Source: Wenjunlia tyrosinilytica
GTDB lineage: Bacteria > Actinomycetota > Actinomycetes > Streptomycetales > Streptomycetaceae
Direction of reading: 5' to 3'
DNA: 64,000 nucleotides
NCBI RefSeq assembly: GCF_014646055.1
Contig: NZ_BMMS01000027.1
Span: forward strand, 61,142 to 125,141
Part shown: positions 1 to 64,000 of the stretch, one piece after another
Position numbering within the stretch: position 1 is the first letter of the stretch
How the letters are laid out: the number at the start of each line of letters is the position of its first letter
Notes under the pieces: model-generated
Seen by the model: only the letters and a program-made list of their open reading frames with translations
What the model was told of the DNA's origin: nothing
Databases searched by the model: none
Made by a program: the position numbers and the translations under genes

Positions 1-2
1 CC

Positions 3-1274
3 GGCTCCCCGGAGCCTCCCGACTTTCCGGAGCCTCCCGACTGCTCGGACTTCCCCGACTTCCCCGAGGAGTTCGACCGCTCGGGCAGCCGCAGCATCAA
101 ATGGGCCGTCGCCGGGACCGAGCAGGATCCCCACCGCATCCCGCTCGGCGTCGCGGATATGGACCTGCCCGGCTTCCCGGCCCTCTTCGCCGCCCTGCGC
201 GAGCGGTCCCTGCATCCCGCCCTCGGCTACACCCTCCCCGGTCCGCGCAGCCGTGAACTGGCGGTGGCGTGGTATCGCGAGCGGTTCGGCGCGCGCATCG
301 ACCCGGACTGGCTGGTGCAGCTCCCGTTCGGCCCCCGCAGCGCCATCCGCTTCCTCCTCGACGCCCTCACCGCGGGCGGCGCCCGCCGACCCCCCGGTCC
401 CGTACTCGCCCCCGCCCCCGAGTACGGCGGGTTCGCCCAGGTCACCCGCGCCGCCGGCCTGTTCTACGACGCCATCGCCCTCGAGCGCGGCGGCCCCGAC
501 GGCTACCGGCTGCCCGTCGAGGAGTTCGAGGCGCGCGCCGCCCGTCGCGGAGCGACCGCCATCGTGCTCAGCAACCCTCACAACCCCACCGGGCGCGTCT
601 GGCAGGCCGACGACATCCGCCGCCTCGCCGCGGCCGCCGCCGAGCAGGGCGCCGTCCTCATCAGCGACGAGGTCCACAGCGACCTGGTCCACCCGGGAGG
701 CGCGCACCCCGTCGCCGTCCACGCGGTGGGGGAGGAGCTGGCGGCCCGCACGGTCACCGTTCACTCGGTCGGCAAGACGTTCAACGTCAGCGGGCTGGCC
801 GACGCCCTGCTCGTCGTACCTTCGTCCGAGTTGCGCGCCCGCCTGGTCACGGCCGTGGAGAGTTATGGCTTCTTCGAAGGGGCCAGGGTCCTCGGCGCGC
901 TCGCCCAGGACGTCGCCTACGAGCACGGCGGTCCCTGGGTGGACCGGCTCGTCGCCCATCTGCGGGACAACCGCGATCTGGCCGTGGACGCCCTCGGGTC
1001 CATTCCCGGCCTGGTCACCTGCGTCCCCCAGGCGTCCTACCTCCTCTGGCTCGACGCTTCAGCCCTCCCCGTGCCGCCCGAAGGGTCCACCCCGGCTGCC
1101 GCCCTTCTCGATTCCTGCGGCCTCGCCCTTCAGGACGGGTCGGTTTTCGGCCCCGAGGGAGAGGGCTTCCTACGGCTGAATTTCGCCCTTCCTCGGCCCC
1201 GGCTGAGGGAAGCTGTGCTCCGTCTGAGTGGTTGTGCCAGTGGCCGTATGAGACCCGGGGCCGACCGCTCGTAG
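3..1274 (+). CDS. MalY/PatB-type PLP-dependent aminotransferase / C-S lyase (5' end cut by window)
   Basis: The reading frame is open to the first bases of the window, so the start lies upstream. The apparent ATG at 159 is internal: codons before it read EFDRSGSRSIKW and end in VADMD, which match the conserved N-terminus of MalY/PatB cystathionine beta-lyase-like enzymes. Fold-type I features are visible: SNPHNPTGR, and SVGKTFN with the probable PLP lysine. Family members cleave C-S bonds of cystathionine or similar thioethers, or act as aminotransferases. The gene lies 211 bp upstream of egtA on the same strand. Ergothioneine synthesis needs a PLP C-S lyase (EgtE) as its last step and no egtE follows egtD here, so this gene is a candidate for that role. 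That link is inference; a separate role in methionine metabolism is equally possible. Confidence 0.85.
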   Translation, partial: GSPEPPDFPEPPDCSDFPDFPEEFDRSGSRSIKWAVAGTEQDPHRIPLGVADMDLPGFPALFAALRERSLHPALGYTLPGPRSRELAVAWYRERFGARIDPDWLVQLPFGPRSAIRFLLDALTAGGARRPPGPVLAPAPEYGGFAQVTRAAGLFYDAIALERGGPDGYRLPVEEFEARAARRGATAIVLSNPHNPTGRVWQADDIRRLAAAAAEQGAVLISDEVHSDLVHPGGAHPVAVHAVGEELAARTVTVHSVGKTFNVSGLADALLVVPSSELRARLVTAVESYGFFEGARVLGALAQDVAYEHGGPWVDRLVAHLRDNRDLAVDALGSIPGLVTCVPQASYLLWLDASALPVPPEGSTPAAALLDSCGLALQDGSVFGPEGEGFLRLNFALPRPRLREAVLRLSGCASGRMRPGADRS

Positions 1275-1485
1275 CCATTTCGAGGAGTGGTCGGCGTCGA
1301 TTTGGGCACGCAGGATCGAGAAAGCGGCAGGAGCAATCGGGCGGGCGGACGCCCGGGAACCGGGGGAGACTAACAGGACACGCCGCGCCCGCGCAGAGAA
1401 ACAGCAGGCACGGACCACAACCACGTACAGAGCCCCCAAGCCCCCACCTGCGGGAGATCCCCGCGATGACTGGAGGAACCTGGAC

Positions 1486-3057
1486 ATGCGCGATGTACAA
1501 CCGATGCGCTCAGCGGTGGCGCACCCGGCCTCGCGACCCGCGGCCGGCCCGCCACGCACGCCTCCCGCGGCGGGCGCCCTCACCATCGACGATGCCGAGG
1601 CCTATGTCCGAGGCATCTGTTTCAAGACAGGCCCGCCTCGACGTATCGGCGTCGAACTGGAATGGATAGTCCAGGACGTCAACGATCCCGCACTCCCCGT
1701 CGACCAGCACCACCTCGCGGAGGCCCTGGCCACACTGACCGTCAACGGCAGTGATGGCAGCGCCACCAGCGGACTCCCCACCGGAGCCGCCATCACCCGC
1801 GAACCCGGCGGGCAGGTCGAGCTCAGCTCCCTTCCCGCCGATTCCCTGCCGCAGTGCGTCGAAGGCGTACATGCCGATCTCGCGACCCTCAGGGCCGCAC
1901 TGCGCACCCGCGGCTACACACTCGTCGGCTTCGGCCACGACCCCTGGCGACCCCCCGTGCGCGTCCTCGACCTCCCTCGCTACGCGGCGATGGAGGAGTT
2001 TTTCGACCGCACCGGTTCCGCCGGGCGGAACATGATGGGCGCGTCCGCCTCCGTCCAGGTCTGCCTCGACGCGGGCACCGAGGACAGCGGCCCCACCGGC
2101 TACGCCAGACGGTGGAGGCTCGCCCACCTGCTCGGCCCCGTGTTCGTCGCGGCGTTCGCCAACTCCCCGCTGTGGCACGGGCGCCCCAGTGGATGGCGGT
2201 CGACCAGACAGGCGGTCTGGTCGAGGATGGACCCGAGTCGCACCCTGGCCCCCCAGGGCGCGGATGGCTTTGCGGGACCCGAGTCGCTCGGGGGAGCGCA
2301 CCCCTTCGACGGACCCGGGGGAGCCGCGACCGGACCCGTCCCCGGTACCGAACCCGTCTCCCGGGGCCCCGCCGGTACCGAACCCGCCTCCGGCGGCCCC
2401 GCCGGTATCGAACCCGTCCCCGGCATCGACCCACGTGAGGCATGGGCGCGCTACGCCCTCGACGCGGCCCTGCTCTGCCTGCGTCGCGAGGACGGACAGC
2501 CATGGACGGCTCCCGCCCGCGTCTCGTTCCGCCAGTGGATCGACGGGGGAGCGGGCTGCGCGCCCGAAGTCGACCGCCCTCCCACCGTGGAGGACCTGGC
2601 GTACCACCTGACCACGCTGTTCCCACCCGTTCGGCCCCAGGGACACCTGGAGCTGCGCATGATCGACGCCCAGCCGGGCGATGACGGGTGGATCGTTCCG
2701 CTGGCCGTGGTCACCGCCCTGTTCGACGACGAGGAGGCCGCCCTCACCGCCGAGACGGTGGCCGGCAGCCTCATAACCCCCGGCGCCCGCGCGCCGCGCA
2801 ACCCGCTGTGGATACGTGCGGCCCGGGACGGTCTCACCGATCCGCAGTTGCGCCAGGCCGCCGAAGCCTGCTTCACCGCGGCCGCCGCGGCACTGCCGCG
2901 ACTCGGTGCCACCGACGAGATACGAGCCGCCGTCGCCGACTTCGCGCAGCGGCATGTCGCGCGGGGTCGATGTCCCGCCGACGACCTGCTCGACGCCGTT
3001 CGCGGCAGCCGAGCCCGCACCCTGCCCGCACCTGGAAGGGAGACCCCACGGTGCTGA
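1486..3057 (+). CDS. egtA: EgtA, glutamate-cysteine ligase of ergothioneine synthesis
   Basis: This 523-residue ATP-dependent ligase joins glutamate and cysteine to give gamma-glutamylcysteine, the sulfur donor used by EgtB. The GCS2-type start IGVELEW lies near residue 52, and REPGGQVELSS and LRMIDAQPGDDGW are further family landmarks. The start is supported by GGAGGA at 1472-1477, eight bases upstream of ATG 1486. An unusual low-complexity stretch of about 45 residues, rich in Gly, Pro and Glu (roughly residues 265-313), sits in the middle and is encoded partly by 30-bp tandem repeats. It looks like a surface-loop expansion and does not interrupt the frame. The stop overlaps the egtB start by 7 nt, implying coupled translation. 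The assignment rests on sequence and on the egtABCD context. Confidence 0.93.
   Translation: MRDVQPMRSAVAHPASRPAAGPPRTPPAAGALTIDDAEAYVRGICFKTGPPRRIGVELEWIVQDVNDPALPVDQHHLAEALATLTVNGSDGSATSGLPTGAAITREPGGQVELSSLPADSLPQCVEGVHADLATLRAALRTRGYTLVGFGHDPWRPPVRVLDLPRYAAMEEFFDRTGSAGRNMMGASASVQVCLDAGTEDSGPTGYARRWRLAHLLGPVFVAAFANSPLWHGRPSGWRSTRQAVWSRMDPSRTLAPQGADGFAGPESLGGAHPFDGPGGAATGPVPGTEPVSRGPAGTEPASGGPAGIEPVPGIDPREAWARYALDAALLCLRREDGQPWTAPARVSFRQWIDGGAGCAPEVDRPPTVEDLAYHLTTLFPPVRPQGHLELRMIDAQPGDDGWIVPLAVVTALFDDEEAALTAETVAGSLITPGARAPRNPLWIRAARDGLTDPQLRQAAEACFTAAAAALPRLGATDEIRAAVADFAQRHVARGRCPADDLLDAVRGSRARTLPAPGRETPRC
2342..2424 (+). repeat. 30-bp tandem repeat inside egtA
   Basis: The block beginning ccggtaccgaacccg recurs at 2342, 2372 and, with one change, 2402. 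The 30-bp period keeps the reading frame and encodes a Pro/Gly/Glu-rich decapeptide. Copy number may vary between strains. Confidence 0.8.
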
Positions 3058-4544
3058 CCCCTCAAGCCCCCGCAGGACCCTCGGGACCGTCAGGACCCGC
3101 CGGAGCCGCAACCCCTTCCGGAGTCCCCGGAGCCCCCGGAGCCCCCGGAGCCGCAACCCCTTCCGGAGCCCCCGGGGCCGCGCGCCCTTCGGGACCGTCC
3201 GGAGCCGACGGACCGACCGCGGCCGGAGACGGCGAACGGCTGCGCGAACGCATAGCCGACGCCCTCACCGCCTCCCGCGCCCGCACCGCGGCTCTCACGG
3301 ACTGCGTCGAGGAGCCCGACCTCACCGCCCAGCACTCCCCGCTGATGTCGCCCCTGGTCTGGGACCTGGCGCACATCGGCAACCAGGAGGAGCTGTGGCT
3401 CCTGCGCAACGTCGCCGGCCGTGACCCCATGCACCCGGAGATCGACCCGCTCTACGACGCGTTCGAGCACCCCCGGGCCACGCGCCCCAGCCTGCCCCTG
3501 CTCCCGCCCGCCCAGGCCCGCTCCTACAGCGCCGAGGTCCGCGGACGCGTGCTCGACCTCATCGAGAAGGCACCCCTCGAGGGCAACCGCCTCCTCTCCG
3601 ACGGCTTCGCCTTCGGCATGATCGCCCAGCATGAGCAGCAGCACGACGAGACCATGCTCATCACGCACCAGCTCCGCAAGGGCCCGGCCGTGCTGACCGC
3701 ACCGCCGCCCCCCGAGGCGCCGAGCACCCCGTTGCCCAAGGAGATCCTCGTCCCCGCCGGGCAGTTCACCATGGGCACCTCCACCGAGCCCTGGGCGCTG
3801 GACAATGAACGCCCCGCGCACGCCGTGGACGTGGCCGCCTTCCACATCGACACGGTGCCGGTCACCAACGCGGCCTACATCGAGTTCATCGACGACGGCG
3901 GCTACGACGAGCCCCGATGGTGGACCGAGGAGGGCTGGGCGCACCGCAACCACGCCAAGCTGTCCGCCCCGCTGTTCTGGAAGCGCGAGGCGGGCCAGTG
4001 GCTGCGCCGCCGCTTCGGTGTGACCGAGCCCGTCCCCCCGGCCGAGCCCGTCGTGCACGTCAGCTGGTACGAGGCCGACGCCTACGCCCGCTGGGCCGGG
4101 CGGCGCCTGCCCACCGAGGCCGAGTGGGAGAAGGCCGCGCGGCACGACCCCGCCACCGGGCGCTCGTTGCGCTACCCGTGGGGCGACGAGGACCCGCAGC
4201 CCCACCACGCCAACCTCGCCCAGCGCCACCTCCAGCCCGCCCCCGTCGGCGCGTACCCGGCCGGGGTCTCCCCGCTCGGCGTCCACCAGCTCATCGGCGA
4301 TGTGTGGGAGTGGACCTCCAGCGGCTTCCACCCCTACCCGGGCTTCTCGGCGTGGCCGTACCGCGAGTACTCCGAGGTGTTCTTCGGCGGCGACTACAAG
4401 ATGCTGCGCGGCGGTTCGTTCGCCGTGGACCCCGTCGCCTGCCGGGGCACTTTCCGCAACTGGGACCACCCGGTGCGGCGCCAGATCTTCTCCGGCTTCC
4501 GTACCGCTCGCGATGACCGTCCCACCTCCGCGGAGAGTGTCTGA
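3051..4544 (+). CDS. egtB: EgtB, hercynine oxygenase (sulfoxide synthase)
   Basis: This non-haem iron enzyme joins gamma-glutamylcysteine (or cysteine) to hercynine with O2 to form the C-S bond and sulfoxide. The protein is 497 residues from GTG 3051, preceded by GGAAGGGAGA and overlapping the egtA stop. A longer frame exists upstream but runs through egtA, so it was not used. Order: a Gly/Pro/Ala/Ser-rich collagen-like extension (about residues 1-55, not a normal part of the family), a DinB-like domain with iron ligands H108 (DLAHIGN), H194 and H198 (HEQQHDE), then a formylglycine-generating-enzyme/C-lectin-like domain from about residue 225 (VPAGQFTMG, GDVWEWTSSGF, LRGGSFA). egtC starts inside the stop codon (TGATG). 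Identification is firm; the role of the N-terminal extension is unknown. Confidence 0.95.
   Translation: MLTPQAPAGPSGPSGPAGAATPSGVPGAPGAPGAATPSGAPGAARPSGPSGADGPTAAGDGERLRERIADALTASRARTAALTDCVEEPDLTAQHSPLMSPLVWDLAHIGNQEELWLLRNVAGRDPMHPEIDPLYDAFEHPRATRPSLPLLPPAQARSYSAEVRGRVLDLIEKAPLEGNRLLSDGFAFGMIAQHEQQHDETMLITHQLRKGPAVLTAPPPPEAPSTPLPKEILVPAGQFTMGTSTEPWALDNERPAHAVDVAAFHIDTVPVTNAAYIEFIDDGGYDEPRWWTEEGWAHRNHAKLSAPLFWKREAGQWLRRRFGVTEPVPPAEPVVHVSWYEADAYARWAGRRLPTEAEWEKAARHDPATGRSLRYPWGDEDPQPHHANLAQRHLQPAPVGAYPAGVSPLGVHQLIGDVWEWTSSGFHPYPGFSAWPYREYSEVFFGGDYKMLRGGSFAVDPVACRGTFRNWDHPVRRQIFSGFRTARDDRPTSAESV
3101..3168 (+). repeat. Direct repeat in the egtB low-complexity 5' region
   Basis: A 23-bp block containing gccgcaaccccttccggag occurs at 3101-3123 and again at 3146-3168, 45 bp apart. 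It encodes part of the Pro/Gly/Ala N-terminal extension of EgtB. Similar in-frame expansion occurs in egtA. Confidence 0.75.
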
Positions 4545-5329
4545 TGTGCCGCCACCTGGCCTATCTCGGCCCGCCCACATCGCTGCGTGAGCTGCTGATC
4601 ACCCCCGAGCGGAGCCTGTACCGGCAGTCCTGGGAGCCGCGCCTGCAGAAGTACGGCACGGTCAACGCCGACGGCTTCGGCGCCGGGTGGTACGCCGAGG
4701 GCGACCCCGAGCCGGCCCGCTACCGGCGCGCCGTGCCCATCTGGGCGGACCCGTCGTTCGCCGACGTCGCCCGCGTGGTGCGCAGCGGCGCCGTACTCGC
4801 CGCCGTCCGGTCGGCCACCGAGGGCACGGAGGCGGGGGAGGCCTCCGCGGCCCCGTACAAGGCCGACCAGTGGCTGTTCAGCCACAACGGAGCCCTGCCG
4901 GGCTGGCCGGCGTCCCTCGCGGCCGCCGCGGCCGCCCTGCCTGCGCAGGAGTTGCTGACTCTGGAGTCCCGCTGCGACTCCGCCCTCGTGTGGGCGCTCG
5001 TGCTGAATCGTTTGCGCACAGGCGCCCCACCGGGTGAGGCCCTGGCAGACGTCGTCCGCCGGGTCGCCATCGGCCGCCTCAACCTCCTGCTGACCGACGG
5101 CGCCGCCATCGCCGCCACCACCTGGGGCGACACCCTCTTCCACCTCCACACCCCCGGCCGATCCGTCGTCGTGGCCTCCGAACCCACCGACGACGACCCG
5201 CGCTGGGAACCCGTACCGGACCGCACCGTCCTCGTCGCGACCCCGGACGCCGTCCACCTCACCTCACTGGACCCACCGCCCACATCCGTACCGTCCCCCG
5301 TCGTCGCCGAGAGGACCCCCTGCTCGTGA
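4544..5329 (+). CDS. egtC: EgtC, gamma-glutamyl hercynylcysteine sulfoxide amidohydrolase
   Basis: This class II (Ntn-type) glutamine amidotransferase-like hydrolase has 261 residues. It removes the gamma-glutamyl group from the EgtB product to leave hercynylcysteine sulfoxide. The protein begins MCRHLAYLG, so Cys2 becomes the N-terminal nucleophile after Met removal. Other family motifs are NADGFGAGWY, the FSHNGALPG segment and ESRCDSALVW. The ATG lies inside the egtB stop (TGATG), and the stop overlaps the GTG of egtD by 4 nt, so the four egt genes are almost certainly one coupled operon. Confidence 0.95.
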   Translation: MCRHLAYLGPPTSLRELLITPERSLYRQSWEPRLQKYGTVNADGFGAGWYAEGDPEPARYRRAVPIWADPSFADVARVVRSGAVLAAVRSATEGTEAGEASAAPYKADQWLFSHNGALPGWPASLAAAAAALPAQELLTLESRCDSALVWALVLNRLRTGAPPGEALADVVRRVAIGRLNLLLTDGAAIAATTWGDTLFHLHTPGRSVVVASEPTDDDPRWEPVPDRTVLVATPDAVHLTSLDPPPTSVPSPVVAERTPCS

Positions 5330-6297
5330 GCACGTTCAACGTCACCCGCCACCTCCCCGCCGACGACTCCGCGGCCGCCCTGCGCCACGACGTCCTCAGC
5401 GGACTCACCGACAGCCCCAAGTGGCTGCCTCCCAAGTGGTTCTACGACGCCCGCGGGAGCGAGCTGTTCGAGGAGATCACCCGTCTGCCGGAGTACTACC
5501 CGACCCGCGCGGAACGCGAGATCCTGGCCGTCCGCGCCAAGGACATCGCCGCCCTCACCGGCGCCCGCACGCTGGTCGAACTCGGCTCCGGCTCCTCCGA
5601 GAAGACCCGCCTGCTGATCGACGCCCTGCGCGCCCACGGCACTCTGCGCCAGTACACCCCCGTGGACGTCAGCGAGAGCGCCCTGCGCCAGGCCGGCGAG
5701 GCCCTGCTCGCCGACTACCCGGACCTGACCGTCCACGCCCTGGCCGCCGACTTCAACCAGCCCATCGGCCTGGACGAGGCCGACGCCCCGGTCCTGCTGG
5801 CCTTCCTCGGCGGCACCCTGGGCAACCTCCTCCCGCAGGAACGCGCAGCCTTCCTCCCCACCCTGCGCGGCGACCTCCGTCCCGGGGACGCCCTCCTGCT
5901 CGGCACCGACCTGGTCAAGGACGAGGCCACCCTGGTCGCGGCCTACGACGACAGCGCGGGCGTGACGGCGGCCTTCAACAAGAACGTCCTCACCGTGATC
6001 AACCGCGAACTGGGCGCCGACTTCGACCCCGACGCCTTCGACCACGTCGCGCTGTGGAACGCCGAGCAGGAGTGGATCGAAATGCGCCTGCGCGCCCGCC
6101 ACACCCACACGGTCAAGATCCGGGCCCTGGACCTGGCCGTCTCCTTCGAGCGGGGCGAGGACCTGCGCACGGAGATCTCCGCGAAGTTCCGCGAGGAAAC
6201 CATCCGCGCCGAACTCGCCGCGGCGGGCTTCACCCTCTCCCACTGCTGGACCGACCCCGCCCACCGCTTCGCCCTCTCCCTGGCGGTCCCCGCCTGA
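5326..6297 (+). CDS. egtD: EgtD, L-histidine N-alpha-trimethyltransferase
   Basis: This SAM-dependent enzyme trimethylates the alpha-amino group of histidine to give hercynine, the first step of ergothioneine synthesis. The protein is 323 residues from GTG 5326, overlapping egtC. Motifs typical of the DUF2260/EgtD fold are visible: WFYDARGSELFEEITRLPEY near the N-terminus, the SAM-binding VELGSGSSEKT (about residues 82-92), LLAFLGGTLGN, and an ISAKFREE segment near the C-terminus. It is the last gene of the operon. No egtE follows: the next features are an inverted repeat and a tRNA. Confidence 0.95.
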   Translation: MSTFNVTRHLPADDSAAALRHDVLSGLTDSPKWLPPKWFYDARGSELFEEITRLPEYYPTRAEREILAVRAKDIAALTGARTLVELGSGSSEKTRLLIDALRAHGTLRQYTPVDVSESALRQAGEALLADYPDLTVHALAADFNQPIGLDEADAPVLLAFLGGTLGNLLPQERAAFLPTLRGDLRPGDALLLGTDLVKDEATLVAAYDDSAGVTAAFNKNVLTVINRELGADFDPDAFDHVALWNAEQEWIEMRLRARHTHTVKIRALDLAVSFERGEDLRTEISAKFREETIRAELAAAGFTLSHCWTDPAHRFALSLAVPA

Positions 6298-6313
6298 CCT
6301 GCGGCGGCGCTCA

Positions 6314-6372
6314 TGGGGTGCTCGCTCGATCACTCTCCGCGCACGAGAGGACAGGTGGAAGCGAGCACCCCA
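6314..6372 (+). terminator. Long-loop inverted repeat after egtD
   Basis: A perfect 13-bp inverted repeat, TGGGGTGCTCGCT at 6314-6326 and its complement at 6360-6372, encloses a 33-nt loop just after the egtD stop. It may end egt transcription, but it has no T-run and the loop is long, so a regulatory role is possible too. Confidence 0.45.
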
Positions 6373-6433
6373 CGAAGTGCGATATGGTTCTCATGCCCGG
6401 CCAGCCGGAGAAACCACCGGCGAGGACGGGCAC

Positions 6434-6507
<74 letters not shown>

Positions 6508-6524
6508 CAGAGAACGAGCAGGTC

Positions 6525-6557
6525 AAAGGCCGCTCTCGCTTAGCGAGGGCGGCCTTT
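6525..6557 (+). terminator. Terminator of tRNA-Pro
   Basis: The arm AAAGGCCGCTCTCG (6525-6538) pairs with CGAGGGCGGCCTTT (6544-6557) around a short loop, with one G-T wobble. The second arm ends in TTT, and the hairpin starts 17 nt after the mature tRNA end. It is a strong Rho-independent-type stem. Confidence 0.85.
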
Positions 6558-6572
6558 GTCGTACGGGTGTTT

Positions 6573-6612
6573 GCTCCCATGTGGGAGCGGGCTGGGAGCC
6601 CTCGTGCTCCCA
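6573..6612. repeat. Cluster of four inverted heptamers beside the tRNA
   Basis: The heptamer GCTCCCA and its complement TGGGAGC occur four times in 40 bp: 6573-6579, 6582-6588, 6593-6599 and 6606-6612. The first two form a 16-bp palindrome. The set could be protein-binding arms of a former integration site or a second hairpin region. No integrase gene is visible nearby. Confidence 0.5.
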
Positions 6613-7687
6613 TGCTCCCCAGGTGTCAATCATGCCCGATTCGTCCATCCCCCGATCCGGTCGACATGGGGCGCGGTACGGGGACGCTGGGCGCAGCCGT
6701 CAGCCGTAGCGTGCCAAAGTCACCCCACCGGTATGGATGCACCACCCATCGAGAGGCATAAGAACCCCTTGACGACTCCCGACCCCCTTCCGGAGTGGGA
6801 GCACGCCGTCGTGCTCCCCATGCGACGGGGGGAGAGGTCTTCGCCTGGCCCCCTCGGCCAACTGGTGTGCGCAGGTAGCCGCCCTCCTGGCGCCAGCCCC
6901 GCCGAACGCGCGCCGCGCCAAGAGGAGGCAAAGCCCCTTGGCGTTCCCCCCGCAGACGGGTCACTCCCAATCCGAGACCGCCATACCCAGCCGTACGGCG
7001 CGGTATGGGCCTCTTCGTGGAGGGCCACCGTATGGCAAACTGGACGGGCCGCCGGGCGGGTTGATCGTACGTTCGCTGGGCGCTGCGGTTGCGTATGGTG
7101 TCGATCGGTCCGACGATCACCGGTCGAGGTGGTTCGCGATTTCCTGCGTCTCTGAGGCCGACTGCGTGGGTGGCCGGGAATCCGGAAGAAGCAGATGCTG
7201 CCCCGTTCGCGAACCAGTGCTATCGGCTCGGTCAAAAGGGGCGGCAAGCCGCAGGTTGGAGTCTTCGGCAGGGTCCACAGAACATGGCTGGTCGTGCCCA
7301 TGGCGCTGATGTGGTCATTGCGCGAGTCGGTAGTCGCGACCTGGCTGCTTGAAACCGGTGTCCGCGCATGGGGTGGTGAACCCTCCGGTGTGACCGAGAA
7401 TCGTAGTCGCCGAGGGCGACGATCCGCGCGCCCTGGTCCTTGGTTGGGGGTGGCCCTCAGGAGCGGCCGGAGACTACTCCCGGTGGTTGACTGCCATCCG
7501 TTCGACTTTCATCGGTCTCCGGGGCAGCACACGGGTAACGCAGCAATACGGCAGCTGGCTCTCGCCTAGTGGTGGCAAGCCGCCACCACAGGTGCCGGAA
7601 CCTGCCTCTTCCATGGAGCGCTGCCGCCAGGCTTGTAGCAGGCCAGTGCGGCGATCGAGATCCGGTGCCAATTGGATTGTCCAGCGC
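6613..7687. other. Gene-poor stretch, no supported gene
   Basis: About 1.1 kb with several open frames on both strands, none of which shows a recognisable motif, good start signal or sensible composition. A hairpin-like sequence with arms gtcgcc and ggcgac lies near 7407-7421. It reads as decayed accessory DNA between the tRNA and the CRISPR array. Confidence 0.6.
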
Positions 7688-7888
7688 GGGCTGACCGGCG
7701 TGCTGCCGATCGTCGGCGGCGATGACCAGTCCAAGGCCCTGGCGCCCGACCTGATGGGCCGCCTGGGCTTCGGCACGGTGGACGCCGGAAGACTCGCGGA
7801 GTCCTGGCGCTTCGAGCGGGACACGATCGTCTGCCTCGCCTTCTACGCGGCCACGACACTCACTTCACTGGAGATGGCCCGGCTGCGG
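7688..7888 (+). pseudogene. Fragment resembling the C-terminus of an F420-dependent NADPH reductase-like protein
   Basis: In the frame through this segment the translation reads GLTGVLPIVGGDD, then LGFGTVDAGRLAESWRFER. The last phrase is close to the C-terminal signature of NAD(P)-binding oxidoreductases of the F420H2:NADP family (G-F-x-x-V-D-A-G-x-L-A-E-S-W-R-F-E). The N-terminal Rossmann part is not visible upstream, and the frame runs straight into the CRISPR repeat, so this is a broken fragment. The assignment rests on one short motif. Confidence 0.45.
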
Positions 7889-7985
7889 ATTGCTACCCCT
7901 CGTAGGGGCGATGAGGACCCGACGTGTACGACATTCCCGCCGAGGACTACCACGCGTTGCTACCCCTCGTAGGGGCGATGAGGAC
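7889..7985 (-). CRISPR. Minimal CRISPR array, two repeats and one spacer
   Basis: Two 30-bp repeats lie at 7889-7918 and 7956-7985, separated by a 37-bp spacer (7919-7955). On the plus strand each contains CTACCCCTCGTAGGGGCGAT, with a CCCCT/AGGGG hairpin. They are identical except for the first plus-strand base (A at 7889, G at 7956). On the minus strand the repeat begins GTCCTCATCG and ends GTAGCAAC, a more usual 3' handle. In that sense the 7889 copy is the trailer-end repeat and carries the terminal mutation, as expected for the leader-distal end. The array would therefore be read away from cas2, in the same direction as the cas operon. Only one spacer remains. Confidence 0.9.
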
Positions 7986-8108
7986 CCCACGGTAAAGCCG
8001 CAGGCCGGAGGGCGGTGGGATGGTGGGGAAGTGGCCAGGATTTCAGCAGACCTCCGGTTGTGCGGTTGGACCCGGTGTGGTGCTGAAATTGGGTGTTGAA
8101 CCGCCGCT
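7986..8108 (-). promoter_or_regulatory. Probable CRISPR leader with inverted repeat
   Basis: These 123 bp lie between the cas2 stop and the leader-proximal repeat, where a leader belongs if the array is transcribed on the minus strand. They contain a perfect 9-bp inverted repeat, ATTTCAGCA (8040-8048) and TGCTGAAAT (8081-8089). It could be a leader element or a terminator for the cas transcript. No promoter could be fixed. Confidence 0.35.
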
Positions 8109-8372
8109 TCAGAGGATGTCGGTAGGAGTGGGTTCAGCGGCGCCCCAGGCGTGGCGTACGGGTGCGGTGCCGGGCGGGAAACTGTAGACGGTGACGCTGT
8201 CGTAGCTTAGGTCGAGAACGGCTTCGACTGCAGCCCGGAAGCGGCGCAGTTGTGCGGCGCTGAGCTGGCCTTCGAAGACGCTGCGTTGCACGTGGTGTAG
8301 GTATTTCCGGCAGGTTCGGAGTATTCGGGGGTTGCGTTCGGCGGCTGTATCGTAGACCACGATGACATGCAC
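8109..8372 (-). CDS. cas2: Cas2
   Basis: This 87-residue protein has the standard Cas2 size. It begins MHVIVVYDTA, with the conserved first-strand Asp, followed by RILRTCRKYLHHVQRSVFEG, a core region of Cas2. Cas2 dimers bridge two Cas1 dimers in the spacer-integration complex and are not needed for interference. The gene is the last of the cas operon, starts 6 nt after the cas1 stop, and appears intact. Since its partner Cas1 is destroyed here, the protein probably has no adaptation role in this strain. Confidence 0.9.
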   Translation of the reverse strand: MHVIVVYDTAAERNPRILRTCRKYLHHVQRSVFEGQLSAAQLRRFRAAVEAVLDLSYDSVTVYSFPPGTAPVRHAWGAAEPTPTDIL

Positions 8373-8378
8373 TATGGG

Positions 8379-8738
8379 TTACCACCAGATGCGGAAGGGC
8401 TTGTAAGGGGTGCCTTCCAGGCAGCGTCGCGTCAGTGCCAGGGCATCGTGGTAGAGGAGCTCATCGTAGGCGACGGGGCGGCCCAGGGAACGGTGGGTGA
8501 TGGTGACCGCGAACGCGTCCCGAACCACCTGGACGGCAAGCTTGCGTCCGGCTTCACTGAGCATGGCTTGATTGGTGTCGCGGTCGAAGTGGTGCTCCTT
8601 GAGTTGCTTGCGGGCGGCCAGGCGCAGCAGCAGTCGCCCGGCGAGCAGGGGCTTGAACATCTCGGACAAGTCCAGGACGAGGGAGTGTCGCTGGCGCTCC
8701 ATGCTGCTGTGAAGGAACGCGATGCCGCTGTGCAGTGG
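8379..8738 (-). pseudogene. cas1: cas1, 3' fragment beyond the IS insertion
   Basis: In the minus-strand frame ending at 8379, translation from about 8738 reads PLHSGIAFLHSSMERQRH, then LVLDLSEMFKPLLAGRL, the C-terminal Cas1 region carrying the catalytic His (FLHSS) and Asp (LDLSEMFKP). It continues normally to a stop 6 nt before cas2. The N-terminal part of the gene lies about 1.8 kb away at 10517-11133, on the other side of an IS110-family element. The fragment has no start of its own. Confidence 0.88.
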
Positions 8739-8823
8739 GGAAGCTGAACGGAAAATCGACCTTCGGGAGGGCAGGCGGCAGCATCCGGGCCGCGTACGGA
8801 CCGGATGTCGGTGGGGCGAGTGG

Positions 8824-10152
8824 TCAGGCCGCTGTCGGGGTGAGGGCGACCTGGTGGCCGAGGGCCTGGAGCTGGCGGACGAGGTCGCGGGTCTTGCGGG
8901 CGGGATCGAGATGGCGCCGGTGCCGGTCGGCACCCAGCTCTTGGTAGGAGGCGTCCGGGTCGTTGATCAGGTGCCAGGCGATGACGAGTATCGAGCGGGC
9001 GGCAGCCACGAGGGCTTTGGCGTGGCCGCGGCGTTTGACGATGCGGCGATAGCGGGCGCCGAAGAAGGTGTCGGTGCGGGCGGCGGCGTTGGCGGCTTCA
9101 CCGAGGGCGCCCTTGAGCCAGGGGTTGCCCCGTCCGGCCGGGCCCGCGGTGTTCTTCGCGCCGGACTGGATGGTGCGCGGACATAACTTCGCCCACGAGA
9201 GGAGATGTTCGGGGGTGGGAAAGCGGCTCATGTCCGCACCGATCTCGGCGAGGATGATCTGCGCGGTGGTCGGCCCGATACCGGGGACGGCGTCCAGCCG
9301 TTCGGCCAGGGCCCGTGCACTCACCGGGGCGGTCGGCCCGTCCCCGGCGCCCGGGCCGTCGTGCGGGGTGGTGATCTCCTTCAGGGTCTGGGCGATGAGC
9401 CGGTCGAGTTCGTGGATCTGGCCGGTCAGATGGTCGACGGTGGACAGCAGCACCCCGAGCAGTCGTGCATGGTGGTCCTCGAACTGCCCCGTGAGAGCCT
9501 CGGCCAGAGCCGTCTTCTTCCTGACGAGACTGCCCCGGGCGAGCTCGGCAAGGGCACGGGGGTCGCGTTCGCCGGCGACCATGGCGTTCATCATGGCCCG
9601 CCCCGACAGGCCGAACAGGTCGGAGACGGCCCCGGACAGCTTGATCTGCGCGTCCTGCAGGGCCTTGTCCACGCGGTGCTTGCGGCGGGTGCGTTCCTGG
9701 ACGAACACGGTGCGGGTGCGGGTGAAGTCCCGCAGTTGCCGGACCGGCTTGGGCGGGACGAACGAGGCGCGGACCATGCCGCGTTCGGCGAGCTTGGCCA
9801 GCCAGACCGCGTCCAGCTTGTCGGTCTTGGGACGGCCGGGGACATTCTTCACGTCCCGCGCGTTCACGAGCCAGCAGTCGAGGCCGCGGGCTTCCAGCAG
9901 GTAGAAGAACGGTCGCCAGTACGAGCCTGTCGCTTCCATCACTACCCGCTCAACGCCCTGGCAGATGAGCCGGTCGCCGAGTTCCAGGATCGCGTTGGTG
10001 GTCGAGGCAACCGTCCAGACCTGCTGGATCCGCCGGCCTTCGACGGTGTCGTGCGGGAGGCGCAGGCGGACCATCCCGGACGCCTTGGCGATATCGATCG
10101 CCGCGACCCTGGCGACCGTTCCGTCGTCGTGGTCTTCTCTCAACTCCTCCAT
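8824..10152 (-). CDS. IS110-family transposase
   Basis: This 442-residue RNA-guided DEDD recombinase catalyses IS110-type transposition. The N-terminal RuvC-like domain shows AAIDIAKAS (Asp20), VVMEATGSYW (Glu) and a TDKLDAVWLAKL segment supplying the last two acidic residues. A helical linker follows. The C-terminal Tnp20 domain begins near LDAVPGIGPTTAQIILAEIG and includes TIQSGAKN, a likely site of the catalytic serine, and GNPWLKGALGEAAN. The length is normal and there are no internal stops, so the element may still be active. AGGGAG precedes ATG 10152. Confidence 0.95.
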   Translation of the reverse strand: MEELREDHDDGTVARVAAIDIAKASGMVRLRLPHDTVEGRRIQQVWTVASTTNAILELGDRLICQGVERVVMEATGSYWRPFFYLLEARGLDCWLVNARDVKNVPGRPKTDKLDAVWLAKLAERGMVRASFVPPKPVRQLRDFTRTRTVFVQERTRRKHRVDKALQDAQIKLSGAVSDLFGLSGRAMMNAMVAGERDPRALAELARGSLVRKKTALAEALTGQFEDHHARLLGVLLSTVDHLTGQIHELDRLIAQTLKEITTPHDGPGAGDGPTAPVSARALAERLDAVPGIGPTTAQIILAEIGADMSRFPTPEHLLSWAKLCPRTIQSGAKNTAGPAGRGNPWLKGALGEAANAAARTDTFFGARYRRIVKRRGHAKALVAAARSILVIAWHLINDPDASYQELGADRHRRHLDPARKTRDLVRQLQALGHQVALTPTAA

Positions 10153-10516
10153 GACGTACTCCCTGTTGCACCGGTGCGGGCGGGGCTGCCCGGGGAGCCT
10201 GAGGGGAACTGGAGAAGCTGATCGGCGTGCTCAAGGCGGCAGTGTGCGGCCCCTCGGACGGCTCCCTCACCAGACTCCTATGCGGGCTCACAGCCCAAAC
10301 ATCGATCGGCGTCGGCGGACAGCCCACGTACCGATTTTCACGCCCGCGAGGCGTCATCCGCAGTGAACGGCTGACTCCTATGAAGTCACGGAAGCCCGAC
10401 CGGCCACGCGCCGGACGGCATCGCCCGGCAGGCCGACGATTCCCCAAGAGGACAACGGAAGCGTCAGTCAGGCGGAGAGTCAGACCTCCGGGCGATGCCA
10501 TCGCCAATCCTCACTG
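10153..10516 (-). ncRNA. Candidate bridge-RNA region of the IS110 element
   Basis: This noncoding stretch lies upstream of the transposase, where IS110-group elements encode their bridge RNA. The 10-mer gactcctatg occurs twice about 100 bp apart (10273-10282 and 10373-10382), and many GC-rich stems can form. I could not fold it or identify target and donor loops, so the call rests on position and family knowledge. Confidence 0.35.
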
Positions 10517-11133
10517 TCAGGCGTACGGCGGTGAGTGTCCGGGCGTGGGTGATGCCGTTCACGTAGCTGATGAAGGCGTTGCTGGCGTTTTTGGGCGGGC
10601 GGCGGCTGCGACCGCCGAGCTGGAGCTACGAGGGCAGCTTGCTGTCCAGGACGTCCCACGCCGATCTGCGGAAAGTGCCCTCGGCACCCATGAGCTCGGC
10701 TCTGCCTGGCGTCGGCGACAGCGTTCTGGAGGACGGTGTGGGGGCGGGCGAGGAGCTTGCGGTCCAGGACTCGGCGGACGTTGAAGGCGGCGGCCTGAAC
10801 TATGTCACGCGCGATGGTGAGCGCGGTCTCGCCGTCCTGGGCCAGGCGGGCCTGGGCCAGGACGGTACTGCCGGAGGTGCTGGTGTCGGAGGTCAGTAGT
10901 GAGCCGGCATAGTCGCCGTAGTAGCTCAGGAGGTGGATGCTGACGCGGTGGCGGTTGAGCAGGGAGACGACGGAGGTGTTGATGTCGACCTCGGCGCAGG
11001 CGACGATGTCGCGTACGTCGGTGATCGGGATGTGGACGTTCGGAGCAGTGGCCCGTTCGATGACGAGTGACTGGTCCTTGCGGCGGATTCGGCTGGGGCT
11101 GGTCAGCCAGTAGGTACGGGTGGCGGTGGGCAC
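10517..11133 (-). pseudogene. cas1: cas1, 5' fragment with frameshift and stop
   Basis: From GTG 11133 the frame gives a normal Cas1 N-terminus (VPTATRTYWLTSPSRIRRKD, then the DIRDIVAC-like DVRDIVACAEVDINTSVV and HLLSYYGDYAGSL). Near 10700 the Cas1 match jumps frame: the catalytic-Glu segment ELMGAEGTFRRSAWD is in a different frame from NAVADARQ before it. In the new frame a TAG at 10626-10628 interrupts SKLPS and LQLGGRSRRPP, probably a former Trp codon. The match then continues through NAFISYVNGI and stops at the IS110 border. With the insertion, the gene carries at least three lesions. It starts 4 nt after the cas4 stop. Confidence 0.88.
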
Positions 11134-11137
11134 TGGG

Positions 11138-11636
11138 TCACTCCGTCCAGCAGTAGTCGGTGTAGCTGCATCCGCGGCACTGGGGGCGCGGCAGCCGGTC
11201 GGGTGAGGTGGATGCTGCGGCCACGGCCAGGACGGCGGCGATGTCGGCCGCGGCCTGTCGCGCCTCATCGTCGGTGTAGGGGTGGCGTTGTGTGCGGCGG
11301 GTCGCGGGATAGTGGAGGACAGTGCCTTCGACCGGGATGCCAAGGGTGTGCAGCCGGTGGCAGTAGTGGCGTCCCTGAGCGTGATCGGCCTCGGTCGGGC
11401 GGGTGGAGGACTTGACCTCGTGTACCCAGCACTGTCCGTCGAGGAAGTCGATGCGTGCCGCGCCCAGGTCCACCGGGCTGTCGCGGGTCTAGGTGGTGCT
11501 GTGGACCGCCTCGCCCAGTTGCACCCGGTGTGTTCAGGTGCTCCGGCCGTAGGCCGTGCAGGTAGAGCCACAACTGCCGGGGACAGTGGAAGAGGTACTT
11601 GATGTGGACGCCCCCGACGTCTGCTTCGTTGATCAC
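11138..11636 (-). pseudogene. cas4: cas4, frameshifted and interrupted by a stop
   Basis: Cas4 is an iron-sulfur RecB-like nuclease that trims and orients prespacers. The GTG at 11636 overlaps the cas3 stop, and the frame reads INEADVGG and YLFHCPRQLWLYLHGLRPE, including the first cluster Cys. The family match then continues in another frame as VQLGEAVHSTT, meets TAG at 11489-11491, and resumes as TRDSPVDLGAARIDFLDG and VHEVKSSTRP (nuclease motifs). It ends with CRGCSYTDYCWTE, which holds the last three cluster cysteines. One shift near 11530 plus one nonsense codon inactivate the gene. Confidence 0.87.
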
Positions 11637-14067
11637 AGGACCTCTCCGGGCCGGTATGTCTGTCTCGGTTCGCGGCGGATGGCCAGCAGGCCGAAATGAG
11701 GGTCGTAGTCGGCGTCGATGATCCGGACCTGGAGCGAGGTGTCGTAGTGGCTTTGTGCTTTGCTCCAGGCCGGCAGCGGGATCAGGTACTGATCGGCGTC
11801 CAGACGGCCTGTCGCCCTGTCGGGGCCGTGCTGGAGAGTCTGCTGGTACTGGTCGCGGTCGGTGGCCAGGATGGCTTCGGTGCCGTTGAAGTGCTCGTCG
11901 AAGCGCCGGGTGAGGTCGGAGCGGTCGTCAAAGGGCAGGGTGAAGTTCAGGAAGGCGTCCTCGAAGCTCGCGCCGTGGTGGGCGACCTGCTGTTCCCAGT
12001 GTTGGCCCCAGGGGCTGCGGTAGATCTCGTCGAGCCATTCGGTGACGGTGGATTCGCTGATGGTCTGTCCGTCGTGGCGGGTGAGGATGTCCCAGGCCAG
12101 CTGGGTCGGTTCGGCTTCGTAGACACCGTCGGCCCACAAGGTGCCGCCGCTGCTGCGCCTGGTCACGTATGCGGGCTGGTGGACGGCGACCGGGGCCGGC
12201 GGAAGCGCGGCGAGTCGGTTGATGCGGCCGAACCGCTGGATGAGCGGTTCCAGGTCCGCGGCGGAGGTGTGGCAGACGTCGAGGTCGAGGTCAAGGGAGA
12301 CCTCCAGGGCCTGGGTGCCGACCAGCAGCCCGGGGCGGCGGGGTTTACCGGCGGCGAACCGGTCGACGATGCCGGTCTCGATGGCGGTGCGGTCCATTCT
12401 CCGGTACCGCGAGTGGAGCAGGTACGCGGAGTCCTCACCGTGGGCTCGGCCGCAGAACGGCCGCAGGTCCTCGTAGAGGCTGATCGCGTCCCGGACGTTG
12501 TTGGCGACCACGAGGACGGACCTGCCGGAGCCGAGGTGGTCGCGGATCTCGGCACGCGAGGGGTCGTCGGTGAGGTGGGAACGGCGGATGTGGAGGCGGT
12601 GCCGCACCGGTGCCCATGTTCCAGGGGGTGCTTCCACCAGCGTGACCTGTCCCTCCAGGGCTTGACTGACCAGCTTCTCCAGGGCGCGGGGCATGGTGGC
12701 GGACGTCACCGCGACGCGTCCACCGATACGGTGCCAGAACCGCGTCATGGCCAGGATCATGCCGAGGCGGCGGGGGTCGTAGGCGTGCAGTTCGTCCAGG
12801 ACGAGGACCGAGTTGGCAGTGTCGGTCAGGATGCTGGAGTGCACGGGCCCGGCGAGTGCGCCCCGCAGTAGCTGGTAGGGGGTGCCGATGCGCAGCAGTT
12901 CCTTGAAGTTCTTGGTCGCCTCTGCACGGGCACGGGCACGGGCCTTGCCGGCCGCCGCGGCCCGGTTCTGCGTGCCGGTTGCGTCGACCGTGCCGTCGCC
13001 GGGGCAGCCGTCGGCGAGGGACCGGGCCAGGTGGTACGAGGCGGCCTTGGAGTGGGCGACGCCGATGCCGTCGGTGGTGCCGAGTGCTTCGTCGAGGCGA
13101 TCGGTCATGGCGTTGATGCTGGCCAGGTAGGGCAGGAGGTAGAACACTCGGGCGTTGCCCCCCGTGCGCTCCTTCAGGTCCTGGATCTGCCTGAGGGCCC
13201 ACAGCAGGGCGGCCTCGGTCTTGCCGCTTCCGGTCCACGACCGCAGGAGAAGGTTGCCGGTGGTCTCGGCGGCTTGCTGCTGCTGGGGGCGCAGGACGCT
13301 GCCTTTGGTGGCCAGAGCGCTGGTCAGACGGGAGGGATAGTCGGCGGTCAGGGGGTTTGTGGTGGCCAGGGGAGAGTGTGCCGAGGACAGGTGATCGGCC
13401 ATGGTGACGGCCCCGAGCAGCAGGACGGCGGTTGTTCCGTCTGGATCGTCCGGGGGCAGCGAGGTCTCCCACCGGTCCATCAGCGCGGTGAACAACCGGT
13501 GGGCAGCCTCGGCCAGCTCCGCAACCGTGATTGGCCGTCGGGGAGGGTGAAGGAGCAGGTGCAGGCGCCGGGCGGTGGCCCGCAGCCATTTCACCAGGTC
13601 GTTCAGGCGGGTCTGGTCGGCGGGGCTGAATTTGGCGGTGAAGTCCTCGGCCTGGTCCTGTCCGTACTGGTTGAACAGGGGTGGTCGGCGCGGCAGTTCC
13701 AGGCCGCAGGTGAAGGCGCGATGGTGACCGGCAACGGCGGCGGCCACCCACAGCCGCTCCTGTGGAGGTACCCCGGTCAGGAGCAGGTCCACGAAGCCGA
13801 GTGAGAGTACCTCGTGGCGTTCTCCCCACACGATGGCGCGCTGGTTGGTGTTGCCGATCATGCGCTGAAAGCCGTCGGACAGCTTCCCGGTGTCGTGGAG
13901 CAGGGCGGCCAGTGTCGCCCAGGTCCAGAACTGGGAGGGCGTGCCGGGGATGTCGCCGATGCGGTCCCGGATGTCTTCAATGCCTCGGCGGTCTTCAGTA
14001 AGTGGCTGGTCAGCAGCTCACCGGGTTGGCCGGCAGTGGTGGGGCTCTTGGCCCGCAGAGGGTTCAC
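11633..14067 (-). pseudogene. cas3: cas3, helicase-nuclease with an apparent frameshift in the HD domain
   Basis: Cas3 is the HD-nuclease/SF2-helicase that degrades DNA bound by Cascade. From GTG 14067 (GGAG upstream) one frame encodes about 28 residues, including LLTSHLLKTAEAL. The match then moves to a second frame near 13971-13990 (IRDRIGDIPG, then ALLHDTGKLSDGFQ with the HD pair) and runs open to 11633. The second frame contains Walker A WTGSGKTEA, a DEAH-type DELH, SATMPRAL and QRFGRINR, so the helicase part is intact. One base added or lost explains the split. A sequencing error is possible. Otherwise only a shorter protein from an internal ATG (13861), lacking the first HD residues, could be made. 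The early frame has a TTA codon. Confidence 0.8.
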
Positions 14068-14089
14068 GGCGGTTGCTCCGGATGTAGCG

Positions 14090-14743
14090 TCAGGCTGCGG
14101 TGGTCAGCTGCGCGGGGTGGACTTCGGGAAGCATGGCTACGGCCTGCCCGTCCGCAGTGGCCAGGCCGCTGTCGACGCGGACATCGGTGCCGGCGGGTGC
14201 GTAGCGGTAGCTGTCCCAGCTGAAGCGGTCCCGGTCCACAGCGATGACCGTCGTCAGGCGCATGGCACGTCCGGTAGCACCGGGCAGGCCGTCCGGGACG
14301 ACGGCGTGGCCCTGTCGGCCCGGTCCCGCCAGCAGCTCGACATCGCGGGCGGTGGCGGCAACCAGGTCCTGGCTGCGGCCCAGCCGCAGGGGCCACACGG
14401 GGCGGCGCAGCGCCCGCCGCCACAGGTCGATGTCCTCGGTCAGCCACACGGTCAGTGTGGTGCGCGCCAGGAAATCACGGTCCTTGATGGTGGTGTTGGT
14501 GGCGGTCCCGGGCGCTCCCAGGGGATGGTAGGTCTCCAGGTCGGTGCCGGTGCCCGCGGCACGAAAGGCCATGGCGAAACGGGTCCGCGCCGGTACGCGA
14601 TCCCAGCCCCCCGCCGCCGCGGCGAGCATGCCCGCGACCGTGGAGGGCGGCGGGCAGGGCAGCGTGACCTGTACTCCGGCGTACAACGGGTTGCGAAAGC
14701 TCACGATCGCGGCGTTGACGGTCACTTCCAGGGACTGGGGCAT
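14090..14743 (-). CDS. cas5: Cas5 (type I-B)
   Basis: This 217-residue Cas5-family RAMP protein caps the 5' handle of the crRNA in Cascade. The N-terminus has VSFRNPLYAGVQVTLPCPPP followed by STVAGMLAAAAGGW, typical of Cas5. AGGAA lies 8 bases upstream of ATG 14743. It sits between cas7 and cas3 in the usual I-B order, with an 80-bp gap from cas7 that contains a repeat-like sequence. No frame damage is seen. Confidence 0.88.
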   Translation of the reverse strand: MPQSLEVTVNAAIVSFRNPLYAGVQVTLPCPPPSTVAGMLAAAAGGWDRVPARTRFAMAFRAAGTGTDLETYHPLGAPGTATNTTIKDRDFLARTTLTVWLTEDIDLWRRALRRPVWPLRLGRSQDLVAATARDVELLAGPGRQGHAVVPDGLPGATGRAMRLTTVIAVDRDRFSWDSYRYAPAGTDVRVDSGLATADGQAVAMLPEVHPAQLTTAA

Positions 14744-14787
14744 GGCGTGTTTCCTTGGGACGGCAGGGAGTCTGGAGAAGGCGCGTG

Positions 14788-14807
14788 TCCCTCGCAGGGG
14801 CGATGAG
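14788..14807 (-). repeat. Isolated CRISPR-repeat-like sequence between cas7 and cas5
   Basis: The plus-strand sequence tccctcgcaggggcgatgag matches 18 of 20 bases of the array repeat core, including its hairpin and the flanking GATGAG. On the minus strand it lies inside the cas transcript, in the array sense, after the cas7 stop and before the cas5 ribosome-binding site. No second copy or spacer is nearby. Confidence 0.75.
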
Positions 14808-14822
14808 CGTGCGCGTCGGACG

Positions 14823-15881
14823 TCAGTTGAGAGGGTCGTCGAACCAGCCGTCGTGCTGGCCCGTCTCGATTTCGTCGGCGAACGTGTTCAGGACGACGCG
14901 CGGGTGGTCCAGGATCACCTGCTCGTTCTTGATCAGGGCTGCCAGGTCCGCTCGGGCCCTGTCCCGTTGGCCGCCCAGGAACCCCGGTGCCCAGCCGATC
15001 CTCACCGGTCCGTCCAGCTCGTCGGACCACGCCTCGATTTCCTCGGTCAGGATGTCCGTGGCGAAGTACGTCCCTCGTTCCCGTTCGCGCACCACGCGGG
15101 TGAACGGGTTGGTGCCGCCCTTGAGCGGAGCAAGGATCAGCAGGCCGGGTGTGCGGTCACCGTAGTGCGCGGACCGCTTGGCCCCGCCCTTGACGACTGC
15201 CATGGTGCGCAGCAGCACCGCGACCCGGCGGCGGCGCTCGCCGATGGACAGCCGCACGCACTCCACCGCGCGCAGCGTCACCCGGCTACCGCCGGCCTCG
15301 ACCACGGCGGCGGCCACCGCCGCGGGCAGGGCGGTCTTGGTGGTCCTGCCCCCGGTCTCGAACGTGCCCACGCGCGGCAGGTCCAGCAGCAGGTCGCCCG
15401 CCAGGTCAGCCGTGTACATCTCGTGCTCGTGGATCACCGGGTTGGTACCGGGCTCGAAGTCGCGGCTCATCGTGCCGAAGTCCGTGACCGGCTTGTTCGG
15501 TGCGACCGCGACCAGGGTGCCGGAGGCCAGCACCGTGTCCCGCATGAACGTCTTGGGCTCGCTCTTCCTGCCCTTGCCCTCCGTCTCCGCCTTGACGGCG
15601 ATCATGTAGCCGAAGAGGTCGTCGTCCAGGTACTGGTCGGGGCGGCCATGGGTGTACGCCTGTTGCTTCTTGCCTTCCCCGGAGCGCACCACCGGCGAGG
15701 TCTGCTCACCCGCGGGCAGGCTCTCACGCAGCCACCGCCGGGCCGCCTGTGCGGATACGTAGGGGAAGACCTGCTGCCCGATCTTGAACTGCTTCACCAT
15801 GCCGCGGTTGTCCTCACCGCGCCCGTTGTTCGGAGCACCCGCCTTGACCTGGATGATGCTCTGCCCCACCAGGAACGTCAT
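14823..15881 (-). CDS. cas7: Cas7 (Cst2/DevR family, type I-B)
   Basis: This 352-residue protein is the backbone subunit that polymerises along the crRNA in Cascade. The match is to the Cas7/Cst2/DevR group: an N-terminal SIIQVKAGAPNNGRGEDNRG, YLDDDLFGYM near residue 85, and a Gly-rich NPFTRVVRERERGTYF segment. The ATG overlaps the cas8 stop (ATGA), indicating tight coupling. No lesions are seen, so the interference complex could still assemble. Confidence 0.9.
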   Translation of the reverse strand: MTFLVGQSIIQVKAGAPNNGRGEDNRGMVKQFKIGQQVFPYVSAQAARRWLRESLPAGEQTSPVVRSGEGKKQQAYTHGRPDQYLDDDLFGYMIAVKAETEGKGRKSEPKTFMRDTVLASGTLVAVAPNKPVTDFGTMSRDFEPGTNPVIHEHEMYTADLAGDLLLDLPRVGTFETGGRTTKTALPAAVAAAVVEAGGSRVTLRAVECVRLSIGERRRRVAVLLRTMAVVKGGAKRSAHYGDRTPGLLILAPLKGGTNPFTRVVRERERGTYFATDILTEEIEAWSDELDGPVRIGWAPGFLGGQRDRARADLAALIKNEQVILDHPRVVLNTFADEIETGQHDGWFDDPLN

Positions 15882-17311
15882 TCCTCTCCCTCTTCCTCTT
15901 CGTCGCTTTCGTCATCCGTGCCCGTGGCACCGGCCACATCTGTGATCTCCTCCAGTTCCTCCCGCGATCCCGCGGGCTCCCAGCCCGCGTTGGCCAGTGC
16001 CTCCAGGACGGCGAAGACCAGCAGCCGCCGCCAAGCCCAGGAGCGCTCGTCCTCGAACAGCAGCCGATAGTCCTCCACCGGCAACAGCACCCGCGCCGTT
16101 CCCTGCGGCCGGGGGTGCAACAGCCAGTCCACGCCCTTGGAACGGAACCAGCCGTAGAGGTTGCCTCCCTTGGCATTGGCGCGGATGAAGTCCCTGAACG
16201 GCCCCGGGCGCGAGTCCTGCCCGAGCAGCGCGGCGAGCCGCCCCGCCAGTTCCCTGATCCGTCCGATGTCCTTGTCTTCCATGGTCAGCACCTCACGGCA
16301 GAAGGAGTACACAAGCGGAGCGAGCCGACACGTCCGGCTGGGAACCCGCTTGGTCCGGGAAACCTCGCCCAGCAGGTAGCCGACGGCGAACTCGACCACC
16401 TGCGACGGCCGGGTGAACGCCCGCCTGGCCAAGAACGCCTCACCCGGCACCTGCTCGGTGCCCTGCGTCGCCACCAGCAGTCGATATCCTGCACGGCGTT
16501 CTTGGCGCCGACTGGTGGATCGCAGCCACTCGGCAACCGGCTGATCAAGCTCCGACTCGGCCAGAAGCTGTTCCTTGTTGGAGTTGGACAGCACGATCAA
16601 CTCCACACCGCAGGTGATCCGCCGGCCGTAGGCGCGGACCGCGGACAGCACCCACAATTCTCGCGCGTACGGACCGGGCTTGGCGGCCTTGGCCGCTTCC
16701 CCCGCGGCGGCCGCACGCAAGGTGCGCTGGACAGCGTCCCGCGTCGCGGCGGCCAGGAAGTCCTCGTCCCAGGTATGGATCACCGCCGCCCTGCCGCCGG
16801 CCAGGCTCGCTCCGTATGGGAACGCCCACAGACAGGCCACGCACGGGTAGCACAGCGGTGTGCCTTCGTGGGCAGGTGCGGTGGTGTTGCGGAGCGCGAT
16901 GCTCGCGCCGAGCGGCATGTCCACCTTCCCGAACCAACCGCAGGCGGCACGGCCGCAGTACGCACACGGCGCCCCGGGCCACTGAGATGCGTCGGGCCGA
17001 GACCGCCACTGCTCGATCAAACGGGTGCGCTCGGCGGGGGACTGCTTGGCCCTGGCCGTGGGGTTGATCTTGGAGTTGGGCCAGAGCATGTAGCTGGCCC
17101 CGAGCCAGAAGCCACCCGGATCGGCGGCTTTGGCGACCCCGGTCGTGGCCACCAGGTCGCGGGTCATCCGCTCAAGCACACCCTCGAACACCTCACCCGC
17201 CAGTTGCCGCGGATGCGGGACGTTGGCGAGAGTGGACAGCGCGAACGCTCCGATCCGCTGGAGCGGACTCGCCGTCAGCACGACTATGTCCACCTCAGGT
17301 GCGGCAGGCAT
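15878..17311 (-). CDS. cas8b: Cas8b (Cst1-type, CXXC-CXXC) large Cascade subunit
   Basis: This 477-residue protein starts at ATG 17311, chosen because GAGGAGG lies 8 bases upstream. The same frame is open further 5', but that part overlaps cas6 and has no Cas8 character. Two Cys pairs, CAYC near residue 115 and CYPC near residue 154, form the zinc site of the CXXC-CXXC Cas8b1/Cst1 group. The C-terminus is highly acidic (EEEEGEE). Cas8 recognises the PAM and starts R-loop formation. This protein, with the Cst2-type Cas7, assigns the system to I-B (Tneap-like). Confidence 0.88.
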   Translation of the reverse strand: MPAAPEVDIVVLTASPLQRIGAFALSTLANVPHPRQLAGEVFEGVLERMTRDLVATTGVAKAADPGGFWLGASYMLWPNSKINPTARAKQSPAERTRLIEQWRSRPDASQWPGAPCAYCGRAACGWFGKVDMPLGASIALRNTTAPAHEGTPLCYPCVACLWAFPYGASLAGGRAAVIHTWDEDFLAAATRDAVQRTLRAAAAGEAAKAAKPGPYARELWVLSAVRAYGRRITCGVELIVLSNSNKEQLLAESELDQPVAEWLRSTSRRQERRAGYRLLVATQGTEQVPGEAFLARRAFTRPSQVVEFAVGYLLGEVSRTKRVPSRTCRLAPLVYSFCREVLTMEDKDIGRIRELAGRLAALLGQDSRPGPFRDFIRANAKGGNLYGWFRSKGVDWLLHPRPQGTARVLLPVEDYRLLFEDERSWAWRRLLVFAVLEALANAGWEPAGSREELEEITDVAGATGTDDESDEEEEGEE

Positions 17312-17382
17312 GACGTATGCCCCTCCTCGAGCAGCGGCCACGCACAACCGGTGCTGAGCCGCAGGACTGGATACGTTGACGC

Positions 17383-18126
17383 TCAGGCACTGATCCATCC
17401 CATGCCCGTGCTGTTCGCCTGGCCCAGACCCCATGAGTGCAGCGCGGACAGGGTCTGCGGAGCGCCGCTTAGCGCCACCTCGACGCAGGCCCCCGGCTTC
17501 TTGCCCCTCGCGCCGCCGGAGCCGGCCACGGCGAAGGACCGTTTGGGACCGACCCAGCTGACGCCCTCCAGTGTCACGTCGGGGTCCACCCCCAGCGTCT
17601 CCGCCTTGCGGCGCAGGTTGGCCTGTATGTACGCGTCCCACTCCGGCTCCCCGGGAAGGCACCAGGCCTGCCGCCGGGTGCGCACCCACGATTCGTCCCG
17701 GCCGGAGGACTTCATCACCACCGGAGTCGCAGTGCGGAACACCGCCTGGCCGGCTGGGAACGGGGGCGCCTTAACAGCCTCGACCTTGTCGAGGATGAAC
17801 GCAGTCGCCCCCCAAGCGAGTACGGGAACCGCTGCCAACGCCGCCGCCCAGCCCTCCACGACCTCCAGCAGGGGATTGCCCAGCTCCACAACCCCGGGCC
17901 CATCGGCCACGTACACCCCGCGCCGCCTCCTGGCCGCCGGGAACACCGGCGCCCCGTAGCCGAATGGAACCATCCCGTGCGGCCCCCACCCCGCCGCATG
18001 CAGGCGGGCCCCGAGAACAGGGACCCCTCGCTCCAGCAGGCCGTAGCACAAAGCCCGCCCAGGGGCCAGCACCTCGTCCCAGCCGAGTTCCCGGGCCCCC
18101 GTGTGGAAGGCCACTCGTAACCGCAC
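17383..18126 (-). CDS. cas6: Cas6, crRNA-processing endoribonuclease
   Basis: This 247-residue protein starts at GTG 18126 after a strong GGGGGGA. Cas6 cuts the pre-crRNA at the base of the repeat hairpin. The first strand (VRLRVAF) and the C-terminal Gly-rich loop (GLGQANSTGMGWISA) are Cas6 hallmarks. It is the first gene of the operon, and the 71-bp gap to cas8b has no promoter I can identify. It would process the minimal array and might also cut at the repeat-like sequence inside its own polycistronic mRNA. Confidence 0.85.
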   Translation of the reverse strand: MRLRVAFHTGARELGWDEVLAPGRALCYGLLERGVPVLGARLHAAGWGPHGMVPFGYGAPVFPAARRRRGVYVADGPGVVELGNPLLEVVEGWAAALAAVPVLAWGATAFILDKVEAVKAPPFPAGQAVFRTATPVVMKSSGRDESWVRTRRQAWCLPGEPEWDAYIQANLRRKAETLGVDPDVTLEGVSWVGPKRSFAVAGSGGARGKKPGACVEVALSGAPQTLSALHSWGLGQANSTGMGWISA

Positions 18127-18668
18127 GCTCCATCCCCCCTCTGCACCTCGGCCCCACCACGGGAGGGCCCGTACTCCCTTGGGCCTGATGTCAGTGGCCG
18201 CTGCGAGGCTTCGCATCAGCGGGCACTGTCAGCCCGCGTGGACGCAGACACTAGCCACCGCGGAGGACATGGGCGGAATATCACCAGAAACTCAGACACG
18301 ACGAGATCGCACGGTGCACAATGTCCGGTGGCTGCCTCACGAGGCGCGCCGATGGCCACCGGCTCGTCTGTGCAGTTCAGGAACAGTGTGGACGGGGTTG
18401 CAACTGGCTGAGTTTGTGGTGCTCCAGTCCTGCGAACGCGGCGTTATCGCCCCTGGGAGGGGCCCGTGACACGGGGTAAAGGCGGGCAGTCATGGACCAG
18501 CCCCGGGAATACCAGACGTCTCTGGTGCGATGAGGGCCGGCATCCGCGCACGCCACGTCCAGCGCCTGGTCGCGGCGGGCTCAAGGCAACAGCGCAGAGG
18601 GGGCTGGGGCCGCCACGGCGGGCTGTGCAGCATCCTGAGGCGCTCGGTTCGCCGTCTTGCGGCCCCCG
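18127..18668. other. Intergenic region upstream of the cas operon
   Basis: About 540 bp between cas6 and the end of the SpaB_C gene. It should hold the cas promoter, but I cannot point to a clear -35/-10 pair. It contains the repeat-like sequence listed separately at 18444-18462. No convincing coding frame is present. Confidence 0.5.
18444..18462 (+). repeat. Second isolated repeat-like sequence, upstream of cas6
   Basis: The plus-strand sequence ttatcgcccctgggagggg matches 16 of 19 bases of the array repeat read in its minus-strand sense. Here it is on the plus strand, so it points away from cas6. The match extends beyond the CCCCT/AGGGG hairpin into the ATCG flank. It is weaker than the copy at 14788 and could be chance. 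Confidence 0.45.
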
Positions 18669-19784
18669 TCACCCCGCCCACCGTCGCCCCCGGCGGACGC
18701 CAAAGGGGCCCCAGCCACCGGGCGGCAGCGTGCCGGTCGGAGCGGGGTGGGTGCGCTCTTGCGGCACCTGGTTGCCGGTGGCGCGGATGGGGCCGAGGAT
18801 TGCGTCGCGGGCTGCCCGGGCGAGCGCGGACTGCATCCGGGGTGGGATGTTGATCCGGTTCCAGTGGAAGATCACGTGGTAACTGAGGACGTCGCGTAGG
18901 CCGCGCTGCAGCATGCCCGCGCGGGCGGCGTTCCCGACGCTGCGTCCTGCCTGGCGGAAGCCGTCGGCCCACGGGGCACAGGCGGCGATCGGGCGGCCGG
19001 GGCCGAACAATGGGCCGCCGGAGTCCGTGTCGGCGAGGAGGAGCGGTTTGAGGTCTTCGCTCATCGAGGCCAGGCGTTCGGCGGCGACATCGTCGGGCAG
19101 GGGCCGTTCATGGCAGACGCGGTCCCATACCTCACCCTGTTCGTACCACTCGAGTCCGGCTGCGCGCAGCAACGTGGTGAGTAGCAGGACGGAGAGTTCG
19201 GGGCGGCCCAGCGCGGCTTCGTCGCCGGAGGCGAGGCCGAGTACGGCGCGGCTGTCGGCGTGGAAGAGTCGGTGGGCGGCGTCCATCGCGGGGCGGCCGC
19301 CGAAGGCCACCAGCTCGGGCTCGTAGATGCCGGGCCACCACCGGGTCAGGTGCCGCTCGGCGGCCATCTTGTCGAAGGCGTCGCCGAGGCGGGTCTTGAC
19401 CCCGACGTCGGACTGGAGGGGCAGGCGGAGCCGCCAGCACGGGTGCTTGCGGATGAACCACCAGCCGGTGAGGAGGCCGTCGGCTTCGGCCTGCTGAAGC
19501 AGGGGCAGTAGGTGGCGGGCGGCGGTGGTCTCGGCCATCGTCCAGTCGGCGAACTCCAGATAGATCTGCCACCAGTGGTGGACGGCCGCCTGCTCGGCGA
19601 GGGCGCGGAGGCCGGCTTGCAGGAACACCTCGACGGCATCCGCAAGGACGGTCGGCTCCAGTCCGCCTCGGGCAGCCGCCTCAGTGAGCGGGGTCCCGGC
19701 CAGGACGCTCAGGACGGTGTTCGCTGCCTGGTCCAGCCGCCTGGGGCCCCCGGCGTGGGCGCGAGTCAGTCGATCAGCAGGCAT
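18669..19784 (-). CDS. SpaB_C / thiopeptide-type RiPP biosynthesis protein
   Basis: This protein of about 371 residues starts at ATG 19784, just upstream of the lanC-fragment stop (overlap). An ATG at 19793 is an alternative. The region with HHWWQIYLEFADW, a WWFIRKHPCWRLRL segment and YHVIFHWNRINI matches the SpaB_C-like (thiopeptide-type bacteriocin biosynthesis) domain, which does the glutamate-elimination half of LanB dehydration of Ser/Thr in lanthipeptides and thiopeptides. The partner glutamylation domain (Lant_dehydr_N) and a precursor peptide are absent from the window. The C-terminal tail (about 45 residues after the domain) is Pro/Gly/Arg-rich. The gene is open but likely functionless without its partners. 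Confidence 0.75.
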   Translation of the reverse strand: MPADRLTRAHAGGPRRLDQAANTVLSVLAGTPLTEAAARGGLEPTVLADAVEVFLQAGLRALAEQAAVHHWWQIYLEFADWTMAETTAARHLLPLLQQAEADGLLTGWWFIRKHPCWRLRLPLQSDVGVKTRLGDAFDKMAAERHLTRWWPGIYEPELVAFGGRPAMDAAHRLFHADSRAVLGLASGDEAALGRPELSVLLLTTLLRAAGLEWYEQGEVWDRVCHERPLPDDVAAERLASMSEDLKPLLLADTDSGGPLFGPGRPIAACAPWADGFRQAGRSVGNAARAGMLQRGLRDVLSYHVIFHWNRINIPPRMQSALARAARDAILGPIRATGNQVPQERTHPAPTGTLPPGGWGPFGVRRGRRWAG

Positions 19785-20180
19785 GAGTCCCATCCCGAGT
19801 TCGGCGTAGTTCCGTACGCGGTGGTTATCAGGGCGAGCGCGGTGCCGACGTCGCCTTCGAGGAAGCCGTCCCCGGCACAAGCGCCGGGGCGGGCGTGGCG
19901 GGCCAGGGTGGCGGCGAGGTGCGGTAGGTGCGCGGCGATGGCCGGGGTGGCGGCGTCGCGGGCGGCGCGCCAGGCGGTCTGGAACAGGCCCGCCCAGCCG
20001 TGGCACAGGCCGGGGTCGGTGATTCGTGCGAGCTGGACGGGGTCGGTCAGGCAGCGGGCGAAGGCGTCCTCGAAGGCGAGTTGCCACGCGGTGTTGCCGG
20101 TGGCGAGGGCGGCGAGCTGCCCGGCGCGGGCGATGCCGGGGGTGCCGTAGCACCAACTGGGCCGCGCTGGCCTGGGGTGC
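19766..20180 (-). pseudogene. Truncated LanC-like cyclase
   Basis: This frame encodes only the last third of a LanC-type zinc cyclase. It has SWCYGTPGIARAG and LCHGWAGL, holding the Cys and Cys-His zinc ligands, and GFLEGDVGTALALI near the end. LanC proteins are normally about 400 residues, but no LanC-like sequence precedes PSWCYG. LanC adds cysteine thiols to dehydrated residues to form lanthionine rings. Without the N-terminal part of the barrel it cannot fold normally. A short Thr-rich frame starting at ATG 20250 runs into this region in another frame and may be debris of a deleted neighbour. Confidence 0.75.
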
Positions 20181-20464
20181 TCTTGCGGGAGATGACAGCA
20201 GGATCCGGCGCCTGCGAGCTCTCCCCGGTTGGGGTTGCAGTCGTGGTCATTGTCGCCGCCTCGACGATCTACCATACCGAGCCCGCCCCCGTGCTGGATT
20301 GTCTGCCGTCCGGCGATGCGCGGGCGCGGCCGGTCCCGTTGCACCGACACGTGCGTGCGGCCAGCCGGGCGGTGCGTGGGCGGGCAGGTGGGGGCGGACG
20401 CGCGCGTGGAGAATGCATCGGATTCGGCCCGGCCCGGAGGCTGCGTAGCCCGTGAACTGGGCGT

Positions 20465-20512
20465 ATTCCTAGAGGAATTATTCTGTCCCGGGTGCCGATA
20501 CCATCTACTGTC
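20465..20512 (+). promoter_or_regulatory. valS upstream region with inverted repeat; possibly leaderless start
   Basis: ATTCCT (20465-20470) and AGGAAT (20473-20478) form an inverted repeat separated by AG. TACCAT at 20499-20504 fits a -10 element and would place transcription at or next to ATG 20513, giving a leaderless mRNA. No Shine-Dalgarno sequence precedes that ATG. The -35 is weak, so the inverted repeat may be an operator or activator site. Confidence 0.4.
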
Positions 20513-23065
20513 ATGACGACCGCATCTCCTCGCCCAGGAACACCAGACAAGCCCACGCTCGATGGCCTCGAGGCAAAGTGGGCGGGAAGCTGGGACGAGC
20601 AGGGCGTATACAGGTTCGACCGTACTGCCACGCGTGAGCAGGTCTATTCGATCGACACCCCGCCACCCACGGTGAGCGGTAGCCTGCACGTGGGACACGT
20701 CTTCTCCTACACCCAGACTGACACGATCGCTCGCTTCCAGCGGATGCGGGGCAAGAGCGTCTTCTATCCCATGGGATGGGACGACAACGGTCTGCCGACC
20801 GAGCGCCGCGTCCAGAACTACTTCGGCGTCCGATGTGAGCCGTCCCTGCCGTACGACCCTGACTTCAGCCCGCCAGAGTCCCCCGGCAAGCAGCAGATCC
20901 CCGTCTCCCGGCAGAACTTCATCGAGCTGTGTGAGCGCCTGACCGTCGAGGATGAGAAGGTCTTCGAAAGCCTGTGGCGCAGGCTCGGCCTCTCGGTCGA
21001 TTGGCGGCACACTTATCAGACTATCGATCGCAGATCAAGGGCGGTCTCGCAGCTGGCCTTCCTGCGTAATCTGGCCCGTGGGGAGGCGTACCAGGCCGAA
21101 GCTCCCACGCTCTGGGACATCACCTTCCGCACCGCCGTTGCCCAGGCAGAACTCGAAGACCGTGAGCGACCGAGCGCCTACTACCACTTGCTCTTCGAGG
21201 CGCCTGATGGGCAGACTGCGGAGGTCGCGACCACCCGGCCCGAACTGCTGTCGGCCTGCGTGGCGCTGGTCGCGCATCCCGAGGACGAGCGCTTCCAGAA
21301 GCTCTTCGGCACAACGGTGCGCACACCGGTCTTCGGGGTCGAAGTTCCGGTGCTCGCCCACCGCCTCGCCGACCCGGAGAAGGGCACCGGCCTCGTCATG
21401 GTCTGCACCTTCGGCGACACCACCGACGTGGTGTGGTGGCGCGAACTCAAACTTACGACTCGCTCGGTCCTCAGCCGTGATGGCCGCTTCCTTCCGGACC
21501 CGCCAGTCGGCCTCGACATGCCGCAAGCCAAGGCGGCCTACGCACAGCTCGCCGGAGCGACGCCGCACACCGCCCGGGAGCGCATGGTGGAGATGCTCCG
21601 CGCCAGTGGCGCAATGGTCGGAGAGCCCCGCCACTTCAACCATATGGTGAAGTTCTACGAGAAGGGCGACAAGCCGCTCGAGATTGTGACCAGCCGCCAG
21701 TGGTACCTCCGCAACGGAGGCCGCGACGACGCTCGTCGCGAAAAGCTATTGGGCCGGGGCAGGGAACTGAGCTGGCACCCGGATCACATGCAGAACCGGT
21801 ACCAGTCCTGGGTGGAGGGCCTCAACGGCGACTGGCTGATCAGTCGGCAGCGGTTCTTCGGCGTCCCGGTGCCGGTGTGGTACGGCCTCGATTCCTTCGG
21901 CAACCCCACCAAGGATCTGCTCCTGCCGATGGAGAACTCGCTGCCTGTCGACCCGACCAGTCAGGTTCCACCCGGCTTCACGGAGGAGCAGCGCGATGCT
22001 CCTGGCGGATTCACGGGAGACCCCGATGTGATGGACACCTGGGCGACGTCCTCCCTCACCCCGCAAATTGCTGGCGGCTGGATCCACGATGACGACCTGT
22101 TCGCCAGGGTGTTCCCGATGGATCTGCGTCCGCAGGCCCACGAGATCATCCGTACTTGGCTGTTCTCCACCGTGGTCCGCGCAGATCTTGAGCATGACGA
22201 ACTGCCCTGGCACCATGCGGCCATCAGCGGCTGGATCCTCGATCCGGACCGCAAGAAGATGTCTAAGTCGAAGGGGAACGTCGTCACTCCGCTCGACCTC
22301 CTGGATCAGCACGGCTCGGACGCGGTGCGCTATTGGGCGGCCAGCGCCAGGCCCGGCACTGACACGGCCTTCGAGATCGCCCAGATGAAAATCGGTCGGC
22401 GCCTAGCCATCAAGATCCTCAACGCATCCAAGTTCGTCATCGGTCTTGGTGCCGGCCAGCCGGGCGCCCCGGTGATCAGGCCCCTCGACCAGGCGCTCCT
22501 CGCGCACCTGGCCGAGGTTGTCGACGGGGCCACGGAGCAGCTTGAGGGATACGACTACGCCCGCGCGCTGGAGATCGTCGAGAGGTGTTTCTGGGCCTTC
22601 TGCGACGACTACGTCGAGCTGGTCAAGAACCGCGCCTACGGCGAGAGCGGAGAGGGACCCGCAGCCTCGGCCCGTGCCACGCTCACCCAGGCGCTGTCGG
22701 TACTGCTGCGCCTCATGGCGCCATTCCTGCCCTTCGCGACCGAAGAGGCTTGGAGTTGGTGGCAGACCGGCTCGATCCACCGAGCGCAATGGCCTACAGC
22801 GCTTGAGCTGCGGGAGCGGGCGCCGATTGGCGAGCCCCAGTTGCTCGGTGTAGCGGGTGACGCGATCACGGCCATCCGCCAGGCCAAGAGTGCCGCCCGG
22901 CTGTCGATGCGGGCGGACGTGGCCAAGTTTATTGTCCGCGGGCCGGAGCCGATGTTGGCGGCTCTCCGCCAGGTTCTCCCTGACATCCAGTCGGCAGGAC
23001 ATGTCTTTGACGTGGTTTTCGAGACGCTTGCCTCGGAAAGCATGACGTACGAAATCGTTTTGTAG
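20513..23065 (+). CDS. valS: Valyl-tRNA synthetase resembling the archaeal type
   Basis: This 850-residue class Ia synthetase charges tRNA-Val. The HIGH motif is HVGH in TVSGSLHVGHVFSYTQTD (about residues 56-73) and the KMSKS loop is KKMSKSKGN (about residue 581). The segments IDTPPPTVSGSLHVGH and FYPMGWDDNGLPTERRV are characteristic of the archaeal-like ValRS group. The usual bacterial enzyme instead has a PPPNVTGSLHLGH-type start. A normal genome should carry its own housekeeping valS elsewhere, so this is probably an extra, transferred copy. It borders a natural-product locus, and a second, divergent synthetase in that position is often self-resistance. A start four codons further on or the GTG at 20492 are less likely. 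Confidence 0.9.
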   Translation: MTTASPRPGTPDKPTLDGLEAKWAGSWDEQGVYRFDRTATREQVYSIDTPPPTVSGSLHVGHVFSYTQTDTIARFQRMRGKSVFYPMGWDDNGLPTERRVQNYFGVRCEPSLPYDPDFSPPESPGKQQIPVSRQNFIELCERLTVEDEKVFESLWRRLGLSVDWRHTYQTIDRRSRAVSQLAFLRNLARGEAYQAEAPTLWDITFRTAVAQAELEDRERPSAYYHLLFEAPDGQTAEVATTRPELLSACVALVAHPEDERFQKLFGTTVRTPVFGVEVPVLAHRLADPEKGTGLVMVCTFGDTTDVVWWRELKLTTRSVLSRDGRFLPDPPVGLDMPQAKAAYAQLAGATPHTARERMVEMLRASGAMVGEPRHFNHMVKFYEKGDKPLEIVTSRQWYLRNGGRDDARREKLLGRGRELSWHPDHMQNRYQSWVEGLNGDWLISRQRFFGVPVPVWYGLDSFGNPTKDLLLPMENSLPVDPTSQVPPGFTEEQRDAPGGFTGDPDVMDTWATSSLTPQIAGGWIHDDDLFARVFPMDLRPQAHEIIRTWLFSTVVRADLEHDELPWHHAAISGWILDPDRKKMSKSKGNVVTPLDLLDQHGSDAVRYWAASARPGTDTAFEIAQMKIGRRLAIKILNASKFVIGLGAGQPGAPVIRPLDQALLAHLAEVVDGATEQLEGYDYARALEIVERCFWAFCDDYVELVKNRAYGESGEGPAASARATLTQALSVLLRLMAPFLPFATEEAWSWWQTGSIHRAQWPTALELRERAPIGEPQLLGVAGDAITAIRQAKSAARLSMRADVAKFIVRGPEPMLAALRQVLPDIQSAGHVFDVVFETLASESMTYEIVL

Positions 23066-23810
23066 CCATGACAGTTCGCGCGCCCCGCAGACTCGGAGGT
23101 CTTGATGACGTAGTTGATCTTTGATCGTCAGCTCGGTGTCGCCTGCTTGGCGAGGTCGCCGGGCGGATGGTTGCCTTCCTGCCCGGTCGGCCGCAGTTAC
23201 CGGCAGCCGACGCGTCGGATCAACTGCCGGGCCAATTCCTTGGGCGCTGCTGCACTCGCTTGGCTGCCGCCAGATCCTCGGGCCCCGTGCGGCCGGTTGG
23301 CTGCGCCCCAAGGATGGGCCAGGCACGCCGCTTGTCTCCGACCAGTTCGCCGACTGCCCAGGCCGGGCGCAGACCTTCTTCGGCTGCCGATGCCTGGCGG
23401 CTCGTTTACCAAGGCATTGCACGTCTTGATGGTAGACCGTTACTGCCACGACGGTCGCGCCGAGCACTCGCCGTCGCTGGTGACTGCGCCTGGGAGCCCG
23501 TCGACGGCGGCACCATGGCAATGATCGAGGGCCCGCAGTTTCTCCACCTGCGGCGAAATCCCGCTGGTTCACCGCCAGCGGCTGATCGATGGTCGGCATG
23601 ACCGGTCACCTCCAGGTCGACCCGGGCGCGAACTCGGCCTCTGCTACACCCTCTTGGCGCTTGCCACTGACCTCGACGCGGGCCTGAAGGTCTCTCAGCC
23701 GTCACCCGCTCACACACGCTCGACGGCCTGAGAGCGGTCTCAAGGGTCTGCGCGTGGGGATGAGCGCGGCACCCGTCCGTCAACGAGGCCACGCGCCGCT
23801 GTGATACCCC
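23066..23810. other. Convergent intergenic region, no supported gene
   Basis: This 745-bp stretch lies between the convergent valS and ABC-transporter genes. Open frames exist on both strands but none has a recognisable motif or start signal. The mixed, interrupted frames suggest decayed DNA. A short stretch near 23741-23762 (ctgcgcgtggggatgagcg) looks like half of a type I-E repeat, but it is single. Confidence 0.55.
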
Positions 23811-25616
23811 TCAGCCGGGCAGTGGCTCGCAGGTGAACTGGGCGGCGCACAACCGCGCGTAGTGGCCGCCCGCAGCGATCAGGGTGTCATGGGTGCCCTG
23901 CTCGGTGATCCGGCCGGACTCCATCACCAGAATCGCGTCGGCGTTGCGGATGGTCGACAGCCGGTGCGCGATGACGAAGCATGTGCGGCCCTCGCGCAGT
24001 GAGGCCGTACCCTGCTGGATCAGCATCTCGGTGCGGGTGTCCAAGGAACTGGTGGCCTCGTCCAGGATCAGCAGCGCAGGGTTGGACAGGAACGCTCGGG
24101 CGATCGTCACGAGCTGCCTCTCACCTGTACTGATGTTCGAGCCTTCTTCTTCCAGTATGGTGTCGTATCCGTTGGGCAGGGTGCGGATGAACCGGTCGGC
24201 GTGCGCGGCCCTCGCCGCGGCGACGACCTCGGCCCGGGTGGCTCCCTCCACACCGTACGCGATGTTGTCGGCAATCGTACCAGCAAACAGCCAGGTATCT
24301 TGCAGCACCATCCCGACTGCGGACCGCAGTTCGTCGCGGCTCATCAGGCCGATGTCGTCGCCGTCCATGGTGATCCGGCCGCCACTGATCTCGTAGAACC
24401 GCATGAGGAGGTTGACGAGCGTGGTCTTGCCAGCACCCGTGGGGCCGACGATGGCAATGGTTTGTCCGGGCGCGACCACCAGCGAGAGGTCCTCGATCAG
24501 GGGTTCGTCCGGCCGATAGCGGAACGAAACCTGCTCGAACTCCACCCGGCCCGTGACCTGGTGGGGCCGTGCGGGCGTGTCCGAGTCCGCTCGTTGCTCC
24601 TCGGCATCCAGCAGTTGGAAGACTCGCTCGGCCGAGACGACTCCGGACTGTACCAGGCCGGTTAGCGAGGCCATTTGTCCGATCAGATTGTTGAACTGGA
24701 GCGTGTAGCTGATGAATGCCTGGAGCAGGCCGATCGTCATCGCACCGGAAGAAACCTGCAGGGCACCGAGGACTGCTGTCAGCACGAAGACGAGATAGCC
24801 GACGAAGTCCATCGCCGGCCCGATGATTCCGGACAGGAACTGGGCCCGGTAGCCGGCCTGGTAGAGGGCTTCGTTGCGCTCGGCGAAGACCGCGACCGTC
24901 TCCCTCGCGCTGCCATGGGTCAGCACCAGCTCGTGCCCGCTGTACATTTCCTCGACATGGGAGTTGAGCTCGCCGGTCGCGTTCCACTGCCGGACGGCTT
25001 GAGGCTGGGCACGCCGCGCGAAACTCTTGGTCAGCTTGGCGGCCACTGGTAGCGCGCCCAGCGCACAGAGGGTGAGCAGCGGGGAGATCCACAGCATCAT
25101 CGTCAGCACGCCGACGGCGGTCAGCAGGGAGTTGATCAGCCTGGTGAGCGCCTGCCAGAGAGTAAGGGCGATGTTGTCGACGTCCGTCGTGATCCGGGAG
25201 AGCACCTCGCCGCTGGGTTGGCCGTCTAGGTAACTCAGCGGTAGACGGGCGAGTTTGGCTTGGCAGTCGGTACGCAGCCGGTAAGCCGCGCGCTGTGACA
25301 CACATTGGGCGAGTCGGCCGCGGGCGAGTGCGAAGAGCGAGGCGGCCAGCACCACGGCGGCAACGAGCAGCAGCAGTCGGCTGATTCGGTCGACGTCGGC
25401 TCCGGACGCCGTCACGACGAGGTCGGTTGCCGCGCCGAGCAGTTGCGGGATGCTCACCGCCAGCGCGGCGCTGGCACCGGCGGCCAGCAGCGCGAGAGTG
25501 ACCAGACCGCGGTCGGGTCCCATCGTCCCGAGCAGACGGAGAGCCGACCGACGAAGGGCAAGTGGCTTACCTCCCGGCTTCTTCGTCACCCTCGTGGCAG
25601 TGTTGGCGGTGCTCAC
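23811..25616 (-). CDS. ABC exporter subunit with the catalytic Walker B
   Basis: This 601-residue fused TMD-NBD half-transporter has six predicted membrane helices over roughly residues 30-310. Its NBD has Walker A GPTGAGKTT, a canonical Walker B ILDEATSSLD (Glu present, near residue 517) and a degenerate signature ISTGERQ in place of LSGGQ. The start overlaps the stop of the upstream half-transporter by 4 nt. The complementary defects of the two proteins show that they form a heterodimer with one active ATP site. It probably exports the product of the adjacent NRPS/PKS locus or is general drug efflux; the substrate is unknown. Confidence 0.92.
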   Translation of the reverse strand: MSTANTATRVTKKPGGKPLALRRSALRLLGTMGPDRGLVTLALLAAGASAALAVSIPQLLGAATDLVVTASGADVDRISRLLLLVAAVVLAASLFALARGRLAQCVSQRAAYRLRTDCQAKLARLPLSYLDGQPSGEVLSRITTDVDNIALTLWQALTRLINSLLTAVGVLTMMLWISPLLTLCALGALPVAAKLTKSFARRAQPQAVRQWNATGELNSHVEEMYSGHELVLTHGSARETVAVFAERNEALYQAGYRAQFLSGIIGPAMDFVGYLVFVLTAVLGALQVSSGAMTIGLLQAFISYTLQFNNLIGQMASLTGLVQSGVVSAERVFQLLDAEEQRADSDTPARPHQVTGRVEFEQVSFRYRPDEPLIEDLSLVVAPGQTIAIVGPTGAGKTTLVNLLMRFYEISGGRITMDGDDIGLMSRDELRSAVGMVLQDTWLFAGTIADNIAYGVEGATRAEVVAAARAAHADRFIRTLPNGYDTILEEEGSNISTGERQLVTIARAFLSNPALLILDEATSSLDTRTEMLIQQGTASLREGRTCFVIAHRLSTIRNADAILVMESGRITEQGTHDTLIAAGGHYARLCAAQFTCEPLPG

Positions 25617-27346
25617 GCAGCTTCCCCCTCGGTCAGCTGGGAGGAGACGATCTCCCGGTATGTCGGGTTGTCCCGGAGTAGTTCGGTGTGGGTGCCGACG
25701 CCAACCACGCGACCGGCGTCCAGCACGACGATCCGGTCGGCGTCGCGAATGGTGGACACCCGCTGTGCCACGATGACGACCGTCGCATCCTTGGCATCGC
25801 GTATCAGCGCCCTGCGCAGAGCGGCGTCGGTGACGGCGTCGAGGGCGGAGAAGCAGTCATCGAGGAGGTAGATGTCCGGGCGAGCGGCCAGCGCGCGGGC
25901 GATCGTTAGACGCTGCCGTTGGCCGCCGGAGAGGTTCCGGCCACCCTGGGTTATCGGATGGTCGAGGCCGCCGGGCAGAGCCTCGACGAACTCGCGTGCC
26001 TGCGCGGTCTCCAGGGCACGCCAGAGATGCTCGTGGTCGGCGTCCGGAGCACCATGGCGGAGGTTGGAGGCCACCGTTCCGGAAAACAGGTACGGTTTCT
26101 GCGGCACGAGCCGGACGCTGCTCACGAGGGTGGCCGGGTCGATACGGCGTACGTCCACGCCGCCAACTCGGGCACTGCCGGAATCGGCGTCGAACAACCG
26201 GGGCACTAGGTTGAGCAGCGTCGATTTGCCGCTGCCGGTGGAGCCGATGATGGCCGTGGTCTGGCCGGGCCGTGCGACCAGGTCGACGCCGCGCAGCACC
26301 GGGACCTCGGCCCCGGGATAGCTGAAGATGACGTTCCGGAGCTCCAACAGGCCGCGCGGGCCCAACTCGGTAACCGGGCTGTCGGCTGGCCGCATGCTGG
26401 ACTCGGCGGTCAATACCTCGTGGATGCGCTCGGCGCAGGCTCTTGCACGCGGCGTCAGTTGGAAGGCCATCGTGGCCAGTAGCACGGCCTGCAGGATCTG
26501 TACGAGGTAGTTGAGCAGCGCGATCAGTGAACCGGCCTGCATCGAGCCGTCGTGAACTCGGTGGCCGCCAAACCACAGCACGGCGATGTTCGAGCACTCG
26601 ATGATGAGCAGGACACTTGGGTTCATGAAGGCCTGGACCCGGCCTAGGCGAAATCCGATGTCCCGCAGGTCCGCGTTGGCAGCATCGAATCGCTCGCCCT
26701 CCCGCCGGTCGCGGACAAAAGCCCGGACCACCCGCACCCCGGTGATCTGCTCGCGCACGATCCGATTGACTCGGTCGATCAGCTCCTGCTGTGACGCGGA
26801 CAGCGGGCCCATCTGGCGGAGGATCAGGACGAAGGCGAGCGTTAGCGCCGTCAACGTCACCAAGACGAGCACGCACATGGGCGCGTCCTGGAACAGGGCC
26901 ATCAACACTCCGCCGAAGCCCACAATCGGCGCGGTCACCATCATGGTAAGGACCATCAGCACCAGCACTTGGACCTGCTGGACGTCATTGGTGGTCCGGG
27001 TAAGGAGAGACGGTGCGCCGAAGTGCTGCACCTCCCGCACCGACAGCTCCTGGACCCGCTGGAAGACGGCAGCCCGCACGTCGCGCCCCAGGGCGGCGGA
27101 GGTCCGCGCTGCGGCGTAGAAGGCCGTTGCCGCACTCAGGATCTGGACGAGGGTACAGCCGAGCATCACGACGCCGACCCGCAGGACGTAGCCACCGTCC
27201 CCCTTCACCACCCCGTTGTTGACGATGTCGGCGTTGAGCGTCGGAAGTGAGAGCGCCGCGGCGGACTGAACGAGTTGGAATGCGACCACCACCACGATGT
27301 AACCGCCGTAGGGGCGGAGGAAGGCACTCAGGAATCGGCCCAGCAA
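25613..27346 (-). CDS. ABC exporter subunit with the degenerate Walker B
   Basis: This 577-residue TMD-NBD half-transporter precedes its partner in the same operon. Walker A GSTGSGKST is near residue 368 and the signature LSGGQRQR is canonical. Walker B is LLDDCFSALD, with Asp where the catalytic Glu should be. This is the standard pattern of the non-hydrolysing half of heterodimeric exporters such as TM287/288: the active site forms from the partner's Walker motifs and this subunit's LSGGQ. The luxR-type gene lies 61 bp upstream on the same strand and may control it. Confidence 0.92.
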   Translation of the reverse strand: MLGRFLSAFLRPYGGYIVVVVAFQLVQSAAALSLPTLNADIVNNGVVKGDGGYVLRVGVVMLGCTLVQILSAATAFYAAARTSAALGRDVRAAVFQRVQELSVREVQHFGAPSLLTRTTNDVQQVQVLVLMVLTMMVTAPIVGFGGVLMALFQDAPMCVLVLVTLTALTLAFVLILRQMGPLSASQQELIDRVNRIVREQITGVRVVRAFVRDRREGERFDAANADLRDIGFRLGRVQAFMNPSVLLIIECSNIAVLWFGGHRVHDGSMQAGSLIALLNYLVQILQAVLLATMAFQLTPRARACAERIHEVLTAESSMRPADSPVTELGPRGLLELRNVIFSYPGAEVPVLRGVDLVARPGQTTAIIGSTGSGKSTLLNLVPRLFDADSGSARVGGVDVRRIDPATLVSSVRLVPQKPYLFSGTVASNLRHGAPDADHEHLWRALETAQAREFVEALPGGLDHPITQGGRNLSGGQRQRLTIARALAARPDIYLLDDCFSALDAVTDAALRRALIRDAKDATVVIVAQRVSTIRDADRIVVLDAGRVVGVGTHTELLRDNPTYREIVSSQLTEGEAA

Positions 27347-27407
27347 GGAACTCTCCTGCTTCTGGGGTTTGATCGGTGGACGGCGTTGTGACCGCCGCTG
27401 CGCTCGC

Positions 27408-28088
27408 TCACCTGACGAGCCCCATCTTGAGCGCTGTCACTACTGCGCTGGTGCGGTTCTCTGCCCCGAGTTTGAGCAGGACTTTCCCTACCAGCCGCTT
27501 GGCACCATGCTCGGAGATGCTGAGGTGACGTGCGATCTGTCGGTTGCTCATCCCGGCCACCATCTGCGCCAGAGCTTCGTGCTCGCGCGTGGTGAGCTTG
27601 ACGTTGCGCGCTCGCGCGGCGTGGTTCGGGCTCGCCGCGACGTCGAGTAACTGTCGCCCGAGCCGCCTCGGCATCGGCATCTCGCCCCTTGACATCTGGG
27701 CGAGCGCCCGGTCGAGTGCCAGGGCGGTGAGATCCTCGCGGAGGATGTAACCGTCGGCCGGTACTATCGTCAGGTCGCCGTCTTGGCCGGCCTGGAACGC
27801 GTCCAGCAGAACCAGAACGCGAGGTAGCGAGCTTCGCCGGACCGTCAGGTCCATGCTTCGGAGCGAGCGGTTGGAGCTGGCGACCAGCACCACGCCGATA
27901 CGCTCGTCGGTGATGACCTCGGCCAAGTCAGTCGGACTGGCACACAGCCGGACGAACTTTGTCGACCGCAGGCTCAGGAGCATGCCCTGCAGCCCCAGCC
28001 GAAGCAGCTCGTTCTCGACGAATACCGCCACCCCCAGACGTTCTTCAGCAGGACTGACAACTCCGGTGTCCGCCGCAATCTCGGCCAC
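27408..28088 (-). CDS. LuxR-family regulator with an atypical receiver domain
   Basis: This 226-residue protein starts at GTG 28088 behind GGGGGTGG. The C-terminal LuxR helix-turn-helix is clear (LTTREHEALAQMVAGMSNRQ, then IARHLSISEHGAKRLVGKVL). The N-terminal part aligns to a response-regulator receiver, but the phosphoacceptor Asp is missing (GVVLVASSN where LLD is expected) and the acidic pair after strand 1 is replaced (VFVENELLR). It is therefore unlikely to be phosphorylated and may respond to a ligand or act constitutively. It lies directly upstream of the exporter genes and 62 bp downstream of the mbtH-like gene, all on the minus strand. Confidence 0.85.
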   Translation of the reverse strand: MAEIAADTGVVSPAEERLGVAVFVENELLRLGLQGMLLSLRSTKFVRLCASPTDLAEVITDERIGVVLVASSNRSLRSMDLTVRRSSLPRVLVLLDAFQAGQDGDLTIVPADGYILREDLTALALDRALAQMSRGEMPMPRRLGRQLLDVAASPNHAARARNVKLTTREHEALAQMVAGMSNRQIARHLSISEHGAKRLVGKVLLKLGAENRTSAVVTALKMGLVR

Positions 28089-28150
28089 GATTGACCCACC
28101 CCCTGTATCTGCGTCGGCGGCTGCCGCCTGTCACCCACTCGCGAGCTTGC

Positions 28151-28351
28151 TCAACTGCCGGTGCTGCGGATTGACAGCGGCCTCATGTCCGTCCAGTTCT
28201 GCTCGATCCAGCTCAGGCAGTCCTCGCGCGGCCCGGACACGCCGGCGTCCCGCCAACCGGGCGGATTCGGACGGTCCGCGAGCCAGATGGAGTACTGCTT
28301 CTCGTCGTTGAGTACGACCTTGTACGGCGTGCCGGACTGTTCCGAGCTCAC
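28151..28351 (-). CDS. MbtH-like NRPS accessory protein
   Basis: This 66-residue protein starts at GTG 28351 after AAAGGA. MbtH-like proteins bind and stabilise NRPS adenylation domains. The family core is obvious: YKVVLNDEKQYSIWLADRP, then PPGWRDAGVSG and CLSWIEQNWTDMRP, with the conserved Trp residues. It is the only MbtH homologue in the window and presumably serves the A domains from 40.9 kb onward. It is too small to stand out among the overlapping frames here, so it is easily missed. Confidence 0.93.
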   Translation of the reverse strand: MSSEQSGTPYKVVLNDEKQYSIWLADRPNPPGWRDAGVSGPREDCLSWIEQNWTDMRPLSIRSTGS

Positions 28352-28475
28352 AGCGACGTCCTTTCCCCGTAACGAAATGTGATCTTCGACGGGCGACGCT
28401 ACTTGGATCGACTGAAGCTGCCATGAAGTCCTGCTGCCGACGGATGAAGCCGGACTGTTGAGCGTCAGGTGCCGG

Positions 28476-29114
28476 TCAGCCCAGGCGCGGGCCCATCCGA
28501 TCGACAGCGGCCGCGAACCTGCTGCCGGGCGCCTGCCCGGCCACCAGCACGGCGTCGTGTGCCGTGTCGATGTCGCGCAGCCGCGGAAGGTCGCGCACGG
28601 TGAGGCCAGCGTCCGCGAGCCGCCCCCGCTGGATCGCTCCGGTCTCGGCGGTGGACATCGGGACGCCGAGCAGCAGCTTGGGGTCGGGGGCGGCGAGCCC
28701 CATTGCCCAGAAGCCGCCGTCCTCCGCAGGACCGAACCAGGCGTCGCAGCTGTGCCAGGCGTCCGGAGCGAGCGCCGGGGCAAGCAGGGCGGGAGTGATC
28801 TGAGGGGTGTCCATGCCTACGACGACCGCGGGTCCGTCACATCCGTCGAACGCGGCGGCGAGGCGCTGGTCGAGGCCAGTACCGCGCTGGGGCACCACCT
28901 CGAATCCGGTCGGGACCCAGTGGCCCGGACTTCCGTCCAGCACGAGCACGCGCCGCCGGGCCGGCATGGCCGACACCGCTTCAAGGGTGTCGTAGAGCGC
29001 GGCCAGAGCCAGGTCGGCCGCCTCGGCCACGGTGTACGCCGGCGTGAGCCGGGTCTTCACCCGGCCAGGTTGAGGTTCCTTGGCGATCACCATCAGGGTG
29101 GTCGGCTCCAGCAT
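28476..29114 (-). CDS. DUF2064 / TIGR04282-like glycosyltransferase-fold protein
   Basis: This protein of about 212 residues starts at ATG 29114; the frame continues upstream without family similarity. The opening LMVIAKEPQPGRVKTRLTP has the nucleotide-binding loop of the DUF2064 group, which has the GT-A fold of sugar nucleotidyltransferases (MobA/CofC-like). VVVGMDTPQITPALL and FGPAEDGGFWAMGL are further family landmarks. Members often lie beside GT2 glycosyltransferases, as here with the divergent gene at 29314. It may activate or transfer a sugar or phospho-sugar unit. The reaction is not known. Confidence 0.7.
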   Translation of the reverse strand: MLEPTTLMVIAKEPQPGRVKTRLTPAYTVAEAADLALAALYDTLEAVSAMPARRRVLVLDGSPGHWVPTGFEVVPQRGTGLDQRLAAAFDGCDGPAVVVGMDTPQITPALLAPALAPDAWHSCDAWFGPAEDGGFWAMGLAAPDPKLLLGVPMSTAETGAIQRGRLADAGLTVRDLPRLRDIDTAHDAVLVAGQAPGSRFAAAVDRMGPRLG

Positions 29115-29313
29115 TTTCCCCGTTCCCGTACGCGCGTGGCCCGCCTGGTCGGCCCCGGCGATCCTGTCGCGGCGGCGCGGCATGCGGAAGCCACGCTCGA
29201 GCGCGCACCCGGGGGTAGCCGGATGACTAGGTCAACGTGTGCGCACGATGGGGGCTTTCGGTGGTCGTTGGGGCTTCGGATGATGGGGATCTCCTGGGCA
29301 GAAAGGACCACCG

Positions 29314-30513
29314 ATGAGCTGGACAGACCCATCCCCCCGGATCTTGGCGGAGGTCGTGGTCAGCAGTCTCGTGATCGCGGCCGACCCGTTCGCCCAGTCC
29401 ACCGCGCCGGGCTTCTGGACCTGGTCGCGGGACGCCCATCAGTCCGTGGTGGACGAGGTGGCGGCGTCGCCGCACGCCCGCGTCAGGGAGCTGGCTGCGG
29501 CGATCCGCGCGAATCCCTCCGACTTCGCCGCCTGCTCCGAGCTGGGCACGCTGCTGGAGGCCGGGCTGCGCGAGCCCGGCCTGTCGGCGGAGCGGCTCGC
29601 GGAGCTGACCTGGAACGTGGAGACGCTCTCCCGGCTGCGGCTTCAGCTGGGCGAGGAGCGCACTCCGAGTGCCGACACCGCTCCGGGGCCGCAGAAGATC
29701 CTGGCGAACCTGCGGCATGCGCCTGCCAGGAGCACCGGAAGGATTGACGCGGCAATCGTCGTCCCGTTCCGGGCAACCGAGGTCGACAGCGACCGGATCC
29801 GCAATGTGTGCGCCGTGCTCAGCGCGCTCAACGACCAGACCCACCCTCGGGACCGCTACCGCGTCGTGGTCGTGGAGTCGGACAGCTGTCCCCGCTGGGA
29901 GCCGCTCCTCGCTCCGGCCTGCGACACGTACCTGTTCGCCTCGAACGACGGCCCGTTCAACTACTCGTGGACGATCAACACCGGTGTGGTTCACGGTGCC
30001 CGCCCGGCGGAGCTGATCTGCGTGCTGGAGGCCGACATCCTGGTCGACGAGGGCTTCGTCGAGCGGGCGGTGACACGCTTCCGCGCTCCCGGCACCCAGG
30101 CCCACTGGCCGTTCCAGGACATGCTCTACCTGGACGCGGCGTCCAGCCACGAGGCCGTGATCACCCGCTGCATTGAGGACGGCCGGGGCCTGAGCCACAG
30201 TCGGCTGCGAGGCGTTTTCCTGCGCAGGACCCCAGGCGCCTGCATGTGGCTGCGGGAGAGCCTCTTCACGCGGATCGGCGGGCTGGACGAGAGGTTCTCG
30301 GCCGGCTGGGGCGGGGCCGACAACGACTTCGCTTGGCGAGCCGACATGTATGGCGTCCTCGACCGCCACCAGGACCCGATGGTGCACCTGTACCACTCGC
30401 GGACGTCGGACTGGTTCGACGACAACGTCGGCCGCTACAACGACTTCCCGTGGTGCACCTGGCCGAGTGATTCCGTGATCGGCGAGCTTTCCAAGTACCA
30501 GAACGCTCAGTAG
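29314..30513 (+). CDS. Family 2-like glycosyltransferase
   Basis: This 399-residue protein starts at ATG 29314 with AAAGGA 6 bases upstream. An N-terminal helical region (about residues 1-140) is followed by a GT-A domain. It has IVVPFRATE as the first strand, an LEADILVDEGFVERAV segment where EAD takes the DxD metal-site position, and a later WGGADNDFAWRADM, typical of GT2/GT27 C-terminal motifs. There is no signal peptide or membrane helix, so it should act in the cytoplasm. It opens a compact plus-strand operon with sugar-type enzymes, so it may transfer a modified sugar to the NRPS/PKS product. Acceptor and donor are unknown. Confidence 0.75.
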   Translation: MSWTDPSPRILAEVVVSSLVIAADPFAQSTAPGFWTWSRDAHQSVVDEVAASPHARVRELAAAIRANPSDFAACSELGTLLEAGLREPGLSAERLAELTWNVETLSRLRLQLGEERTPSADTAPGPQKILANLRHAPARSTGRIDAAIVVPFRATEVDSDRIRNVCAVLSALNDQTHPRDRYRVVVVESDSCPRWEPLLAPACDTYLFASNDGPFNYSWTINTGVVHGARPAELICVLEADILVDEGFVERAVTRFRAPGTQAHWPFQDMLYLDAASSHEAVITRCIEDGRGLSHSRLRGVFLRRTPGACMWLRESLFTRIGGLDERFSAGWGGADNDFAWRADMYGVLDRHQDPMVHLYHSRTSDWFDDNVGRYNDFPWCTWPSDSVIGELSKYQNAQ

Positions 30514-30545
30514 GACCTGACACACAGCCAGGAATAGGTAACCCT

Positions 30546-31697
30546 GTGGAGAAGCACAGCCCAGTCAAGCCCAGCGATCCCTTCCTCGGCGTCGGGGTGG
30601 TGTCCCGCAACTCCGTCGACGCCGCCATCACGGTGGCCTACCGCCGGCGCACGCGGCTCATGTTGATTCCGAGCCGCCGCCAGATCGACTCGGCGCAGTT
30701 CGGCGCCGGCTACCTGGGGTGGACGACGTCCGAGTTCGCCGAGTACGTCCGGGCGCGGGATCCCGAGCGGAGGATCGAGCTCTGTCGGGACCACGGCGGC
30801 CCGTGGATGAACAGCAGGGAAGCGGAGATCGCGTCACCGTCCGAAGCCCTGGACTCGTGCATGCGGTCCTTCTCGGAGGACATCGCCGCCGGATTCGACC
30901 TGCTGCACATCGACACGTCCGAGGAGGGCTCCGGCGCTGCACGCCTCCAGGTCGCGATCGATCGGCTGACTGAGCTGTATCGGCGGTGTTGGATGGAGTC
31001 CTGCAGACAGGCTGCCGACGTCGCGTACGAGATCGGGTTCGAGCCCCAGGGCGTCAGCACGAACGATCCGGACGAGTTCAAGGCAGCTCTGCGGCAGGTG
31101 CTGGACGGTATTGACGGGATCGGCGCGCCCCGGCCCCGGTTCGTGGTGGCGCAGACCGGTACCAAGGTTGCGGAGATCGGCAATGTCGGCCGGTTCCACC
31201 AGCCCGAGGCACGGGCAGAAACCCTGCGCGCGATAGGCACTCTCGCGGCCATCTCTCACGAGCAGGGGCTCCGGCTCAAGGCGCACAACTGCGACTACCT
31301 GTCACCGGAGGAGGCCGCACTTCTGATTGACGCCGGCGTCGATGCCTTCAACGTGGCACCGGAGTTCGGCGTGGTGGAGACCCGGTCGCTGCTCCGGGTG
31401 ATGGACGAGCTGGAGCTGGACAAGGCCAAGGAGGAGTTCCTCGCGCTCGCGTTCGACAGCCTGAAGTGGCAGAAGTGGATGCTCGATCCGACGACCGCCG
31501 GCGACGTCGAGCGGGCGGTAATCGCCGGCCACTACGTGTTCCGAGCCGAGGCGGGACTGCGGATCCGCGAGGAGGTCGAGCACGAGCTCGCGCGGCGCGG
31601 CTGCCCGGCCCTCGACCGAATTCTGCGCGAGCCCGTCGTCCGACGGATCGAGTCTCACCTGTCCAGCCTCTCCCTCTCGCGACGAGCGGCGCGATGA
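30546..31697 (+). CDS. GatZ/KbaZ-like class II aldolase-family TIM barrel
   Basis: This 383-residue protein starts at GTG 30546 behind AGGAATAGG. It resembles the GatZ/KbaZ group, known as the non-catalytic subunit of D-tagatose-1,6-bisphosphate aldolase but also containing uncharacterised barrels. Recognisable pieces are LMLIPSRRQI and GYLGWTTSEFAEYV, the CRDHGGPW region in place of GGDHLGP, and LHIDTSEEG. A later QTGTKVAEIGNVGRF also fits. No catalytic GatY/KbaY partner is in the window, so it may act alone on a sugar phosphate or a related aldol substrate. The next gene overlaps its stop (ATGA). The function is inferred only at family level. Confidence 0.65.
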   Translation: MEKHSPVKPSDPFLGVGVVSRNSVDAAITVAYRRRTRLMLIPSRRQIDSAQFGAGYLGWTTSEFAEYVRARDPERRIELCRDHGGPWMNSREAEIASPSEALDSCMRSFSEDIAAGFDLLHIDTSEEGSGAARLQVAIDRLTELYRRCWMESCRQAADVAYEIGFEPQGVSTNDPDEFKAALRQVLDGIDGIGAPRPRFVVAQTGTKVAEIGNVGRFHQPEARAETLRAIGTLAAISHEQGLRLKAHNCDYLSPEEAALLIDAGVDAFNVAPEFGVVETRSLLRVMDELELDKAKEEFLALAFDSLKWQKWMLDPTTAGDVERAVIAGHYVFRAEAGLRIREEVEHELARRGCPALDRILREPVVRRIESHLSSLSLSRRAAR

Positions 31698-32638
31698 ACA
31701 CGGTGCCGACCACCGGCCGCACGGTCGCCGGGTACGGCGAGGGTGAGTTGCGCGCGGTGCTGGAGACGGTGTTCAGAGTCCCCGACGCCCACCGCAACTA
31801 CCGGGACGGTAGTGCGAGGGCACGTGAGGTATACGGGATCGATGCTGCCCTGCTGGAGACCTTGCTGAGCCTTGGGCTGCCGCACCGCGTCATGGGCGGC
31901 GAGTTGCTGTTCGAGCGCACGGACCTCCACAACATCAGCATGGCGCTCAGGATCCCGTCCCCGTACTTCATCTCGCTGCAGACCAAGGCCAGGTCCCTGA
32001 AGCGGGCGGCCGATCGGGGAATGCTGGAGTACGGCCTGAGGGTGTCCGCCAGCTGCCCCGACCGGGGCCACCCGGGCCCCTGCGAGTACGTTCCCGCCCC
32101 CGAGCTCGAGCAGGCGGCGACGCCCGACGGCGTCAGCCCCGAGTCGCCGACCAGCTTCACGGCGCGGGTCCGGCTGCCCGGCCACTTCACGATCTTCGAT
32201 GGTCAGCACGCTGAGTTGCTGCGACTGGTCTCCTCCTGGCGCCTGCACATCCTGCCGAAGGGGCTCTCTGATGACCTCGGATTCGCCCAGCAGACCGGTC
32301 TGTCGAATTGCGTGCTGGCGACCCGACTGCTCCTGGCGGCAGCCGAGGAGCACTGTATCGAGGCGCGCCAGGCGGCCGGACTGCTGGTCTCGCCTCCCTT
32401 CGCCACTGTCCACTGGTGGCTGGAGTTCCGGATCGACGGAGCGTGGCTCCCGGCGGACCCGCTGCTGCTGAAGGCGTTCGCGGACTGGCGGATGCTCGAC
32501 GCCGCGGAGTGGCCGCAGCACCGCTCACCGTCCGGCGTTCTGATGCGATTCCACTCCACTCCGCGGTTGGCGGTGCCCATCGTCCGGCACCACGGAGTGG
32601 AAGCCACAACCCAGGTGACCGCGCGCGACCTGCTGTGA
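31694..32638 (+). CDS. Transglutaminase-like cysteine-protease-fold protein
   Basis: This 314-residue protein starts at ATG 31694, overlapping the previous stop. A longer upstream frame only shadows the GatZ-like gene. A likely transglutaminase-type triad is present: Cys206 in GLSNCVLATRLLL, His240 in VHWWLEFRIDG and Asp255 in LPADPLL, with the normal spacing. The N-terminal 190 residues are not recognised. Bacterial transglutaminase-like proteins can form or exchange amide bonds, and some act in natural-product pathways as amide synthases. In this operon it might join the product of the aminotransferase to another unit. That is inference; the triad is what the sequence shows. Confidence 0.6.
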   Translation: MNTVPTTGRTVAGYGEGELRAVLETVFRVPDAHRNYRDGSARAREVYGIDAALLETLLSLGLPHRVMGGELLFERTDLHNISMALRIPSPYFISLQTKARSLKRAADRGMLEYGLRVSASCPDRGHPGPCEYVPAPELEQAATPDGVSPESPTSFTARVRLPGHFTIFDGQHAELLRLVSSWRLHILPKGLSDDLGFAQQTGLSNCVLATRLLLAAAEEHCIEARQAAGLLVSPPFATVHWWLEFRIDGAWLPADPLLLKAFADWRMLDAAEWPQHRSPSGVLMRFHSTPRLAVPIVRHHGVEATTQVTARDLL

Positions 32639-32676
32639 CAGGCGCGACGCGGAGCGAAACCAGGAAAGGACCAACC

Positions 32677-33174
32677 ATGCAGACCGGACCGCAGCACAAC
32701 GTCTTCACATCGATCTCCGAGCCGCTCGGCGACGGAGCACACGACACCGGAGAGGCACGCCTCCTGGCGCCCGGGGTGCGCATGCTGGAGTTCGGCGACA
32801 CGAAGAAGGTCGTGAAGAAGTGGGGCCAGGAGCGCTGGCTCCACGAGAAGGACGGCCCGTACGGCTTCAAGGTCATCCGGATCAAGGGCGGCCACCGCAC
32901 CAGCCTCCAGTACCACGAGCACAAGCGGGAGAGCTACTTCATCCTCGAAGGGGCCGCGGTCATGCACTACCGCGAGAGGCTCGACTCCGAGACGCTGCAG
33001 ATCGTGATCCCCGCCGGGACGCTGGTGCATGTCGACCCCGGAGCCGTCCACCGGGTGGAGGCGGTCACCGACATCGTGCTGGTGGAGGTGTCGACCTACG
33101 ACGACGGGTCGGACAACATCCGGTTGGAGGACGACTACGCGCGCGGGAACGGCCGGATCTCCGAGGAACATTGA
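32677..33174 (+). CDS. Cupin, sugar-phosphate isomerase-like
   Basis: This 165-residue single-domain cupin starts at ATG 32677 with AGGAAAGGA upstream. Metal-ligand motif 1 is visible as QYHEHKRESYFILEG and motif 2 as VDPGAVHRVEAV. The layout (GHRTSLQYHEHK, then IPAGTLVHVDPG) resembles the C-terminal cupin of mannose-6-phosphate isomerase/GDP-mannose pyrophosphorylase and stand-alone sugar isomerases. It probably isomerises or epimerises a sugar-type intermediate. The degT gene starts on its stop codon. Confidence 0.8.
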   Translation: MQTGPQHNVFTSISEPLGDGAHDTGEARLLAPGVRMLEFGDTKKVVKKWGQERWLHEKDGPYGFKVIRIKGGHRTSLQYHEHKRESYFILEGAAVMHYRERLDSETLQIVIPAGTLVHVDPGAVHRVEAVTDIVLVEVSTYDDGSDNIRLEDDYARGNGRISEEH

Positions 33175-34286
33175 TGCTACGTCGGATTCCTAAGTACAAC
33201 TACGCCGCCCAGTTCGACGGACTGTCCGAATCCCTGATGCCGGCGATCGAGGCACTGCTCTCGGGCGGCGACTACATCCTGGGTGAGGCTGTGTCCGACT
33301 TCGAGGCGGGGCTCGCCGACTACCTCGGAGTGGAGCACTGCGTCGGGGTCAACTCGGGTACGGACGCGCTCATCCTGACCCTGGAGGCGCTGGGCGTCGG
33401 CCCTGGCTACGAGGTCGTCACGGTGGTCAATAGCTTCCACGCCTCCGCGCTCGCCATCGCGAGAGTCGGAGCAAAGCCGGTCTTCGTCGACTGCCGACCC
33501 GAGGACTTCCTGATGGACCTGGACCAGCTGGAGGCGGCGATTTCCGCCCGCACTCGAGCCGTCATCCTGGTGCACCTGTTCGGCAGGGCGGCGGACGTCA
33601 CCCGAGCGGCGCGCATCTGCGCCGAGGCCGGGATCGCGCTGGTCGAGGACTGCGCGCAGGCAATCGGCGCTCGCTGGGACGGGAAGCGGGTCGGTTCGGT
33701 CTCCGCCGCCGGCTGCTGGAGCTTCGCGCCGTCGAAAAACCTGGCGGCGGCAGGAGACGCCGGCGCGGTGAGCACCTCGTACCGTGAGATCGCCGAACGG
33801 CTCGGACTGCTACGCCACTTCGGGCAGCGCGTGCAGAACGAGCACTCCGTTAAGGGACACAACTCGCGCCTCGACTCCATCCAGGCCCTGGTGCTGCGGC
33901 ACAAGCTGGGACGGTTGGAGGCCTGGAACGAACGGCGTGTCGCGCTCGCCGGGGAGTACCAGGAGCGGTTGGCGGGCCTGCCGCTCGGCTTCCAGGACCC
34001 GGGCGGCCCTGGGGGGCACGTCTACCACCTCTTCCAGGTCAGGACGGAGTCGTCCGAGGTGCGGGACGCCCTTCTCAGTCATCTGCTCGGCGATGGGATC
34101 GACGCGGTGGTGCGGTACCCATTCCCGCTCCACCAGCAGCCGGCGCTGCCGCACCGGCCGGCCGTCGGCGCATTCCCTGTGGCCGAGGCGCTGGCCCGGG
34201 AAACCCTCGCCCTGCCGATCCGCCCGGACCTGGCCCCGAGCGAGCTGCAGTACGTCTGCGATTCTATGGCGACGTTCTTCAAGTAG
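33174..34286 (+). CDS. DegT/DnrJ/EryC1/StrS-family sugar aminotransferase
   Basis: This 370-residue PLP enzyme starts at ATG 33174, sharing a base with the cupin stop. Family features are GVNSGTDALILTLEALGVGP at the N-terminus, VEDCAQAIGA, and the PLP lysine K188 in SFAPSKNLAAAGDAG. KGHNSRLDSIQALVLRHKL lies further along. Such enzymes transaminate keto-sugars, usually as nucleotide sugars and sometimes as free or cyclitol forms. With the cupin, the GatZ-like aldolase and the glycosyltransferase, it argues for an amino-sugar or amino-polyol unit. No nucleotidylyltransferase or 4,6-dehydratase is in the window, so the substrate is open. Confidence 0.92.
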   Translation: MLRRIPKYNYAAQFDGLSESLMPAIEALLSGGDYILGEAVSDFEAGLADYLGVEHCVGVNSGTDALILTLEALGVGPGYEVVTVVNSFHASALAIARVGAKPVFVDCRPEDFLMDLDQLEAAISARTRAVILVHLFGRAADVTRAARICAEAGIALVEDCAQAIGARWDGKRVGSVSAAGCWSFAPSKNLAAAGDAGAVSTSYREIAERLGLLRHFGQRVQNEHSVKGHNSRLDSIQALVLRHKLGRLEAWNERRVALAGEYQERLAGLPLGFQDPGGPGGHVYHLFQVRTESSEVRDALLSHLLGDGIDAVVRYPFPLHQQPALPHRPAVGAFPVAEALARETLALPIRPDLAPSELQYVCDSMATFFK

Positions 34287-34312
34287 CCGGGCGGGAAGAT
34301 GTGGGGCCTGAC

Positions 34313-35476
34313 ATGACTGTGGGATTCGAATTTCGGTCGGCTGCAGATGACCAGGAGTTCGCGGCCTACCTCTCCCGGGCGCGCGAAGCGTTCGGGAAGG
34401 ACCCATACGAACCCGGCACGCTGCGCGGGCACGGCCTGGCGTCAGTGGCGGTGGGTCGCGCAGGTGTGGTCGGGGGAGGTCTGGCGTTCCCTTTCGAGCA
34501 GTACTTCGGAGGGCGGGCCGTACCATCGGGCGGACTGGCCTGGCTGACAGTAGCCCCCGAAGCCCGGGGCGTCGGACTGGGCGGCAGGATCACCGAGTTC
34601 GAGCTGGGCTGGCTTCGCGACGAGTGCGGTGCTGTTGTGGCCAGCGCGTGGACCCCGGCGGTCGGAATGTACAGGGCTTGGGGCTGGGAGGCCGCGACCG
34701 TGGCGTCGAGCTACGGGCTCAACCCGCGCGAGCTGGCGCGCCCAACGGGCGGCCACACCGTTACGCAGCCGACAGCAGAGGAGTGCTCCGCGCTCCGTGA
34801 CACCCTGGCGGCCGAGGCCAACGGGCCGGTGAACCGACCCGGTTGGTGGATCGACTGGAAGCGCCGGGTCACGCCGGACGCCTGCACCCTAGGAGTGGTT
34901 CGCGGGGGCGACCTGGTGGGCTATGCATCTTTCACCCACGACCAGGTGCAGCCTTGGGGTTTCGACATCGTGGTGCACGACTTCTGGTACGACGGACTGG
35001 ACACGGCTCCGGCGCTGATTGAAGCGCTGGCGGGCCGGTCACCGCAAGTGCGGCAGATCCGCTTCCGCAGGTCGGTACTGCCCAGATCGGCACCCCTTCA
35101 GTGGTCGCTCCTACAATACGCGGTGGAGGAACAGGGCTGGTATCCCTGGATGCTGAGGATCCTGGACGTCAAGGGGGCTCTAGAAGCGCGGGGTTGGGCG
35201 GCCTCCATGCAGGGAAGGGTCGACGTCGAGGTGGTGGAGCCCAGTGGGACGGCCCGGCCCTACCGGCTGTCCTTTGCCGACGGGCATCTGCGAGTCGAGC
35301 CCGGAGGGGCAGGGCATGTCCGATTGCCCGCCACGACCCTGGCTGCCTGGTACGCGGGTGGCCTGCCTCTGCGCCGCGCCCGTGCGTTGGGTATGGCAAC
35401 CGGGAGCCCTGACGAGGTCGGCCGACTGGATTCGCTTCTCGGAGGCTTCGAAGCGTGGCTTCCCGAGACCTTCTGA
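34313..35476 (+). CDS. Eis-like GNAT N-acetyltransferase
   Basis: This protein of about 387 residues starts at ATG 34313; a GTG at 34301 in the same frame is an alternative. It has the Eis architecture: an N-terminal GNAT domain with WLTVAPEARGVGLGGRI (acetyl-CoA loop), a second GNAT-like half, and a C-terminal sterol-carrier-protein-like domain ending near the last residues. Eis-type enzymes acetylate amines, including aminoglycosides. In this operon it may acetylate the amino group made by the DegT enzyme, or protect the host by acetylating the product. It closes the operon; SARP control sequences follow. Confidence 0.8.
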   Translation: MTVGFEFRSAADDQEFAAYLSRAREAFGKDPYEPGTLRGHGLASVAVGRAGVVGGGLAFPFEQYFGGRAVPSGGLAWLTVAPEARGVGLGGRITEFELGWLRDECGAVVASAWTPAVGMYRAWGWEAATVASSYGLNPRELARPTGGHTVTQPTAEECSALRDTLAAEANGPVNRPGWWIDWKRRVTPDACTLGVVRGGDLVGYASFTHDQVQPWGFDIVVHDFWYDGLDTAPALIEALAGRSPQVRQIRFRRSVLPRSAPLQWSLLQYAVEEQGWYPWMLRILDVKGALEARGWAASMQGRVDVEVVEPSGTARPYRLSFADGHLRVEPGGAGHVRLPATTLAAWYAGGLPLRRARALGMATGSPDEVGRLDSLLGGFEAWLPETF

Positions 35477-35823
35477 ACGGTTCCACCAGTCTGTTCGAGG
35501 GCCAATGGTCAAGTCTCTCCAATGTCTCTTGAACTACCTCGGAGCAGCGGCCTATCATATTACGGGAGTATGAACAGCAGGCTTGGTCATCGGTCATAGT
35601 GCCTGCTCGAGGGCCCATTCTGCGGCCCCTCGACACCGGTGCGGTGAGCACTCCCCCGCGCATTCCTGCCGCATGGCGGACGTGTAGAGAACTTGGCGGG
35701 CATTCATGGGTAGAGGCGCAATATTACCGTCCGCGCTGCGCTAGAGGTCTATACCATGCTGAGGTTGGGTTCGGTCTTGCTTCTGCGCTTGTCAAGCGGG
35801 GGCTGTGCAAAGGAAGTGGCAGC
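35477..35823. other. Intergenic region upstream of the SARP gene
   Basis: These 347 bp lack a supported gene. They are more AT-rich than the surroundings (tatcatattacgg, caatattaccg, ctataccatgc), as expected for a promoter region. One good promoter candidate is listed separately. The ribosome-binding site AGGAAG at 35811-35816 serves the SARP start. Frames open upstream of GTG 35824 are not supported. Confidence 0.55.
35529..35558 (+). promoter_or_regulatory. Candidate promoter for the SARP gene
   Basis: TTGAAC at 35529-35534 and TATCAT at 35553-35558 are spaced by 18 bp, a good vegetative-type promoter. It would give an mRNA leader of about 260 nt before GTG 35824, so a second, closer promoter near 35750 (TATACC) is possible. 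Confidence 0.45.
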
Positions 35824-37773
35824 GTGATCTCATCTCAATTGACGACGACCTCCCTGCGATTCGAAATCCTGGGGCCGGTCCGCGCCTGGCGTGACGGCGA
35901 GGAAGTCGACCTTGGGCCGGCACGGCAGCGAGCGGTGCTGGCACGGCTGCTGCTGTCTACGGGGCAACCCCAGACCATCCCAGACATCATTGCCGCGGTA
36001 TGGGGAGACGAACTGCCAGGCAATCCGCGCAATCTCGTCCACAAGTACGTCGGTGGTCTCCGCCGGGCGCTCGAACCGGCCACCACGACCTCTCGCACCA
36101 GCCAGCTGCTGCCGCTGAACGCCAACGGTTATATGCTCCGGGCCGATCGTCGGCAGGTGGACCTCGACAACTTCACCCGCACCGTCTCCGAAGGGATCAC
36201 GCTTGCCGACATCGACCTGGCGACCGCCCGCGACCGCTACAACACCGCGATCGGTCTTTGGCAGGGCGAGGCTTTCGGGCAGCTCTCCGGGGAGTTCTTC
36301 GCTGCGGAACGCCACCGCCTCGCCGAGCGGCTGCTCACTGCGCACGAGGACCGCATTGCGATCGACCTCGCTCTCGGCGGCCATGCCGAAGCGGCAATCG
36401 AAGTGACCGCCCTTCTCACCGGGAACCCGCTCCGCGAACACCTCTCCGTACTTCTGATGACTGCCCTGTACCTGTCTGGCCGTCAAGCCGACGCGCTCCG
36501 AGTCTTCCACGACTATCGCCGCAACTTGGTCTCCGAGCTCGGCATCGAACCGGCGCAGGAGTTGCAGCGCGTCCACCGTCAGATCCTGGCCGGGCAGCCT
36601 GTCCGACAGATCACGTTGTCTACCGGCAAGACGATCGAACCCGCTGGGCGTTCTTCGGCCAGGGCCGACATCGGGGGCGCAGGGAGAGCGTCGAAACGCC
36701 ACAACCCGCTCTGTCACCTAGGGCCGGACATCAGCGACTTCACCGGCCGGGAACGGCAGGTCACCGAGATATGCTCCATCCTGGCTGAACCTGGCGATAC
36801 ACCGCCGGTCGTTGTCATCACAGGGATGGCCGGCGTGGGCAAGAGCGCCCTCGCGATCCGTGCCGCCCACCTGATGAAATCCCGCTTTCCCGGCGGTCAG
36901 TTCTACCTCAATCTTCGCGGAATGACCTCCGATCCGGTCCAGCCCGCCCAGGCGTTCCAGCGCCTACTGCGGCTGCTGGGCTCCGATGGCTCCGAGCAGG
37001 TGTATACCGACGACGAACTCGGCGAGCTCTATCGCACGGCGGTCCGCGGGCGCATGCTCACCGTGCTCGACGATGCGGCGGACGAACGGCAGGTCCGTCC
37101 GCTCCTCTCCGGCGCACCCACGCTCATCACGAGCCGTCGCAGGCTCGCTGGCCTGCATGGCGCGCGCATCATCGAACTCGACACGATGGCTGCGGAAGAT
37201 GCTCTTCGGATGCTCAGCCAGATCATCGGCAGCGACCGGACTGGCGCCGACCCCAGGGCGGCCGCGCGGATCCTGGACCACACTGAGGGGCTTCCTCTCG
37301 CCTTGCGCATAGCGGGCGCCCGACTCGTGGCGCGGCCGCACTGGACCCTTGGGCAGTTCGCTGACCGCCTCGGCGACCGGGAACGACGCCTGGCCGAACT
37401 CGCCCACAGCGACCTTGAGGTCCGGATGGCACTCGCGGCAACCCTGCACCACCTCTCCCAGGAGAGCACGCAGGCCTTCCTCAACTTGGCCGCGCACGGC
37501 GCGCACACCTTCACTGCTGCTGACGCCGCCGGAATCCTCGGCACGGACGAGCTGGAAGCCGCGGACATCATCGAGGAGTTGGTCGACCTGCGCCTGGTCC
37601 ACGTCGAGCACGGTCAGGGTACCGGTCGGCTAGCCTACCGCCTGCGTGATCTCGTCCGGTTGTTCGCATGCGGTCAGGCCGCCGCCCACCAGCGGCACCC
37701 GCAACAGCCCAGCTCCAGGAGTGGCCCGACCTTCCGCCGCCAGGGTGTCCTGCAGAGTCTCCAGATCTCGTAG
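35824..37773 (+). CDS. SARP/AfsR-family pathway activator
   Basis: This 649-residue protein starts at GTG 35824, fixed by AGGAAG seven bases upstream; the frame is open further 5' but without similarity. Order: an OmpR-like winged-helix DNA-binding domain (RFEILGPVRAWRDG at the start, QRAVLARLLLS), a bacterial transcriptional activation domain to about residue 260, then an NB-ARC ATPase with Walker A GMAGVGKSALA (about residue 334). The C-terminus stops soon after the NB-ARC region, without the TPR repeats of full AfsR. SARPs activate secondary-metabolite operons by binding direct heptamer repeats near the -35. It lies between the sugar-like operon and the assembly-line genes and is the most likely cluster activator. 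Confidence 0.9.
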   Translation: MISSQLTTTSLRFEILGPVRAWRDGEEVDLGPARQRAVLARLLLSTGQPQTIPDIIAAVWGDELPGNPRNLVHKYVGGLRRALEPATTTSRTSQLLPLNANGYMLRADRRQVDLDNFTRTVSEGITLADIDLATARDRYNTAIGLWQGEAFGQLSGEFFAAERHRLAERLLTAHEDRIAIDLALGGHAEAAIEVTALLTGNPLREHLSVLLMTALYLSGRQADALRVFHDYRRNLVSELGIEPAQELQRVHRQILAGQPVRQITLSTGKTIEPAGRSSARADIGGAGRASKRHNPLCHLGPDISDFTGRERQVTEICSILAEPGDTPPVVVITGMAGVGKSALAIRAAHLMKSRFPGGQFYLNLRGMTSDPVQPAQAFQRLLRLLGSDGSEQVYTDDELGELYRTAVRGRMLTVLDDAADERQVRPLLSGAPTLITSRRRLAGLHGARIIELDTMAAEDALRMLSQIIGSDRTGADPRAAARILDHTEGLPLALRIAGARLVARPHWTLGQFADRLGDRERRLAELAHSDLEVRMALAATLHHLSQESTQAFLNLAAHGAHTFTAADAAGILGTDELEAADIIEELVDLRLVHVEHGQGTGRLAYRLRDLVRLFACGQAAAHQRHPQQPSSRSGPTFRRQGVLQSLQIS

Positions 37774-37786
37774 CCCGATTGCGGAT

Positions 37787-37829
37787 GTCCCCGGGCGGCA
37801 GTAAGGGATCAGGGCTCCCCGCCGGGGAC
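37787..37829. terminator. Hairpin between convergent SARP and LLM genes
   Basis: GTCCCCGGGCGG (37787-37798) can pair with CCGCCGGGGAC (37819-37829) with one bulge, in the short gap between two convergent genes. A bidirectional terminator is likely, though no T-run follows. Confidence 0.45.
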
Positions 37830-37833
37830 GCCT

Positions 37834-38736
37834 CTATCGTCCGGCCGGAACGAGGTCGGCGACCTCGGCGGCCACCTTTCCCAGCGAGATGACCGCGTTC
37901 TCGTTGTGCACGGCCGGCAGCGAGACGATGACGTGGTCAATGCCCAGTGCGGCCAACCGCTCAAGGTGCGCGACGGAGGCGGCCGGATCAGTGCGAGGGT
38001 CGTCCTTGAGCTTGAACTGGCTGAGCACGGTCTTCTCGATCTCCTCGTACGGACGCCCGAGGCGGTCGCAGTGCTCGCGCAGGACCGCGAGCTTGTGCGG
38101 TAGGTCCGGGGCGTCATAGAGGTTGCAGGCGTCGGCGTACTGCGCGACCAGCCGCAGCGTCTTCCGCTCACCGGTGCCGCCGACGAGGATCGGCGGGTGC
38201 GGCCGCGCCGTGTCCACCCTTCCGAGCGGCGGTGGGGAATTGAGCGGGCGGGCCAGTCGGTAGTGCGTCCCGATGTAGGGGGAGTCGTCGTTGGCGAACA
38301 TCCGGCCGGTGATCTGCAGGGTCTCCTCGAGACGCTCAAACCGCTCCGCCATCGGGGGGAATGTCACCCCGAGCCCGTCGTGCTCCTCCCGGTACCAGGC
38401 GGCGCCGATTCCCAGGTAGGCCCGCCCGCCTGACAGCACGTCGAGCGTTGTGACCAGCTTGCCCAGCAGGCCCGGATGGCGGTAGGTCACGCCGGTGCAC
38501 AGGGTGCCGAGGCTGATGTCGGACGTTAGTGCGGCGGCGAAGGAGAGCGCCGCGTACCCGTCCAGCATCGGGTCCTCGGCCCGGCCGTTGATCGTGACCT
38601 GGAAGTAGTGGTCCATCAGCCAGAGGCTGGCCAGGCCGTGCGTATCGGCGTCGCGGGCGATCCGGCCGAGAATCGGGCCGATCCGGGCAGGCCCACCGGG
38701 CCACCGGAAGGCGGGAACAGTCAGTCCAAGACGCAT
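37834..38736 (-). CDS. LLM-class F420-dependent oxidoreductase
   Basis: This 300-residue luciferase-like (bacterial luciferase fold) flavin/F420 enzyme starts at ATG 38736 behind AAAGGGG. Landmarks are MRLGLTVPAF, SLWLMDHYFQ, GTLCTGVTYRHPGLLGK and GGRAYLGIGAAWYREEHDG, typical of the F420-dependent LLM group. The C-terminal GIDHVIVSLPA is also usual. It is transcribed opposite to the NRPS genes, sharing a 190-bp divergent upstream region with the FAAL gene. It may reduce or oxidise a pathway intermediate. It is not closely similar to the LLM domains embedded in the two NRPS A domains. Confidence 0.9.
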   Translation of the reverse strand: MRLGLTVPAFRWPGGPARIGPILGRIARDADTHGLASLWLMDHYFQVTINGRAEDPMLDGYAALSFAAALTSDISLGTLCTGVTYRHPGLLGKLVTTLDVLSGGRAYLGIGAAWYREEHDGLGVTFPPMAERFERLEETLQITGRMFANDDSPYIGTHYRLARPLNSPPPLGRVDTARPHPPILVGGTGERKTLRLVAQYADACNLYDAPDLPHKLAVLREHCDRLGRPYEEIEKTVLSQFKLKDDPRTDPAASVAHLERLAALGIDHVIVSLPAVHNENAVISLGKVAAEVADLVPAGR

Positions 38737-38927
38737 GGCGAGACCCCTTTGCGGCGGCTGGCTTGTTGGTTATTCATCAAACTAGCCGAAATCGATGCCT
38801 TCAAGGTGCGCGGACGCGGGCTCGCAGTGGGGCTTCACTGTGCCGCAGCCGGAGTTCACGGGGGCTTCAGTCGGCGCTTGTAGCGTTACGGGACACGAAA
38901 GCTGATTGTGAGAAGGGTAGTCCAGGG

Positions 38928-40940
38928 TTGTTGGCGGAGACAGATCTCAACGGGGTGCTGAGGTGGCGTGCCGAGAACGATCCTGACGGCGTTCCCTACA
39001 CTTTCCTCAAGGGATTCCAGGGAAGCGAATTCACATCCGGTCAATCGCTAACCAACCATGAACTCTTGGTCCGTTCCAAGGCGTTGGCAGCTCGCATTCA
39101 GGAGGGCGCGAAGCCGGGGGACCGGACCCTGATCCTCAACCAGCCCGGGCTGGACTACATCGTCGGAGTCTTCGCGAGCATGCTCGCTGGGACGGTCGCC
39201 GTGCCGGCGTATCCGCCGGAGCAGACCCGGCTGAACCGGGGCCTGGAGCGCATCCGGGGCGTCGCCGACGATGCCCGTCCCAGCTGCGTCCTGGTGGACG
39301 ACGCGACGGCGGCCGCGGTCGGTGACGCTCTGCGGGCCGCGCTCCCCGAGGCGCGGTGGATCGACTCGACCGCCGCCGACCCAGAGCTCGAGGACGCCTG
39401 GCGGGAGCCGGGGACCGGATCGGCCGATCTTGCGGTGCTGCAGTACACCTCCGGCTCGACCGGGCACCCCAAGGGGGTAATGCTTTCGCACGGGAACTTG
39501 ATGCGGAATCTGCGCGCAGGGCGCGACGCCTACGGCATCGAAGGCCGGATGGACGGGGTTTTCTGGATTCCTCCCTACCATGACATGGGCCTCATCGGCG
39601 GAATCCTAATGACGCTTTTCTGTGGCGGGCGGGCCCGCCTCTTCGCGCCGTTCGCCTTTCTCCGGTATCCGCTGCGCTGGGTCCGGGCCATGTCCGAATT
39701 TGGCTCCTATGTCAGCGCGGCCCCGAACTTCGCGTACGAGATGGCGGCCCGTGCCGGTCGGGACGCCCCCGAAGAGGTCGCCCGACTGGATCTGAGCGGC
39801 TGGCAGGTCGCCATATCCGGCGCCGAACCGGTGCACTGGAAAACGCTCGAGGAATTCTCCTCAATATTCGCCCCGGCTGGATTCCGACGCGACGCGTTCC
39901 ACCCGTCCTACGGGTTGGCGGAGAACACGCTGGTCGTGACCGGCCGGCCCTGCGGCCGGTCCGTGGTGAGGCTGGATGCGGGCGAGCTGGAACGGCATCG
40001 GGTCCGGGAGACGGCTCCGGGGCCGACCGCGCGCACGGTGGTCGGGTGCGGCACCGGAGCCGATCCCGAGCAGCGGGTCGAGATCGTCGACCCGTGGACT
40101 GGACTCCGCTGCGCCGAGGACACTATCGGCGAGATCTGGGTGAGCGGCGGAAGCGTGGCACTGGGCTACTGGAACCGCCCGGAGGAGACGGAGTCGACTT
40201 TCCGCGCGTCCATCGGTGGTGTCGACGGGCCGTTCCTGCGGACCGGCGACCTCGGCTTCCTGCGGGACGGCGAGCTGTTCGTCACCGGCCGGTCGAAGGA
40301 CCTGGTCATCGTTCGTGGACGCAACCACTACCCACAGGACCTGGAGCGGACCGCGGAGGCGGCGCACCCTGGCGTGCGCTCCGGTCGGTGCGTGGCGCTC
40401 TCGGCCGACCACGAGGGCGCCGACGAACTGGTGGTCGCCGTCGAGGGGCCGCCAGCGGCTGACGAGAGAGTTCGCGCGGAGATCGCCGAGGCGATCAGGG
40501 CTGCGATCGGCGAGCAGCATGGGATCGCCGTGCACGCGGTTGCGTTCGTGCCGCGGGGCGGGATCCGCCGGACATCGAGCGGGAAGCTCCGGCGCTCCGC
40601 TGTCCGGGCTTCATATCTGGCCCACGAGTACGTCTCGCATACCCCTAGCCGGGCCCCCTACACTGCCCCGCGCGACGCGATCGAGCGGACCGTCGCCGCG
40701 ATCTGGAGCAGCGTCCTGGCCGTGGAACGGGTCGGAATCCACGACCAGTTCTTCGAACTGGGCGGGGATTCACTCAAGGCGGTCCGGCTGCTGGCCCGGC
40801 TGAACGCCAGCGAGGGCTACACGCTGACGCTGTCCGACGTGGCGAGCGCGCACACGGTGGAGGAGTTCGCGGATGTGGTCCGCAGGCGCGGCGGGCGCTC
40901 GGCGATCGCCGCACAGGACATCCAGATCGATCTCGGCTGA
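38928..40940 (+). CDS. Fatty acyl-AMP ligase fused to an acyl carrier protein (loading module)
   Basis: This protein of about 670 residues has an uncertain start: TTG 38928 is preferred, with GAGAAGGG upstream, and no ATG or GTG fits. The FAAL domain has YTSGSTGHPKGVMLSHGNLM and WIPPYHDMGLIGG. APNFAYEMAAR, RTGDLGFLRDGELFVTGRSK and a C-terminal SSGKLRRSA also fit; these are diagnostic of FAALs rather than acyl-CoA ligases. The C-terminal carrier domain has FFELGGDSLKAVRLL with the phosphopantetheine Ser. The enzyme activates a free fatty acid as acyl-AMP and loads it on its own ACP, giving a lipo-initiated assembly line. Chain length cannot be read from sequence. NRPS module 1 starts 23 bp downstream. 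Confidence 0.88.
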   Translation: MLAETDLNGVLRWRAENDPDGVPYTFLKGFQGSEFTSGQSLTNHELLVRSKALAARIQEGAKPGDRTLILNQPGLDYIVGVFASMLAGTVAVPAYPPEQTRLNRGLERIRGVADDARPSCVLVDDATAAAVGDALRAALPEARWIDSTAADPELEDAWREPGTGSADLAVLQYTSGSTGHPKGVMLSHGNLMRNLRAGRDAYGIEGRMDGVFWIPPYHDMGLIGGILMTLFCGGRARLFAPFAFLRYPLRWVRAMSEFGSYVSAAPNFAYEMAARAGRDAPEEVARLDLSGWQVAISGAEPVHWKTLEEFSSIFAPAGFRRDAFHPSYGLAENTLVVTGRPCGRSVVRLDAGELERHRVRETAPGPTARTVVGCGTGADPEQRVEIVDPWTGLRCAEDTIGEIWVSGGSVALGYWNRPEETESTFRASIGGVDGPFLRTGDLGFLRDGELFVTGRSKDLVIVRGRNHYPQDLERTAEAAHPGVRSGRCVALSADHEGADELVVAVEGPPAADERVRAEIAEAIRAAIGEQHGIAVHAVAFVPRGGIRRTSSGKLRRSAVRASYLAHEYVSHTPSRAPYTAPRDAIERTVAAIWSSVLAVERVGIHDQFFELGGDSLKAVRLLARLNASEGYTLTLSDVASAHTVEEFADVVRRRGGRSAIAAQDIQIDLG

Positions 40941-40963
40941 CAGCCGGCGGGGGAAGGGGCGGG

Positions 40964-43900
40964 ATGGTTCCCGAGAGCATCGCAGAGCTGGTGGGCTCGC
41001 TGGCCGCACAGGGTGTGGGGGTCTTCCTGGAGGAGGGTCGGCTGCAGTGCCGCGGCCCGCGGGGCGTCCTCTCGGCCGAGCTCCTGGAGACCATACGCGG
41101 CCACCGGGACGAGATCGTGCGGTTCCTGGAGCGCGAACACGATCCCTCGCGGCCGCACCCCCTGACCGCAGGTCAGCAGAGCCTCCTGCTGCACCAGCGA
41201 CTGACGCCGAACAGCGTCGCCTACAACCTCGCGTTTGCGGCGAACGCCGACAACGCGCTGGACGCGGAGTCCCTGGACGCTGCCCTCCGCGAAGTGGTCA
41301 CCCGCCACTCGATCCTGCGGACCACGTACGCGTGGCAGGACGGCGAGCCGACCCAGCGCACCCAGCCGGTTCCTGCGCGGATTCTCGACACCCAAACGGT
41401 AGCGGCCGAGCTGGTGGAAAGCACGGTCGAGGCGTTCATGGACCGCCCGTTCGACCTCGAGCGCGAGGCGCCGATCCGTGCCGCGATCATCTGTACCGGC
41501 CTCGAGGATCAGCGGCCGGTGATCGTCCTGGTGGTCCATCACATCGCGGCGGACCTCTGGTCCATCGACGTAATCGTCGAGCAGTGGCTCGGCGGGTACC
41601 GGAACCGCGTGGACAATGGCGGCCCGCGGTCGGCGCCGATTGGCAGCAACTTCATCGACCAGGTACGCAGCGAGGCGGCCTGGCTGGCCAGCTCAGCGGC
41701 CGACGTGGAACGCAGTCTCGCATTCTGGCGCGACCGGCTCGGCGATGAACCGGCCGTGCTGAACCTGCCGTTCGACCGGCCGCACCCGGCCGTGCAGAGC
41801 TTCGGCGGCGGCCGGATTTCCCTTGAGCTGGACGCGGCTCTGTCCACGCGTATCGACGCGCTCGCGCGCAAAGCCGATGTTACGCCTAATATGCTCTTTC
41901 TGTCGGCCTTCCAGGTGCTGCTCCAGAAGTACAGCGGTTCGGACGACGTCGTGGTCGGCACACCGGTCGCGGGGCGCCGAACCCCCCCGGTACAGAACGC
42001 GGTGGGCTTTTTCGCCGACCCCGTAGTGGTTCGCGCCGATCTCCGCGGCGACCCCCCCTTTGCCCACGTTCTCGACGCCACGCGGGCGAACCTGCTGAAC
42101 GCCCTTGATCACCCCTATCCCTTCCCGCTGCTCGTCGAACAGCTCAACCCCGTCCGCGATCCGAGACGGTCACCGCTCTTCCAGGTCATGTACGTCTGGC
42201 AGCAGACGCGCCAGCGTCATGACCAGGTGCGGCTGACCCCGCTCTCCTCGTCGGGCCAGCGCGGTGCCGCGTACGACCTGGTCCTGTCGGTCGGACAGTC
42301 CGGCGGGCGCTTCAGCTGCTCCTGGAGCTACAACCTCGGCCTCTTTAATCGGTCGACGGTTGAGCGCATGGCGCACGCTTTCCTCGAGATCCTCGGCGGG
42401 ATAGTGGCGCGCCCCTCGGACCCAATCTCGCTGCTCCCCTCGATGTCCGCCGACGAGCTGGGCGCCGTCCGTCGTGTGTCGGCCGGGCCGGTCACGGAAC
42501 TGTGCGAGCCACCGTGGCCCGAGCAGTTCGACTCCCAGGCGCGGCGGACGCCGACGGCGACGGCGCTGGTCTGCGGGGACGAGACACTGACCTACCAGCA
42601 ACTCGCCGACCGCGTGGGCCGATGCTCCGCTGCACTTCGGGCACGGGGCGTGGCCGAGGAGGTGCGTGTCGGCCTATGTATCGAGCGATCGGCCGCCCTG
42701 GTAGTGGCGATGCTGGCGATCGCCCGGGCTGGCGGGGTCTATGTCCCCCTCGATCCGGACTACCCGGCGGACCGCCTCGCCCACATGGCGTCGGACTCGG
42801 GGATTGCCCTGTGCGTTGCTGACGAGCGAGGCAGGCTGGCCCTCCGGTCCCACCGCGGCGAAGTTCTCGACCTCGATGTGCTGATTGGCGAAGCGGCGGC
42901 CCTGGAGCCATCGCCAGCCGCTGCGGTCTCGGGCGACGCGCTCGCGTACTTGATCTACACGTCGGGATCGACCGGCCGCCCCAAGGGAGTGATGGTCACA
43001 CGGCGCAACGTCGCCAACCTCTTCGCAGGCCTCGACGGTTCCGTGGGGGAGGGGCCGGGAACGGCGCAGGCCCAGCCGGTCTGGCTCGCCGTGACGAGCG
43101 TCTGCTTCGACATCTCGGTACTTGAACTGCTCTGGACCCTCTGCCGGGGCCACCAGGTAGTGATCGAGCCCGAGTTGTGGACCGCGCGTGCCCGGCCCGT
43201 TCCGTCCCGGGACAGGCGGAAGGTCGACTTCAGCTTGTTCTACTTCGCCGCCGAACCGGGCCCGCGACGCGGCAGCGAGGTCTACCGACTGCTCCTCGAC
43301 GGGGCCCGGTTCGCGGACACCCACGGTCTGCACGCGGTCTGGCTGCCTGAGCGGCACTTCCACGCCTTCGGCGGCGCCTACCCGAATCCGTCCGTTCTGG
43401 CGGCCGCCGTCGCGGCGGTGACGGAGCGGGTCGGGATCCGGGCCGGGAGCGTCGTCCTGCCGCTGCAGGACCAGCTGCGGGTCGCCGAGGAATGGGCCGC
43501 GGTCGACAACCTGGCGGACGGACGCGTCGGTCTGTCGTTCGCCTCCGGCTGGCAACCCGACGACTTCGTGCTGGCGCCCACGCGCTACGCCGACCGTCGC
43601 GAGACGATGTGGCAGGACATCGAGACCGTCCGCAGGCTCTGGCGCGGCGAGTCCGCACCCCGAACCAACGGCGTCGGGGCTGAGGTCCAGGTCACCACGC
43701 TGCCCCGGCCGGTCCAGCTCGAGCTCCCGGCCTGGGCGACTGCGGCAGGAAGTGACGAAACCTTCCGCCAGGCCGGCGAACGCGGCCTGAACATCCTTAC
43801 CCACCTGCTGGGCCAGAACATCCACGAGCTGGCGCGGAGGATCCGTGTCTACCGGGAGTCGAGGGCCGCCGCCGGGCACGACGAAGGCGTCGTGACTCTG

Positions 43901-45451
43901 ATGCTGCACACCTTCGTCCACCCGGACGAGGAACTCGTGCGCGAGGCCGTCACCGAACCCTTCAAGAACTACCTCCGGAGTTCCATCGACCTGATGCGCG
44001 GCCTAGCCAAGGGGCTCGGCCTCGACCCGGTCCAGCACCAGGACCTGATCGTCAACCATGCGTTCGACCGGTATTTCCGGACCAGCGCCCTGTTCGGCAC
44101 CCCCGAGTCCTGCGCCGACTTCGCCCGCGAGCTGGCGAACATCGGCGTCGACGAGATCGCCTGCCTCATCGACTTCGGAGTCGGCGACAAGCAGGCGCTC
44201 GACGCGCTGCGCAACATCGTGGCCGTGCAGCACGCAGTCAGCAGTGGCCCGGGTGGCCGCACGCCCACCGTGTCGGAGGCGATTGCGCGGCACGGCGTCA
44301 CCCACCTGCAGTGCACCCCGGCCTTCGCGGGGCTTCTGCTGCTTGAACGAAAGGGCGCGCCGACGGAAAAGGGCCCGCTGCGCCGGCTCCTGGTCGGAGG
44401 GGACGCCGCGCCCCCCGAGCTCGCGGGGCGCCTGCGAGACACGGGCGTGACGGAGGTCTTCAACATGTACGGACCGACTGAGACCTGCGTCTGGTCGGCG
44501 GTCCAGCAGCTCGAAACCGACCGGCTGGGCCGGGTGACCGTTGGCGGACCGATCGCCAACACGACCCTCCAGGTTCTCGACGCCCGCCTGCAGCCGGTCC
44601 CGGCCGGAGTGCCCGGCGAACTCCACATTGGCGGCGCGGGCGTCGCACGAGGGTACTGGAATAGGCCCGGGCTGACGGCGGACCGGTTCATACCCGATCC
44701 GTTCGCCACCCGGACCGGCGCGCGGATGTACCGGACCGGCGACATCGTCCGCTCGCTCGGCGACGGTCGTCTGGAGTTCCTCGGTCGCGCCGACCACCAG
44801 GTGAAGGTGCGGGGATACCGCATCGAGCCAGGCGAGATCGAGAATGTGCTCGGTACGCACCCCGGGATCGACAGCTGCGCCGTGGTCGCCCGGCGGGACC
44901 GCGGCGGCGACGCCGCCCTGGTCGCGTTCGTCGTCCCCCGTGCGGGCACGGAGTGGGCAGAGTGGAGCGTCCGGGCGCACGCGAGGCGGCTGCTGCCCGA
45001 GCACATGGTGCCGTCGCAGATCGTCGACGTGGAAGGGCTGCCGTTGACGCTCAACGGGAAGGTCGACCGGGCAGCCCTGGTGGCACAGGCTAACGAGGTG
45101 GACGGGTCGCGCCGCGCCGCCTATGTGGCGCCGCGCAACCGGATCGAGGACTCCCTCCAGCAGATCTGGCAGGAACTGCTCGAACGGCCCGGCGTCGGTG
45201 TGCACGAGAACTTCTTCGAGATCGGTGGCCACTCGCTTCTCGCGGCGAAGCTGCACGCGCGGATCGTCGCGGCGGAGCTGGGCGACATCGAACTCGTCGA
45301 TCTCTTCAGTCACCCGACCATCGCAGGCCTCGGGGCACGGCTCGGCGATGGCGGCGACGCCGCGAACGTGCGGGTCCGGAGTATTGACAGCAGGGTGAGC
45401 AGGCAGCAGGCCGCCGCGCGTCGGCAGCAGCGCAGGAGGCAGGGCTCATGA
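40964..45451 (+). CDS. NRPS module 1: docking-C-A[LLM]-PCP, glycine-like code
   Basis: This 1495-residue NRPS has ATG 40964 preceded by GGGGGAAGGGG. Domains: TubC-type docking domain (1-60), condensation (about 65-490; HHIAADL at 191-197, final Gly replaced by Leu), adenylation from about 520, and PCP (Ser1424 in IGGHSLLAAKL). The A domain is split after motif A4 (FDISVLELLW, 715-724) by a luciferase-like monooxygenase of about 340 residues (about 752-1090; VDFSLFYFAAEPG, GLSFASGWQPDDF, EPFKNYLRSS), then resumes as VTHLQCTPAF. Specificity residues D716, I717, L720, Q1116, L1143, G1145, M1168, V1176, W1177 give DILQLGMVW, close to the glycine code DILQLGLIW. The LLM probably oxidises the tethered residue. 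The PKS gene overlaps by 4 nt. Confidence 0.93.
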   Translation: MVPESIAELVGSLAAQGVGVFLEEGRLQCRGPRGVLSAELLETIRGHRDEIVRFLEREHDPSRPHPLTAGQQSLLLHQRLTPNSVAYNLAFAANADNALDAESLDAALREVVTRHSILRTTYAWQDGEPTQRTQPVPARILDTQTVAAELVESTVEAFMDRPFDLEREAPIRAAIICTGLEDQRPVIVLVVHHIAADLWSIDVIVEQWLGGYRNRVDNGGPRSAPIGSNFIDQVRSEAAWLASSAADVERSLAFWRDRLGDEPAVLNLPFDRPHPAVQSFGGGRISLELDAALSTRIDALARKADVTPNMLFLSAFQVLLQKYSGSDDVVVGTPVAGRRTPPVQNAVGFFADPVVVRADLRGDPPFAHVLDATRANLLNALDHPYPFPLLVEQLNPVRDPRRSPLFQVMYVWQQTRQRHDQVRLTPLSSSGQRGAAYDLVLSVGQSGGRFSCSWSYNLGLFNRSTVERMAHAFLEILGGIVARPSDPISLLPSMSADELGAVRRVSAGPVTELCEPPWPEQFDSQARRTPTATALVCGDETLTYQQLADRVGRCSAALRARGVAEEVRVGLCIERSAALVVAMLAIARAGGVYVPLDPDYPADRLAHMASDSGIALCVADERGRLALRSHRGEVLDLDVLIGEAAALEPSPAAAVSGDALAYLIYTSGSTGRPKGVMVTRRNVANLFAGLDGSVGEGPGTAQAQPVWLAVTSVCFDISVLELLWTLCRGHQVVIEPELWTARARPVPSRDRRKVDFSLFYFAAEPGPRRGSEVYRLLLDGARFADTHGLHAVWLPERHFHAFGGAYPNPSVLAAAVAAVTERVGIRAGSVVLPLQDQLRVAEEWAAVDNLADGRVGLSFASGWQPDDFVLAPTRYADRRETMWQDIETVRRLWRGESAPRTNGVGAEVQVTTLPRPVQLELPAWATAAGSDETFRQAGERGLNILTHLLGQNIHELARRIRVYRESRAAAGHDEGVVTLMLHTFVHPDEELVREAVTEPFKNYLRSSIDLMRGLAKGLGLDPVQHQDLIVNHAFDRYFRTSALFGTPESCADFARELANIGVDEIACLIDFGVGDKQALDALRNIVAVQHAVSSGPGGRTPTVSEAIARHGVTHLQCTPAFAGLLLLERKGAPTEKGPLRRLLVGGDAAPPELAGRLRDTGVTEVFNMYGPTETCVWSAVQQLETDRLGRVTVGGPIANTTLQVLDARLQPVPAGVPGELHIGGAGVARGYWNRPGLTADRFIPDPFATRTGARMYRTGDIVRSLGDGRLEFLGRADHQVKVRGYRIEPGEIENVLGTHPGIDSCAVVARRDRGGDAALVAFVVPRAGTEWAEWSVRAHARRLLPEHMVPSQIVDVEGLPLTLNGKVDRAALVAQANEVDGSRRAAYVAPRNRIEDSLQQIWQELLERPGVGVHENFFEIGGHSLLAAKLHARIVAAELGDIELVDLFSHPTIAGLGARLGDGGDAANVRVRSIDSRVSRQQAAARRQQRRRQGS

Positions 45452-48400
45452 ACAATCAGCCCGCGGGCGACGACGGCGTTCAGCCCATCGCGGTCATCGG
45501 CATGGCTGGCCGCTTCCCGGGGGCGGCCGACCCGGAGGCGTTCTGGCGGAACATCGCAGCCGGAGTCGAGTCACTCGTCCGCCTCTCGGAGGACGACCTG
45601 ATCGCGGCCCGCGTCCCGGAGGAGCGGTACCGCGACCCACACTACGTGCGGGCCGCCACTGTGCTAGACGGCATGGACCGGTTCGACGCTGGGTACTTCG
45701 GCTTCACCCCGATGGAGGCGTCGATCCTCGACCCGCAGCACCGGCTGCTCCTCGAGTGCACTCAGGAGTTGTTCGACACAGCCGGGTACGACTCGTGCCG
45801 CCTGGATAAGACCACCGGTGTCTACGTCGGTGTCGGGTTCCCCTCGTACCTTGTCAACAACCTGTTGGCCCGCCCCGAGATCATCGAACAGGTCGGGATG
45901 CAGCGGATCTTCTTCGCCACCGATAAAGGGTTTGCGCCCACCAGGATCTCGCACAAGTTCGATCTGACCGGTCCGAGCATCGGTGTCGACACGGCGTGTT
46001 CAACCTCGCTCGTCGCGGTCCACCAGGCTTGCAGGGCGCTGCTGGCCTACGACTGCGACCTCGCGATCGCCGGTGGCGCCAGCTCGGTCTTGCCCAACGG
46101 CGTCGGTTACCAGTACCACGAGGGCGGCATCAGTTCTCTAGACGGGCACTGCCGGGCGTTTGACGCCCGTGCCGGGGGCACCCGGTTCGGCAGTGGCGTG
46201 GGGCTCGTCCTGCTCAAGCGGCTGGAGGACGCACTGGCCGACGGCGATCAGGTGCTCGCCGTGATCCGGGGTTCTGCGGTCAACAACGACGGGGCGTCGA
46301 AGGCGGGATTCACCGCGCCGAGCGCGACCGGCCAGGCCCTCGTCGTGGCGGAGGCCCTGGCCTTCGCCGAGGTGTCGCCGGATTCGGTCGGCTACGTCGA
46401 GGCCCACGGAACGGGGACCGTCATCGGTGACCCGATCGAGATCTCCGGTCTGACCCGGGCCTTCCGCAAGGGGACAGACCGACGGCAGTACTGCGCCATC
46501 GGGTCGGTCAAGACGAACGTCGGCCACCTCGATGTCGCGGCCGGCGTGAGCGGACTGATCAAGACCGTCCAGGCTCTGCGGCACGCGGAGCTGCCGCCCA
46601 GCCTGCATTGCGAGCAGCCCAACCCGGCGATCGACTTCGCGAGCAGCCCGTTCTACGTGAACACCGAGCTGCGCCCCTGGACGTCCTCCAGCGGTCCCCG
46701 GCGGGCCGGAGTGAGTTCGTTCGGGATCGGCGGCACGAACGCCCACGTGGTGCTGGAGGAGGCTCCCCCCCGGGGGGCTTCGGGGCCATCGCGCGCGGAG
46801 CATCTGGTGGTGGTCTCCGCCCGCTCGGCCGAGGCACTCGACCGCGCCCGGGCCGACCTCGCCGCCGCGTTCCGGAACGCAGTCGATGAGGCTCTGCCCG
46901 ATCTGGCCTTCACGCTCAGCGTCGGGCGGCGGGCGCACGCCCACCGTCAGGCCTTCGTCTGCCGCACCCGCGCGGAGGCGGTCGACCTGCTCGAAGGGGC
47001 CAGACCCTCAGCCGTCCGGTCGGGGATGCACACGGGGGATGCGCCGCGGATCGCGTTCCTCTTCCCCGGGCAGGGCGCCCAGCAAGTGCGGATGCTGGCC
47101 GACCTCCAACGCGGGGAGGAGGTCTTCCGGCGGGAGGTCGAGCGGTGCGCCATGCACGTCGAGAAACGTCTCGGCCTCGACATGTGCGAGGTGATCTACC
47201 CCGTTGGTCAGGGCGGCGACGCCCGTCTCGATGAGACATGGCTCACCCAACCCGCCCTGTTCGCGGTCTCATTGGCGACGGCCCGGCTCTGGCAGTCCTG
47301 GGGCGTCCAGCCGGACGTGCTGCTCGGACACAGTCTCGGTGAGTATGTCGCTGCGACGGTCGCTGAGGTCTTCGGCCCGGAGGACGCCCTGGACCTGGTG
47401 ATCGACCGGGCGCGCTTGATGAACGGTCTGCCCGCCGGGGCGATGACCGCGGTGTCGCTCGACGCGGCAGCGCTCGAACCGCTCCTCGGGCAGTGCTCTC
47501 TGGCGGCCGTCAATGCCCCTGGGCAGTGCGTCGCCTCGGGGCCGCTCGCGGCCGTCGAGGAGCTCGAGGCCCGGATGGCGGCCGCCGGCGTCGTGCACCG
47601 CAGGCTCCGCACCTCCCACGCGTTCCACTCGGCCATGCTGGACGAGGTCGCCGGAGCGTACCGGGAACGTGTGGCGCAGGCCCGGCCGGGTGTGCCGCGC
47701 ACACCGATCGTGTCGTGTCTGACGGGCCGCGTCCTGGAGCCCGGCGAGAGCTCCGATCCCGCGTACTGGGCCCGGCAGATGCGGGGCACGGTCAGGTTCG
47801 CCGAAGCGGTGCGGACCATCGCCGAGGACCCGCACCGCCTTTTCCTGGAAGTGGGGCCCGGCCGAACCCTGACCTCGATGGTGCGGAGGTCCGGCATCGC
47901 ACCCGAGCGCGCCCTCGCCTCGGCCCGGGGCGACGGCGACTCCCGGACAGACGGTGAGGCCCTGTTGGACGCGCTCGGCGCCCTCCACTGCGCCGGGGCT
48001 CCGGTTGCCTGGGAGCGGTTCTGGGCGGGCGAGCGGCGGCACCGCCTGCCGCTGCCGAGCTACCCCTTCGAGCGGCAGCGTCACTGGATCGACCCGAACC
48101 CGGCGGAGCGGCCCGCCCTCGAAATCCCGGCGGCGAGTCGGGACGGCGAGACTCTGTCCGCCCGTACCTGGCGCCCGGCCCCGCTCGATCCGGGTCCGTC
48201 CAAGCGGCCGGCCGGGGGCGACTGGCTGCTGCTGGTGGCGGACGACGCGCTCGGATGTGCGCTGGAGGCCCGCCTCGCCCAGCGCGGGGCGTCGGTGGTG
48301 CGGATCCGGCCGGGTGTCGAACTCGCCGAGACCGCTGAAGAGTTCGTCGTAGACCCGGCACGCCCGGACCTCGTCGAGCGCCTGCTCGAGGCACTTGAGG

Positions 48401-51400
48401 AGCGCGGTCGGACGCCGAGCGACGTCGTGCTGGCCTGCGACCGCGGGGCGGCCGAGAACGTCGATGCCGCCCAGCGCGCAGGGCTGGAGACCGCGGCGGT
48501 CTGGATCCGGGCCCTGGCCTCGCGGGCGACAGGTGAGCCCGTCCGGCTCGCTGTGGTGGCCGACCGGCTGGCCCGAGTCCTGCCGAGTGACGAACCGGCG
48601 ACCGCCATGGGGTCGCTGGTCGGCTTCTGCCGCGCGGCCGCCGAACACCCCGAGCTGGCGGTCGCCTGCATCGACATCGACGAGCCCAGCGCCGCGGAAG
48701 CCGCCGACGCCGTCCTCGCGGAGCTGACGGCTGGCCCGGCCGACGCCCTTGTCGCGTATCGGTCGGGCCGGCGCCACATCGAGTCGTACGAGCCGGTCGC
48801 TCGGGCCGAGGGCGGTGCGCGCGCGAGTGGGAGCTATCTCGTCACCGGCGGGTACGACGGCCTGTCCGCGATCCTCGCCCGCCGCCTCGCCGAACGGCAC
48901 GGCGCACGGCTCACCCTGGCCGGGCCGGAGCCGGTGCCGCCCAGGACCGAGTGGCCGGGCTGGTTCGGCGAAGACACCGGAGTGGAGTTGGCGCGCGGCG
49001 CGGCCGAGGCCGAGGCCGGCGTCGTCACGGGCGCCCTGCGCCACGATGTCGAGGCACTGTCGGACGTTGAGCGGGAGCTCGCCGCCGAGGCGGGCCCGGG
49101 GTTGCCGCTCGAGCTGGTCGGGGCGACCCTGAACCGGCTGTGCGGCAGCTACGTGCACGGCACGCTTCTCCGGGCAGGCGTCGACCTGACCGAGGGGCAG
49201 GTGTACAAGCGATCCGAGATCGCCCGGCGGATGCGAATCCTGCCGATCTTCGAGAAATTCCTCGACTTCTTCCTTGAGGTGCTCCACGAGGATGGGGTCA
49301 TCCGTCGGGAGGGCGACCGGATCGAGGTCCTGATCGGTCCGGAGGCCGTGCCCCCCGCTGACTCCGTCGCCGCCAGGGCGCTACTGCCGGGATTCGAAGC
49401 GACTATCGACTTCCTGGAACACTGCGTCGCCCACTACCCGGCGGCCCTCAGCGGCGACATCGACGCGATCGGGGTGCTCTTCCCAGAGGGAGACCCCAAG
49501 CCGCTGGAGGCAGCGTTCCGCCGGCTGTTGGACGGGAGCAACTTCGACGTCTACGCGGGGCTGCTGGGCCGCCTGCTCGCCCGGCTGCCCGAGGGCCGAC
49601 CGGGGCGGCCCCTCCGAATCCTCGAAGTCGGCGGTGGAAATGGACAGTTGACCCGGCTCATCGCCCCGATGCTGAGCGAGCGGGAGGTGGAGTACCGGTT
49701 CACCGATCTCGGCGGCTCGTTTGTCCGCCGGGCGCGGGAGGAACTGGCCGACCTGGGCTTCGGCGACCTGCGCTGCCAAATTTTGGACATCACGAAGGAC
49801 CCGGTCGCCCAAGGCTTCGAACCGTACTCGTTCGACGCAGTGATCGGCTTTGACGTCGTCCACGCCACCCGGCGGATCGACCGGACGTCGGAGAACCTGC
49901 GCGGGCTGCTCGCGCCCGGCGGACTGCTCTGCCTCGTCGAGGCGGTGGCCTCGCTGCGCTGGGTCGAGATGCTGTGGGGTCTGGCCGAGGGATGGTGGCT
50001 GTTCGAGGACCATGAGGTCAGGACAGGGTCGCCGCTGGTACCGCTGGACACCTGGGACCGAGTCCTCGGCGAACTGCCGTTCGCGGACACCGTGTCGTTC
50101 CCACGTGATCGGGCGGCCCGGGAAAGCACGTACTACGGACTGGTCCTCGCCCAGCAGCCCGAGGTATTCGACACCCCTGACCGTTCCGCAAAGCTGGCAC
50201 GCCGGGCCGAGGAGATCCTCCAGATCAACCGCACGCGTATCCAGGCCGTCCGCGATCTCGAGGCGGCCGGAGCGGAAGTCCTGCTGGTCCGGGTGGACCT
50301 GACCTCCCCCGTACAGGTGGCCGAGGCCGTCGCGACCGCCCGGACGCGCTTCGGCGCGCTGGACGGAGTCGTCCACGCTCCGGAGACGGTGGGCGGGGAG
50401 CCGGGCCAGGACTGGACCCCGGCGAGCCTGCGGGCCCTGGCTGCTGCCCACGGCCGGATGGCGCGGGCGGTCGAGGCGGCTGCCGCTGACACGGGCGTGG
50501 AGAGCGTCACGTATGTCTCGCTAGACGCCGCTCCCGGCGGCGGGGATGCTCTACGGGCCGCGACCGTGGCCGGACTGCTTGACGCGTTCGCCGCTTCCGG
50601 CGGTGCCGGCAGCCGGTCGGGGTCGATCCACTGGAACGGCGACGAGGAGCTCAACCAGCTGGACGACGCCATCGGCAGCTCGGGTGTGATCCACGTGTCG
50701 GCACAGAGCCCTGCGGCGGCACGAGCGGCGGGCACCGACCGGCAGCGAGCCTGGCTCGAGGCCCGTGGCACCCGCGGCGACCCGGCGGAGGACGTCGAGC
50801 GGGAGCTCCTGGTGATCTTCCAGCAGCTCTTCGGAATGGACGCGATCGGCCTCGATGACGACTTCTACCAACTCGGCGGCGACTCGCTGCTGGCCGTTCA
50901 GGTGGTGGCACGGGTGCGGCGGCGCTTCGGCGTGGACATCGCGGTCAAGGCGGTCCTCCAGGCTCCCACGGTCGCGAGGCTCGCTCAGCGGGTGCGCGCG
51001 ACGGGTCAGGGCGGCCAGCACACGGACACGCCCCTGCTGCGCGTTCCGCGGCACGATCTGATGCCGCTGTCGTTCGGTCAGGAGTCGCTGTGGCTCGCCG
51101 AGGAGCTCCACGGGCCGAGCGCGACGTACAACATCCCCGGCGCGGTGCGTCTGATCGGGAGGTTGGAGACCGGGGCGCTGCGGCGGTCCCTGCGCCAGGT
51201 CATCCAGCGGCACGAGGTGCTGCGCACCACCATCCACGCCGTGGACGGACTGCCGGGGCAGCGGGTGCACGACGAGCTGAACGTCGAGTTGCCCGTGCGA
51301 GACGTGCGCGAGGAGCAGATCAGCGACCTGGCCCAGGAGCACGCGCGGACGGTGTTCGATCTCACGTCCGGGCCGCTGATCCGGGTGACCCTGCTCCGGG

Positions 51401-53418
51401 TCGGCCCCGAGGACCACGTGCTTCTGGTGAACATCCACCACATCGTGTCCGACGGCTGGTCACTCGGCGTGCTGGTGGAGGAACTCGTCACCTTGTACTC
51501 GGCATTCGTCCGCGGCGGACCGTCGCCGCTCGAACGACTGGATCACCAGTACGTGGACTTCGCGCAGTGGCAGCGCCGCTGGCTGGAGGGCGAGGTCTTC
51601 GACCGGCAACTCGCCTTCTGGCGGCGCAAGCTCGCCGGAGCGCCGTCGCTACTGGAGCTGCCGACCGATCGGCCGCGCCCCGAGATCCAACGGATCCACA
51701 ACGCGGTCCGGAAGTTCGTGGTCCCTCCTGAGGTCTCGGCGGACCTCGTGGCGCTCGGCAGGGCCGAGGGGGCGACCCTCTTCATGGTGCTGCTCGCCGC
51801 GTTCAAGGTCTTGCTCGCCCGCTACTCCGAGCGGACCGACATCATCGTCGGAACGACGAGCGCCAACAGGACCCGCGCCGTCTTCGAGCAGATGATCGGC
51901 ATGTTCGTGAACAACCTGGCACTGCGGACCGACCTGTCCGGGAACCCGACGTTCCGTGAACTCCTGGCCCGGGTCCGTGACACGGCAGTGGACGCCTACG
52001 CACACCAGGACCTGCCGTTCCGGACTCTCGTGGACGAGCTGCGTCAGGATCGGAGTACGGCCGTCACACCGGTGTTTCAGGTTCTCTTCCTGCTGCAGAA
52101 GCTGAACATCACCCTGGAACTGCCGGGGATCACCGCGCACACGCTCGAAGTTGACGCGCTCCACACCAAGTTCGACCTGACCCTGTTCATGGAGGAGCAA
52201 GAGAACGGGATCGAAGGCACCTTCATCTACAACGCGGAGCTCTTCGACGAGCCGACCGTCGAGCGCATGGCGGCACACCTCCGGCGGCTCCTGGTGAGCG
52301 CGGTGGCCGCGCCGGACATCCGAATCGAATCACTGCGGATGGCGACCGATGACGAGGAGAGAGTGCGTCACATGGCCGAGGCGAGCGCGAAGACGTCGAT
52401 GCTCCAGTCGCTGCATAGCGCGAAGCGGCGCTCGGTGGAGATCGCCGGGATCAACCCAGTCACCACCGGATTCCTGCCGGGACTGCCCGATACGCCGCTC
52501 GTCGTGGAGCCGGCCGTCGTGCGCGCCGACCTGCCAGGCTGGCTGCGGTCACACCGCGGGGTCGTCGATTCCCAATTGCACCGGCACGGTGCGCTGCTGT
52601 TTCGCGGCTTCCACGGCGGCTCGGTCGAGAAGTTCGAGGAAGTGGCGCACGCGATCTGCGCGACACTCTACCGGGAGTACGGGGACCTGCCGAGGGAGGG
52701 CGACTCGGTACAGGTCTACAAGTCGACTCCGTACCCCAGCGACCGATCGATTCTCTTCCACAACGAGAGTTCCCACCTCAGCAGCTGGCCGATGCGGCAG
52801 CTGTTCTCCTGCATCGTCGCACCGCAGGACGGCGGGGAGACCCCGGTCGTCGACTGCCGGAAGGTCTACGCTGGCCTCCGGCCCGAGCTGATCGAGATGT
52901 TCCGGCGTAGGAGGCTGCGTTACGTCCGCAACTTCATCGAGTCGGTCGATGTGAGCTGGTCCCAGTTCTACGGGACGGATGATCGCGCGTTCGTGGAGCG
53001 TAAGTGCCGCGAGGAGGGCACCGGTTTCGAGTGGGCCCTGGACGGGACGCTGAGGACCTGGCGGGTCGCCGACGCGGTCGTCCGGCACCCGCGAACCGGG
53101 GAGATGGTGTTCTTCAACCAACTGGCTCTCCATCACGCCTCGTGTCTCGACCCCGACACCCGTCGGTCCCTGGGCGCCCTCTACGGCGAGCAGGGCATGC
53201 CGCGCAACGTCTACTGGGGTGACGGCTCCCTCATCGAGGACGAGGTGGTCGCCGAGGTCCGGGAGTTGATGGATCGTGAGGCGATCACCTTCCGCTGGCA
53301 GGAGGGCGACGTGCTGGTCATCGACAACATGCTCGTCGCGCATTCGCGGCTGCCCTTCGTCGGTCCGCGGAAGATCGTCGTGGCCCTCGGCGACATGATG
53401 GAAGCGGAGACCCACTGA
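45448..53418 (+). CDS. Hybrid PKS-NRPS: KS-AT-KR(MT)-ACP-C-TauD
   Basis: 2656 residues. KS (about 10-440) has Cys184 in DTACSTSL and both catalytic His motifs (EAHGTGT, KTNVGHLD). AT (about 530-820) has Ser629 in GHSLGEY and HAFHS near 724, which favours malonyl-CoA. A ketoreductase follows (structural half about 920-1120, SYLVTGGYDG near 1129), with a methyltransferase inserted (about 1190-1560; ILEVGGGNGQ at 1391). The KR catalytic YAAAN motif is missing, so the keto group should stay. ACP Ser1813 (LGGDSLLAV) leads to a C domain with HHIVSDG at 1997-2003. The last 340 residues are a TauD-type Fe(II)/2-oxoglutarate hydroxylase with H2438-x-E2440, H2632 and R2641. The partner A domain is in the next protein. 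Confidence 0.93.
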   Translation: MNNQPAGDDGVQPIAVIGMAGRFPGAADPEAFWRNIAAGVESLVRLSEDDLIAARVPEERYRDPHYVRAATVLDGMDRFDAGYFGFTPMEASILDPQHRLLLECTQELFDTAGYDSCRLDKTTGVYVGVGFPSYLVNNLLARPEIIEQVGMQRIFFATDKGFAPTRISHKFDLTGPSIGVDTACSTSLVAVHQACRALLAYDCDLAIAGGASSVLPNGVGYQYHEGGISSLDGHCRAFDARAGGTRFGSGVGLVLLKRLEDALADGDQVLAVIRGSAVNNDGASKAGFTAPSATGQALVVAEALAFAEVSPDSVGYVEAHGTGTVIGDPIEISGLTRAFRKGTDRRQYCAIGSVKTNVGHLDVAAGVSGLIKTVQALRHAELPPSLHCEQPNPAIDFASSPFYVNTELRPWTSSSGPRRAGVSSFGIGGTNAHVVLEEAPPRGASGPSRAEHLVVVSARSAEALDRARADLAAAFRNAVDEALPDLAFTLSVGRRAHAHRQAFVCRTRAEAVDLLEGARPSAVRSGMHTGDAPRIAFLFPGQGAQQVRMLADLQRGEEVFRREVERCAMHVEKRLGLDMCEVIYPVGQGGDARLDETWLTQPALFAVSLATARLWQSWGVQPDVLLGHSLGEYVAATVAEVFGPEDALDLVIDRARLMNGLPAGAMTAVSLDAAALEPLLGQCSLAAVNAPGQCVASGPLAAVEELEARMAAAGVVHRRLRTSHAFHSAMLDEVAGAYRERVAQARPGVPRTPIVSCLTGRVLEPGESSDPAYWARQMRGTVRFAEAVRTIAEDPHRLFLEVGPGRTLTSMVRRSGIAPERALASARGDGDSRTDGEALLDALGALHCAGAPVAWERFWAGERRHRLPLPSYPFERQRHWIDPNPAERPALEIPAASRDGETLSARTWRPAPLDPGPSKRPAGGDWLLLVADDALGCALEARLAQRGASVVRIRPGVELAETAEEFVVDPARPDLVERLLEALEERGRTPSDVVLACDRGAAENVDAAQRAGLETAAVWIRALASRATGEPVRLAVVADRLARVLPSDEPATAMGSLVGFCRAAAEHPELAVACIDIDEPSAAEAADAVLAELTAGPADALVAYRSGRRHIESYEPVARAEGGARASGSYLVTGGYDGLSAILARRLAERHGARLTLAGPEPVPPRTEWPGWFGEDTGVELARGAAEAEAGVVTGALRHDVEALSDVERELAAEAGPGLPLELVGATLNRLCGSYVHGTLLRAGVDLTEGQVYKRSEIARRMRILPIFEKFLDFFLEVLHEDGVIRREGDRIEVLIGPEAVPPADSVAARALLPGFEATIDFLEHCVAHYPAALSGDIDAIGVLFPEGDPKPLEAAFRRLLDGSNFDVYAGLLGRLLARLPEGRPGRPLRILEVGGGNGQLTRLIAPMLSEREVEYRFTDLGGSFVRRAREELADLGFGDLRCQILDITKDPVAQGFEPYSFDAVIGFDVVHATRRIDRTSENLRGLLAPGGLLCLVEAVASLRWVEMLWGLAEGWWLFEDHEVRTGSPLVPLDTWDRVLGELPFADTVSFPRDRAARESTYYGLVLAQQPEVFDTPDRSAKLARRAEEILQINRTRIQAVRDLEAAGAEVLLVRVDLTSPVQVAEAVATARTRFGALDGVVHAPETVGGEPGQDWTPASLRALAAAHGRMARAVEAAAADTGVESVTYVSLDAAPGGGDALRAATVAGLLDAFAASGGAGSRSGSIHWNGDEELNQLDDAIGSSGVIHVSAQSPAAARAAGTDRQRAWLEARGTRGDPAEDVERELLVIFQQLFGMDAIGLDDDFYQLGGDSLLAVQVVARVRRRFGVDIAVKAVLQAPTVARLAQRVRATGQGGQHTDTPLLRVPRHDLMPLSFGQESLWLAEELHGPSATYNIPGAVRLIGRLETGALRRSLRQVIQRHEVLRTTIHAVDGLPGQRVHDELNVELPVRDVREEQISDLAQEHARTVFDLTSGPLIRVTLLRVGPEDHVLLVNIHHIVSDGWSLGVLVEELVTLYSAFVRGGPSPLERLDHQYVDFAQWQRRWLEGEVFDRQLAFWRRKLAGAPSLLELPTDRPRPEIQRIHNAVRKFVVPPEVSADLVALGRAEGATLFMVLLAAFKVLLARYSERTDIIVGTTSANRTRAVFEQMIGMFVNNLALRTDLSGNPTFRELLARVRDTAVDAYAHQDLPFRTLVDELRQDRSTAVTPVFQVLFLLQKLNITLELPGITAHTLEVDALHTKFDLTLFMEEQENGIEGTFIYNAELFDEPTVERMAAHLRRLLVSAVAAPDIRIESLRMATDDEERVRHMAEASAKTSMLQSLHSAKRRSVEIAGINPVTTGFLPGLPDTPLVVEPAVVRADLPGWLRSHRGVVDSQLHRHGALLFRGFHGGSVEKFEEVAHAICATLYREYGDLPREGDSVQVYKSTPYPSDRSILFHNESSHLSSWPMRQLFSCIVAPQDGGETPVVDCRKVYAGLRPELIEMFRRRRLRYVRNFIESVDVSWSQFYGTDDRAFVERKCREEGTGFEWALDGTLRTWRVADAVVRHPRTGEMVFFNQLALHHASCLDPDTRRSLGALYGEQGMPRNVYWGDGSLIEDEVVAEVRELMDREAITFRWQEGDVLVIDNMLVAHSRLPFVGPRKIVVALGDMMEAETH

Positions 53419-53420
53419 CG

Positions 53421-56400
53421 ATGAACGACGCCGGTTTCCGTCTTTCCCCGCAGCAGGCCCACACCTGGCAGCACGTCCCCAAGGGGTGGGCGCAGTGCCG
53501 AATCTCCTTGGAAGGGCCGTCGGCCGCCGACGATGTCGCCCGCGCCGTGCGGGACGTCGTGCGCCGCCACGAGTCGCTGCGTGCCCGCCTCGCTACGGTC
53601 CCCGGTATCGCCGTCCCGCTCCAGACGGTAGACGAGGAAACAGAGTTGGCGTGGGTCGAGGACGTCCTCCCAGGGGACGCCGCGGCAGCTGCGGCCGCGG
53701 TCGAACAAGCGGCCGCCGAGGACCGTACCCGCCCGCTCGGTGGTGCCATGCGGGCGCGGCTGCTGTCGGGCACGGACCACGCCGAGCTCGTGCTGACTGC
53801 GCCCGGCGTCTTCCTCGACCGCAGGTCGTTCGTGTCGGTCTTCGAGGAGCTCGCGGCTCGACTCGGCGGGTCGGCGGAGGACGACGAGCCGCTCCAGTAC
53901 CTCGACGCGGCGGAGTGGCTCCACGAGCAGGCCGCGACCGCCGACGCGAGGAACCGGATGGCGGCCTGGAACCGGCACGAGCTCGCCGCCGCGCGGGTGC
54001 TCCCAACGCCGTTCGAGGGCGGTACGGCCGACGGCGTGGGCGTGGTCCAAGTGCCGTCAGACCCGCCGTGGGCCCAGGCCACCGAGCGGGTGGCAGCGGA
54101 ACTCGGCTGCTCGCTAGGAGCGCTAGTCCTGGGCGCCTGGCAGCTGCTGCTGTGGCGGCTCACCGCGGCGGAGCGCCTGGTGACCGGGTTCGTCCCCACC
54201 ACCCGAGGTCTGGACGAACTCGACGCGGTGGTCGGCAACTTCGCAAGCCCGGTCCCGGTGCTCAGTGCGATGGAACCGGGGATGTCCTTCGAAGCCCTGG
54301 TGGCCCGGCTGGACCGGGCGATGGGCGAGGCGTCGACCGCGCAGTTCTCCTTCGACGGCACGGCGGCGGAGGGAACGGCCCCGTTCGGTTACTCCTTCTG
54401 CGAACTGCCGGCAGAAGCAAGCGCGGGGCGGCTCCGGCTGGCCCTGCGGTCGGTGGCCACGGCGCCCGTGGGCGCAACACTCCACCTCGACGCCGCTTGC
54501 ACGCCCGACGGTTGGCTCGACCTGCGAATCCTGCACGACACCCGGCTCGTCTCGGAACGTCACGCGGCAAGACTCGCTGGACAGTTCGGCTCCGTCCTCC
54601 GTTCCGTCACGGAGACCCCCCGGGCATTGATCGGTGACCTCGCCCTGGCTGACCAGGACGAGACCGCCCGTGTCCTCGGCGCGGGCACCGGGCCCCTCGT
54701 GGAACGGTCCCTCCTGCGACTCGCCCACGCCCGCTTCGAGCGGTGCGCCGACGAGCGGCCCGAGCGCCTCGCGGTGGTCTGCGGTGGGCAGCGGCTGACC
54801 TACGGCGAGGTCGAGGCACGGGCGAACCGGCTCGCGCACGCCCTCCGCTCGGCCCGGGTCGGCCCGGATGTCCCGGTGGCCCTGATGGTGGAGCGCTCGG
54901 TTGACTACGTCGTCGGACTGCTCGCCGTGCTCAAGGCCGGCGGCGCGTTCGTCCCGATCGATCCTGGACTTCCGGCCGAGCGAATAGCGCAGACGCTCGC
55001 CGAAGTCCGCCCGGCGGTGGCCATCACACACCGCGGTCTCACCGGGTTCGTGGCGGCGGCGGGAGTTCGGGTGCTCGACCTGGACGACGCCGCCGCGCTC
55101 GCCGCCTGGCCCGCCACCCGTGCGGCCGCGACTGTGCACCCAGAGAACCTCGCGTACGTCATCTTCACCTCCGGCTCGACCGACCGCCCGAAGGGCGTGG
55201 CCATGCCGCACCGCGCGATCTGCGGCTATGTCGAAGGCGTGCTACCGGAGTTCTGCCTCGGAGAGGACGCAGTGCTGGCCAGCCTGGCGACGCCAGCGGC
55301 CGACCTCGGCCACACCGCGGTGTTCGGCGCACTCTGCACCGGCCGCTCGCTGCTGCTCGCCGCACCCGAGGAGGTACTGGCCAGCGACCTGCTCGCGCGT
55401 CGGTTCCGAGAGCAGCCGGTCGACCTGCTGAAGATCGTCCCCTCGCACCTGGCAGCGCTGCTCGGGGCCCAGGACGCGGCCGACCTGCTGCCCCGGTCCT
55501 GCCTGGTGCTGGGCGGCGAGGAGCTGACCGCGCCGCTGGTCGAGCAAGTCCGCAGGCTGCGGCCGGGCCTGCGGGTGATCGACCACTATGGCCCGACGGA
55601 GACGGCGGTCGGAGCGCTGGTCTCGACAGTCGCCGACCGGCTCTCGGGCCCCATCCCGATCGGCACCCCGCTGCCGAACTACCGCGCGTGGATCCTCGAC
55701 GCGCGGCTGCGGCCGGTTCTGCAAGGCGCTCCGGGTGAGCTGTACATCGCCGGTGATGGCGTCGCCCGGGGCTACTGGGAGCAGCCGGGCCGGACGGCGG
55801 AACGCTTCCTGCCCGATCCGTTCGCCGTCGAGCCCGGGTCGGTCATGTACCGCACCGGCGACCTAGCGCGCCAGCGGCCCGACGGCGCCGTGGTGTTCCT
55901 CGGGCGCGCCGACGACCAGGTGAAGATCCGCGGCAACCGGGTGGAGCTCGGCGACATCGAGACGGTGCTCCGCCGTGACAAACGGCTCGCCGATGCCGCC
56001 GTGGTCGCCCGGGACGACGGCGCGGGCATGCACCTCGTGGCATATGTGGCGCCCCGCCGCGGCACGTTCGTGCAGGGCCCCGAACTGGCGGAGGAACTCC
56101 GGTGCCAGCTGCCGGAGTACATGGTCCCCGGCGCGATCGTCGCACTCCAGGCACTGCCGCTGACACCGAACGGCAAGCTGGACCGGTCGGCGCTTCCGGC
56201 CCCGGATCCGTCCGCCTCGCGCACGGCCCCGTACGTCGCGCCGCGGACCGGGACGGAGACCCTGCTCGCGGAGGTGTGGGAGGACATCCTCGGCTGCGGA
56301 AAGGTCGGTTCTCGTGACGACTTCTTCCGTGAGCTCGGCGGGAACTCCCTGGACGCCACTCGGGCGGTCGCCCGGGTGAGGGCGGCGACCGGTGTCGCGC

Positions 56401-59400
56401 TCCAGGTGAGCGCGCTATTCGAGGCACCCACTGTGGCCGCACTGGCCGAGCAGGTGGAGGCAGGGCGCGCGGCCGCGAGCGTGGGCGGCGCCAGCGACGC
56501 GATCACGCCGGTCGACCGGACCGGCCCTCTACCGCTGTCGTACGCGCAGCGCCGGATCTGGATGCTTTCCCAGGTCGATGGTGCGAACACCGCCTACAAT
56601 ATCCCGGCCGCCATCCGCATCGGCGGGCCTCTGGACATCGACGTGCTGGTGCGAGCGCTAGGCGAGGTGGTGGCCCGGCACGAGGCGCTGCGCACCAACT
56701 TCGTCCAGGTGGACGGTGTCCCGGCGCAGGTGGTGAGGGAGGCGGCGCCGATCGAGGTGCCGATGGTGGATATCCGCGCGACGGACGTGGCGGCACGGGC
56801 GCAGGCGCACGCATCCCGGCCGTTCGACCTGGAGCGGGACGAGCTGTTCCGGGCCGCGGTCCTGCGGGTCTCGGCGGAGGAGCACGTCTTGCTGCTCTGC
56901 CTCCACCACATCGTGTCCGACGGCTGGTCGACCACAGTGCTCTGGCAGGAGATCGCGAGCCTCTACACGAACTTCCGCGCCGGCCAAGAGTCACCGCTCA
57001 AGCCGCTGCCGAGCCAGTACGCCGACTTCGCGGCGTGGCAGAACCGCTGGCTGGACAGCCCGGAGATCGCCCCTCAGCTCACCTACTGGACGCGGCAACT
57101 CGACGGCCTGCCAGCACTGTTGGAGCTGCCAACAGACCGGCCCCGGCCTTCGCTGCAGGGCGGCGAAGGGGCGACGCTGGCGATCACCGTCCCCTCGGAG
57201 ACCGTCCTCGCGCTGCGCGGACTGTCCGTCGAGCAGCGGGCGACGATGTTCATGGTGATGCTCACAGCGTTCAACGTGCTGCTCGCCCGGTACACCGGGC
57301 AGCACGACATCGCGGTCGGTACGCCCGTCGCCAACCGGACGCGTGCGGAGGCCGAGGGGCTCATCGGGTGCTTCTTCAACACCCTCGTGATCAGGACTGA
57401 CCTGTCCGACGACCCCACCTTCTCCGACTTGCTCGGCCGGGTCCGGGACGTGGTGATCGCCGCGCTGGCGCACCAGGACTTGCCGTTCGAGCGCCTCGTC
57501 GAGGTTCTCAACCCCGCCCGCAGCCCCGCGCACACGCCACTTTTCCAGACCCTTTTCGTCTACCAGCCCGCGCCGGCCGGCGGGGCCGCCATGGACGGAT
57601 TGAGGGTCGAGCGGCTGGCCCTGCCTGGCACCGTCGCCAAGTACGACCTGACCCTCGACCTCGTCGAGGACGAGGACGGCGTCCGCGGGCGCATCGAGTA
57701 CCGCACTGATCTCTTCGACTGCGGCACGATCGAGCGGATGGCCGGGCACTTCACCAGGCTGCTCGACGCGATCGTCCGCGACCCGATGAGCCGCGTCGCC
57801 GAGCTTGACCTGCTGACCGGGGCCGAGCGGGAGCTGGTGCTTGCGGAGTGGAACAGCGAGCACCGGGCGCAGGCCGACGGGCTGCCGGTGGCGGACGCGT
57901 TCGAGGAACGGGTCCGGTCGTGCCCCGACGCCACGGCTCTGGTCTTCGGTGACCGCTCGCTCACCTACCGCGAGCTGGACCGGGCGGCGAACCGGCTGGC
58001 TTGCCGGCTTCGCGCGAAGGGGGTCTCCGAGAACGTGCTGGTCGGCCTCTGGACGGAGCGCTCGATCGAGCTGGTCGTCGCCATGCTCGCCGTGCTCAAG
58101 GCCGGCGGCGCCTATGTCCCGCTCGACCCGGCCGCGCCGACCGCGCGGGTCGCCGTCTTGGTTGAGGACGCCCGGATCGGACTGGTGATCGCCCCGACGG
58201 CCCGGGCGGCGGAGCTGCCGCCGGGGGTCGACGTGGTCGCCCCGGAGGTGGGTCCGTCGGAGGAGGTGGAGCCGGCGATGAGGACGACCGGTCCGGAGAG
58301 CCTCGCGTACGTCATCTACACCTCGGGATCAACCGGCCGGCCCAAGGGTGTCATGGTCGCCCAGCGGAACCTGGTCTCCTTCTTCGCCGCGATAGACAGC
58401 CGACTGGACAACCCGACGCCGGGCACCTGGCTCGCCCTGACCCACCACACCTTCGACATCTCGGTCCTTGAGCTGCTGTGGACGCTCACCCGGGGCTTCA
58501 AGGTGGTGCTGGTCGGCGACGAACTGGTGCTCAGCGCGCCGCCGCGGCCAGCGGGCACCCGGCCCGTCGACTTCAGCCTGTTCTACTTCGCGAGCGATGC
58601 TGGCGAGCGCGGAACGGACAAGTACCGACTGCTGCTGGAGGGCGCTCAATGGGCCGACGAGCACGGTTTCGCCGCCGTGTGGACACCGGAGCGGCACTTC
58701 GGCGCCTTCGGGGGGCTCTACCCGAACCCGGGCATCACCGCCGCGGCACTTGCGGCCTCGACCACCCGAATCGGCATCCGCACTGGCAGTCTCGTCCTCC
58801 CGCTCCACAACCCGATCCGGGTCGCCGAGGACTGGGCGGTGATCGACAACCTGTCCAACGGACGGGTTGGTCTTTCGATCGCCTCGGGCTGGCAGCCGCA
58901 CGACTTCGCGCTTGCGCCGCACAACTTCGCCGATCGCAAGGAGGTCATGTTCCGTGACCTCGAGGTGGTGCGGAGCCTTTGGCGAGGAGAGGCGGTCCGG
59001 GCGATCTCCGGCACCGGTGAGGAGATCGAGGTCCGGACGCTGCCGCGGCCGGTGCAGCCCGAGCTGTCGGTATGGGTCACCGCGGCCGGCAACCCGGAGA
59101 CCTTCCGCCGTGCCGGAACGGTCGGCGCGAATGTGCTCACCCATCTGCTGGGCCAGTCGGTCGAGGAGATGGCCGGTGCGCTCGAGGTCTACCGGGCCGC
59201 CTGGAGCGCCTCAGGGCGCCCCGGACGCGGGCATGTCACCTTGATGCTGCACACCTTCGTCTCGGACGACGAGGAATACGTGCGGCGGACCGTGCGTGAG
59301 CCGTTCAAGAACTACCTCCGTCAGTCGGCGGACCTCGTGCGGCCCGTCGCCCGTGATCGCGGGCTTGATGTCGAAGGACTTGACCAGAGCGATCTCGACG

Positions 59401-62123
59401 CGCTGCTCGACCACGCGTATGACCGCTACTTCGGCAGCAGCGGCCTCTTCGGCACGCCGCGAGGGTGCGCCGCGACGGTCGACCGGGTGCAGGCCGCTGG
59501 CGTGGACGAGATCGCCTGTCTCGTGGACTTCGGGGTGGCCGAGGACGAGGTGCTGGCGAGCCTCGAGCACCTGGACGAGCTCCGCCGGATCACCTCCGCG
59601 GGCACGACCGCGGAACCTCGGGTAGACATCGCTGGACTGATCGAGCAGCACTCCGTCTCGCACCTCCAGTGCACCCCGTCGCTGGCGGCGCTGCTCGCCG
59701 CCGACGTGGACGCGCGGGCGGCCCTGCGGCGGCTCGACTGGCTGCTCGTCGGTGGTGAGGCGCTCCCGCATCTGCTGGCAGAGAAGCTCTCCGCCGCGGT
59801 CGATGGCCGGGTGCTCAACGTCTACGGCCCGACCGAGGCCACGATCTGGTCCACCAGCCACCTGGTATCCGGTGCGGACAACTCGATCGGACGTCCCCTT
59901 AGCAACACCCGGACGTACGTCCTCGACGAGCGGTGCCGACCGGTGCCGGTCGGCGTGCCTGGCGAACTGTGCATCGGCGGGGACGGTGTGGCAGTCGGCT
60001 ACCTGCACCGGCCTGAGCTCACCGCCGAGCGCTTCGTCACCGACCCCTACGCATCGGACCCAGCGGCCAGGATGTACCGCACCGGCGATATTGTCCGCCA
60101 CCGCCCGGGCGGTGAACTCGAGTTCATCGGCCGGCGGGACCACCAAGTGAAGATCCACGGGTTCCGGGTAGAACTCGGCGAGATCGAGGCGGCGCTCGGC
60201 AGCGCCCCGGGCGTGCAGGCCGGGGCCGTTGTTGCGGACGACGACGGGCGAGGTGGCAAGCGGCTCGTCGCCCACGTCGTCATGTTCGGGCCGTTCCAGG
60301 CCGCGGACCTACGCCGCCACTTGGAGGAGCAGCTTCCTCGGCACATGGTGCCCGCTCGTATCGTCGAGTTGGAATCGATGCCGCTGCTGCCGAGCGGCAA
60401 GGTGGACCGTAGCGCGCTCCCGGGGGTCGCCGCTGACCAGCCGACGAACGGTGAGGCGATCGCCCCGAGCACCCCGACCGAGCGCGAACTCGCGAGGATC
60501 TGGGCCGAACTTCTCAAGCAGCCGACGATCGGCGCGCACGACAACTTCTTCGAGCTCGGCGGCGACTCCATCATCGCGATCCAGCTGGTCGCGCGGGCCA
60601 GGCACGTCGGGCTGACGATCTCGGCGCGCGACCTGTTCCGGCACCAGACGCTCACCGAACTCGCGGCGGTGGCCCGGGAGGGCACCACGACCCACGCCGA
60701 GCAGGACCTGGTCCTCGGCGAGGGCGGTCTGGCACCCATCCAGCACTGGTTCTTCGAGCAGGAGCTCGCTGACCCTCACCACTACAACCAGGCCATCCTG
60801 GTGGACGTCACCAGCGGGCGGCTGGACCTCGGGTCGCTCGCCTGCGCTCGCGACGCCCTACTGCGGCACCACGACAGCTTGCGCAATCGGTTCGTCCATG
60901 GCGCCGACGGTTGGCGGCAGTGGACCGGCGCCCCCGAGCCCGTCCCCGACCCCGTCGACTGCCTCGACCTGACGGACCTGCCGCCCGCGGCCTGGCCCGA
61001 GGCCGTCGCCACGATGCAGCGGGACGCCCACGGCGCCCTGGATCTCGTGGACGGCCCAATGTTGCGCATGGTCTACCTCGACTTCGGCGCGCAGCGCGCG
61101 GACCAGCTGTTCGTGGTGGCCCACCACACGGTCGTCGACGGTATCTCCTGGCGCATTCTCATGGAGGACCTCCAGACCGCCTACGAGGCAGAGCGTCAGG
61201 GCCGCGGTGCCCGGCTGCCGCTCAAGACGACCTCGTACCAGGAGTGGGTCTGCCGGCTCACCGCCGACGCCGACTCGGCGCGGACCCGTGCGGAACTCGA
61301 CTACTGGGCCGATCAGATCGAGCCGCCGACAGCCGCGCTGCCACGCGACCGCGCCGGGGAAAACACCGAGGGAACCGTTCGGAGGGTCCGCGCGGAGTTC
61401 ACCGCCGATGAGACCATCGCGCTCGTCCGGGACCTTCCGGCAGGACACCGGATCGGAGTACCCGAGCTGCTGCTCACCGCGCTGGCCGACGCGTGCGCGC
61501 CATGGACCGGCTCGCGCTCGCTGCTCGTCGACGTGGAGGGTCACGGCCGGGAAGAACTCTTCGACGACATCGATGTGTCCCGCACCGTCGGGTGGTTCAG
61601 CGCGATCTATCCGCTCCGGATCACTCTGGCCGTACCGGGGGAGGACAGCCTGCGGGCCGTCCGGGAACAGATCCGCGCCGTCCCGCGCAGCGGGGTGGGC
61701 TTCGGCTTGCTGCGCCACCTCTCGCCAGACGAGTCGGTACGGGCGCGCCTGAGGGACGGACGCCGTGCGGAGCTCGTCTTCAACTACCTGGGCCAAGCCG
61801 ACGCCTCGCTGCTGCCTGACTCGATATTCCAGCTGTCCGGTGATCCGGTCGGTGCGCCGCACGGCCCCGCGCAGCGGCGTCGGCATCTCGTCAACGTCAA
61901 TGGGATCGTGGTGGACGGCCGACTCCGCGTCGACTTCGCGTACAGCCAGGCGGTGCACGATCCGACGACCGTCGAGGCGCTCGTGGCCCGATTTACCGCC
62001 GCGACGCGCGAGCTGCTTGGCGAGTGCCTCACCGGGGGCGTCCGGTTCGTGCCGTCCGACTTCCCGGACATCGATCTCACGCAGGGGGAGCTCGAAGAGC
62101 TCCTCACGGAACTTGAGAGCTAG
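53421..62123 (+). CDS. NRPS: condensation-like-A(Asp)-PCP-C-A[LLM](Gly-like)-PCP-E
   Basis: 2900 residues. The N-terminal 430 are condensation-like, but the HHxxxDG site reads APGVFLD (about 127-133), so it cannot catalyse normally and may be an interface domain for the TauD hydroxylase. A1 code D628 L629 T632 K671 V696 G698 H722 V730 G731 (DLTKVGHVG) is an aspartate code. PCP1 Ser976. C domain HHIVSDG from 1162. A2 is split after FDISVLELLW (1678-1687) by a second LLM (about 1715-2055). Its code D1679 I1680 L1683 Q2083 L2109 G2111 V2134 I2142 W2143 (DILQLGVIW) is glycine-like. PCP2 Ser2383 sits in LGGDSIIAIQ, the form common before E domains. A C-terminal epimerisation domain (about 2430-2890) has HHTVVDGISW at 2568. 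Confidence 0.93.
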   Translation: MNDAGFRLSPQQAHTWQHVPKGWAQCRISLEGPSAADDVARAVRDVVRRHESLRARLATVPGIAVPLQTVDEETELAWVEDVLPGDAAAAAAAVEQAAAEDRTRPLGGAMRARLLSGTDHAELVLTAPGVFLDRRSFVSVFEELAARLGGSAEDDEPLQYLDAAEWLHEQAATADARNRMAAWNRHELAAARVLPTPFEGGTADGVGVVQVPSDPPWAQATERVAAELGCSLGALVLGAWQLLLWRLTAAERLVTGFVPTTRGLDELDAVVGNFASPVPVLSAMEPGMSFEALVARLDRAMGEASTAQFSFDGTAAEGTAPFGYSFCELPAEASAGRLRLALRSVATAPVGATLHLDAACTPDGWLDLRILHDTRLVSERHAARLAGQFGSVLRSVTETPRALIGDLALADQDETARVLGAGTGPLVERSLLRLAHARFERCADERPERLAVVCGGQRLTYGEVEARANRLAHALRSARVGPDVPVALMVERSVDYVVGLLAVLKAGGAFVPIDPGLPAERIAQTLAEVRPAVAITHRGLTGFVAAAGVRVLDLDDAAALAAWPATRAAATVHPENLAYVIFTSGSTDRPKGVAMPHRAICGYVEGVLPEFCLGEDAVLASLATPAADLGHTAVFGALCTGRSLLLAAPEEVLASDLLARRFREQPVDLLKIVPSHLAALLGAQDAADLLPRSCLVLGGEELTAPLVEQVRRLRPGLRVIDHYGPTETAVGALVSTVADRLSGPIPIGTPLPNYRAWILDARLRPVLQGAPGELYIAGDGVARGYWEQPGRTAERFLPDPFAVEPGSVMYRTGDLARQRPDGAVVFLGRADDQVKIRGNRVELGDIETVLRRDKRLADAAVVARDDGAGMHLVAYVAPRRGTFVQGPELAEELRCQLPEYMVPGAIVALQALPLTPNGKLDRSALPAPDPSASRTAPYVAPRTGTETLLAEVWEDILGCGKVGSRDDFFRELGGNSLDATRAVARVRAATGVALQVSALFEAPTVAALAEQVEAGRAAASVGGASDAITPVDRTGPLPLSYAQRRIWMLSQVDGANTAYNIPAAIRIGGPLDIDVLVRALGEVVARHEALRTNFVQVDGVPAQVVREAAPIEVPMVDIRATDVAARAQAHASRPFDLERDELFRAAVLRVSAEEHVLLLCLHHIVSDGWSTTVLWQEIASLYTNFRAGQESPLKPLPSQYADFAAWQNRWLDSPEIAPQLTYWTRQLDGLPALLELPTDRPRPSLQGGEGATLAITVPSETVLALRGLSVEQRATMFMVMLTAFNVLLARYTGQHDIAVGTPVANRTRAEAEGLIGCFFNTLVIRTDLSDDPTFSDLLGRVRDVVIAALAHQDLPFERLVEVLNPARSPAHTPLFQTLFVYQPAPAGGAAMDGLRVERLALPGTVAKYDLTLDLVEDEDGVRGRIEYRTDLFDCGTIERMAGHFTRLLDAIVRDPMSRVAELDLLTGAERELVLAEWNSEHRAQADGLPVADAFEERVRSCPDATALVFGDRSLTYRELDRAANRLACRLRAKGVSENVLVGLWTERSIELVVAMLAVLKAGGAYVPLDPAAPTARVAVLVEDARIGLVIAPTARAAELPPGVDVVAPEVGPSEEVEPAMRTTGPESLAYVIYTSGSTGRPKGVMVAQRNLVSFFAAIDSRLDNPTPGTWLALTHHTFDISVLELLWTLTRGFKVVLVGDELVLSAPPRPAGTRPVDFSLFYFASDAGERGTDKYRLLLEGAQWADEHGFAAVWTPERHFGAFGGLYPNPGITAAALAASTTRIGIRTGSLVLPLHNPIRVAEDWAVIDNLSNGRVGLSIASGWQPHDFALAPHNFADRKEVMFRDLEVVRSLWRGEAVRAISGTGEEIEVRTLPRPVQPELSVWVTAAGNPETFRRAGTVGANVLTHLLGQSVEEMAGALEVYRAAWSASGRPGRGHVTLMLHTFVSDDEEYVRRTVREPFKNYLRQSADLVRPVARDRGLDVEGLDQSDLDALLDHAYDRYFGSSGLFGTPRGCAATVDRVQAAGVDEIACLVDFGVAEDEVLASLEHLDELRRITSAGTTAEPRVDIAGLIEQHSVSHLQCTPSLAALLAADVDARAALRRLDWLLVGGEALPHLLAEKLSAAVDGRVLNVYGPTEATIWSTSHLVSGADNSIGRPLSNTRTYVLDERCRPVPVGVPGELCIGGDGVAVGYLHRPELTAERFVTDPYASDPAARMYRTGDIVRHRPGGELEFIGRRDHQVKIHGFRVELGEIEAALGSAPGVQAGAVVADDDGRGGKRLVAHVVMFGPFQAADLRRHLEEQLPRHMVPARIVELESMPLLPSGKVDRSALPGVAADQPTNGEAIAPSTPTERELARIWAELLKQPTIGAHDNFFELGGDSIIAIQLVARARHVGLTISARDLFRHQTLTELAAVAREGTTTHAEQDLVLGEGGLAPIQHWFFEQELADPHHYNQAILVDVTSGRLDLGSLACARDALLRHHDSLRNRFVHGADGWRQWTGAPEPVPDPVDCLDLTDLPPAAWPEAVATMQRDAHGALDLVDGPMLRMVYLDFGAQRADQLFVVAHHTVVDGISWRILMEDLQTAYEAERQGRGARLPLKTTSYQEWVCRLTADADSARTRAELDYWADQIEPPTAALPRDRAGENTEGTVRRVRAEFTADETIALVRDLPAGHRIGVPELLLTALADACAPWTGSRSLLVDVEGHGREELFDDIDVSRTVGWFSAIYPLRITLAVPGEDSLRAVREQIRAVPRSGVGFGLLRHLSPDESVRARLRDGRRAELVFNYLGQADASLLPDSIFQLSGDPVGAPHGPAQRRRHLVNVNGIVVDGRLRVDFAYSQAVHDPTTVEALVARFTAATRELLGECLTGGVRFVPSDFPDIDLTQGELEELLTELES

Positions 62124-62138
62124 GAACGATCGACCCAT

Positions 62139-64000
62139 ATGAACGAGAAGACCGACATCGAGGCCATCTACCCTCTGTCACAGCTCCAGCACGCTATGCT
62201 GCTCAAGTCGCAGCTCGCGCCCAACAGCGGTGTGTACATCGTCCAGCTGTCGTTCGACATCTGCGGTCCGCTTGACCTGAAGGCCTTCCGGGCGGCCTGG
62301 AACGAGCTGACCGCGCGGCACGCCGTACACCGGACGCTGTTCGCACGCCTCGACCAGAGCCAGCCGCTCCAAGTGGTACGGCGCAGCGTGGAGCTCCCGT
62401 GGACAGAGGAGGACTGGTCGGCGCTGTCGGCCCCGGAGCAGGACGCGCGCTTCGACGCCTGGTTCGCGGACGACCGCACCAGGGACTTCGACCCCGCCCA
62501 GGCTCCGCTGATGCGATGTTTCCTGGCCCGGCTCGCGGACCACCGGCACCGGTTCTGCTGGACCCGCCACCACGCGATCTCCGACGGCTGGTCGATGGCC
62601 AACGTCGCAGCCGAGGTCCTCCAGGACTACCGTGACCGGACCGTCGGCACCCCGTTCACGTTCGGCCCGGTCCCGCAGTACCGCGAGTACATCGCCTGGT
62701 CCCGGGCCCAGAACGTCGACCGGGCCGAGGAGTTCTGGCGGCGGTCGCTCGCAGGCGTCCAGGGGCCGACGCTTCTCGGGGTCGACCGGTCGCCGCAAAC
62801 CGGCTACCTGGCGCCCGGCCGCATCGACAGGCGGCGCGTGCTGCTCTCACCGGAGAGCACGCGGGCCGTCTCCGCCGCGGCCCGGCGCGAGCGGTTGACC
62901 CCCGGCACCTTCGTCCAAGGTGCATGGGCGATCCTGCTCCGCCGCTATGGGGACGAACGGGATGTCATGCTGGGCGTGGCGGCTTCGGGCCGGCCGCCGG
63001 TGATCGGCGGCGTGGAGAAGATGATCGGCTGCTTCGTTAACACACTCCCGGTCCGCATCGAGGTCGACGATGACGCGATGGCGATCGACTGGCTGCGGCA
63101 GCTGCAGGCGGCCCAGGTCGAGCGTGAGGAGTACGGCTATGTCTCTCTCGCCCAGATCCGTCGTTGGACCGGCGTCCGAGGCGATGTCCCGCTGTTCGAG
63201 TCGCTCCTCGCCTTCGAGAACTTCCCGATCGGGGAGGTGCTCGAGGCCGTCGGCGGGCCGATCCGGGTCGAGGCGATCCGGATGTCCGAGCAGACCAGCT
63301 TCCCGCTCACGCTCACGGTCGCCCCCGGTGACCAGCTGTCGATCCAACTCGCCTTCGACGAAAGTCGGTTTGACGAGGCTGCGATCGAGGGCATGCTTGA
63401 CCACTACGCGGTGATCCTCCAGGCGCTGACCGGGGCTCCGGGCCGGATCCGCGACCTGCCGATCGCGGGGCCCGAAGAACTCGGACGACTGCTCGGCGAC
63501 TTCAATGCGGCCAGGGTCGAGATACCTGACCTGCCGGCGCACCGGCTCTTCGAGGCCCAGGCGGCGAGCACGCCCGGTTCCGTCGCCCTCGTCGCAGGGC
63601 GGACCGAGCTGACCTACGCCGAGCTGAACGCCCGGGCCGATCGGCTCGCCCGACGGCTGCGCGGCGCGGGGGTCACCCCGGGAGCGCTGGTCGGCGTTTG
63701 TCTCGAACGGGACGCCGAGCTCCCTGTGGCCCTGCTCGCGGCGTGGAAGGCTGGCGCGGCCTACCTCCCGCTTGATCCCGCGTATCCGCCGTCCAGGCTG
63801 GACCAGATCCTCGGCGACGCGGCGCCGGCGGCGGTGCTGGCACAGCAGTCGACCCATGGCGCGCTGGCTGGCTCGTCGTCGAACACGCTGCTGATTGACC
63901 GTTCGGACAGCGAGGCGGACGACGCCGAGGACGCTGGCCCTGCCTCCGCGGAGGTCCACGAGGAGTCGGTGGCCATCGTCATCTACACCTCGGGTTCGAC
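62139..64000 (+). CDS. NRPS: C-A..., cut by window end
   Basis: The open frame starts at ATG 62139, 15 bp after the previous stop, and runs past the end (620 residues seen). The N-terminus IEAIYPLSQLQHAMLLKSQL lacks a docking extension. The condensation domain has HHAISDG starting near residue 144, followed by YGDERDVMLGVAASGRPP and MIGCFVNTLPVRI. Because an E domain comes just before, a DCL-type C is expected. An adenylation domain begins about residue 465 (LTYAELNARADRLARRL, YLPLDPAYPPSRL), and the window ends in core motif A3 (YTSGS). The specificity residues, any carrier domain and chain release lie outside. No thioesterase is seen in the window. Confidence 0.92.
   Translation, partial: MNEKTDIEAIYPLSQLQHAMLLKSQLAPNSGVYIVQLSFDICGPLDLKAFRAAWNELTARHAVHRTLFARLDQSQPLQVVRRSVELPWTEEDWSALSAPEQDARFDAWFADDRTRDFDPAQAPLMRCFLARLADHRHRFCWTRHHAISDGWSMANVAAEVLQDYRDRTVGTPFTFGPVPQYREYIAWSRAQNVDRAEEFWRRSLAGVQGPTLLGVDRSPQTGYLAPGRIDRRRVLLSPESTRAVSAAARRERLTPGTFVQGAWAILLRRYGDERDVMLGVAASGRPPVIGGVEKMIGCFVNTLPVRIEVDDDAMAIDWLRQLQAAQVEREEYGYVSLAQIRRWTGVRGDVPLFESLLAFENFPIGEVLEAVGGPIRVEAIRMSEQTSFPLTLTVAPGDQLSIQLAFDESRFDEAAIEGMLDHYAVILQALTGAPGRIRDLPIAGPEELGRLLGDFNAARVEIPDLPAHRLFEAQAASTPGSVALVAGRTELTYAELNARADRLARRLRGAGVTPGALVGVCLERDAELPVALLAAWKAGAAYLPLDPAYPPSRLDQILGDAAPAAVLAQQSTHGALAGSSSNTLLIDRSDSEADDAEDAGPASAEVHEESVAIVIYTSGS

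What the first reader, a model, noticed from the sequence alone, without database searches (positions are those of the whole stretch)
14743..14823. Single CRISPR-repeat-like hairpin inside the cas operon between cas7 and cas5
The sequence at 14788-14807 shares 18 of 20 bases with the array repeat core, including the hairpin and the GATGAG flank, and lies in the same transcriptional sense as the array. It has no spacer partner. Two ideas follow. Cas6 might cut the cas mRNA here and so control Cascade stoichiometry, or the element may be a relic or relative of the repeat-containing antitoxin RNAs (CreA type) found between cas genes in other type I-B loci. The cas operon may regulate itself through it.
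Basis: partly seen in the sequence, partly recalled or inferred. Interest (0 to 1): 0.65.

Follow-up and report, generated by a model that had tools for sequence, protein, structure and literature searches.

The report
Cas6-site-like hairpin inside cas mRNA
A copy of the core of a CRISPR repeat, the part that the processing enzyme Cas6 recognises, has been kept by selection between two genes of a bacterial CRISPR operon, which suggests that Cas6 also cuts or grips the messenger RNA of its own system.

Summary
In detail: 14788-14807 shares 18 of 20 bases with the array repeat core, and shuffles give none. It is not a private oddity. In a clade of 19 related type I-B loci, 14 carry the same hairpin in the cas7-cas5 gap, while the rest of the gap diverges. 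The array is transcribed on the minus strand, so the element lies SENSE in the cas mRNA. It keeps what a Cas6 3' site needs (ATCG flank and stem, about 90% identity to each locus's own repeat) and has lost the 8-nt guide handle (43%). Best reading: a Cas6 recognition, probably cleavage, site between cas7 and cas5; cutting and its effect are inferred, not shown. It is not itself a CreA/CreR guide. Its guide matches the cas6 upstream region at positions 1-5, 7-11 and 13-17, with mismatches at 6, 12 and 18 and PAM TCG/TCT, across 14 loci. Window caveat: cas1, cas4 and the cas3 start are broken; cas6-cas8-cas7-cas5 look intact.

The parts
14788..14806 (-). E2, the element: TCATCG + CCCCT-GCG-AGGG hairpin, sense in cas mRNA; predicted Cas6 cut between 14789 and 14788
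   Evidence: cut site inferred from the 22+8 nt split of I-B repeats
14823..15881 (-). cas7 (Cst2/DevR family, type I-B)
   Evidence: TIGR02585 3.8e-46
14090..14743 (-). cas5 (type I-B)
15878..17332 (-). cas8-like large subunit (start approximate); 67% identical to the protein at this place in plasmid NZ_CP109119
   Evidence: no family hit
17383..18216 (-). cas6, 277 aa; aligns in full with 12 other Cas6
7956..7985 (-). array repeat 1 (leader end): GTCCTCATCGCCCCTACGAGGGGTAGCAAC
7889..7918 (-). array repeat 2 (trailer end, last base differs); one spacer lies between the two
7986..8108 (-). leader side of the array, between array and cas2, with the conserved GTAAA-type motif
18397..18404 (+). 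E1 psiR1: 5' handle GTTGCAAC of the CreR-like gene (upstream stem side diverged)
18405..18442 (+). E1 psiS: 38-nt spacer-like guide
18440..18469 (+). E1 psiR2: repeat-like Cas6 site, GGCGTTATCGCCCCTGGGAGGGGCCCGTGA
18282..18301 (-). matched part of the E1 protospacer with PAM TCG (18301-18299), 83 nt upstream of the cas6 start
8824..10152 (-). IS110 transposase gene of an element that splits cas1

Best explanation
The element is a conserved Cas6 recognition site in the cas mRNA, in sense, about 20 nt after the cas7 stop codon. It derives from the 3'-hairpin part of a CRISPR repeat. Most likely Cas6 binds it and cuts 3' of the hairpin, splitting the cas6-cas8-cas7-cas5-cas3... transcript. The upstream piece would end in a Cas6-capped hairpin, as a crRNA does, and could be stabilised; the downstream piece would start with the short cas5 leader, its ribosome site intact. 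That would raise Cas7 (several copies per Cascade) over Cas5 and the downstream products, and would make the operon respond to free Cas6. Shown: presence, sense, conservation, pattern of retained bases. Inferred: binding, cleavage, stabilisation, stoichiometry and feedback.
For: Same place in 14 of 19 clade loci, scores 12-16 of 16, each p<=0.004 against 2000 shuffles of its own gap. In 542 kb of operon DNA, both strands, hits of 14 or more are only these and a few repeat-like copies after cas3 (L014, L019, L020, L053). Retention against each locus's own repeat: TCATCG flank 0.93, stems 0.90/0.88, loop 0.44, handle 0.43, outer flank 0.23; this is the pattern of the psiR2 (3' Cas6 site) of the CreR-like gene (0.92, 0.95/0.84, 0.39, 0.42, 0.55) and the opposite of its psiR1 handle donor (0.21, 0.31/0.65, 0.12, 0.84, 0.30) (12 and 11 loci). 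Stem 92% paired, 3 of 5 pairs changed on both sides. mRNA sense settled by the leader motif and by the E1 guide direction. Tree: E2 restricted to one supported clade (100/100), 3 changes, as with one gain and later losses. Own Cas6 full-length.
Against: Absent in 5 of 19 clade loci (L008, L011, L014, L016, L018) and, by the hairpin scan, from the more distant loci, most of which have no or a short cas7-cas5 gap, so it is dispensable. Loss does not follow loss of arrays: the genomes of L008 and L011 hold repeats elsewhere. The window gap does not fold better than shuffles (z +0.86). Covariation rests on two rows (L105, L012). No RNA data; cleavage, as opposed to binding, is untested. The outermost stem pair is lost in the window copy. 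The window locus itself is decaying (cas4, cas1, cas3 start).
Confidence: 0.55

Rival explanations
1. Cas6 (or Cas6 with Cas7) binds the hairpin without cutting: a built-in sponge, a translation block for cas5, or an assembly nucleus on the mRNA, resembling the solitary-repeat RNAs (Racr) of phages.
For: A solitary repeat core with a lost handle cannot yield a normal guide; Racrs are described as solitary repeats that mimic CRISPR repeats (PMC10651486, abstract start seen).
Against: All copies keep a stem end compatible with the cut position of the arrays; nothing in the sequences suggests lost cleavage.
Confidence: 0.2
2. A relic: a repeat copy that landed between cas7 and cas5 in the clade's ancestor and is drifting.
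For: Missing in 5 of 19 loci; not found in more distant loci; the window locus is decaying.
Against: Flank and stems stay near 90% while loop, handle and outer flank fall to 23-44%; paired changes in the stem. Drift would not spare just the Cas6 site.
Confidence: 0.1
3. One half of a crRNA-like guide (CreA/CreR type), with guide sequence in the flanking RNA.
For: Such a gene exists in the same operon (E1), and one-repeat CreA is known (PMC9458426, abstract).
Against: The 8-nt handle 3' of E2 is not kept (0.43 against 0.84 in psiR1). No second repeat one spacer away was seen, and no handle-like octamer was noticed by eye in the cas7 ends.
Confidence: 0.08
4. A hairpin with no Cas6 role (mRNA 3'-end protection, translation coupling) that resembles the repeat by convergence.
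For: It sits a median 20 nt after the cas7 stop (sd 6.8), as protective hairpins may.
Against: T5, A7, T8, G10 of the flank are invariant in 13 sequences, which a plain hairpin does not need, and they are the repeat's own bases.
Confidence: 0.05

Closest known systems
CreA/CreR ectopic repeats (psiR1-psiS-psiR2): PMC8501985 and PMC9458426 (CreA), review PMC12737573 (CreR)
   Same: Degenerate repeats outside the array that keep nucleotides needed for Cas6 processing; located at the cas operon. E1 in this window fits the guide architecture and the 1-5/7-11 pairing rule.
   Different: E2 has one repeat, no kept handle and no guide, and lies inside the coding operon in mRNA sense.
Cas6-cut repeat-like site in a provirus of Haloferax mediterranei (Li et al. 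2013, J Bacteriol; title seen as a reference; content recalled, paper not held)
   Same: A repeat-like sequence in a transcript that is no pre-crRNA, serving as a Cas6 site.
   Different: That transcript is viral; here it would be the CRISPR system's own mRNA.
Racr, phage solitary repeats (PMC10651486, abstract start)
   Same: Solitary repeat core without spacer partner.
   Different: Encoded by phages as inhibitors; E2 lies in the cas operon.
Selective RNA processing and stabilisation of operons (PMC10667835, abstract start) and engineered Csy4 hairpins between genes (recalled)
   Same: Intercistronic cutting sets subunit ratios.
   Different: Those use host RNases or are man-made; here the operon's own Cas6 would be the cutter.

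Membership tests
Cas6 processing site (type I-B repeat core) | Repeat stem and ATCG-type 5' flank in the RNA sense | tested here: met
Cas6 processing site (type I-B repeat core) | Cleavage 3' of the hairpin by Cas6 | not testable with these tools
   needs RNA or protein work
CreA/CreR guide RNA gene (for E2) | Conserved 5' handle followed by a guide | tested here: not met
   handle retention 0.43 over 12 loci
CreA/CreR guide RNA gene (for E2) | Toxin gene (CreT/CreP) alongside | not tested
   no toxin search was run; the gap is only 79 nt
CreR (for E1, 18397-18469) | psiR1-psiS-psiR2 with kept handle and kept Cas6 site | tested here: met
   15 of 19 loci analysed
CreR (for E1, 18397-18469) | Partial guide match to the cas promoter region, with PAM | tested here: met
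   own matches 138 against permuted mean 110.5, 0 of 20000; positions 1-5, 7-11, 13-17 kept; PAMs TCG/TCT are functional PAMs of the S. spinosa I-B system (PMC12231136). That the region is the promoter is inferred from its place upstream of cas6
CreR (for E1, 18397-18469) | Cascade-dependent repression of cas transcription | not testable with these tools
   needs expression data
Racr anti-CRISPR RNA | Encoded in a viral genome | tested here: not met
   lies between cas7 and cas5 in 14 cellular or plasmid cas loci
Type I-B CRISPR-Cas | cas6-cas8-cas7(Cst2)-cas5-cas3-cas4-cas1-cas2 gene set | tested here: met
   cas4, cas1 and the cas3 start are broken in the window

The most novel reading that the evidence does not exclude
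A natural Cas6 self-processing circuit: Cas6 cuts its own cas polycistron between cas7 and cas5, so that free Cas6 sets the Cas7-to-Cas5/Cas3 ratio and limits the operon post-transcriptionally, while a CreR-type guide represses the same operon at its promoter. This would be a natural counterpart of the Cas6-hairpin operons of synthetic biology.
Probability: 0.5. Interest if true: 0.75.

Novelty: new variant of a known kind. Interest (0 to 1): 0.6.

Why it matters
How class 1 systems obtain several Cas7 per Cas5 and Cas8 from one operon, and how they sense free Cas6, is little known. A Cas6 site kept in the cas mRNA makes both directly testable with one 5'-end map and one stem mutant. It would also add a third use of stray repeats, next to guides (CreA/CreR) and phage decoys (Racr): editing the system's own messenger. 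In the library searches no listed paper was seen to describe such a site; subscription papers are mostly not held, so this is no proof of absence. The companion CreR-like gene, with a 5-5-5 matching pattern over 14 actinomycete loci, is itself strong comparative support for RNA-guided cas autoregulation in Actinomycetota.

Tried and rejected
Antisense reading: I first took the array sense from the GATGAG end (as in type I-E) and read E2 as an antisense crRNA-like gene. The leader motif, the ...ATTGAAAC ends of Frankia-type repeats (L026, L062) and the guide match of E1 (no signal in the wrong direction: 109 against 106.9) overturned this. E2 as handle donor or half-guide: handle not kept. Link between E2 loss and array loss: rejected, repeats exist elsewhere in the genomes of L008 and L011. 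Thermodynamic support: none in the window copy (z +0.86). Rfam at E-value 1 over 14600-18700: only an irrelevant weak hit. E1 as a mere terminal array repeat: plausible as its origin, but its guide and target covary. A blind scan for E1 over the loci with usable cas6 regions gave 9 or more matches in 13 of the 19 clade loci, one of which (L009) is spurious because its cas6 is cut off by the contig end, and in L024 and L032 outside the clade; it missed L005, L006, L014, L015, L016 and L053.

Rows left out: L006 from the E2 tables (gap identical to L005); L013 from the retention table (no own repeat found); L006, L009, L014, L016 from the E1 tables (no usable E1, or contig end); L005 from the position counts (weak match, joint best only); L017 from the Cas6 alignment (reading stopped at 19 aa); 31 of 84 loci were used in the tree. 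The clade was chosen by Cas7 identity of 64% or more from the 80 best loci kept of 303, plus one plasmid and two further genomes.

Full report
What was claimed and what is there. The 20-base core of the window's CRISPR repeat has three matches in 64 kb at up to three mismatches: the two array repeats and 14788-14807 with two mismatches; shuffled sequence gives none. In the whole 8.49 Mb genome the only further near match of the hairpin-plus-flank pattern is one on another contig. The element lies in the 79-nt gap between cas7 and cas5 of a type I-B operon on the minus strand.

Orientation. The direction of the repeat decides the meaning. In 106 arrays of the related loci, a GTAAA motif lies beside the GTCC end of the repeat in 64 and beside the other end in 1; the end repeat is the more degenerate one at the other (trailer) end in 57, at the GTCC end in 15, equal in 34. 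Repeats of two Frankia-type loci end in ATTGAAAC, the usual I-B handle (recalled; the 8-nt 5' handle and 22-nt 3' handle are given in PMC8501985, abstract passage). So the repeat reads GTCCTCATCGCCCCTACGAGGG|GTAGCAAC, the window array runs on the minus strand away from cas2, and the element lies in the sense of the cas mRNA: CTCATCGCCCCTGCGAGGG|ACACGCGC.

Conservation. Cas7 relatives were fetched from species genomes (best 80 of 303), genome searches and plasmids. Nineteen loci with Cas7 identity of 64% or more form one supported clade (100/100). Fourteen of the 19 have the hairpin in the cas7-cas5 gap (L005, L006, L007, L009, L010, L012, L013, L015, L017, L053, L101, L102, L105 and the window); L008, L011, L014, L016 and L018 do not. 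Scores against the array-derived site are 12-16 of 16, with shuffle p of 0.004 or less in each. A scan of 542 kb of operon DNA found, apart from E2, hits of 14 or more only in L014, L019, L020 and L053, all after cas3 and repeat-like. On the Cas7 tree (31 of 84 loci) the trait needs three changes, as with one gain and later losses.

What is kept. Against each locus's own repeat, E2 keeps the TCATCG flank (0.93) and the stems (0.90, 0.88), but not the loop (0.44), the handle (0.43) or the outer four bases (0.23) (12 loci). The 13 aligned copies have invariant T5, A7, T8, G10, C12, C13, G21, G22. The stem is 92% paired with both-sided changes in three of five pairs, from rows L105 and L012. The stem starts a median 20 nt after the cas7 stop (sd 6.8) and ends a median 45 nt before the cas5 start (sd 20.1). 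The window stretch alone folds no better than shuffles.

A second ectopic element. Searching for further repeat-like hairpins showed one upstream of cas6 (18443-18461). In most of the clade it is part of a two-repeat unit read away from cas6: a psiR1 that keeps mainly the handle (0.84), a 35-45 nt psiS, and a psiR2 that keeps the Cas6 site. In 14 of 15 analysed loci the best match of the psiS start in the region up to cas6 is a single place 59-122 nt upstream of cas6 (in L005 such a place is joint best), with PAM TCG (12, L005 included) or TCT (3). The summed score is 138 against 110.5 (sd 3.9) when guides are permuted among loci, 0 of 20000 permutations as high; the reversed guide shows nothing (109 against 106.9). 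Counted position by position in 14 loci, matches are 14,14,12,14,12 at 1-5, 3 at 6, 13,11,13,14,14 at 7-11, 1 at 12, 12,13,12,11,10 at 13-17, 2 at 18, and scattered beyond. Position 6 was left out of the score and positions 12 onward were never scored, so the 13-17 block and the gaps at 12 and 18 are independent evidence. This is the base-flipping pattern of a Cascade guide (recalled) and fits the published CreA rule of pairing at 1-5 and 7-11 (PMC8501985, passage). TCG and TCT are among the functional PAMs reported for the type I-B system of Saccharopolyspora spinosa (PMC12231136, passages), a member of the wider set here (L061). I therefore call E1 a CreR-like gene; repression itself is untested.

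Mechanism of E2. E2 has decayed like psiR2, the repeat that Cas6 cuts to make a guide's 3' end, and unlike psiR1, the handle donor. It sits in the mRNA of the operon that encodes Cas6. The most economical reading is a Cas6 site in the cas mRNA. Cutting would leave a Cas6-capped hairpin on the cas6-cas8-cas7 piece and free the cas5 leader, favouring Cas7, and would couple the operon to free Cas6. Binding without cutting is the main rival. Shown: presence, sense, conservation, retention pattern. Inferred: binding, cleavage, effect.

State of the window locus. cas6, cas8, cas7 and cas5 align along most or all of their length to relatives; cas4 has a frame break and an internal stop, cas1 has a frame break and an IS110-type insertion, and the cas3 reading frame lacks its first part behind a stop. 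The array holds one spacer. So experiments belong in relatives with intact loci.

Literature. The library was searched. For CreR I read section 9 and passages of PMC12737573; for CreA, part 1 of 5 of PMC9458426 and passages of PMC8501985; of the reviews PMC8616872 and PMC10013973 I saw passages, which mention no Cas6 site in cas mRNA. The original CreR paper was not read and the H. mediterranei Cas6-provirus paper is not held.

Noticed in passing
window 18282-18469: CreR-like two-repeat guide gene divergent from cas6, with a PAM-flanked partial match to the region just upstream of cas6; conserved with covarying guide and target in the clade.
   Followed up: yes
L024 (Actinomadura spongiicola), upstream of cas6: E1-like guide and target outside the E2 clade (AGACTGGTTCTCCTG against AGACTAGTTTTCCTG, PAM TCG), so E1 may be older than E2.
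   Followed up: partly
E1 psiR1 in L007, L008, L011, L012: psiR1 looks like a repeat whose loop has grown from 3 to about 18 nt (GATCG-CCC ... GGGGTCGCAAC).
   Followed up: no
window 8379-11633: Adaptation genes broken: cas4 frame break and stop, cas1 frame break plus an IS110-type insertion.
   Followed up: partly
window 13860-14089: cas3 lacks an open start: a stop lies in frame upstream of the part homologous to relatives.
   Followed up: partly
L004 1380-1560 (own genome contig 32): A second copy of the array's trailer flank with one repeat, on another contig; looks like a duplicated piece of the array end.
   Followed up: no
L019 and L020, about 4.2-4.3 kb after the cas7 start: Repeat-like sense copies shortly after cas3.
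   Followed up: no
L053 cas7-cas5 gap: A further weak repeat-like stretch (CCCTCACAGGGTGATCGG on the strand opposite to the mRNA) next to the cas5 start.
   Followed up: no

Follow-up and report, generated by a model that had tools for sequence, protein, structure and literature searches.

The locus and its assembly line

The window analysed here, a stretch of 64,000 nucleotides of the Wenjunlia tyrosinilytica genome (G000:C27:61142-125141), lies on a contig, C27, that extends 4.3 kb beyond it, and carries a FAAL-NRPS-PKS assembly line together with export, regulatory and oxidoreductase genes. Pfam and NCBIfam scans of the open reading frames, with motifs of the N1, PKS1, N2 and N3 domains checked by script, revealed from about 38.8 kb to past the window end the order FAAL-T, C-A[LLM]-T, KS-AT-(KR[C-MT])-T-C-TauD, interface-A-T-C-A[LLM]-T-E, C-A-T, and recovered every domain that a sequence-only reading had claimed. 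The features are listed below, where G209 is a Kitasatospora genome that carries the same cluster.

23811..25616, minus strand: ABC exporter half-transporter (Pfam ABC_membrane/ABC_tran; a 910-bit homologue adjoins the FAAL gene in G209)
25613..27346, minus strand: partner ABC exporter subunit (Pfam; a 954-bit homologue adjoins the FAAL gene in G209)
35599..37773, plus strand: SARP/AfsR-type regulator (BTAD and NB-ARC; a 778-bit homologue lies near the G209 cluster)
37834..38736, minus strand: F420-dependent-type LLM oxidoreductase (TIGR03560 above cut-off; a 502-bit homologue lies directly after PKS2 in G209)
38763..40940, plus strand: FAAL with C-terminal T domain (Pfam: AMP-binding, DIP2-like C-terminal domain, PP-binding)
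40964..45451, plus strand: N1, with TubC_N docking, C, A[LLM] for Gly, and T (Pfam; code DILQLGMVWK)
43229..44155, plus strand: LLM (flavin monooxygenase) domain inserted at A4-A5 of the N1 A domain (Bac_luciferase, TIGR04020, PuwE oxygenase 6ket)
45448..53418, plus strand: PKS1/NRPS, with KS, AT (malonyl), KR split by C-MT, T, C and TauD (Pfam; motifs)
49048..50127, plus strand: C-methyltransferase domain (best solved relative CurJ, E 2.6e-55)
52522..53382, plus strand: TauD-type Asp beta-hydroxylase domain, fused behind the C domain (Pfam TauD; tree)
53421..62123, plus strand: N2, with interface-like C, A for Asp, T, C, A[LLM] for Gly, T and E (Pfam; codes DLTKVGHVGK and DILQLGVIWK)
58575..59510, plus strand: LLM insert in the second Gly A domain, in N2 (Bac_luciferase; TIGR04020, 506 bits; 6ket, 389 bits)
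60729..62027, plus strand: epimerization domain after the second oxidised Gly (HHTVVDG and FNYLGQ motifs)
62139..65330, plus strand: N3, with C, A and T (code DPCSNALVYK); the part in the window ends at 64000 and the part beyond is L009:781-3972
65333-66541 (window-extended coordinates): class V PLP enzyme, after N3

Five core genes recur at full length, in the same order and at 62-67% identity in two Kitasatospora genomes, G209 and G187, both of which share the Gly and Asp codes, the C-MT motif and the E domain with the W. tyrosinilytica line, and in G209 the whole cluster lies on one contig. This conservation in two other species excludes an artefact, a chimera, chance or a misassembly, and it backs, together with the evidence for each domain, the collinear order of building blocks that had been read from the sequence. 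The cluster is rare: a TauD probe gave matches at E <= 1e-110 in only 2 of 70 Kitasatospora genomes (G209 and G187), and at least three actinobacterial species are seen to carry it. Their placing in this genus draws in part on LLM sequences that are identical to those of the named Kitasatospora contigs L055 and L109. No matching description or product was found in the open literature searched, and none of the other A[LLM] loci that were examined has this domain order; papers and loci alike show each element separately, which is compatible with a new combination of known parts. The line is an orphan, real and rare, with a predicted product in the form of a fatty-acid-capped hybrid peptide that places two oxidised glycines around a hydroxy-aspartate; precedent exists for each building step.

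The line opens with a FAAL-type adenylate-forming domain and a carrier, with fatty-acid--AMP ligase models among the best NCBIfam matches and 63-65% identity to the counterparts in two other genomes. The start placed earlier at 38928 is equally possible, but the open reading frame reaches back to a TTG start at 38763. As a member of its family, the enzyme would adenylate a fatty acid and load it onto its own carrier. In some FAAL-started actinobacterial pathways the acyl group serves as a transient leader and is later removed, leaving a final product that is not a lipopeptide, and the acyl leader of naphthyridinomycin is removed in this way. Naphthyridinomycin is named among FAAL-associated products (PMC11837247). 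Among the genes that W. tyrosinilytica and G209 share, however, a non-exhaustive search recognised neither a dedicated peptidase nor an amidase, and we regard such a leader as improbable here.

Glycine modules with an inserted monooxygenase

Both N1 and N2 hold an A domain that is interrupted by an LLM insert between A4 (FDISVLELLW) and A5 (MYGPTE / VYGPTE). The inserts reach 470 and 506 bits with the TIGR04020 model (MupA/Atu3671 family; cut-off 244) and have the PuwE oxygenase 6ket as their closest solved structure. When the N1 A[LLM] domain was modelled with AlphaFold (mean pLDDT 76.7, pTM 0.52), the shell matched A domains and the insert matched 6ket at 3.2 A, with 50% identity and a TM of 0.88 of target. 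The codes, read by hand from the A4-A5 region, are DILQLGMVWK in N1 and DILQLGVIWK in N2, both of which we take to be glycine codes by the specificity code tables, and an LLM-interrupted Gly A domain, with a TIGR04020 match above cut-off at A4-A5, hence occurs twice. Going by the precedents of solanimycin and myxothiazol, N1 would add glycine and its LLM would then hydroxylate the alpha carbon.

In an LLM tree (54 rows) used to evaluate the history of these inserts, the three species group by position, first inserts in one clade and second inserts in another, and the first-insert clade is sister to other Kitasatospora A[LLM] domains (support 96/82). To call them duplicate A[LLM] modules, as had been done, is misleading in an evolutionary sense. 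A recent tandem duplication within the cluster is ruled out by these separate orthologous clades and by the first copy standing nearer to other Kitasatospora A[LLM] domains, and the line was instead assembled from two old lineages. The sister lineage of the first A[LLM] belongs to Kitasatospora A[LLM]-T / KS-AT clusters (L055, G161 and G166) that likewise hand over from A[LLM]-T to KS-AT, but that are without FAAL, TauD and a second A[LLM] in the stretches read and have another module set. In the host family, 169 of 394 genomes carry TIGR04020 domains, whether fused or standing alone, so the oxidising unit itself is common.

What becomes of the hydroxyl group differs between the described systems. 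In solanimycin SolF of Dickeya solani a Gly A domain is likewise interrupted by a flavin monooxygenase, and this domain accompanies an alpha-hydroxyglycine in solanimycin B (PMC10204066); its insert is reported at a8-a9 in one such module, whereas here it lies at A4-A5 in two modules, and solanimycin has a polyene polyketide start with no E domain reported behind the module, in contrast to the FAAL start and E domain found here. N3, for its part, falls short of the SolG model cut-off (NCBIfam). Linear peptides very rarely retain an alpha-hydroxyglycine, and few cases are named (PMC10204066). In the amide-forming modules of myxothiazol and melithiazol, on the other hand, the monooxygenase sits between a4 and a5 of the Gly A domain, as it does in our line, and leads to cleavage such that the hydroxyl is not retained (PMC10204066).

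If cleavage of the MtaG/MelG kind took place here, the hydroxylated glycine would break at one position or at both, releasing the upstream chain as a primary amide while a glyoxylyl group stays on the carrier, and the product would be much shorter. The A4-A5 position, which is the place reported for myxothiazol and melithiazol while the retaining SolF has a8-a9 (PMC10204066), keeps this alternative alive. The MtaG/MelG modules, however, stand directly before a TE and cleave to the amide before it, whereas both A[LLM] modules here are internal, with a KS and a C domain as their downstream partners, and one of them is followed by an E domain. Cleavage would also leave that E domain with no stereocentre, yet its motifs HHTVVDG and FNYLGQ are kept in G209 and G187 as well as here, and we therefore consider cleavage unlikely. 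Because an E domain needs a chiral residue and here stands behind a Gly-specific module in three species, the alpha-hydroxyl is presumably kept at the second Gly, and the E domain supports such a retained alpha-hydroxyglycine more strongly than any other internal evidence. On the retention reading, N2 would add the second glycine, hydroxylate it and epimerise it.

N3 would add one more residue, X. Its code is DPCSNALVYK here as against DLFNNALVYK in Kitasatospora, the latter of which we take to be Ala-like by the code tables, so that X would be Ala-like in that genus. A further and rather doubtful idea is that the E domain sets the configuration of the alpha-hydroxyglycyl thioester, giving stereodefined N-acyl hemiaminals that flank the beta-hydroxy-Asp and are trapped within the chain to form a new cyclised lipopeptide scaffold. 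In such trapping, the electrophilic hemiaminal carbon could be attacked by the Asp amide nitrogen to close a 5-acylamino-tetramate ring or by the Asp hydroxyl to close an oxazinanone.

The predicted methylated ketide and hydroxy-aspartate

Between the two glycine modules, PKS1 has an AT with the malonyl-type motif HAFH and a CurJ-type C-MT sequence within its KR region, in which the VVHAT motif, containing the C-MT motif HAT, is kept in three genomes. The KR around it is dead, as had been claimed for a methyltransferase-bearing KR at this place: it is without the catalytic S-Y-N set and its Rossmann motif is degenerate. Taken together, the HAFH AT, the C-MT and the dead KR point to a malonate unit that is C-methylated, with one or two methyl groups, and unreduced, and PKS1 would thus, going by the state of its domains, add one malonate, C-methylate it and keep the ketone. 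O-methylation is not favoured; the best solved relatives are of the C-MT type and no StiE-type O-MT was seen among the structural matches.

The TauD domain is fused, as the earlier reading had it, at the C-terminal side of the PKS1 C domain (Pfam), and the first C-like domain of N2, which is without HHxxxDG, directly precedes an A domain with the code DLTKVGHVGK, presumably an aspartate code according to the code tables. A TauD domain combined with an HHxxxDG-less C-like domain before an Asp A domain is the arrangement of interface-associated beta-OH-Asp formation. Our TauD domain is 52% identical to the fused hydroxylase of cyanochelin B but 37% identical to the stand-alone one of that pathway, and the tree groups the two fused enzymes together (98% SH-aLRT by a quick method). 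In cyanochelin B, the residue made by the fused hydroxylase has been assigned L-threo (2S,3S), after Reitz et al. (PMC12628792), and from its place in this clade the TauD domain here is predicted to form L-threo-beta-hydroxy-Asp. The PKS1 C domain would join the chain to Asp on N2, and TauD with the interface domain would convert that Asp to beta-OH-Asp. The closest Streptomyces relatives of the TauD domain (65-68% identity) are stand-alone genes, and a stand-alone LLM is also present in two of the three Streptomyces clusters read around such relatives.

The likeness to the cyanochelin B cluster (Leptolyngbya sp. NIES-3755, AP017310) goes beyond the hydroxylase, with a FAAL start, a PKS part that holds LLM-type and C-MT domains, and a C-TauD fusion followed by interface-A(Asp)-T in which the C domain is 47% identical to ours. 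The LLM of cyanochelin B is in the PKS part, however, whereas here the LLMs are inside Gly A domains, and its two beta-OH-Asp residues, thiazoline, ethanolamine end and siderophore uptake genes are further differences. The homologous FAAL start, C-MT module and C-TauD / interface-A(Asp) pair could suggest a cyanochelin-like lipopeptide metallophore that binds iron through its beta-OH-Asp and perhaps through the oxidised units as well. We find this quite unlikely, as cyanochelins have two beta-OH-Asp modules (PMC12628792) while the sequenced line has a single Asp module and the G209 core adds no NRPS module, and as exporters but no uptake system were found among the genes examined around the cluster, in contrast to the receptor and iron ABC genes that adjoin the cyanochelin cluster on its plasmid.

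The end of the line and its predicted product

Past N3 and the PLP enzyme come a type II thioesterase gene, its reading frame broken in the assembly, and a KS that is cut short by the end of the contig. On the opposite strand, G209 has PKS2 (KS-AT-KR-T-KS-AT), a flavoprotein and a T-TE. An orthologue of this flavoprotein (69%) lies on contig C43 of the W. tyrosinilytica genome. At its end, C43 begins within the last AT, whose C-terminus is the same as in G209 (DWAALHEGRTPRR...YAFDTKRYWIDAP) and is fused to a T-TE, with the flavoprotein gene after it. With C43 opening at a G209-like AT end, this contig most likely takes up the line of C27 after a gap in PKS2 of about 6 kb, as estimated from G209; no contig bridging this gap was found in the W. 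tyrosinilytica assembly, and with this part of PKS2 absent from it the module count is taken from G209. The earlier remark that no release domain is visible reflects the window end and the assembly break, given the T-TE on C43. Based on the domain content in G209, PKS2 would add two ketide units, with reduction of the first one to an alcohol, and the T-TE would release the chain. A halogenase role for the flavoprotein is a weak proposition, with a WxWxIP-like motif, WIWLIP, in G209 and a degenerate CIWVMP here.

Considering all of these observations, we think it probable that this orphan, FAAL-started NRPS-PKS line makes a lipopeptide-polyketide, with the predicted core acyl-alphaOHGly-[C-methylated ketide]-betaOHAsp-alphaOHGly-X-two ketides. 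The stretches read in G209 and G187 hold no counterpart of the PLP enzyme, so the products probably differ between species. With two A[LLM] modules, one of which has an epimerase behind it, the line offers a direct test of hydroxyl retention by A4-A5 monooxygenases and of whether the configuration of the hydroxyl is controlled, and the single-contig cluster in G209 makes it tractable for expression, though it is rare (three species seen).

Judging from the homologues, the cluster also takes in the two ABC exporter genes and the F420-type LLM oxidoreductase gene, which are kept in Kitasatospora. The regulator that had been placed at 35824-37773 is present as a BTAD-containing SARP gene at 35599-37773. 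By their families, the two half-transporters would export the product and the SARP would regulate the cluster. A valyl-tRNA synthetase gene at 20492-23065 is a second copy, with another elsewhere, and is a candidate self-resistance gene, but the stretches read in G209 and G187 have no such gene close to the cluster.

Stand-alone TauD genes in Streptomyces and the thioesterase downstream of N3

In three Streptomyces genomes (G248, G400 and G337; loci L200-L208), the TauD that forms the predicted Asp beta-hydroxylase domain of PKS1 in our assembly line is matched by a stand-alone gene with 66-68% identity, which in all three adjoins an Asp-type NRPS that has an interface-like domain at its start. 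The G248 and G337 clusters additionally carry a stand-alone luciferase-like monooxygenase and a KS. Downstream of N3, the C-A-T NRPS that crosses the window end, lies this gene:

L009:5196-5985, type II thioesterase, 3' of N3

This gene is read as two halves in differing frames, which could reflect either an error of the draft assembly or a genuine frameshift.

Genes beside the exporters and the SARP

20492-23065, second valyl-tRNA synthetase (alt_ValS, NF000540, 1448 bits)
28476-35476, with the ABC exporters on one side and the SARP on the other: genes for a DegT-type sugar aminotransferase and for glycosyltransferase-like, GatZ-like and Eis-like GNAT proteins

The second valyl-tRNA synthetase, separated from the exporters by 0.7 kb, is a possible self-resistance gene, and another, different ValS-like copy (32% identity) is held on contig C1 of the same genome. 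Comparison with the neighbourhoods of the orthologous Kitasatospora clusters (G209 and G187) revealed no counterpart of this synthetase in the stretches compared, nor of the DegT-type, glycosyltransferase-like, GatZ-like or Eis-like GNAT genes.

Ergothioneine genes, cas genes and CRISPR-like repeats

1486-6297, ergothioneine genes (egtA, egtC and egtD above cut-off)
7890-7991, two CRISPR-like repeats of 35 nt each, spaced 67 nt
8824-10152, IS110 transposase, separating the cas genes from these repeats
11138-17689, cas3, cas5 and cas7/DevR, a type I-B-like set

The stretch from 2688 to 4544 presumably contains egtB as well. Separately, a putative cas-like gene set was recognised by eye on L161 (about 1-9200 of that locus) of contig C43, which also carries the probable end of the assembly line.

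Follow-up and report, generated by a model that had tools for sequence, protein, structure and literature searches.

The assembly line encoded in the analysed stretch of Wenjunlia tyrosinilytica DNA (64,000 nucleotides, referred to below as the window) is predicted to build a peptide capped by a fatty acid and contains two modules in which a luciferase-like monooxygenase (LLM) domain is embedded in a glycine-code adenylation (A) domain; the line most likely makes two alpha-hydroxyglycyl units, the second of which would be epimerised. The preliminary description of this DNA had listed a single A[LLM] module: This module was recovered as described, whereas a second one in the same line (code DILQLGVIW, LLM at 58575-59576) had been overlooked; it is part of the protein at 53421-62123, the next but one after that of module 1. 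Module 1 is encoded by the open reading frame at 40964-45451 (1495 amino acids; domain order TubC_N-C-A[LLM]-PCP), in which Pfam placed TubC_N at residues 6-56, Condensation at 66-497, AMP-binding from residue 522 onwards (interrupted), Bac_luciferase at 756-1064, AMP-binding_C at 1291-1366 and PP-binding at 1397-1459. Its features, in window positions, are:

40979..41131, + strand: TubC_N docking domain (Pfam PF18563, 47.5 bits)
41159..42454, + strand: condensation (C) domain with the motif HHIAADLWS (Pfam PF00668 and motif)
42527..43177, + strand: N-terminal part of the A domain, A1-A4 including FDISVLELLW (Pfam AMP-binding, residues 522-738)
43229..44227, + strand: embedded luciferase-like monooxygenase (LLM/MOx) no. 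1 (TIGR04020, 465.7 bits; PuwE 6ket, 361 bits, fold Z 46.4)
44267..45061, + strand: C-terminal part of the A domain, A5-A10, completing the code DILQLGMVW (domain matches and code alignment)
45152..45340, + strand: PCP (Pfam PP-binding)

The insert comprises 333 residues within an otherwise intact A domain, beginning approximately 30 residues past the A4 motif FDISVLELLW and ending approximately 80 residues ahead of the A5 motif YGPTE. Its proposed location between A4 and A5 was borne out by the match to TIGR04020 (the MupA/Atu3671 family of natural-product LLMs), by the code alignment and by the superposition of the structural model: The match of LLM 1 covers model positions 1-340 of 341 and, like that of LLM 2 (505.7 bits, positions 1-341), passes the curated cut-off of 244.45 bits over the full model. 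The core motifs of the A domain are intact on both sides of the insert, and an alignment of 27 relatives shows most of them unchanged; the nine-position code, recomputed by alignment, reads DILQLGMVW, i.e. glycine-like as previously stated. In the AlphaFold model (mean pLDDT 83.9) the A-domain fold and the oxygenase fold are both present: Solved A domains align structurally with model residues 1-756 (5n81: Z 48.3, 1.8 Å over 373 amino acids), and the oxygenase domain of PuwE with model residues 233-573 (6ket: Z 46.4, 2.0 Å over 340 amino acids), which is the bacterial-luciferase fold expected of the TIGR04020 family and agrees with the earlier family assignment. Core motifs of the LLM (such as W.PERHF, GS.V.P, GW...DF and LTH..G) are retained in LLM 1, in LLM 2 and across phyla; we infer that both domains are flavin-dependent oxygenases. 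Three residues of LLM 1, T933, H947 and G950 (window 43760-43813), are invariant as Thr/His/Gly in the A-embedded LLMs and variable in other family members, and are a possible signature of the glycine-acting type.

The remaining proteins of the line, including module 2, and the accessory genes are:

38763..40940, + strand: FAAL-ACP fatty-acyl loading protein (Pfam AMP-binding, AMP-dom_DIP2-like and PP-binding)
45448..53418, + strand: PKS-NRPS protein KS-AT-MT-(dead KR)-ACP-C-TauD (Pfam)
52522..53382, + strand: TauD-type Fe(II)/2-oxoglutarate hydroxylase domain (Pfam PF02668, 148.9 bits)
53421..54680, + strand: degenerate, interface-like C domain (Pfam Condensation, only 70 bits; HHxxxD motif absent)
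54735..56279, + strand: A domain with the aspartate-like code DLTKVGHVG (code reading)
56529..57836, + strand: C domain of the second glycine module (domain annotation)
58575..59576, + strand: embedded LLM no. 2 in the second glycine-code A domain, DILQLGVIW (TIGR04020, 505.7 bits; code)
60732..62021, + strand: epimerisation (E) domain, directly after A[LLM]-PCP no. 2 (motifs PIQHWF, HHTVVDGISW, RTVGWF and FNYLG intact)
62139..64000 (to 65328 on the contig), + strand: NRPS protein C-A-PCP, A code DPCSNALVY (C domain start YPLSQLQHAML, DCL type)
23811..27346, - strand: two ABC transporter genes, probable exporter (Pfam; 73-78% identical orthologs beside the cluster in the complete genome G610)
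28154..28366, - strand: MbtH-like protein (Pfam PF03621, 68.2 bits)
35599..37773, + strand: SARP/BTAD-type regulator (Pfam BTAD; ortholog at the G610 cluster)

The order of the line is FAAL-ACP; C-A[LLM](Gly)-PCP; KS-AT-MT-dead KR-ACP-C-TauD; degenerate C-A(Asp-like)-PCP-C-A[LLM](Gly)-PCP-E; C-A-PCP. Past the window end follow an aminotransferase class V protein and a PKS gene interrupted by the contig end (window position 68284). The position assigned to module 1, between an acyl loader and a PKS and with no terminal thioesterase (TE), is thus supported by the FAAL-ACP protein upstream and the KS protein downstream, and a gene for the MbtH protein named in the preliminary description is present. 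The loader has fatty acyl-AMP ligases as best NCBIfam matches, is kept in the three other copies of the cluster, and probably starts downstream of the annotated TTG; a separate stand-alone luciferase-like protein (37834-38736, - strand; with 73% identity to a gene close to the cluster copy in G610) adjoins its gene. The open reading frame of the PKS-NRPS protein overlaps the stop of module 1 by 4 bases, its KS has intact Cys and His residues, and the protein is expected to extend the oxidised glycyl chain. The catalytic Tyr/Asn of the KR are missing in all three aligned cluster copies, so that the beta-keto group would stay; the MT domain of the same protein may be a methyltransferase of either C- or O-type. 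The TauD domain likely acts on the Asp of the next module, and its position adjoining this Asp-code module suggests a beta-hydroxyaspartate. The start of the C domain that follows the E domain conforms to the YPLSxLQxAML type, which we take to be a DCL signature.

Several other loci lie upstream in the window. A second valyl-tRNA synthetase of alt_ValS type (20492-23065, + strand; 1448 bits) is encoded in addition to the canonical ValS on contig C1, and a spare synthetase beside biosynthetic genes can be a self-resistance copy. A thiopeptide-type bacteriocin biosynthesis domain (TIGR03891; 18669-20156, - strand) may mark an independent lanthipeptide/thiopeptide-like locus that precedes the NRPS-PKS line. 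A set of CRISPR-Cas genes similar to type I-B (10480-17689, - strand) comprises Cas3b, Cas7b, a weak Cas8b and a Cas1 match over only part of the model; the ergothioneine genes EgtA, EgtB and EgtD are located at 1486-6297 (+ strand).

The line is common to four actinomycete genomes, i.e. Wenjunlia tyrosinilytica, Streptomyces sp. Isolate_45 (L009), Saccharothrix sp. ST-888 (L010) and G610, and all three further copies contain both A[LLM] modules and the E domain of module 2 in identical domain order. Protein identities between the copies are approximately 62-68% (63-67% for the module 1 protein). In the LLM tree, for which three cluster copies were used, the module 1 and module 2 LLMs formed two separate groups with 100% bootstrap support, which indicates that the two-oxygenase design predates the split of the copies. 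Around the core of the G610 cluster, two ABC transporter genes, a SARP regulator, a stand-alone LLM gene and a two-module PKS were found, with orthologs in the window or on the contig.

Relatives of LLM 1 were collected by a scan with one genome per species, of which the best 80 of 181 confirmed loci were used; together with loci from related genomes, these yielded approximately 59 distinct A4-A5 A[LLM] modules. Every module whose code was read showed a glycine-like code (DI[LVT]Q[LIMAV]G[MVL][IV][WY]), compared with only 3 of 75 plain A domains at the same loci. The hosts include Actinomycetota, Bacteroidota, Cyanobacteriota, Acidobacteriota and Pseudomonadota, and in a broad phylum survey with an A[LLM] profile 4 of 396 sampled genomes scored above the strict threshold. 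This recurrence and the 63-67% identity of the module 1 protein in the three other cluster copies argue that the A[LLM] architecture is not due to chance. A single origin of the A-embedded LLMs was considered and not adopted, as the tree clusters them (10 changes versus 30 in shuffled trees) but its backbone is unresolved.

Nearly all of these modules are internal: The next domain is mostly C or KS, also E, and in Streptomycetaceae and Flavobacterium the A[LLM]-PCP stands immediately before a protein starting with KS; only one module (L174) ends in a thioesterase-like sequence (PCP-TE, the myxothiazol layout). In the sample surveyed, onward carriage of a putatively oxidised glycine is the rule and not the exception. 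The preliminary description had called such internal carriage unusual, a view that finds no support in this distribution or in solanimycin B, which retains alpha-hydroxyglycine (PMC10204066). E domains follow only a minority of the A[LLM] modules; with intact motifs they were found in three lineages, namely the present cluster, Mucilaginibacter (L032) and S. somaliensis (L065). None of 24 plain glycine-code A domains was seen with an E domain next, several of them being cut off before the next domain. Three E lineages against 24 controls are too few for statistical proof of a link between E domain and LLM, so that the numbers are suggestive only and the argument from the E domain is mechanistic rather than statistical. 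In six Streptomycetaceae modules (L176-L181) the A domain is interrupted twice, by the LLM between A4 and A5 and by a methyltransferase after A8; the best PDB match of this methyltransferase, which was checked by Pfam at one of the six loci, was the interrupted A domain 5wmm, known as a backbone N-methyltransferase.

We consider it probable, though well short of certain, that each embedded LLM makes an N-acyl-alpha-hydroxyglycyl thioester and that the chain is passed onward through both modules. The LLM would act on glycine bound to the neighbouring PCP and hydroxylate its C-alpha, most likely once the residue has been joined to the fatty acyl chain. The KS of the following protein would then take over and extend the product of module 1; module 2 would form a second alpha-hydroxyglycine, whose stereocentre the E domain would set or invert before the chain passes to the DCL-type C domain at the start of the next protein. 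A further proposal is more tentative and, in our estimation, somewhat less than evenly balanced: With two alpha-hydroxyglycines installed, one carbinolamide extended by a KS and the stereocentre of the other set by an E domain and gated by a DCL domain, the line would exert programmed stereocontrol at the carbinolamide carbon, in at least three separate lineages. Carbinolamides are labile, which counts against the carriage of alpha-hydroxyglycine, as does the cleavage of the chain at the carbinolamide by MtaG-type modules.

Oxidation at C-alpha is favoured by several lines of evidence. An E domain on a glycine module implies that C-alpha has been made chiral, since plain or N-hydroxylated glycine would give it nothing to do. 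The N-methyltransferase in the same A[LLM] module of the six relatives leaves C-alpha as the oxidised atom, an argument that concerns these relatives and not the present line. Within the LLM family, the domain of PuwE, the closest solved relative, has been credited with the 2-hydroxyl of puwainaphycin at the position alpha to the thioester (PMC4219810), and another member with a hydroxylation adjacent to the thioester in palmerolide (PMC8739492); the glycine-A and oxygenase modules of myxothiazol, melithiazol and solanimycin have likewise been assigned hydroxylation of C-alpha (PMC10204066, PMC11342130). Of the two products offered in the preliminary description, alpha-hydroxyglycine is therefore favoured and N-hydroxyglycine disfavoured.

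Hydroxylation might also be an intermediate step, the carbinolamide losing water to an N-acylimine or being trapped by a nucleophile, methylated or cyclised to another alpha-substituted glycine. The methyltransferase in the next module would suit this course, as would a relative (L182) in which, as read by eye, a sequence resembling FkbM-type methyltransferases follows the LLM; however, no dedicated trapping enzyme was identified and the MT domain belongs to the PKS module, and we regard this course as unlikely. Still less probable is N-hydroxylation to an N-acyl-N-hydroxyglycine (hydroxamate), which would be carried on and form, together with beta-hydroxyaspartate, the metal-binding site of a siderophore-like product. 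The FAAL-ACP start and the TauD/Asp pair are features seen in acylated siderophores, and the glycine-derived oximes of the necroximes have been proposed to arise via an oxygenase domain (PMC7318616). The necroxime glycine, however, is a primer with a free amine, whereas here the glycine is acylated, its A domain coming after FAAL-ACP and a C domain; moreover, the E domain, the N-methyltransferases of the relatives and the alpha-to-thioester assignments stand against N-hydroxylation, and the conserved neighbours of the cluster showed no genes for siderophore transport.

An amide-forming end step, dismissed in the preliminary description, is indeed unlikely, but its strict exclusion does not hold, as the carbinolamide of module 1 could fall apart mid-line with release of a fatty amide, leaving glyoxylyl-S-PCP to prime the downstream PKS. 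Such is the fate of the same kind of module in myxothiazol and melithiazol (PMC10204066, PMC11342130), and for photoxenobactins it has been proposed that the chain is oxidatively cleaved at C-alpha while still on the line (PMC9396620). The FAAL step would, however, be wasted in every round, the relatives are nearly all internal with no TE, and the E domain of module 2 and its DCL partner expect an intact residue, which renders this outcome very unlikely. Least likely of all is the incorporation of plain glycine by modules with inactive or optional LLMs: The oxidation could be skipped as for solanimycin A (PMC10204066), which counts against the alpha-hydroxyglycyl reading, but both copies retain the core LLM motifs, which are also conserved across phyla, and the two copies represent ortholog groups that had already separated before the cluster copies diverged.

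In textbook A[MOx] modules the chain is terminated by cleavage to an amide; according to the survey, modules of this kind, with an unchanged glycine code, serve mostly within assembly lines, in several phyla. Many orphan clusters for which standard prediction would call plain glycine therefore probably make alpha-oxidised glycine units, and the cases with an E domain point to the oxidised atom and to a hydroxyl-bearing centre that lasts long enough for epimerisation. Taken singly, the module represents a type that is known, widespread and little-studied, and its chemistry, although uncommon, has precedents. What is new, and of most interest, is the doubled module with a PKS behind one copy and E and DCL domains behind the other; an E domain acting after a glycine A[MOx] module was not reported in the literature searched, to which most subscription journals do not belong.

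Among related systems, the PuwE oxygenase domain of puwainaphycin (6ket) belongs to the same LLM family (361 bits by sequence; in the fold alignment, Z 46.4 with 50% identity across 340 residues), but is located between an aminotransferase and an NRPS module, outside any A domain, and acts on a beta-amino fatty acyl chain. Two candidates were set aside: Palmerolide is no precedent for glycine oxidation, as its LLM sits in module 9 and not in its glycine module (PMC8739492), and fabrubactin was not adopted as a match, as its alpha-hydroxy groups are assigned to FbnE (PMC12971057) and siderophore transport genes were not seen among the conserved neighbours. The corallorazine-like clade I clusters (38 pathways; PMC11342130) share a MOx inside the glycine A2 domain; they are, however, bimodular NRPSs with an N-methyltransferase in the glycine module and do not form a FAAL-initiated PKS hybrid. 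MtaG of myxothiazol and MelG of melithiazol are described (PMC10204066, PMC11342130) as carrying the oxygenase within a glycine A domain, between A4 and A5 as found here; in contrast to these terminal modules, in which PCP-TE follows and the chain is cleaved to the amide, both present modules are internal, with KS or E next. Solanimycin B retains alpha-hydroxyglycine from the internal glycine module 4 of SolF, which likewise combines a glycine A domain with a flavin oxygenase and is followed by further modules; its insert, however, lies between A8 and A9 instead of A4 and A5, and the accessible part of the report (PMC10204066) mentions no E domain, whereas the present line has two such modules, one of them ahead of a PKS. 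The present line is thus the A4-A5 insertion of myxothiazol and melithiazol combined with the internal use of solanimycin, twice.

Follow-up and report, generated by a model that had tools for sequence, protein, structure and literature searches.

The locus studied here, from the actinomycete Wenjunlia tyrosinilytica, raises the question of what a hydroxylase domain at the end of one synthetase protein and a condensation-like domain without catalytic histidines at the start of the next do together, and why a protein boundary lies between them. The whole stretch analysed, 64,000 nucleotides, is called the window throughout, and the His-less domain is called C*. Our answer, to which we give a probability of about 0.85, is that both belong to an interface-type Asp β-hydroxylation station of a hybrid PKS-NRPS line, with β-hydroxyaspartate (β-OH-Asp) as the product. 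This reading is drawn from the domain order, the intact TauD site, the His-less clade, the motif contrast between the domains flanking TauD, the pairing with Asp codes and the known β-OH-Asp clusters. The features concerned are as follows.

45448..53418 (+), protein 1, hybrid PKS-NRPS, KS-AT-MT-KR-ACP-C-TauD (Pfam, ORF)
51043..52377 (+), live condensation domain, HHIVSDG (Pfam, motif alignment)
52438..53415 (+), TauD-family Fe(II)/2-oxoglutarate hydroxylase domain, H108-x-E110...H302...R311 of the piece; stop codon at 53416-53418 (Pfam, alignment)
53416..53423 (+), protein boundary, TGA-CG-ATG
53421..62123 (+), protein 2, C*-A(Asp)-T-C-A(with luciferase-like monooxygenase)-T-E (Pfam, ORF, domain reading)
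53421..54680 (+), C*, interface-type His-less condensation-superfamily domain (alignment, trees, AlphaFold model)
53802..53822 (+), PGVFLDR at the HHxxxDG place (family consensus PALCAD), D133 being invariant (alignment)
54711..56210 (+), A domain, code DLTKVGHVG, Asp type (alignment-read code)
56226..56465 (+), T (PCP) domain, expected carrier of the Asp for hydroxylation (Pfam)

Protein 1 consists of 2656 residues, in which Pfam finds KS, AT, methyltransferase, KR, ACP, Condensation (1870-2305) and TauD (2359-2645) in this order. Protein 2 (2900 residues) has three Condensation-type stretches, two A and two T domains, and its second A domain is interrupted by a luciferase-like monooxygenase. 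Protein 1 is preceded by an acyl-AMP-ligase-like protein that carries a T domain (38763-40940) and by a TubC_N-C-A-T protein whose A domain carries a luciferase-like insert (40964-45451); protein 2 is followed by a C-A-T protein (from 62139) and then a KS, up to the contig end, which lies about 4.3 kb beyond the window. The TauD site is complete, with the H-x-E...H triad and the 2-oxoglutarate arginine at residues 108, 110, 302 and 311 of the piece starting at 52438. Thus, the C-TauD end with an intact iron site, which the first-pass annotation had read from the letters, is borne out by both Pfam and alignment.

In the alignment, the window C* reads PGVFLDR where HHxxxDG is expected. The same annotation had placed APGVFLD there, a one-residue offset of the identical stretch, and its His-less condensation-like domain at the start of protein 2 is real. 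In a tree of 92 rows, those of the His-less C* type fall into one group with an SH-aLRT of 100, apart from C and E domains and with the window inside it; in a tree of 346 rows built without the motif columns, the 91 His-less rows need only two label changes. Sporadic loss of the histidines is rejected on these two results, and the proposed phylogenetic check places the dead domain in a clade of its own, not among ordinary C domains with lost function. The copies nearest to the window are from Streptomyces and Saccharothrix, and the clade is linked to the founding interface class through its cyanochelin B and Variovorax members rather than through the reference sequences of the founding paper.

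An AlphaFold model of the C*-A portion (930 residues, pLDDT 88.6, pTM 0.84) resembles solved C-A didomains, among them Txo2 (6p1j, E 2e-81) and Txo1 (6ozv, TM 0.73/0.80). Since the model matches these didomains and the motif is lost, C* is predicted to be a domain that retains the fold and the seat of a C domain without its catalytic His pair. With the C* profile, chain 4tx2_B, which we take to be an X domain, obtains 142.5 bits, versus up to 215.8 bits for canonical C domains, the trees being without X domains. The X domain of glycopeptide synthetases is described as a remnant C domain turned oxygenase recruitment platform; it recruits a P450, unlike C*, whose proposed partner is TauD.

C* is intact in all five actinomycete copies compared. 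Its pairwise dN/dS values of 0.22-0.59 exceed those of the neighbouring C and TauD domains (0.10-0.25), and, as judged from these ratios, C* is under purifying selection that is looser than that of its neighbours; the faster evolution also fits relaxed constraint. It could be imagined from a rate about twice that of the neighbours that C* is an ordinary C domain whose histidines were recently lost in this lineage, and which stays in place as a passive leftover. Such an origin is highly improbable given the shared replacement motif, the single clade, the intact frames in the actinomycete relatives and dN/dS values below 1, and the trees appear to have largely refuted it already.

The hydroxylation station predicts that the A domain next to C* activates aspartate. 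An Asp-type code was found in 97 of 100 A domains that follow C* and in 20 of 140 others (Fisher p 2e-42, which is overstated as the rows are related and not independent). The 140 comparison domains are those with a known preceding domain, and 12 without a preceding domain in the locus, three of them of Asp type, were set aside. The remaining 3 of the 100 carry non-Asp codes, two of which share DSALIAEVW (L011 at 10348 and L115 at 1374). This code resembles, we presume, that for histidine, and the two exceptions would fit a histidine subtype of the family. The code of the window A domain, DLTKVGHVG, was confirmed by alignment as the aspartate code named before, so the domain is probably Asp-selective, and a preference for another amino acid is not what the code indicates.

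The relatives were picked with a TauD alignment of ten C-TauD members, C* playing no part in the choice, and the best 80 of at least 554 confirmed stretches were taken; L009-L015 and L026-L040 are plasmid loci that were added by manual selection among the matches listed. Among the best 80, the order C, TauD, C* recurs in 61, and one more has TauD followed by C* with no upstream C domain found. In 7 loci C* stands elsewhere, and in 11 there is no C* in the fetched stretch. The 80 loci come from Actinomycetota, Cyanobacteriota, Nitrospirota, Acidobacteriota, Myxococcota, Pseudomonadota, Chloroflexota and Verrucomicrobiota. Because relatives chosen by TauD alone repeat it, the order is far from chance; the 11 loci suggest that close TauD relatives may manage without C*. 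Of 200 genomes of the family, 3 have an orthologous C*, counting that of the window itself, and the actinomycete cluster family is present also in Streptomyces and Saccharothrix.

The two condensation-type domains that flank TauD differ consistently. Over the scan and hand-picked plasmid loci together, HHxxxD is kept in 79/79 readable C domains before TauD, while both histidines are gone and the Asp is kept in 78/78 readable C* rows. Wherever both motifs of a TauD-C* pair could be read, the intact one stands before TauD and the His-less one after it (73/73). The motif was unreadable in 5 of 83 C* rows and in 3 of 82 rows of upstream C domains, and L060 and L101 each contribute their C* twice to the count. 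Ten rows have a C domain after TauD that keeps at least the first His, and in none of these rows was a C domain seen immediately upstream of TauD. Together with the Asp-code pairing and the layout of the cyanochelin B cluster, this contrast supports the earlier proposal that a TauD hydroxylase and a dead interface domain act on aspartate, as far as sequences can speak for an activity. In four Streptomyces loci (L046-L049) the parts are rearranged, with C*-A(Asp code)-T coming first and TauD after it, and with no TauD directly before. The TauD match of L060 (2596-3926, a Nitrospiria MAG) is in two pieces, probably due to a frameshift. Membership of the window TauD in a stand-alone subtype was also considered: its 8-row clade holds five rows with C* directly after TauD and three without, so TauD phylogeny alone cannot separate the two contexts.

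TauD might instead act after condensation, with the polyketide-Asp intermediate as its substrate, or on the ACP-bound polyketide chain, as its fusion to the C domain and its position next to the ACP module would allow. Two points argue against this: the pairing with Asp-type A domains holds strictly across phyla and across different upstream contexts, and β-OH-Asp is present in products of the same layout, although these products leave the timing unsettled. We therefore regard a different timing or substrate as quite unlikely.

The same anatomy is already known from siderophore clusters, and the window is a new actinomycete example of it. Reitz et al. reportedly described in 2019 a non-canonical condensation-superfamily interface domain paired with a C-terminally fused Asp hydroxylase (IBH_Asp). 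The window TauD is likewise fused at the C-terminus of an assembly-line protein, and the adjoining condensation-superfamily domain likewise lacks the catalytic His and falls in its own clade; the window differs in being from an actinomycete, and a metallophore context was not found. Interface domains are now a named C subtype, and profiles for them and for IBH_Asp exist in antiSMASH 8.

The layout recurs in the cyanochelin B cluster of Leptolyngbya sp. NIES-3755, on plasmid 2 (AP017310.1), where BAU16013 ends in C-TauD and BAU16012 opens with a His-less C*-A(Asp code)-T. The two TauD domains are 50.5% identical. The cyanochelin B paper assigns this C*-A-T module to β-OH-Asp4, which was seen by MS and NMR. 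Different from the window, the cluster is cyanobacterial, has an NRPS and not a PKS module upstream of C-TauD, and adjoins a gene annotated as ferric aerobactin receptor. In variochelin biosynthesis, the hydroxylase domain of VarG lies within a PKS protein and the variochelins bear β-OH-Asp, as stated in the paper, whose VarG legend names no methyltransferase domain, unlike protein 1 of the window. Locus L027 of Variovorax sp. PDNC026 has the layout given there for VarG, a KS...C-TauD protein followed by a His-less C, an Asp-code A and a T domain; it is betaproteobacterial, its TauD is 44.8% identical to that of the window, and its variochelin identity is by layout only. For potashchelin, the order given is FAAL-ACP-C-TauD-C-A(Asp)-PCP, and PtcB ends in the TauD domain. 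It is a gammaproteobacterial lipid siderophore, and its likeness to the window is by the published description only.

We infer the following order of steps. The A domain of protein 2 would load L-Asp onto its T domain. The His-less C*, seated on the A domain as a C domain would be, would form no peptide bond and would present the Asp-S-T to TauD at the end of protein 1, where the C-β would be hydroxylated with Fe(II), 2-oxoglutarate and O2; the surfaces of TauD and C* may also hold the two proteins together. Condensation would follow, the live C domain of protein 1 linking the ACP-bound polyketide chain to the β-OH-Asp amino group. Since the module is without an epimerase, L-threo-β-OH-Asp would be the likeliest product. 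The cyanochelin B and potashchelin papers give threo for fused hydroxylase domains, and that on variochelin gives erythro, not threo, for the fused type.

As β-OH-Asp is a metal ligand in the first-pass annotation, the product may bind metal. No siderophore-binding-protein gene (PF01497, the only uptake family searched) was found on the window contig (C27), while C17 and C26 hold the matches in the genome; the S. globisporus relative has its nearest PF01497 gene on that contig more than 100 kb away. An eLife survey (PMC12971057) mentions that such hydroxylases turn up in non-metallophore peptides too.

The second question is why TauD and C* are on different proteins. At the boundary, the stop TGA is followed by two bases and ATG, so that the two genes are in different frames; a TauD tail of 9 residues precedes the boundary, and on the other side 7 residues lie between the start codon and the C* core. 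A sequencing or frameshift error does not account for the split, because the frames differ and the relatives L041-L044 are split as well. It had been described as a feature of this locus; the split itself is real, but it is the normal arrangement and not peculiar, with TauD and C* in one polypeptide in 0 of 83 pairs from many phyla (L060 counted twice). Among these pairs, C-TauD is fused in 73, split in 6 and without a C domain found in 4, and 79 have C* and A in one protein. The tail that follows the last TauD motif has a median length of 12.5 residues (measured in 70 of 83), and where the start of C* could be read, it is usually about 10 residues ahead of the core.

No dedicated docking domain was seen at the TauD/C* boundary, and a TubC_N match by Pfam, present at the start of the protein at 40964, is absent from that of protein 2; the TauD-C* contact may thus itself dock the two proteins. 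A COM-type contact, in which the acceptor belongs to the C domain itself, could still operate here. It is not hard to imagine from the constant separation, the little space left for a docking domain on either side and the 11 of 80 TauD relatives without C* in the fetched stretch that C* is only a docking platform, a COM-acceptor-like tether of protein 2 to the TauD end, with hydroxylation needing TauD and T alone. This is unlikely, since pure docking would require nothing near the observed constancy of the His-less motif and of the Asp pairing, and the pairing is kept in L046-L049 where the order is changed.

For the hydroxylation station, a further reading is tentatively offered, and we doubt it more than we trust it: the TauD/C* break would be obligatory across the sampled phyla, with the catalytic contact serving as both subunit dock and active-site assembly, given that the two are never one polypeptide and have no room for a docking domain, and the actinomycete branch would be a lipopeptide line with two monooxygenase-interrupted, presumably Gly-type A domains and a product class lacking known siderophore genes. 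Should the TauD-C* contact indeed be the dock, it would be a portable way for two synthetase proteins to communicate and hydroxylate at once. The results add a family of actinomycete clusters to the range of a device that is well described from siderophores. They also provide loci for comparison, in which an intact C domain precedes TauD, a His-less C* and an Asp A domain follow it and a boundary always lies between, for the role of dead condensation domains. No paper on this actinomycete cluster stood out among the open-licence literature, from which it does not follow that the cluster is unpublished.

Several other observations were made in the window and its genome. A MupA/Atu3671-type luciferase-like monooxygenase (TIGR04020) interrupts two A domains, at 42524-45085 and 57900-60422, with the codes DIL...MVW (middle not read) and DILQLGVIW, respectively, which we take to be of Gly type. 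The module of the latter closes with an E domain, which is odd for plain glycine; hence, the oxygenase there may yield a chiral or N-hydroxylated residue. Before the cluster, 29314-37773 holds possible tailoring or control genes, namely a weak galactosyltransferase match, a GatZ/KbaZ-like gene, a transglutaminase-core gene, a DegT aminotransferase, a GNAT and a BTAD regulator. An IS110-family transposase (8824-10152) and a Cas3-like helicase (11633-13861) are both on the minus strand. Contigs C26 and C30 of the source genome (G000) carry two further TauD matches, with condensation domains on the same contigs.

Follow-up and report, generated by a model that had tools for sequence, protein, structure and literature searches.

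An epimerisation domain behind a glycine-code module

Glycine is achiral, and the question raised by this locus is what an epimerisation (E) domain does at the end of a nonribosomal peptide synthetase (NRPS) module whose A domain carries a glycine code. The preliminary description of the window, by which we mean the whole 64,000-nucleotide stretch of Wenjunlia tyrosinilytica DNA analysed here, had picked out the terminal module of a 2900-residue NRPS as combining a glycine-like code, an embedded luciferase-like monooxygenase (LLM) and a full E domain, and domain and motif searches agree with it on all three.

The open reading frame (53421..62123, 2900 aa; forward strand, as for every feature of the window described below) has the layout C*-A(Asp-like)-PCP-C-A[LLM]-PCP-E. 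Pfam and NCBIfam searches return three Condensation-family stretches, corresponding to two C domains and the E domain, as well as AMP-binding and two carrier domains, so that the last module reads C-A[LLM]-PCP-E. Its C domain (56529..57836) has an intact HHIVSDGWS and groups with post-PCP (LCL-side) C domains. The A domain that follows is in two parts: an N-terminal part (57888..58568) with A3 and A4 and the code residues D, I and L, and a C-terminal part (59598..60410) with A5 to A10 and the code residues Q, L, G, V, I and W; motifs A3, A4, A5, A7, A8 and A10 could all be located in the module, counted from about 57888. Between the two parts, after A4 (58452) and before A5 (59817), lies the complete FMN-dependent LLM (58572..59585), which matches TIGR04020 over residues 1718-2055 of the NRPS (499.6 bits against a cut-off of 244.45; E = 4e-150) and Bac_luciferase over residues 1719-2030. 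Next come a carrier domain (60468..60680) with the E-type motif DNFFELGGDSI at 60540-60572, and the E domain itself (60714..62120). The following protein (62139..64000 in the window; 1063 aa, complete in L009:140-3331) is a C-A-PCP protein, and its C domain is the expected acceptor.

Substrate code and embedded oxygenase

The preliminary description left two options for the pairing of a glycine code with an E domain, one being that the A domain in fact selects another residue. Re-extraction by alignment again gives DILQLGVIW for the last module, and the pattern DI(L/V)QxGxxW is present in all 113 A[LLM] modules for which a code could be scored. An LLM together with a glycine code is thus the rule across the A[LLM] family, not a peculiarity of this NRPS, in agreement with the published assignment of glycine to the modules of myxothiazol, melithiazol and solanimycin (PMC10204066) and to published A[LLM] members (PMC11342130). 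Because all scored members share this code, selection of another, unusual residue must now be considered unlikely.

Nor do the data support a dead oxygenase: the window LLM retains 71 of 72 family-conserved columns. In the 110 modules where the distance was taken, the LLM begins 31-51 residues past the A4 motif. The closest solved structure is the monooxygenase domain of PuwE from the puwainaphycin line (PDB 6ket; 391 bits over the whole domain), which belongs to the same TIGR04020 family. Unlike the window LLM, the PuwE domain lies outside any A domain and takes a polyketide-derived acyl chain as substrate; that chain is hydroxylated at C-2, adjoining the thioester (PMC4219810).

The E domain, its carrier and the downstream C domain

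Is the E domain itself intact? The preliminary description had named the loss of catalytic residues beyond HHxxxDG as evidence that would tell against a role for it, and we find no such loss. The motifs HHTVVDG (61122-61142), EGHGRE (61533-61556), VGWFSAIYP (VGWF, 61587-61613), PRSGVGFG and FNYLGQ (61779-61796) are all in place, and the domain aligns end to end with the solved E domains of PvdL (E-value about 1e-99), gramicidin S synthase 1 and tyrocidine synthase. These share full-length homology and all motifs with it, but the substrates known for them are ordinary aminoacyl or peptidyl thioesters, not alpha-hydroxyglycine. Among columns with at least 93% conservation across 46 other E domains, the window E retains 42 of 45, among them the two His, the Asp and the residues of EGHGR and FNYxG, which argues against a dead E domain.

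The neighbours of the E domain are of the kinds that accompany epimerisation. A GGDS carrier is found in all five A[LLM]-E modules of our sample and in 83/83 ordinary E modules (55/55 plus 28/28), but in only 4/106 A[LLM] modules that have no E domain. A phylogeny of the next C domain, suggested in the preliminary description, places the C domain of the protein from 62139 on the post-E (DCL) side with an SH-aLRT support of 97; in this tree of 96 C domains, that side holds 38/38 post-E but just 1/25 post-PCP C domains. The branch leading to the degenerate first C domain of the NRPS (53421-54695) is very long, and the position of this domain in the tree was left out of use. Three features of the sequence, the intact E domain, the GGDS carrier and the post-E C domain downstream, say that the epimerisation step is real, with catalysis as a prediction.

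Recurrence of A[LLM]-PCP-E in other genomes

The preliminary description also proposed a search of other genomes for the same architecture and for the codes that go with it. Our sample combined the TIGR04020 matches of about 1550 genome searches covering several classes with 80 loci drawn from GTDB species genomes and with eight plasmid regions. It yielded 131 distinct LLM domains that sit inside an A domain, and a carrier was detected for 120 of these. What follows the carrier is most often the end of the protein (91 modules), otherwise another region (14, TE-like where read), a C domain (9), a KS (1) or an E domain (5). The A[LLM]-PCP-E architecture of the window is real and well formed, and rare. 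The other four cases are one Shewanella (L083, L143) and three Nostocaceae (Komarekiella, L062/L137; L298; L300), so that the arrangement recurs in three phyla, that of the window and two others, though five cases are a small number and the three Nostocaceae are closely related. The eight plasmid regions contributed no additional A[LLM]-PCP-E.

In all three Nostocaceae the contig ends inside the E domain; the dN/dS values of these E domains, 0.29-0.38, come from just 61 available codons, too few to decide. The Shewanella E domain is internal, with a C domain in the same chain, and likewise retains 42 of the 45 conserved columns. As a test for a live E domain, dN/dS failed in this case because the PCP-E is an exact copy of the one in a neighbouring module: a block of 2520 bp, running from the end of A through PCP and E up to where the next C begins (L142-L144), matches its counterpart in a Ser-type module of the cluster at every position. 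The identity may reflect gene conversion, recent duplication or copying, or an assembly artefact. The C domains behind the two identical blocks are just 69% identical to each other, and for this reason both have probably long been positioned behind an E domain.

The control set consisted of the E domains with the highest similarity to that of the window, together with their upstream modules, from Actinomycete-like relatives, Myxococcia and Cyanobacteria. Since these were picked by similarity and include near-copies, the count is descriptive and carries no statistical test: the canonical glycine code is absent from about 76 readable A-PCP-E modules without an LLM, one of which (L349) has the code DIVQFVAVW. 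Wherever an E domain follows a glycine code in this sample, the module has an LLM too.

Some further features of the A[LLM] family came to light in the survey. Strong TIGR04020 matches are numerous in Myxococcia, with up to nine per genome above the limit used. In a betaproteobacterium (L035:7349-12286), formyltransferase, A[LLM] and PCP form a single protein with a glycine code, and open reading frames of 1500-1650 aa with a similar layout occur in many phyla, the N-terminus having been read in L035 only. Two LLM-bearing A domains carry an FkbM-type methyltransferase inserted later in the domain (L322:7738-8700 and L328:7696-8502), which hints that the hydroxyl of alpha-hydroxyglycine can be retained and O-methylated.

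A predicted route to (R)-alpha-hydroxyglycine

What, then, might the E domain act upon? On the strength of domain content and order, we think it likely that glycine is loaded, alpha-hydroxylated on the carrier and inverted by the E domain, so that the next C domain receives (R)-alpha-hydroxyglycine. We infer glycine as substrate, a hydroxylation, an order of steps, an inversion and an (R) product as follows. The A domain would load glycine and the C domain of the module would join it to the growing chain. After condensation, the embedded flavin monooxygenase would hydroxylate the glycine, by then N-acylated and still bound to the carrier, at its alpha carbon, thus creating a stereocentre; we place hydroxylation after condensation because the product of the reverse order would be an unstable free hemiaminal. 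The E domain would then take the alpha proton off and put it back on the opposite face, so that the alpha-hydroxyglycine, expected to be L-like and (S) at first, would become D-like and (R) (under CIP rules, L-like hydroxyglycine is (S) and D-like is (R)); it would then pass to the DCL-type C domain of the protein that follows (62139 onward). The product is accordingly predicted to contain an internal (R)-alpha-hydroxyglycine.

We hold this prediction of the overall function of the module with moderate confidence. The other option of the preliminary description, that the E domain sets the configuration of an oxidised glycine, is supported by its context (intact E and LLM domains, a GGDS carrier, a DCL C domain, occurrence in three phyla), with the chemistry as a prediction. 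There are also alternatives beyond those two options, namely a recombinational relic, a role in docking, and other alpha-carbon chemistry by the E domain.

The main rival is that the A[LLM] replaced an ordinary A domain through a crossover before the carrier, leaving the old PCP-E-C(DCL) tail in place, with an E domain that is now idle or equilibrates the residue without effect on the product. Since PCP-E and DCL travel together in all E modules seen, one crossover would bring the GGDS, E and DCL signals at once, and the three could be an old co-inherited unit that does not act on this residue; the 2520-bp block shared by LLM and Ser-type modules in Shewanella indicates that such exchange occurs. 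Against this stand the full conservation of the window E and the recurrence of E, glycine code and LLM together in three phyla. Moreover, a relic should arise just as easily behind a glycine code without an LLM, and this combination is absent from the roughly 76 control modules. We therefore consider a relic rather unlikely, if the most serious of the competing explanations.

The window E ends its protein, and the next open reading frame opens with a short N-terminal stretch before its C domain, as might be expected if the E domain were kept for a C-terminal docking region that passes the chain on, not for chemistry. Retention for docking only does not fit Shewanella, where the E domain is internal and the C domain lies in the same chain, and the catalytic residues of the window E are intact, making this account improbable. 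It is similarly hard to credit that the true substrate of the A domain is a chiral amino acid, contrary to its code, and that the E domain acts on it in the normal way: A-domain codes are predictions, but the glycine code is uniform among scored A[LLM] modules, and glycine is the residue assigned to published members (PMC10204066; PMC11342130). A different kind of chemistry might also be envisaged, with the base of the E domain acting on alpha-hydroxyglycine to give an N-acyl-imine, or an amide and a glyoxylyl thioester, with no inversion. Alpha-hydroxyglycine is prone to such reactions, and the myxothiazol and melithiazol lines cleave it (PMC10204066); the window E is nevertheless an ordinary E domain by sequence and is followed by a DCL C domain and another module, not by a thioesterase, and of these explanations elimination or cleavage seems to us very improbable. 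A variant in which the base of the E domain also drives the loss of water, the resulting N-acyl-imine being trapped by a neighbouring nucleophile to give a D-like alpha-substituted glycine, is a long shot. If it were true, A[LLM]-PCP-E would be a type of module devoted to new chemistry at the alpha carbon.

Gene cluster and comparison with known systems

The assembly line to which the module belongs is predicted to start with a fatty-acyl-AMP-ligase-like (FAAL-like) protein with a carrier domain (38763..40940). The next gene (40964..45451) encodes TubC_N-C-A[LLM]-PCP, with the code DILQLGMVW and a GGHS carrier, has no E domain and is followed by a PKS; it provides an internal contrast to the module studied here. 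The PKS-NRPS of the same line (45448..53418) reads KS-AT-MT-KR-ACP-C-TauD. Just beyond the window (L009:3334-6285), a class V aminotransferase and a thioesterase follow, and then a further KS that is cut off after its start where the contig ends.

At the junction with the 2900-residue NRPS (51050-56465), C-TauD ends one protein, and a degenerate C domain without HHxxxDG opens the next together with an Asp-like A domain, whose code reads DLTKLGHVG by eye from the translation. By analogy, this C-TauD / C*-A-PCP stretch resembles the arrangement for beta-hydroxy-aspartate units in lipid siderophores, such as the start of the potashchelin line, FAAL-ACP-C-TauD-C-A(Asp)-PCP (PMC7100376). The local product sequence is predicted to be beta-hydroxy-Asp followed by (R)-hydroxy-Gly.

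How does the module compare with known systems? MtaG and MelG of myxothiazol and melithiazol share with it a glycine-code A domain and a monooxygenase between A4 and A5, and are known to alpha-hydroxylate carrier-bound glycine (PMC10204066), which for the window module is a prediction. They terminate with a thioesterase, and cleavage of their hydroxyglycine leaves a terminal amide; the window module is internal, with E next and then another C-A-PCP protein, which has a DCL C domain. SolF of solanimycin also pairs a glycine-code A domain with a flavin monooxygenase, and its alpha-hydroxyglycine stays inside the chain, being retained in solanimycin B (PMC10204066). In SolF the monooxygenase lies between A8 and A9 and no E domain is described, whereas the window LLM is in the A4-A5 position and an E domain is present. 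Retention as in solanimycin B fits the window better than myxothiazol-like cleavage, because the module is internal and cleavage would mean an early end of the chain. Skyllamycin and epoxinnamide likewise contain an internal alpha-hydroxyglycine, as predicted here, but it is made by stand-alone hydroxylases (Sky39, EpcG), is assigned as (S), and no epimerisation is invoked for it (PMC9321520).

Implications

Alpha-hydroxylation of glycine by A[LLM] modules is already known; what appears to be new is its pairing with an E domain. We found no publication linking an E domain to a glycine module or to hydroxyglycine, which, our coverage of the literature being partial, is weak evidence of novelty. 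If the proposed route is correct, NRPS lines would set the configuration of alpha-hydroxyglycine in two stages, an oxidation followed by an inversion, and the scope of E domains would widen to a carbinolamide carbon. Genome miners could predict (R)-hydroxyglycine, a residue missed by standard Marfey analysis, from A[LLM]-PCP-E, and the E domain would flag those modules that retain hydroxyglycine in the chain as opposed to those that cleave it to an amide.
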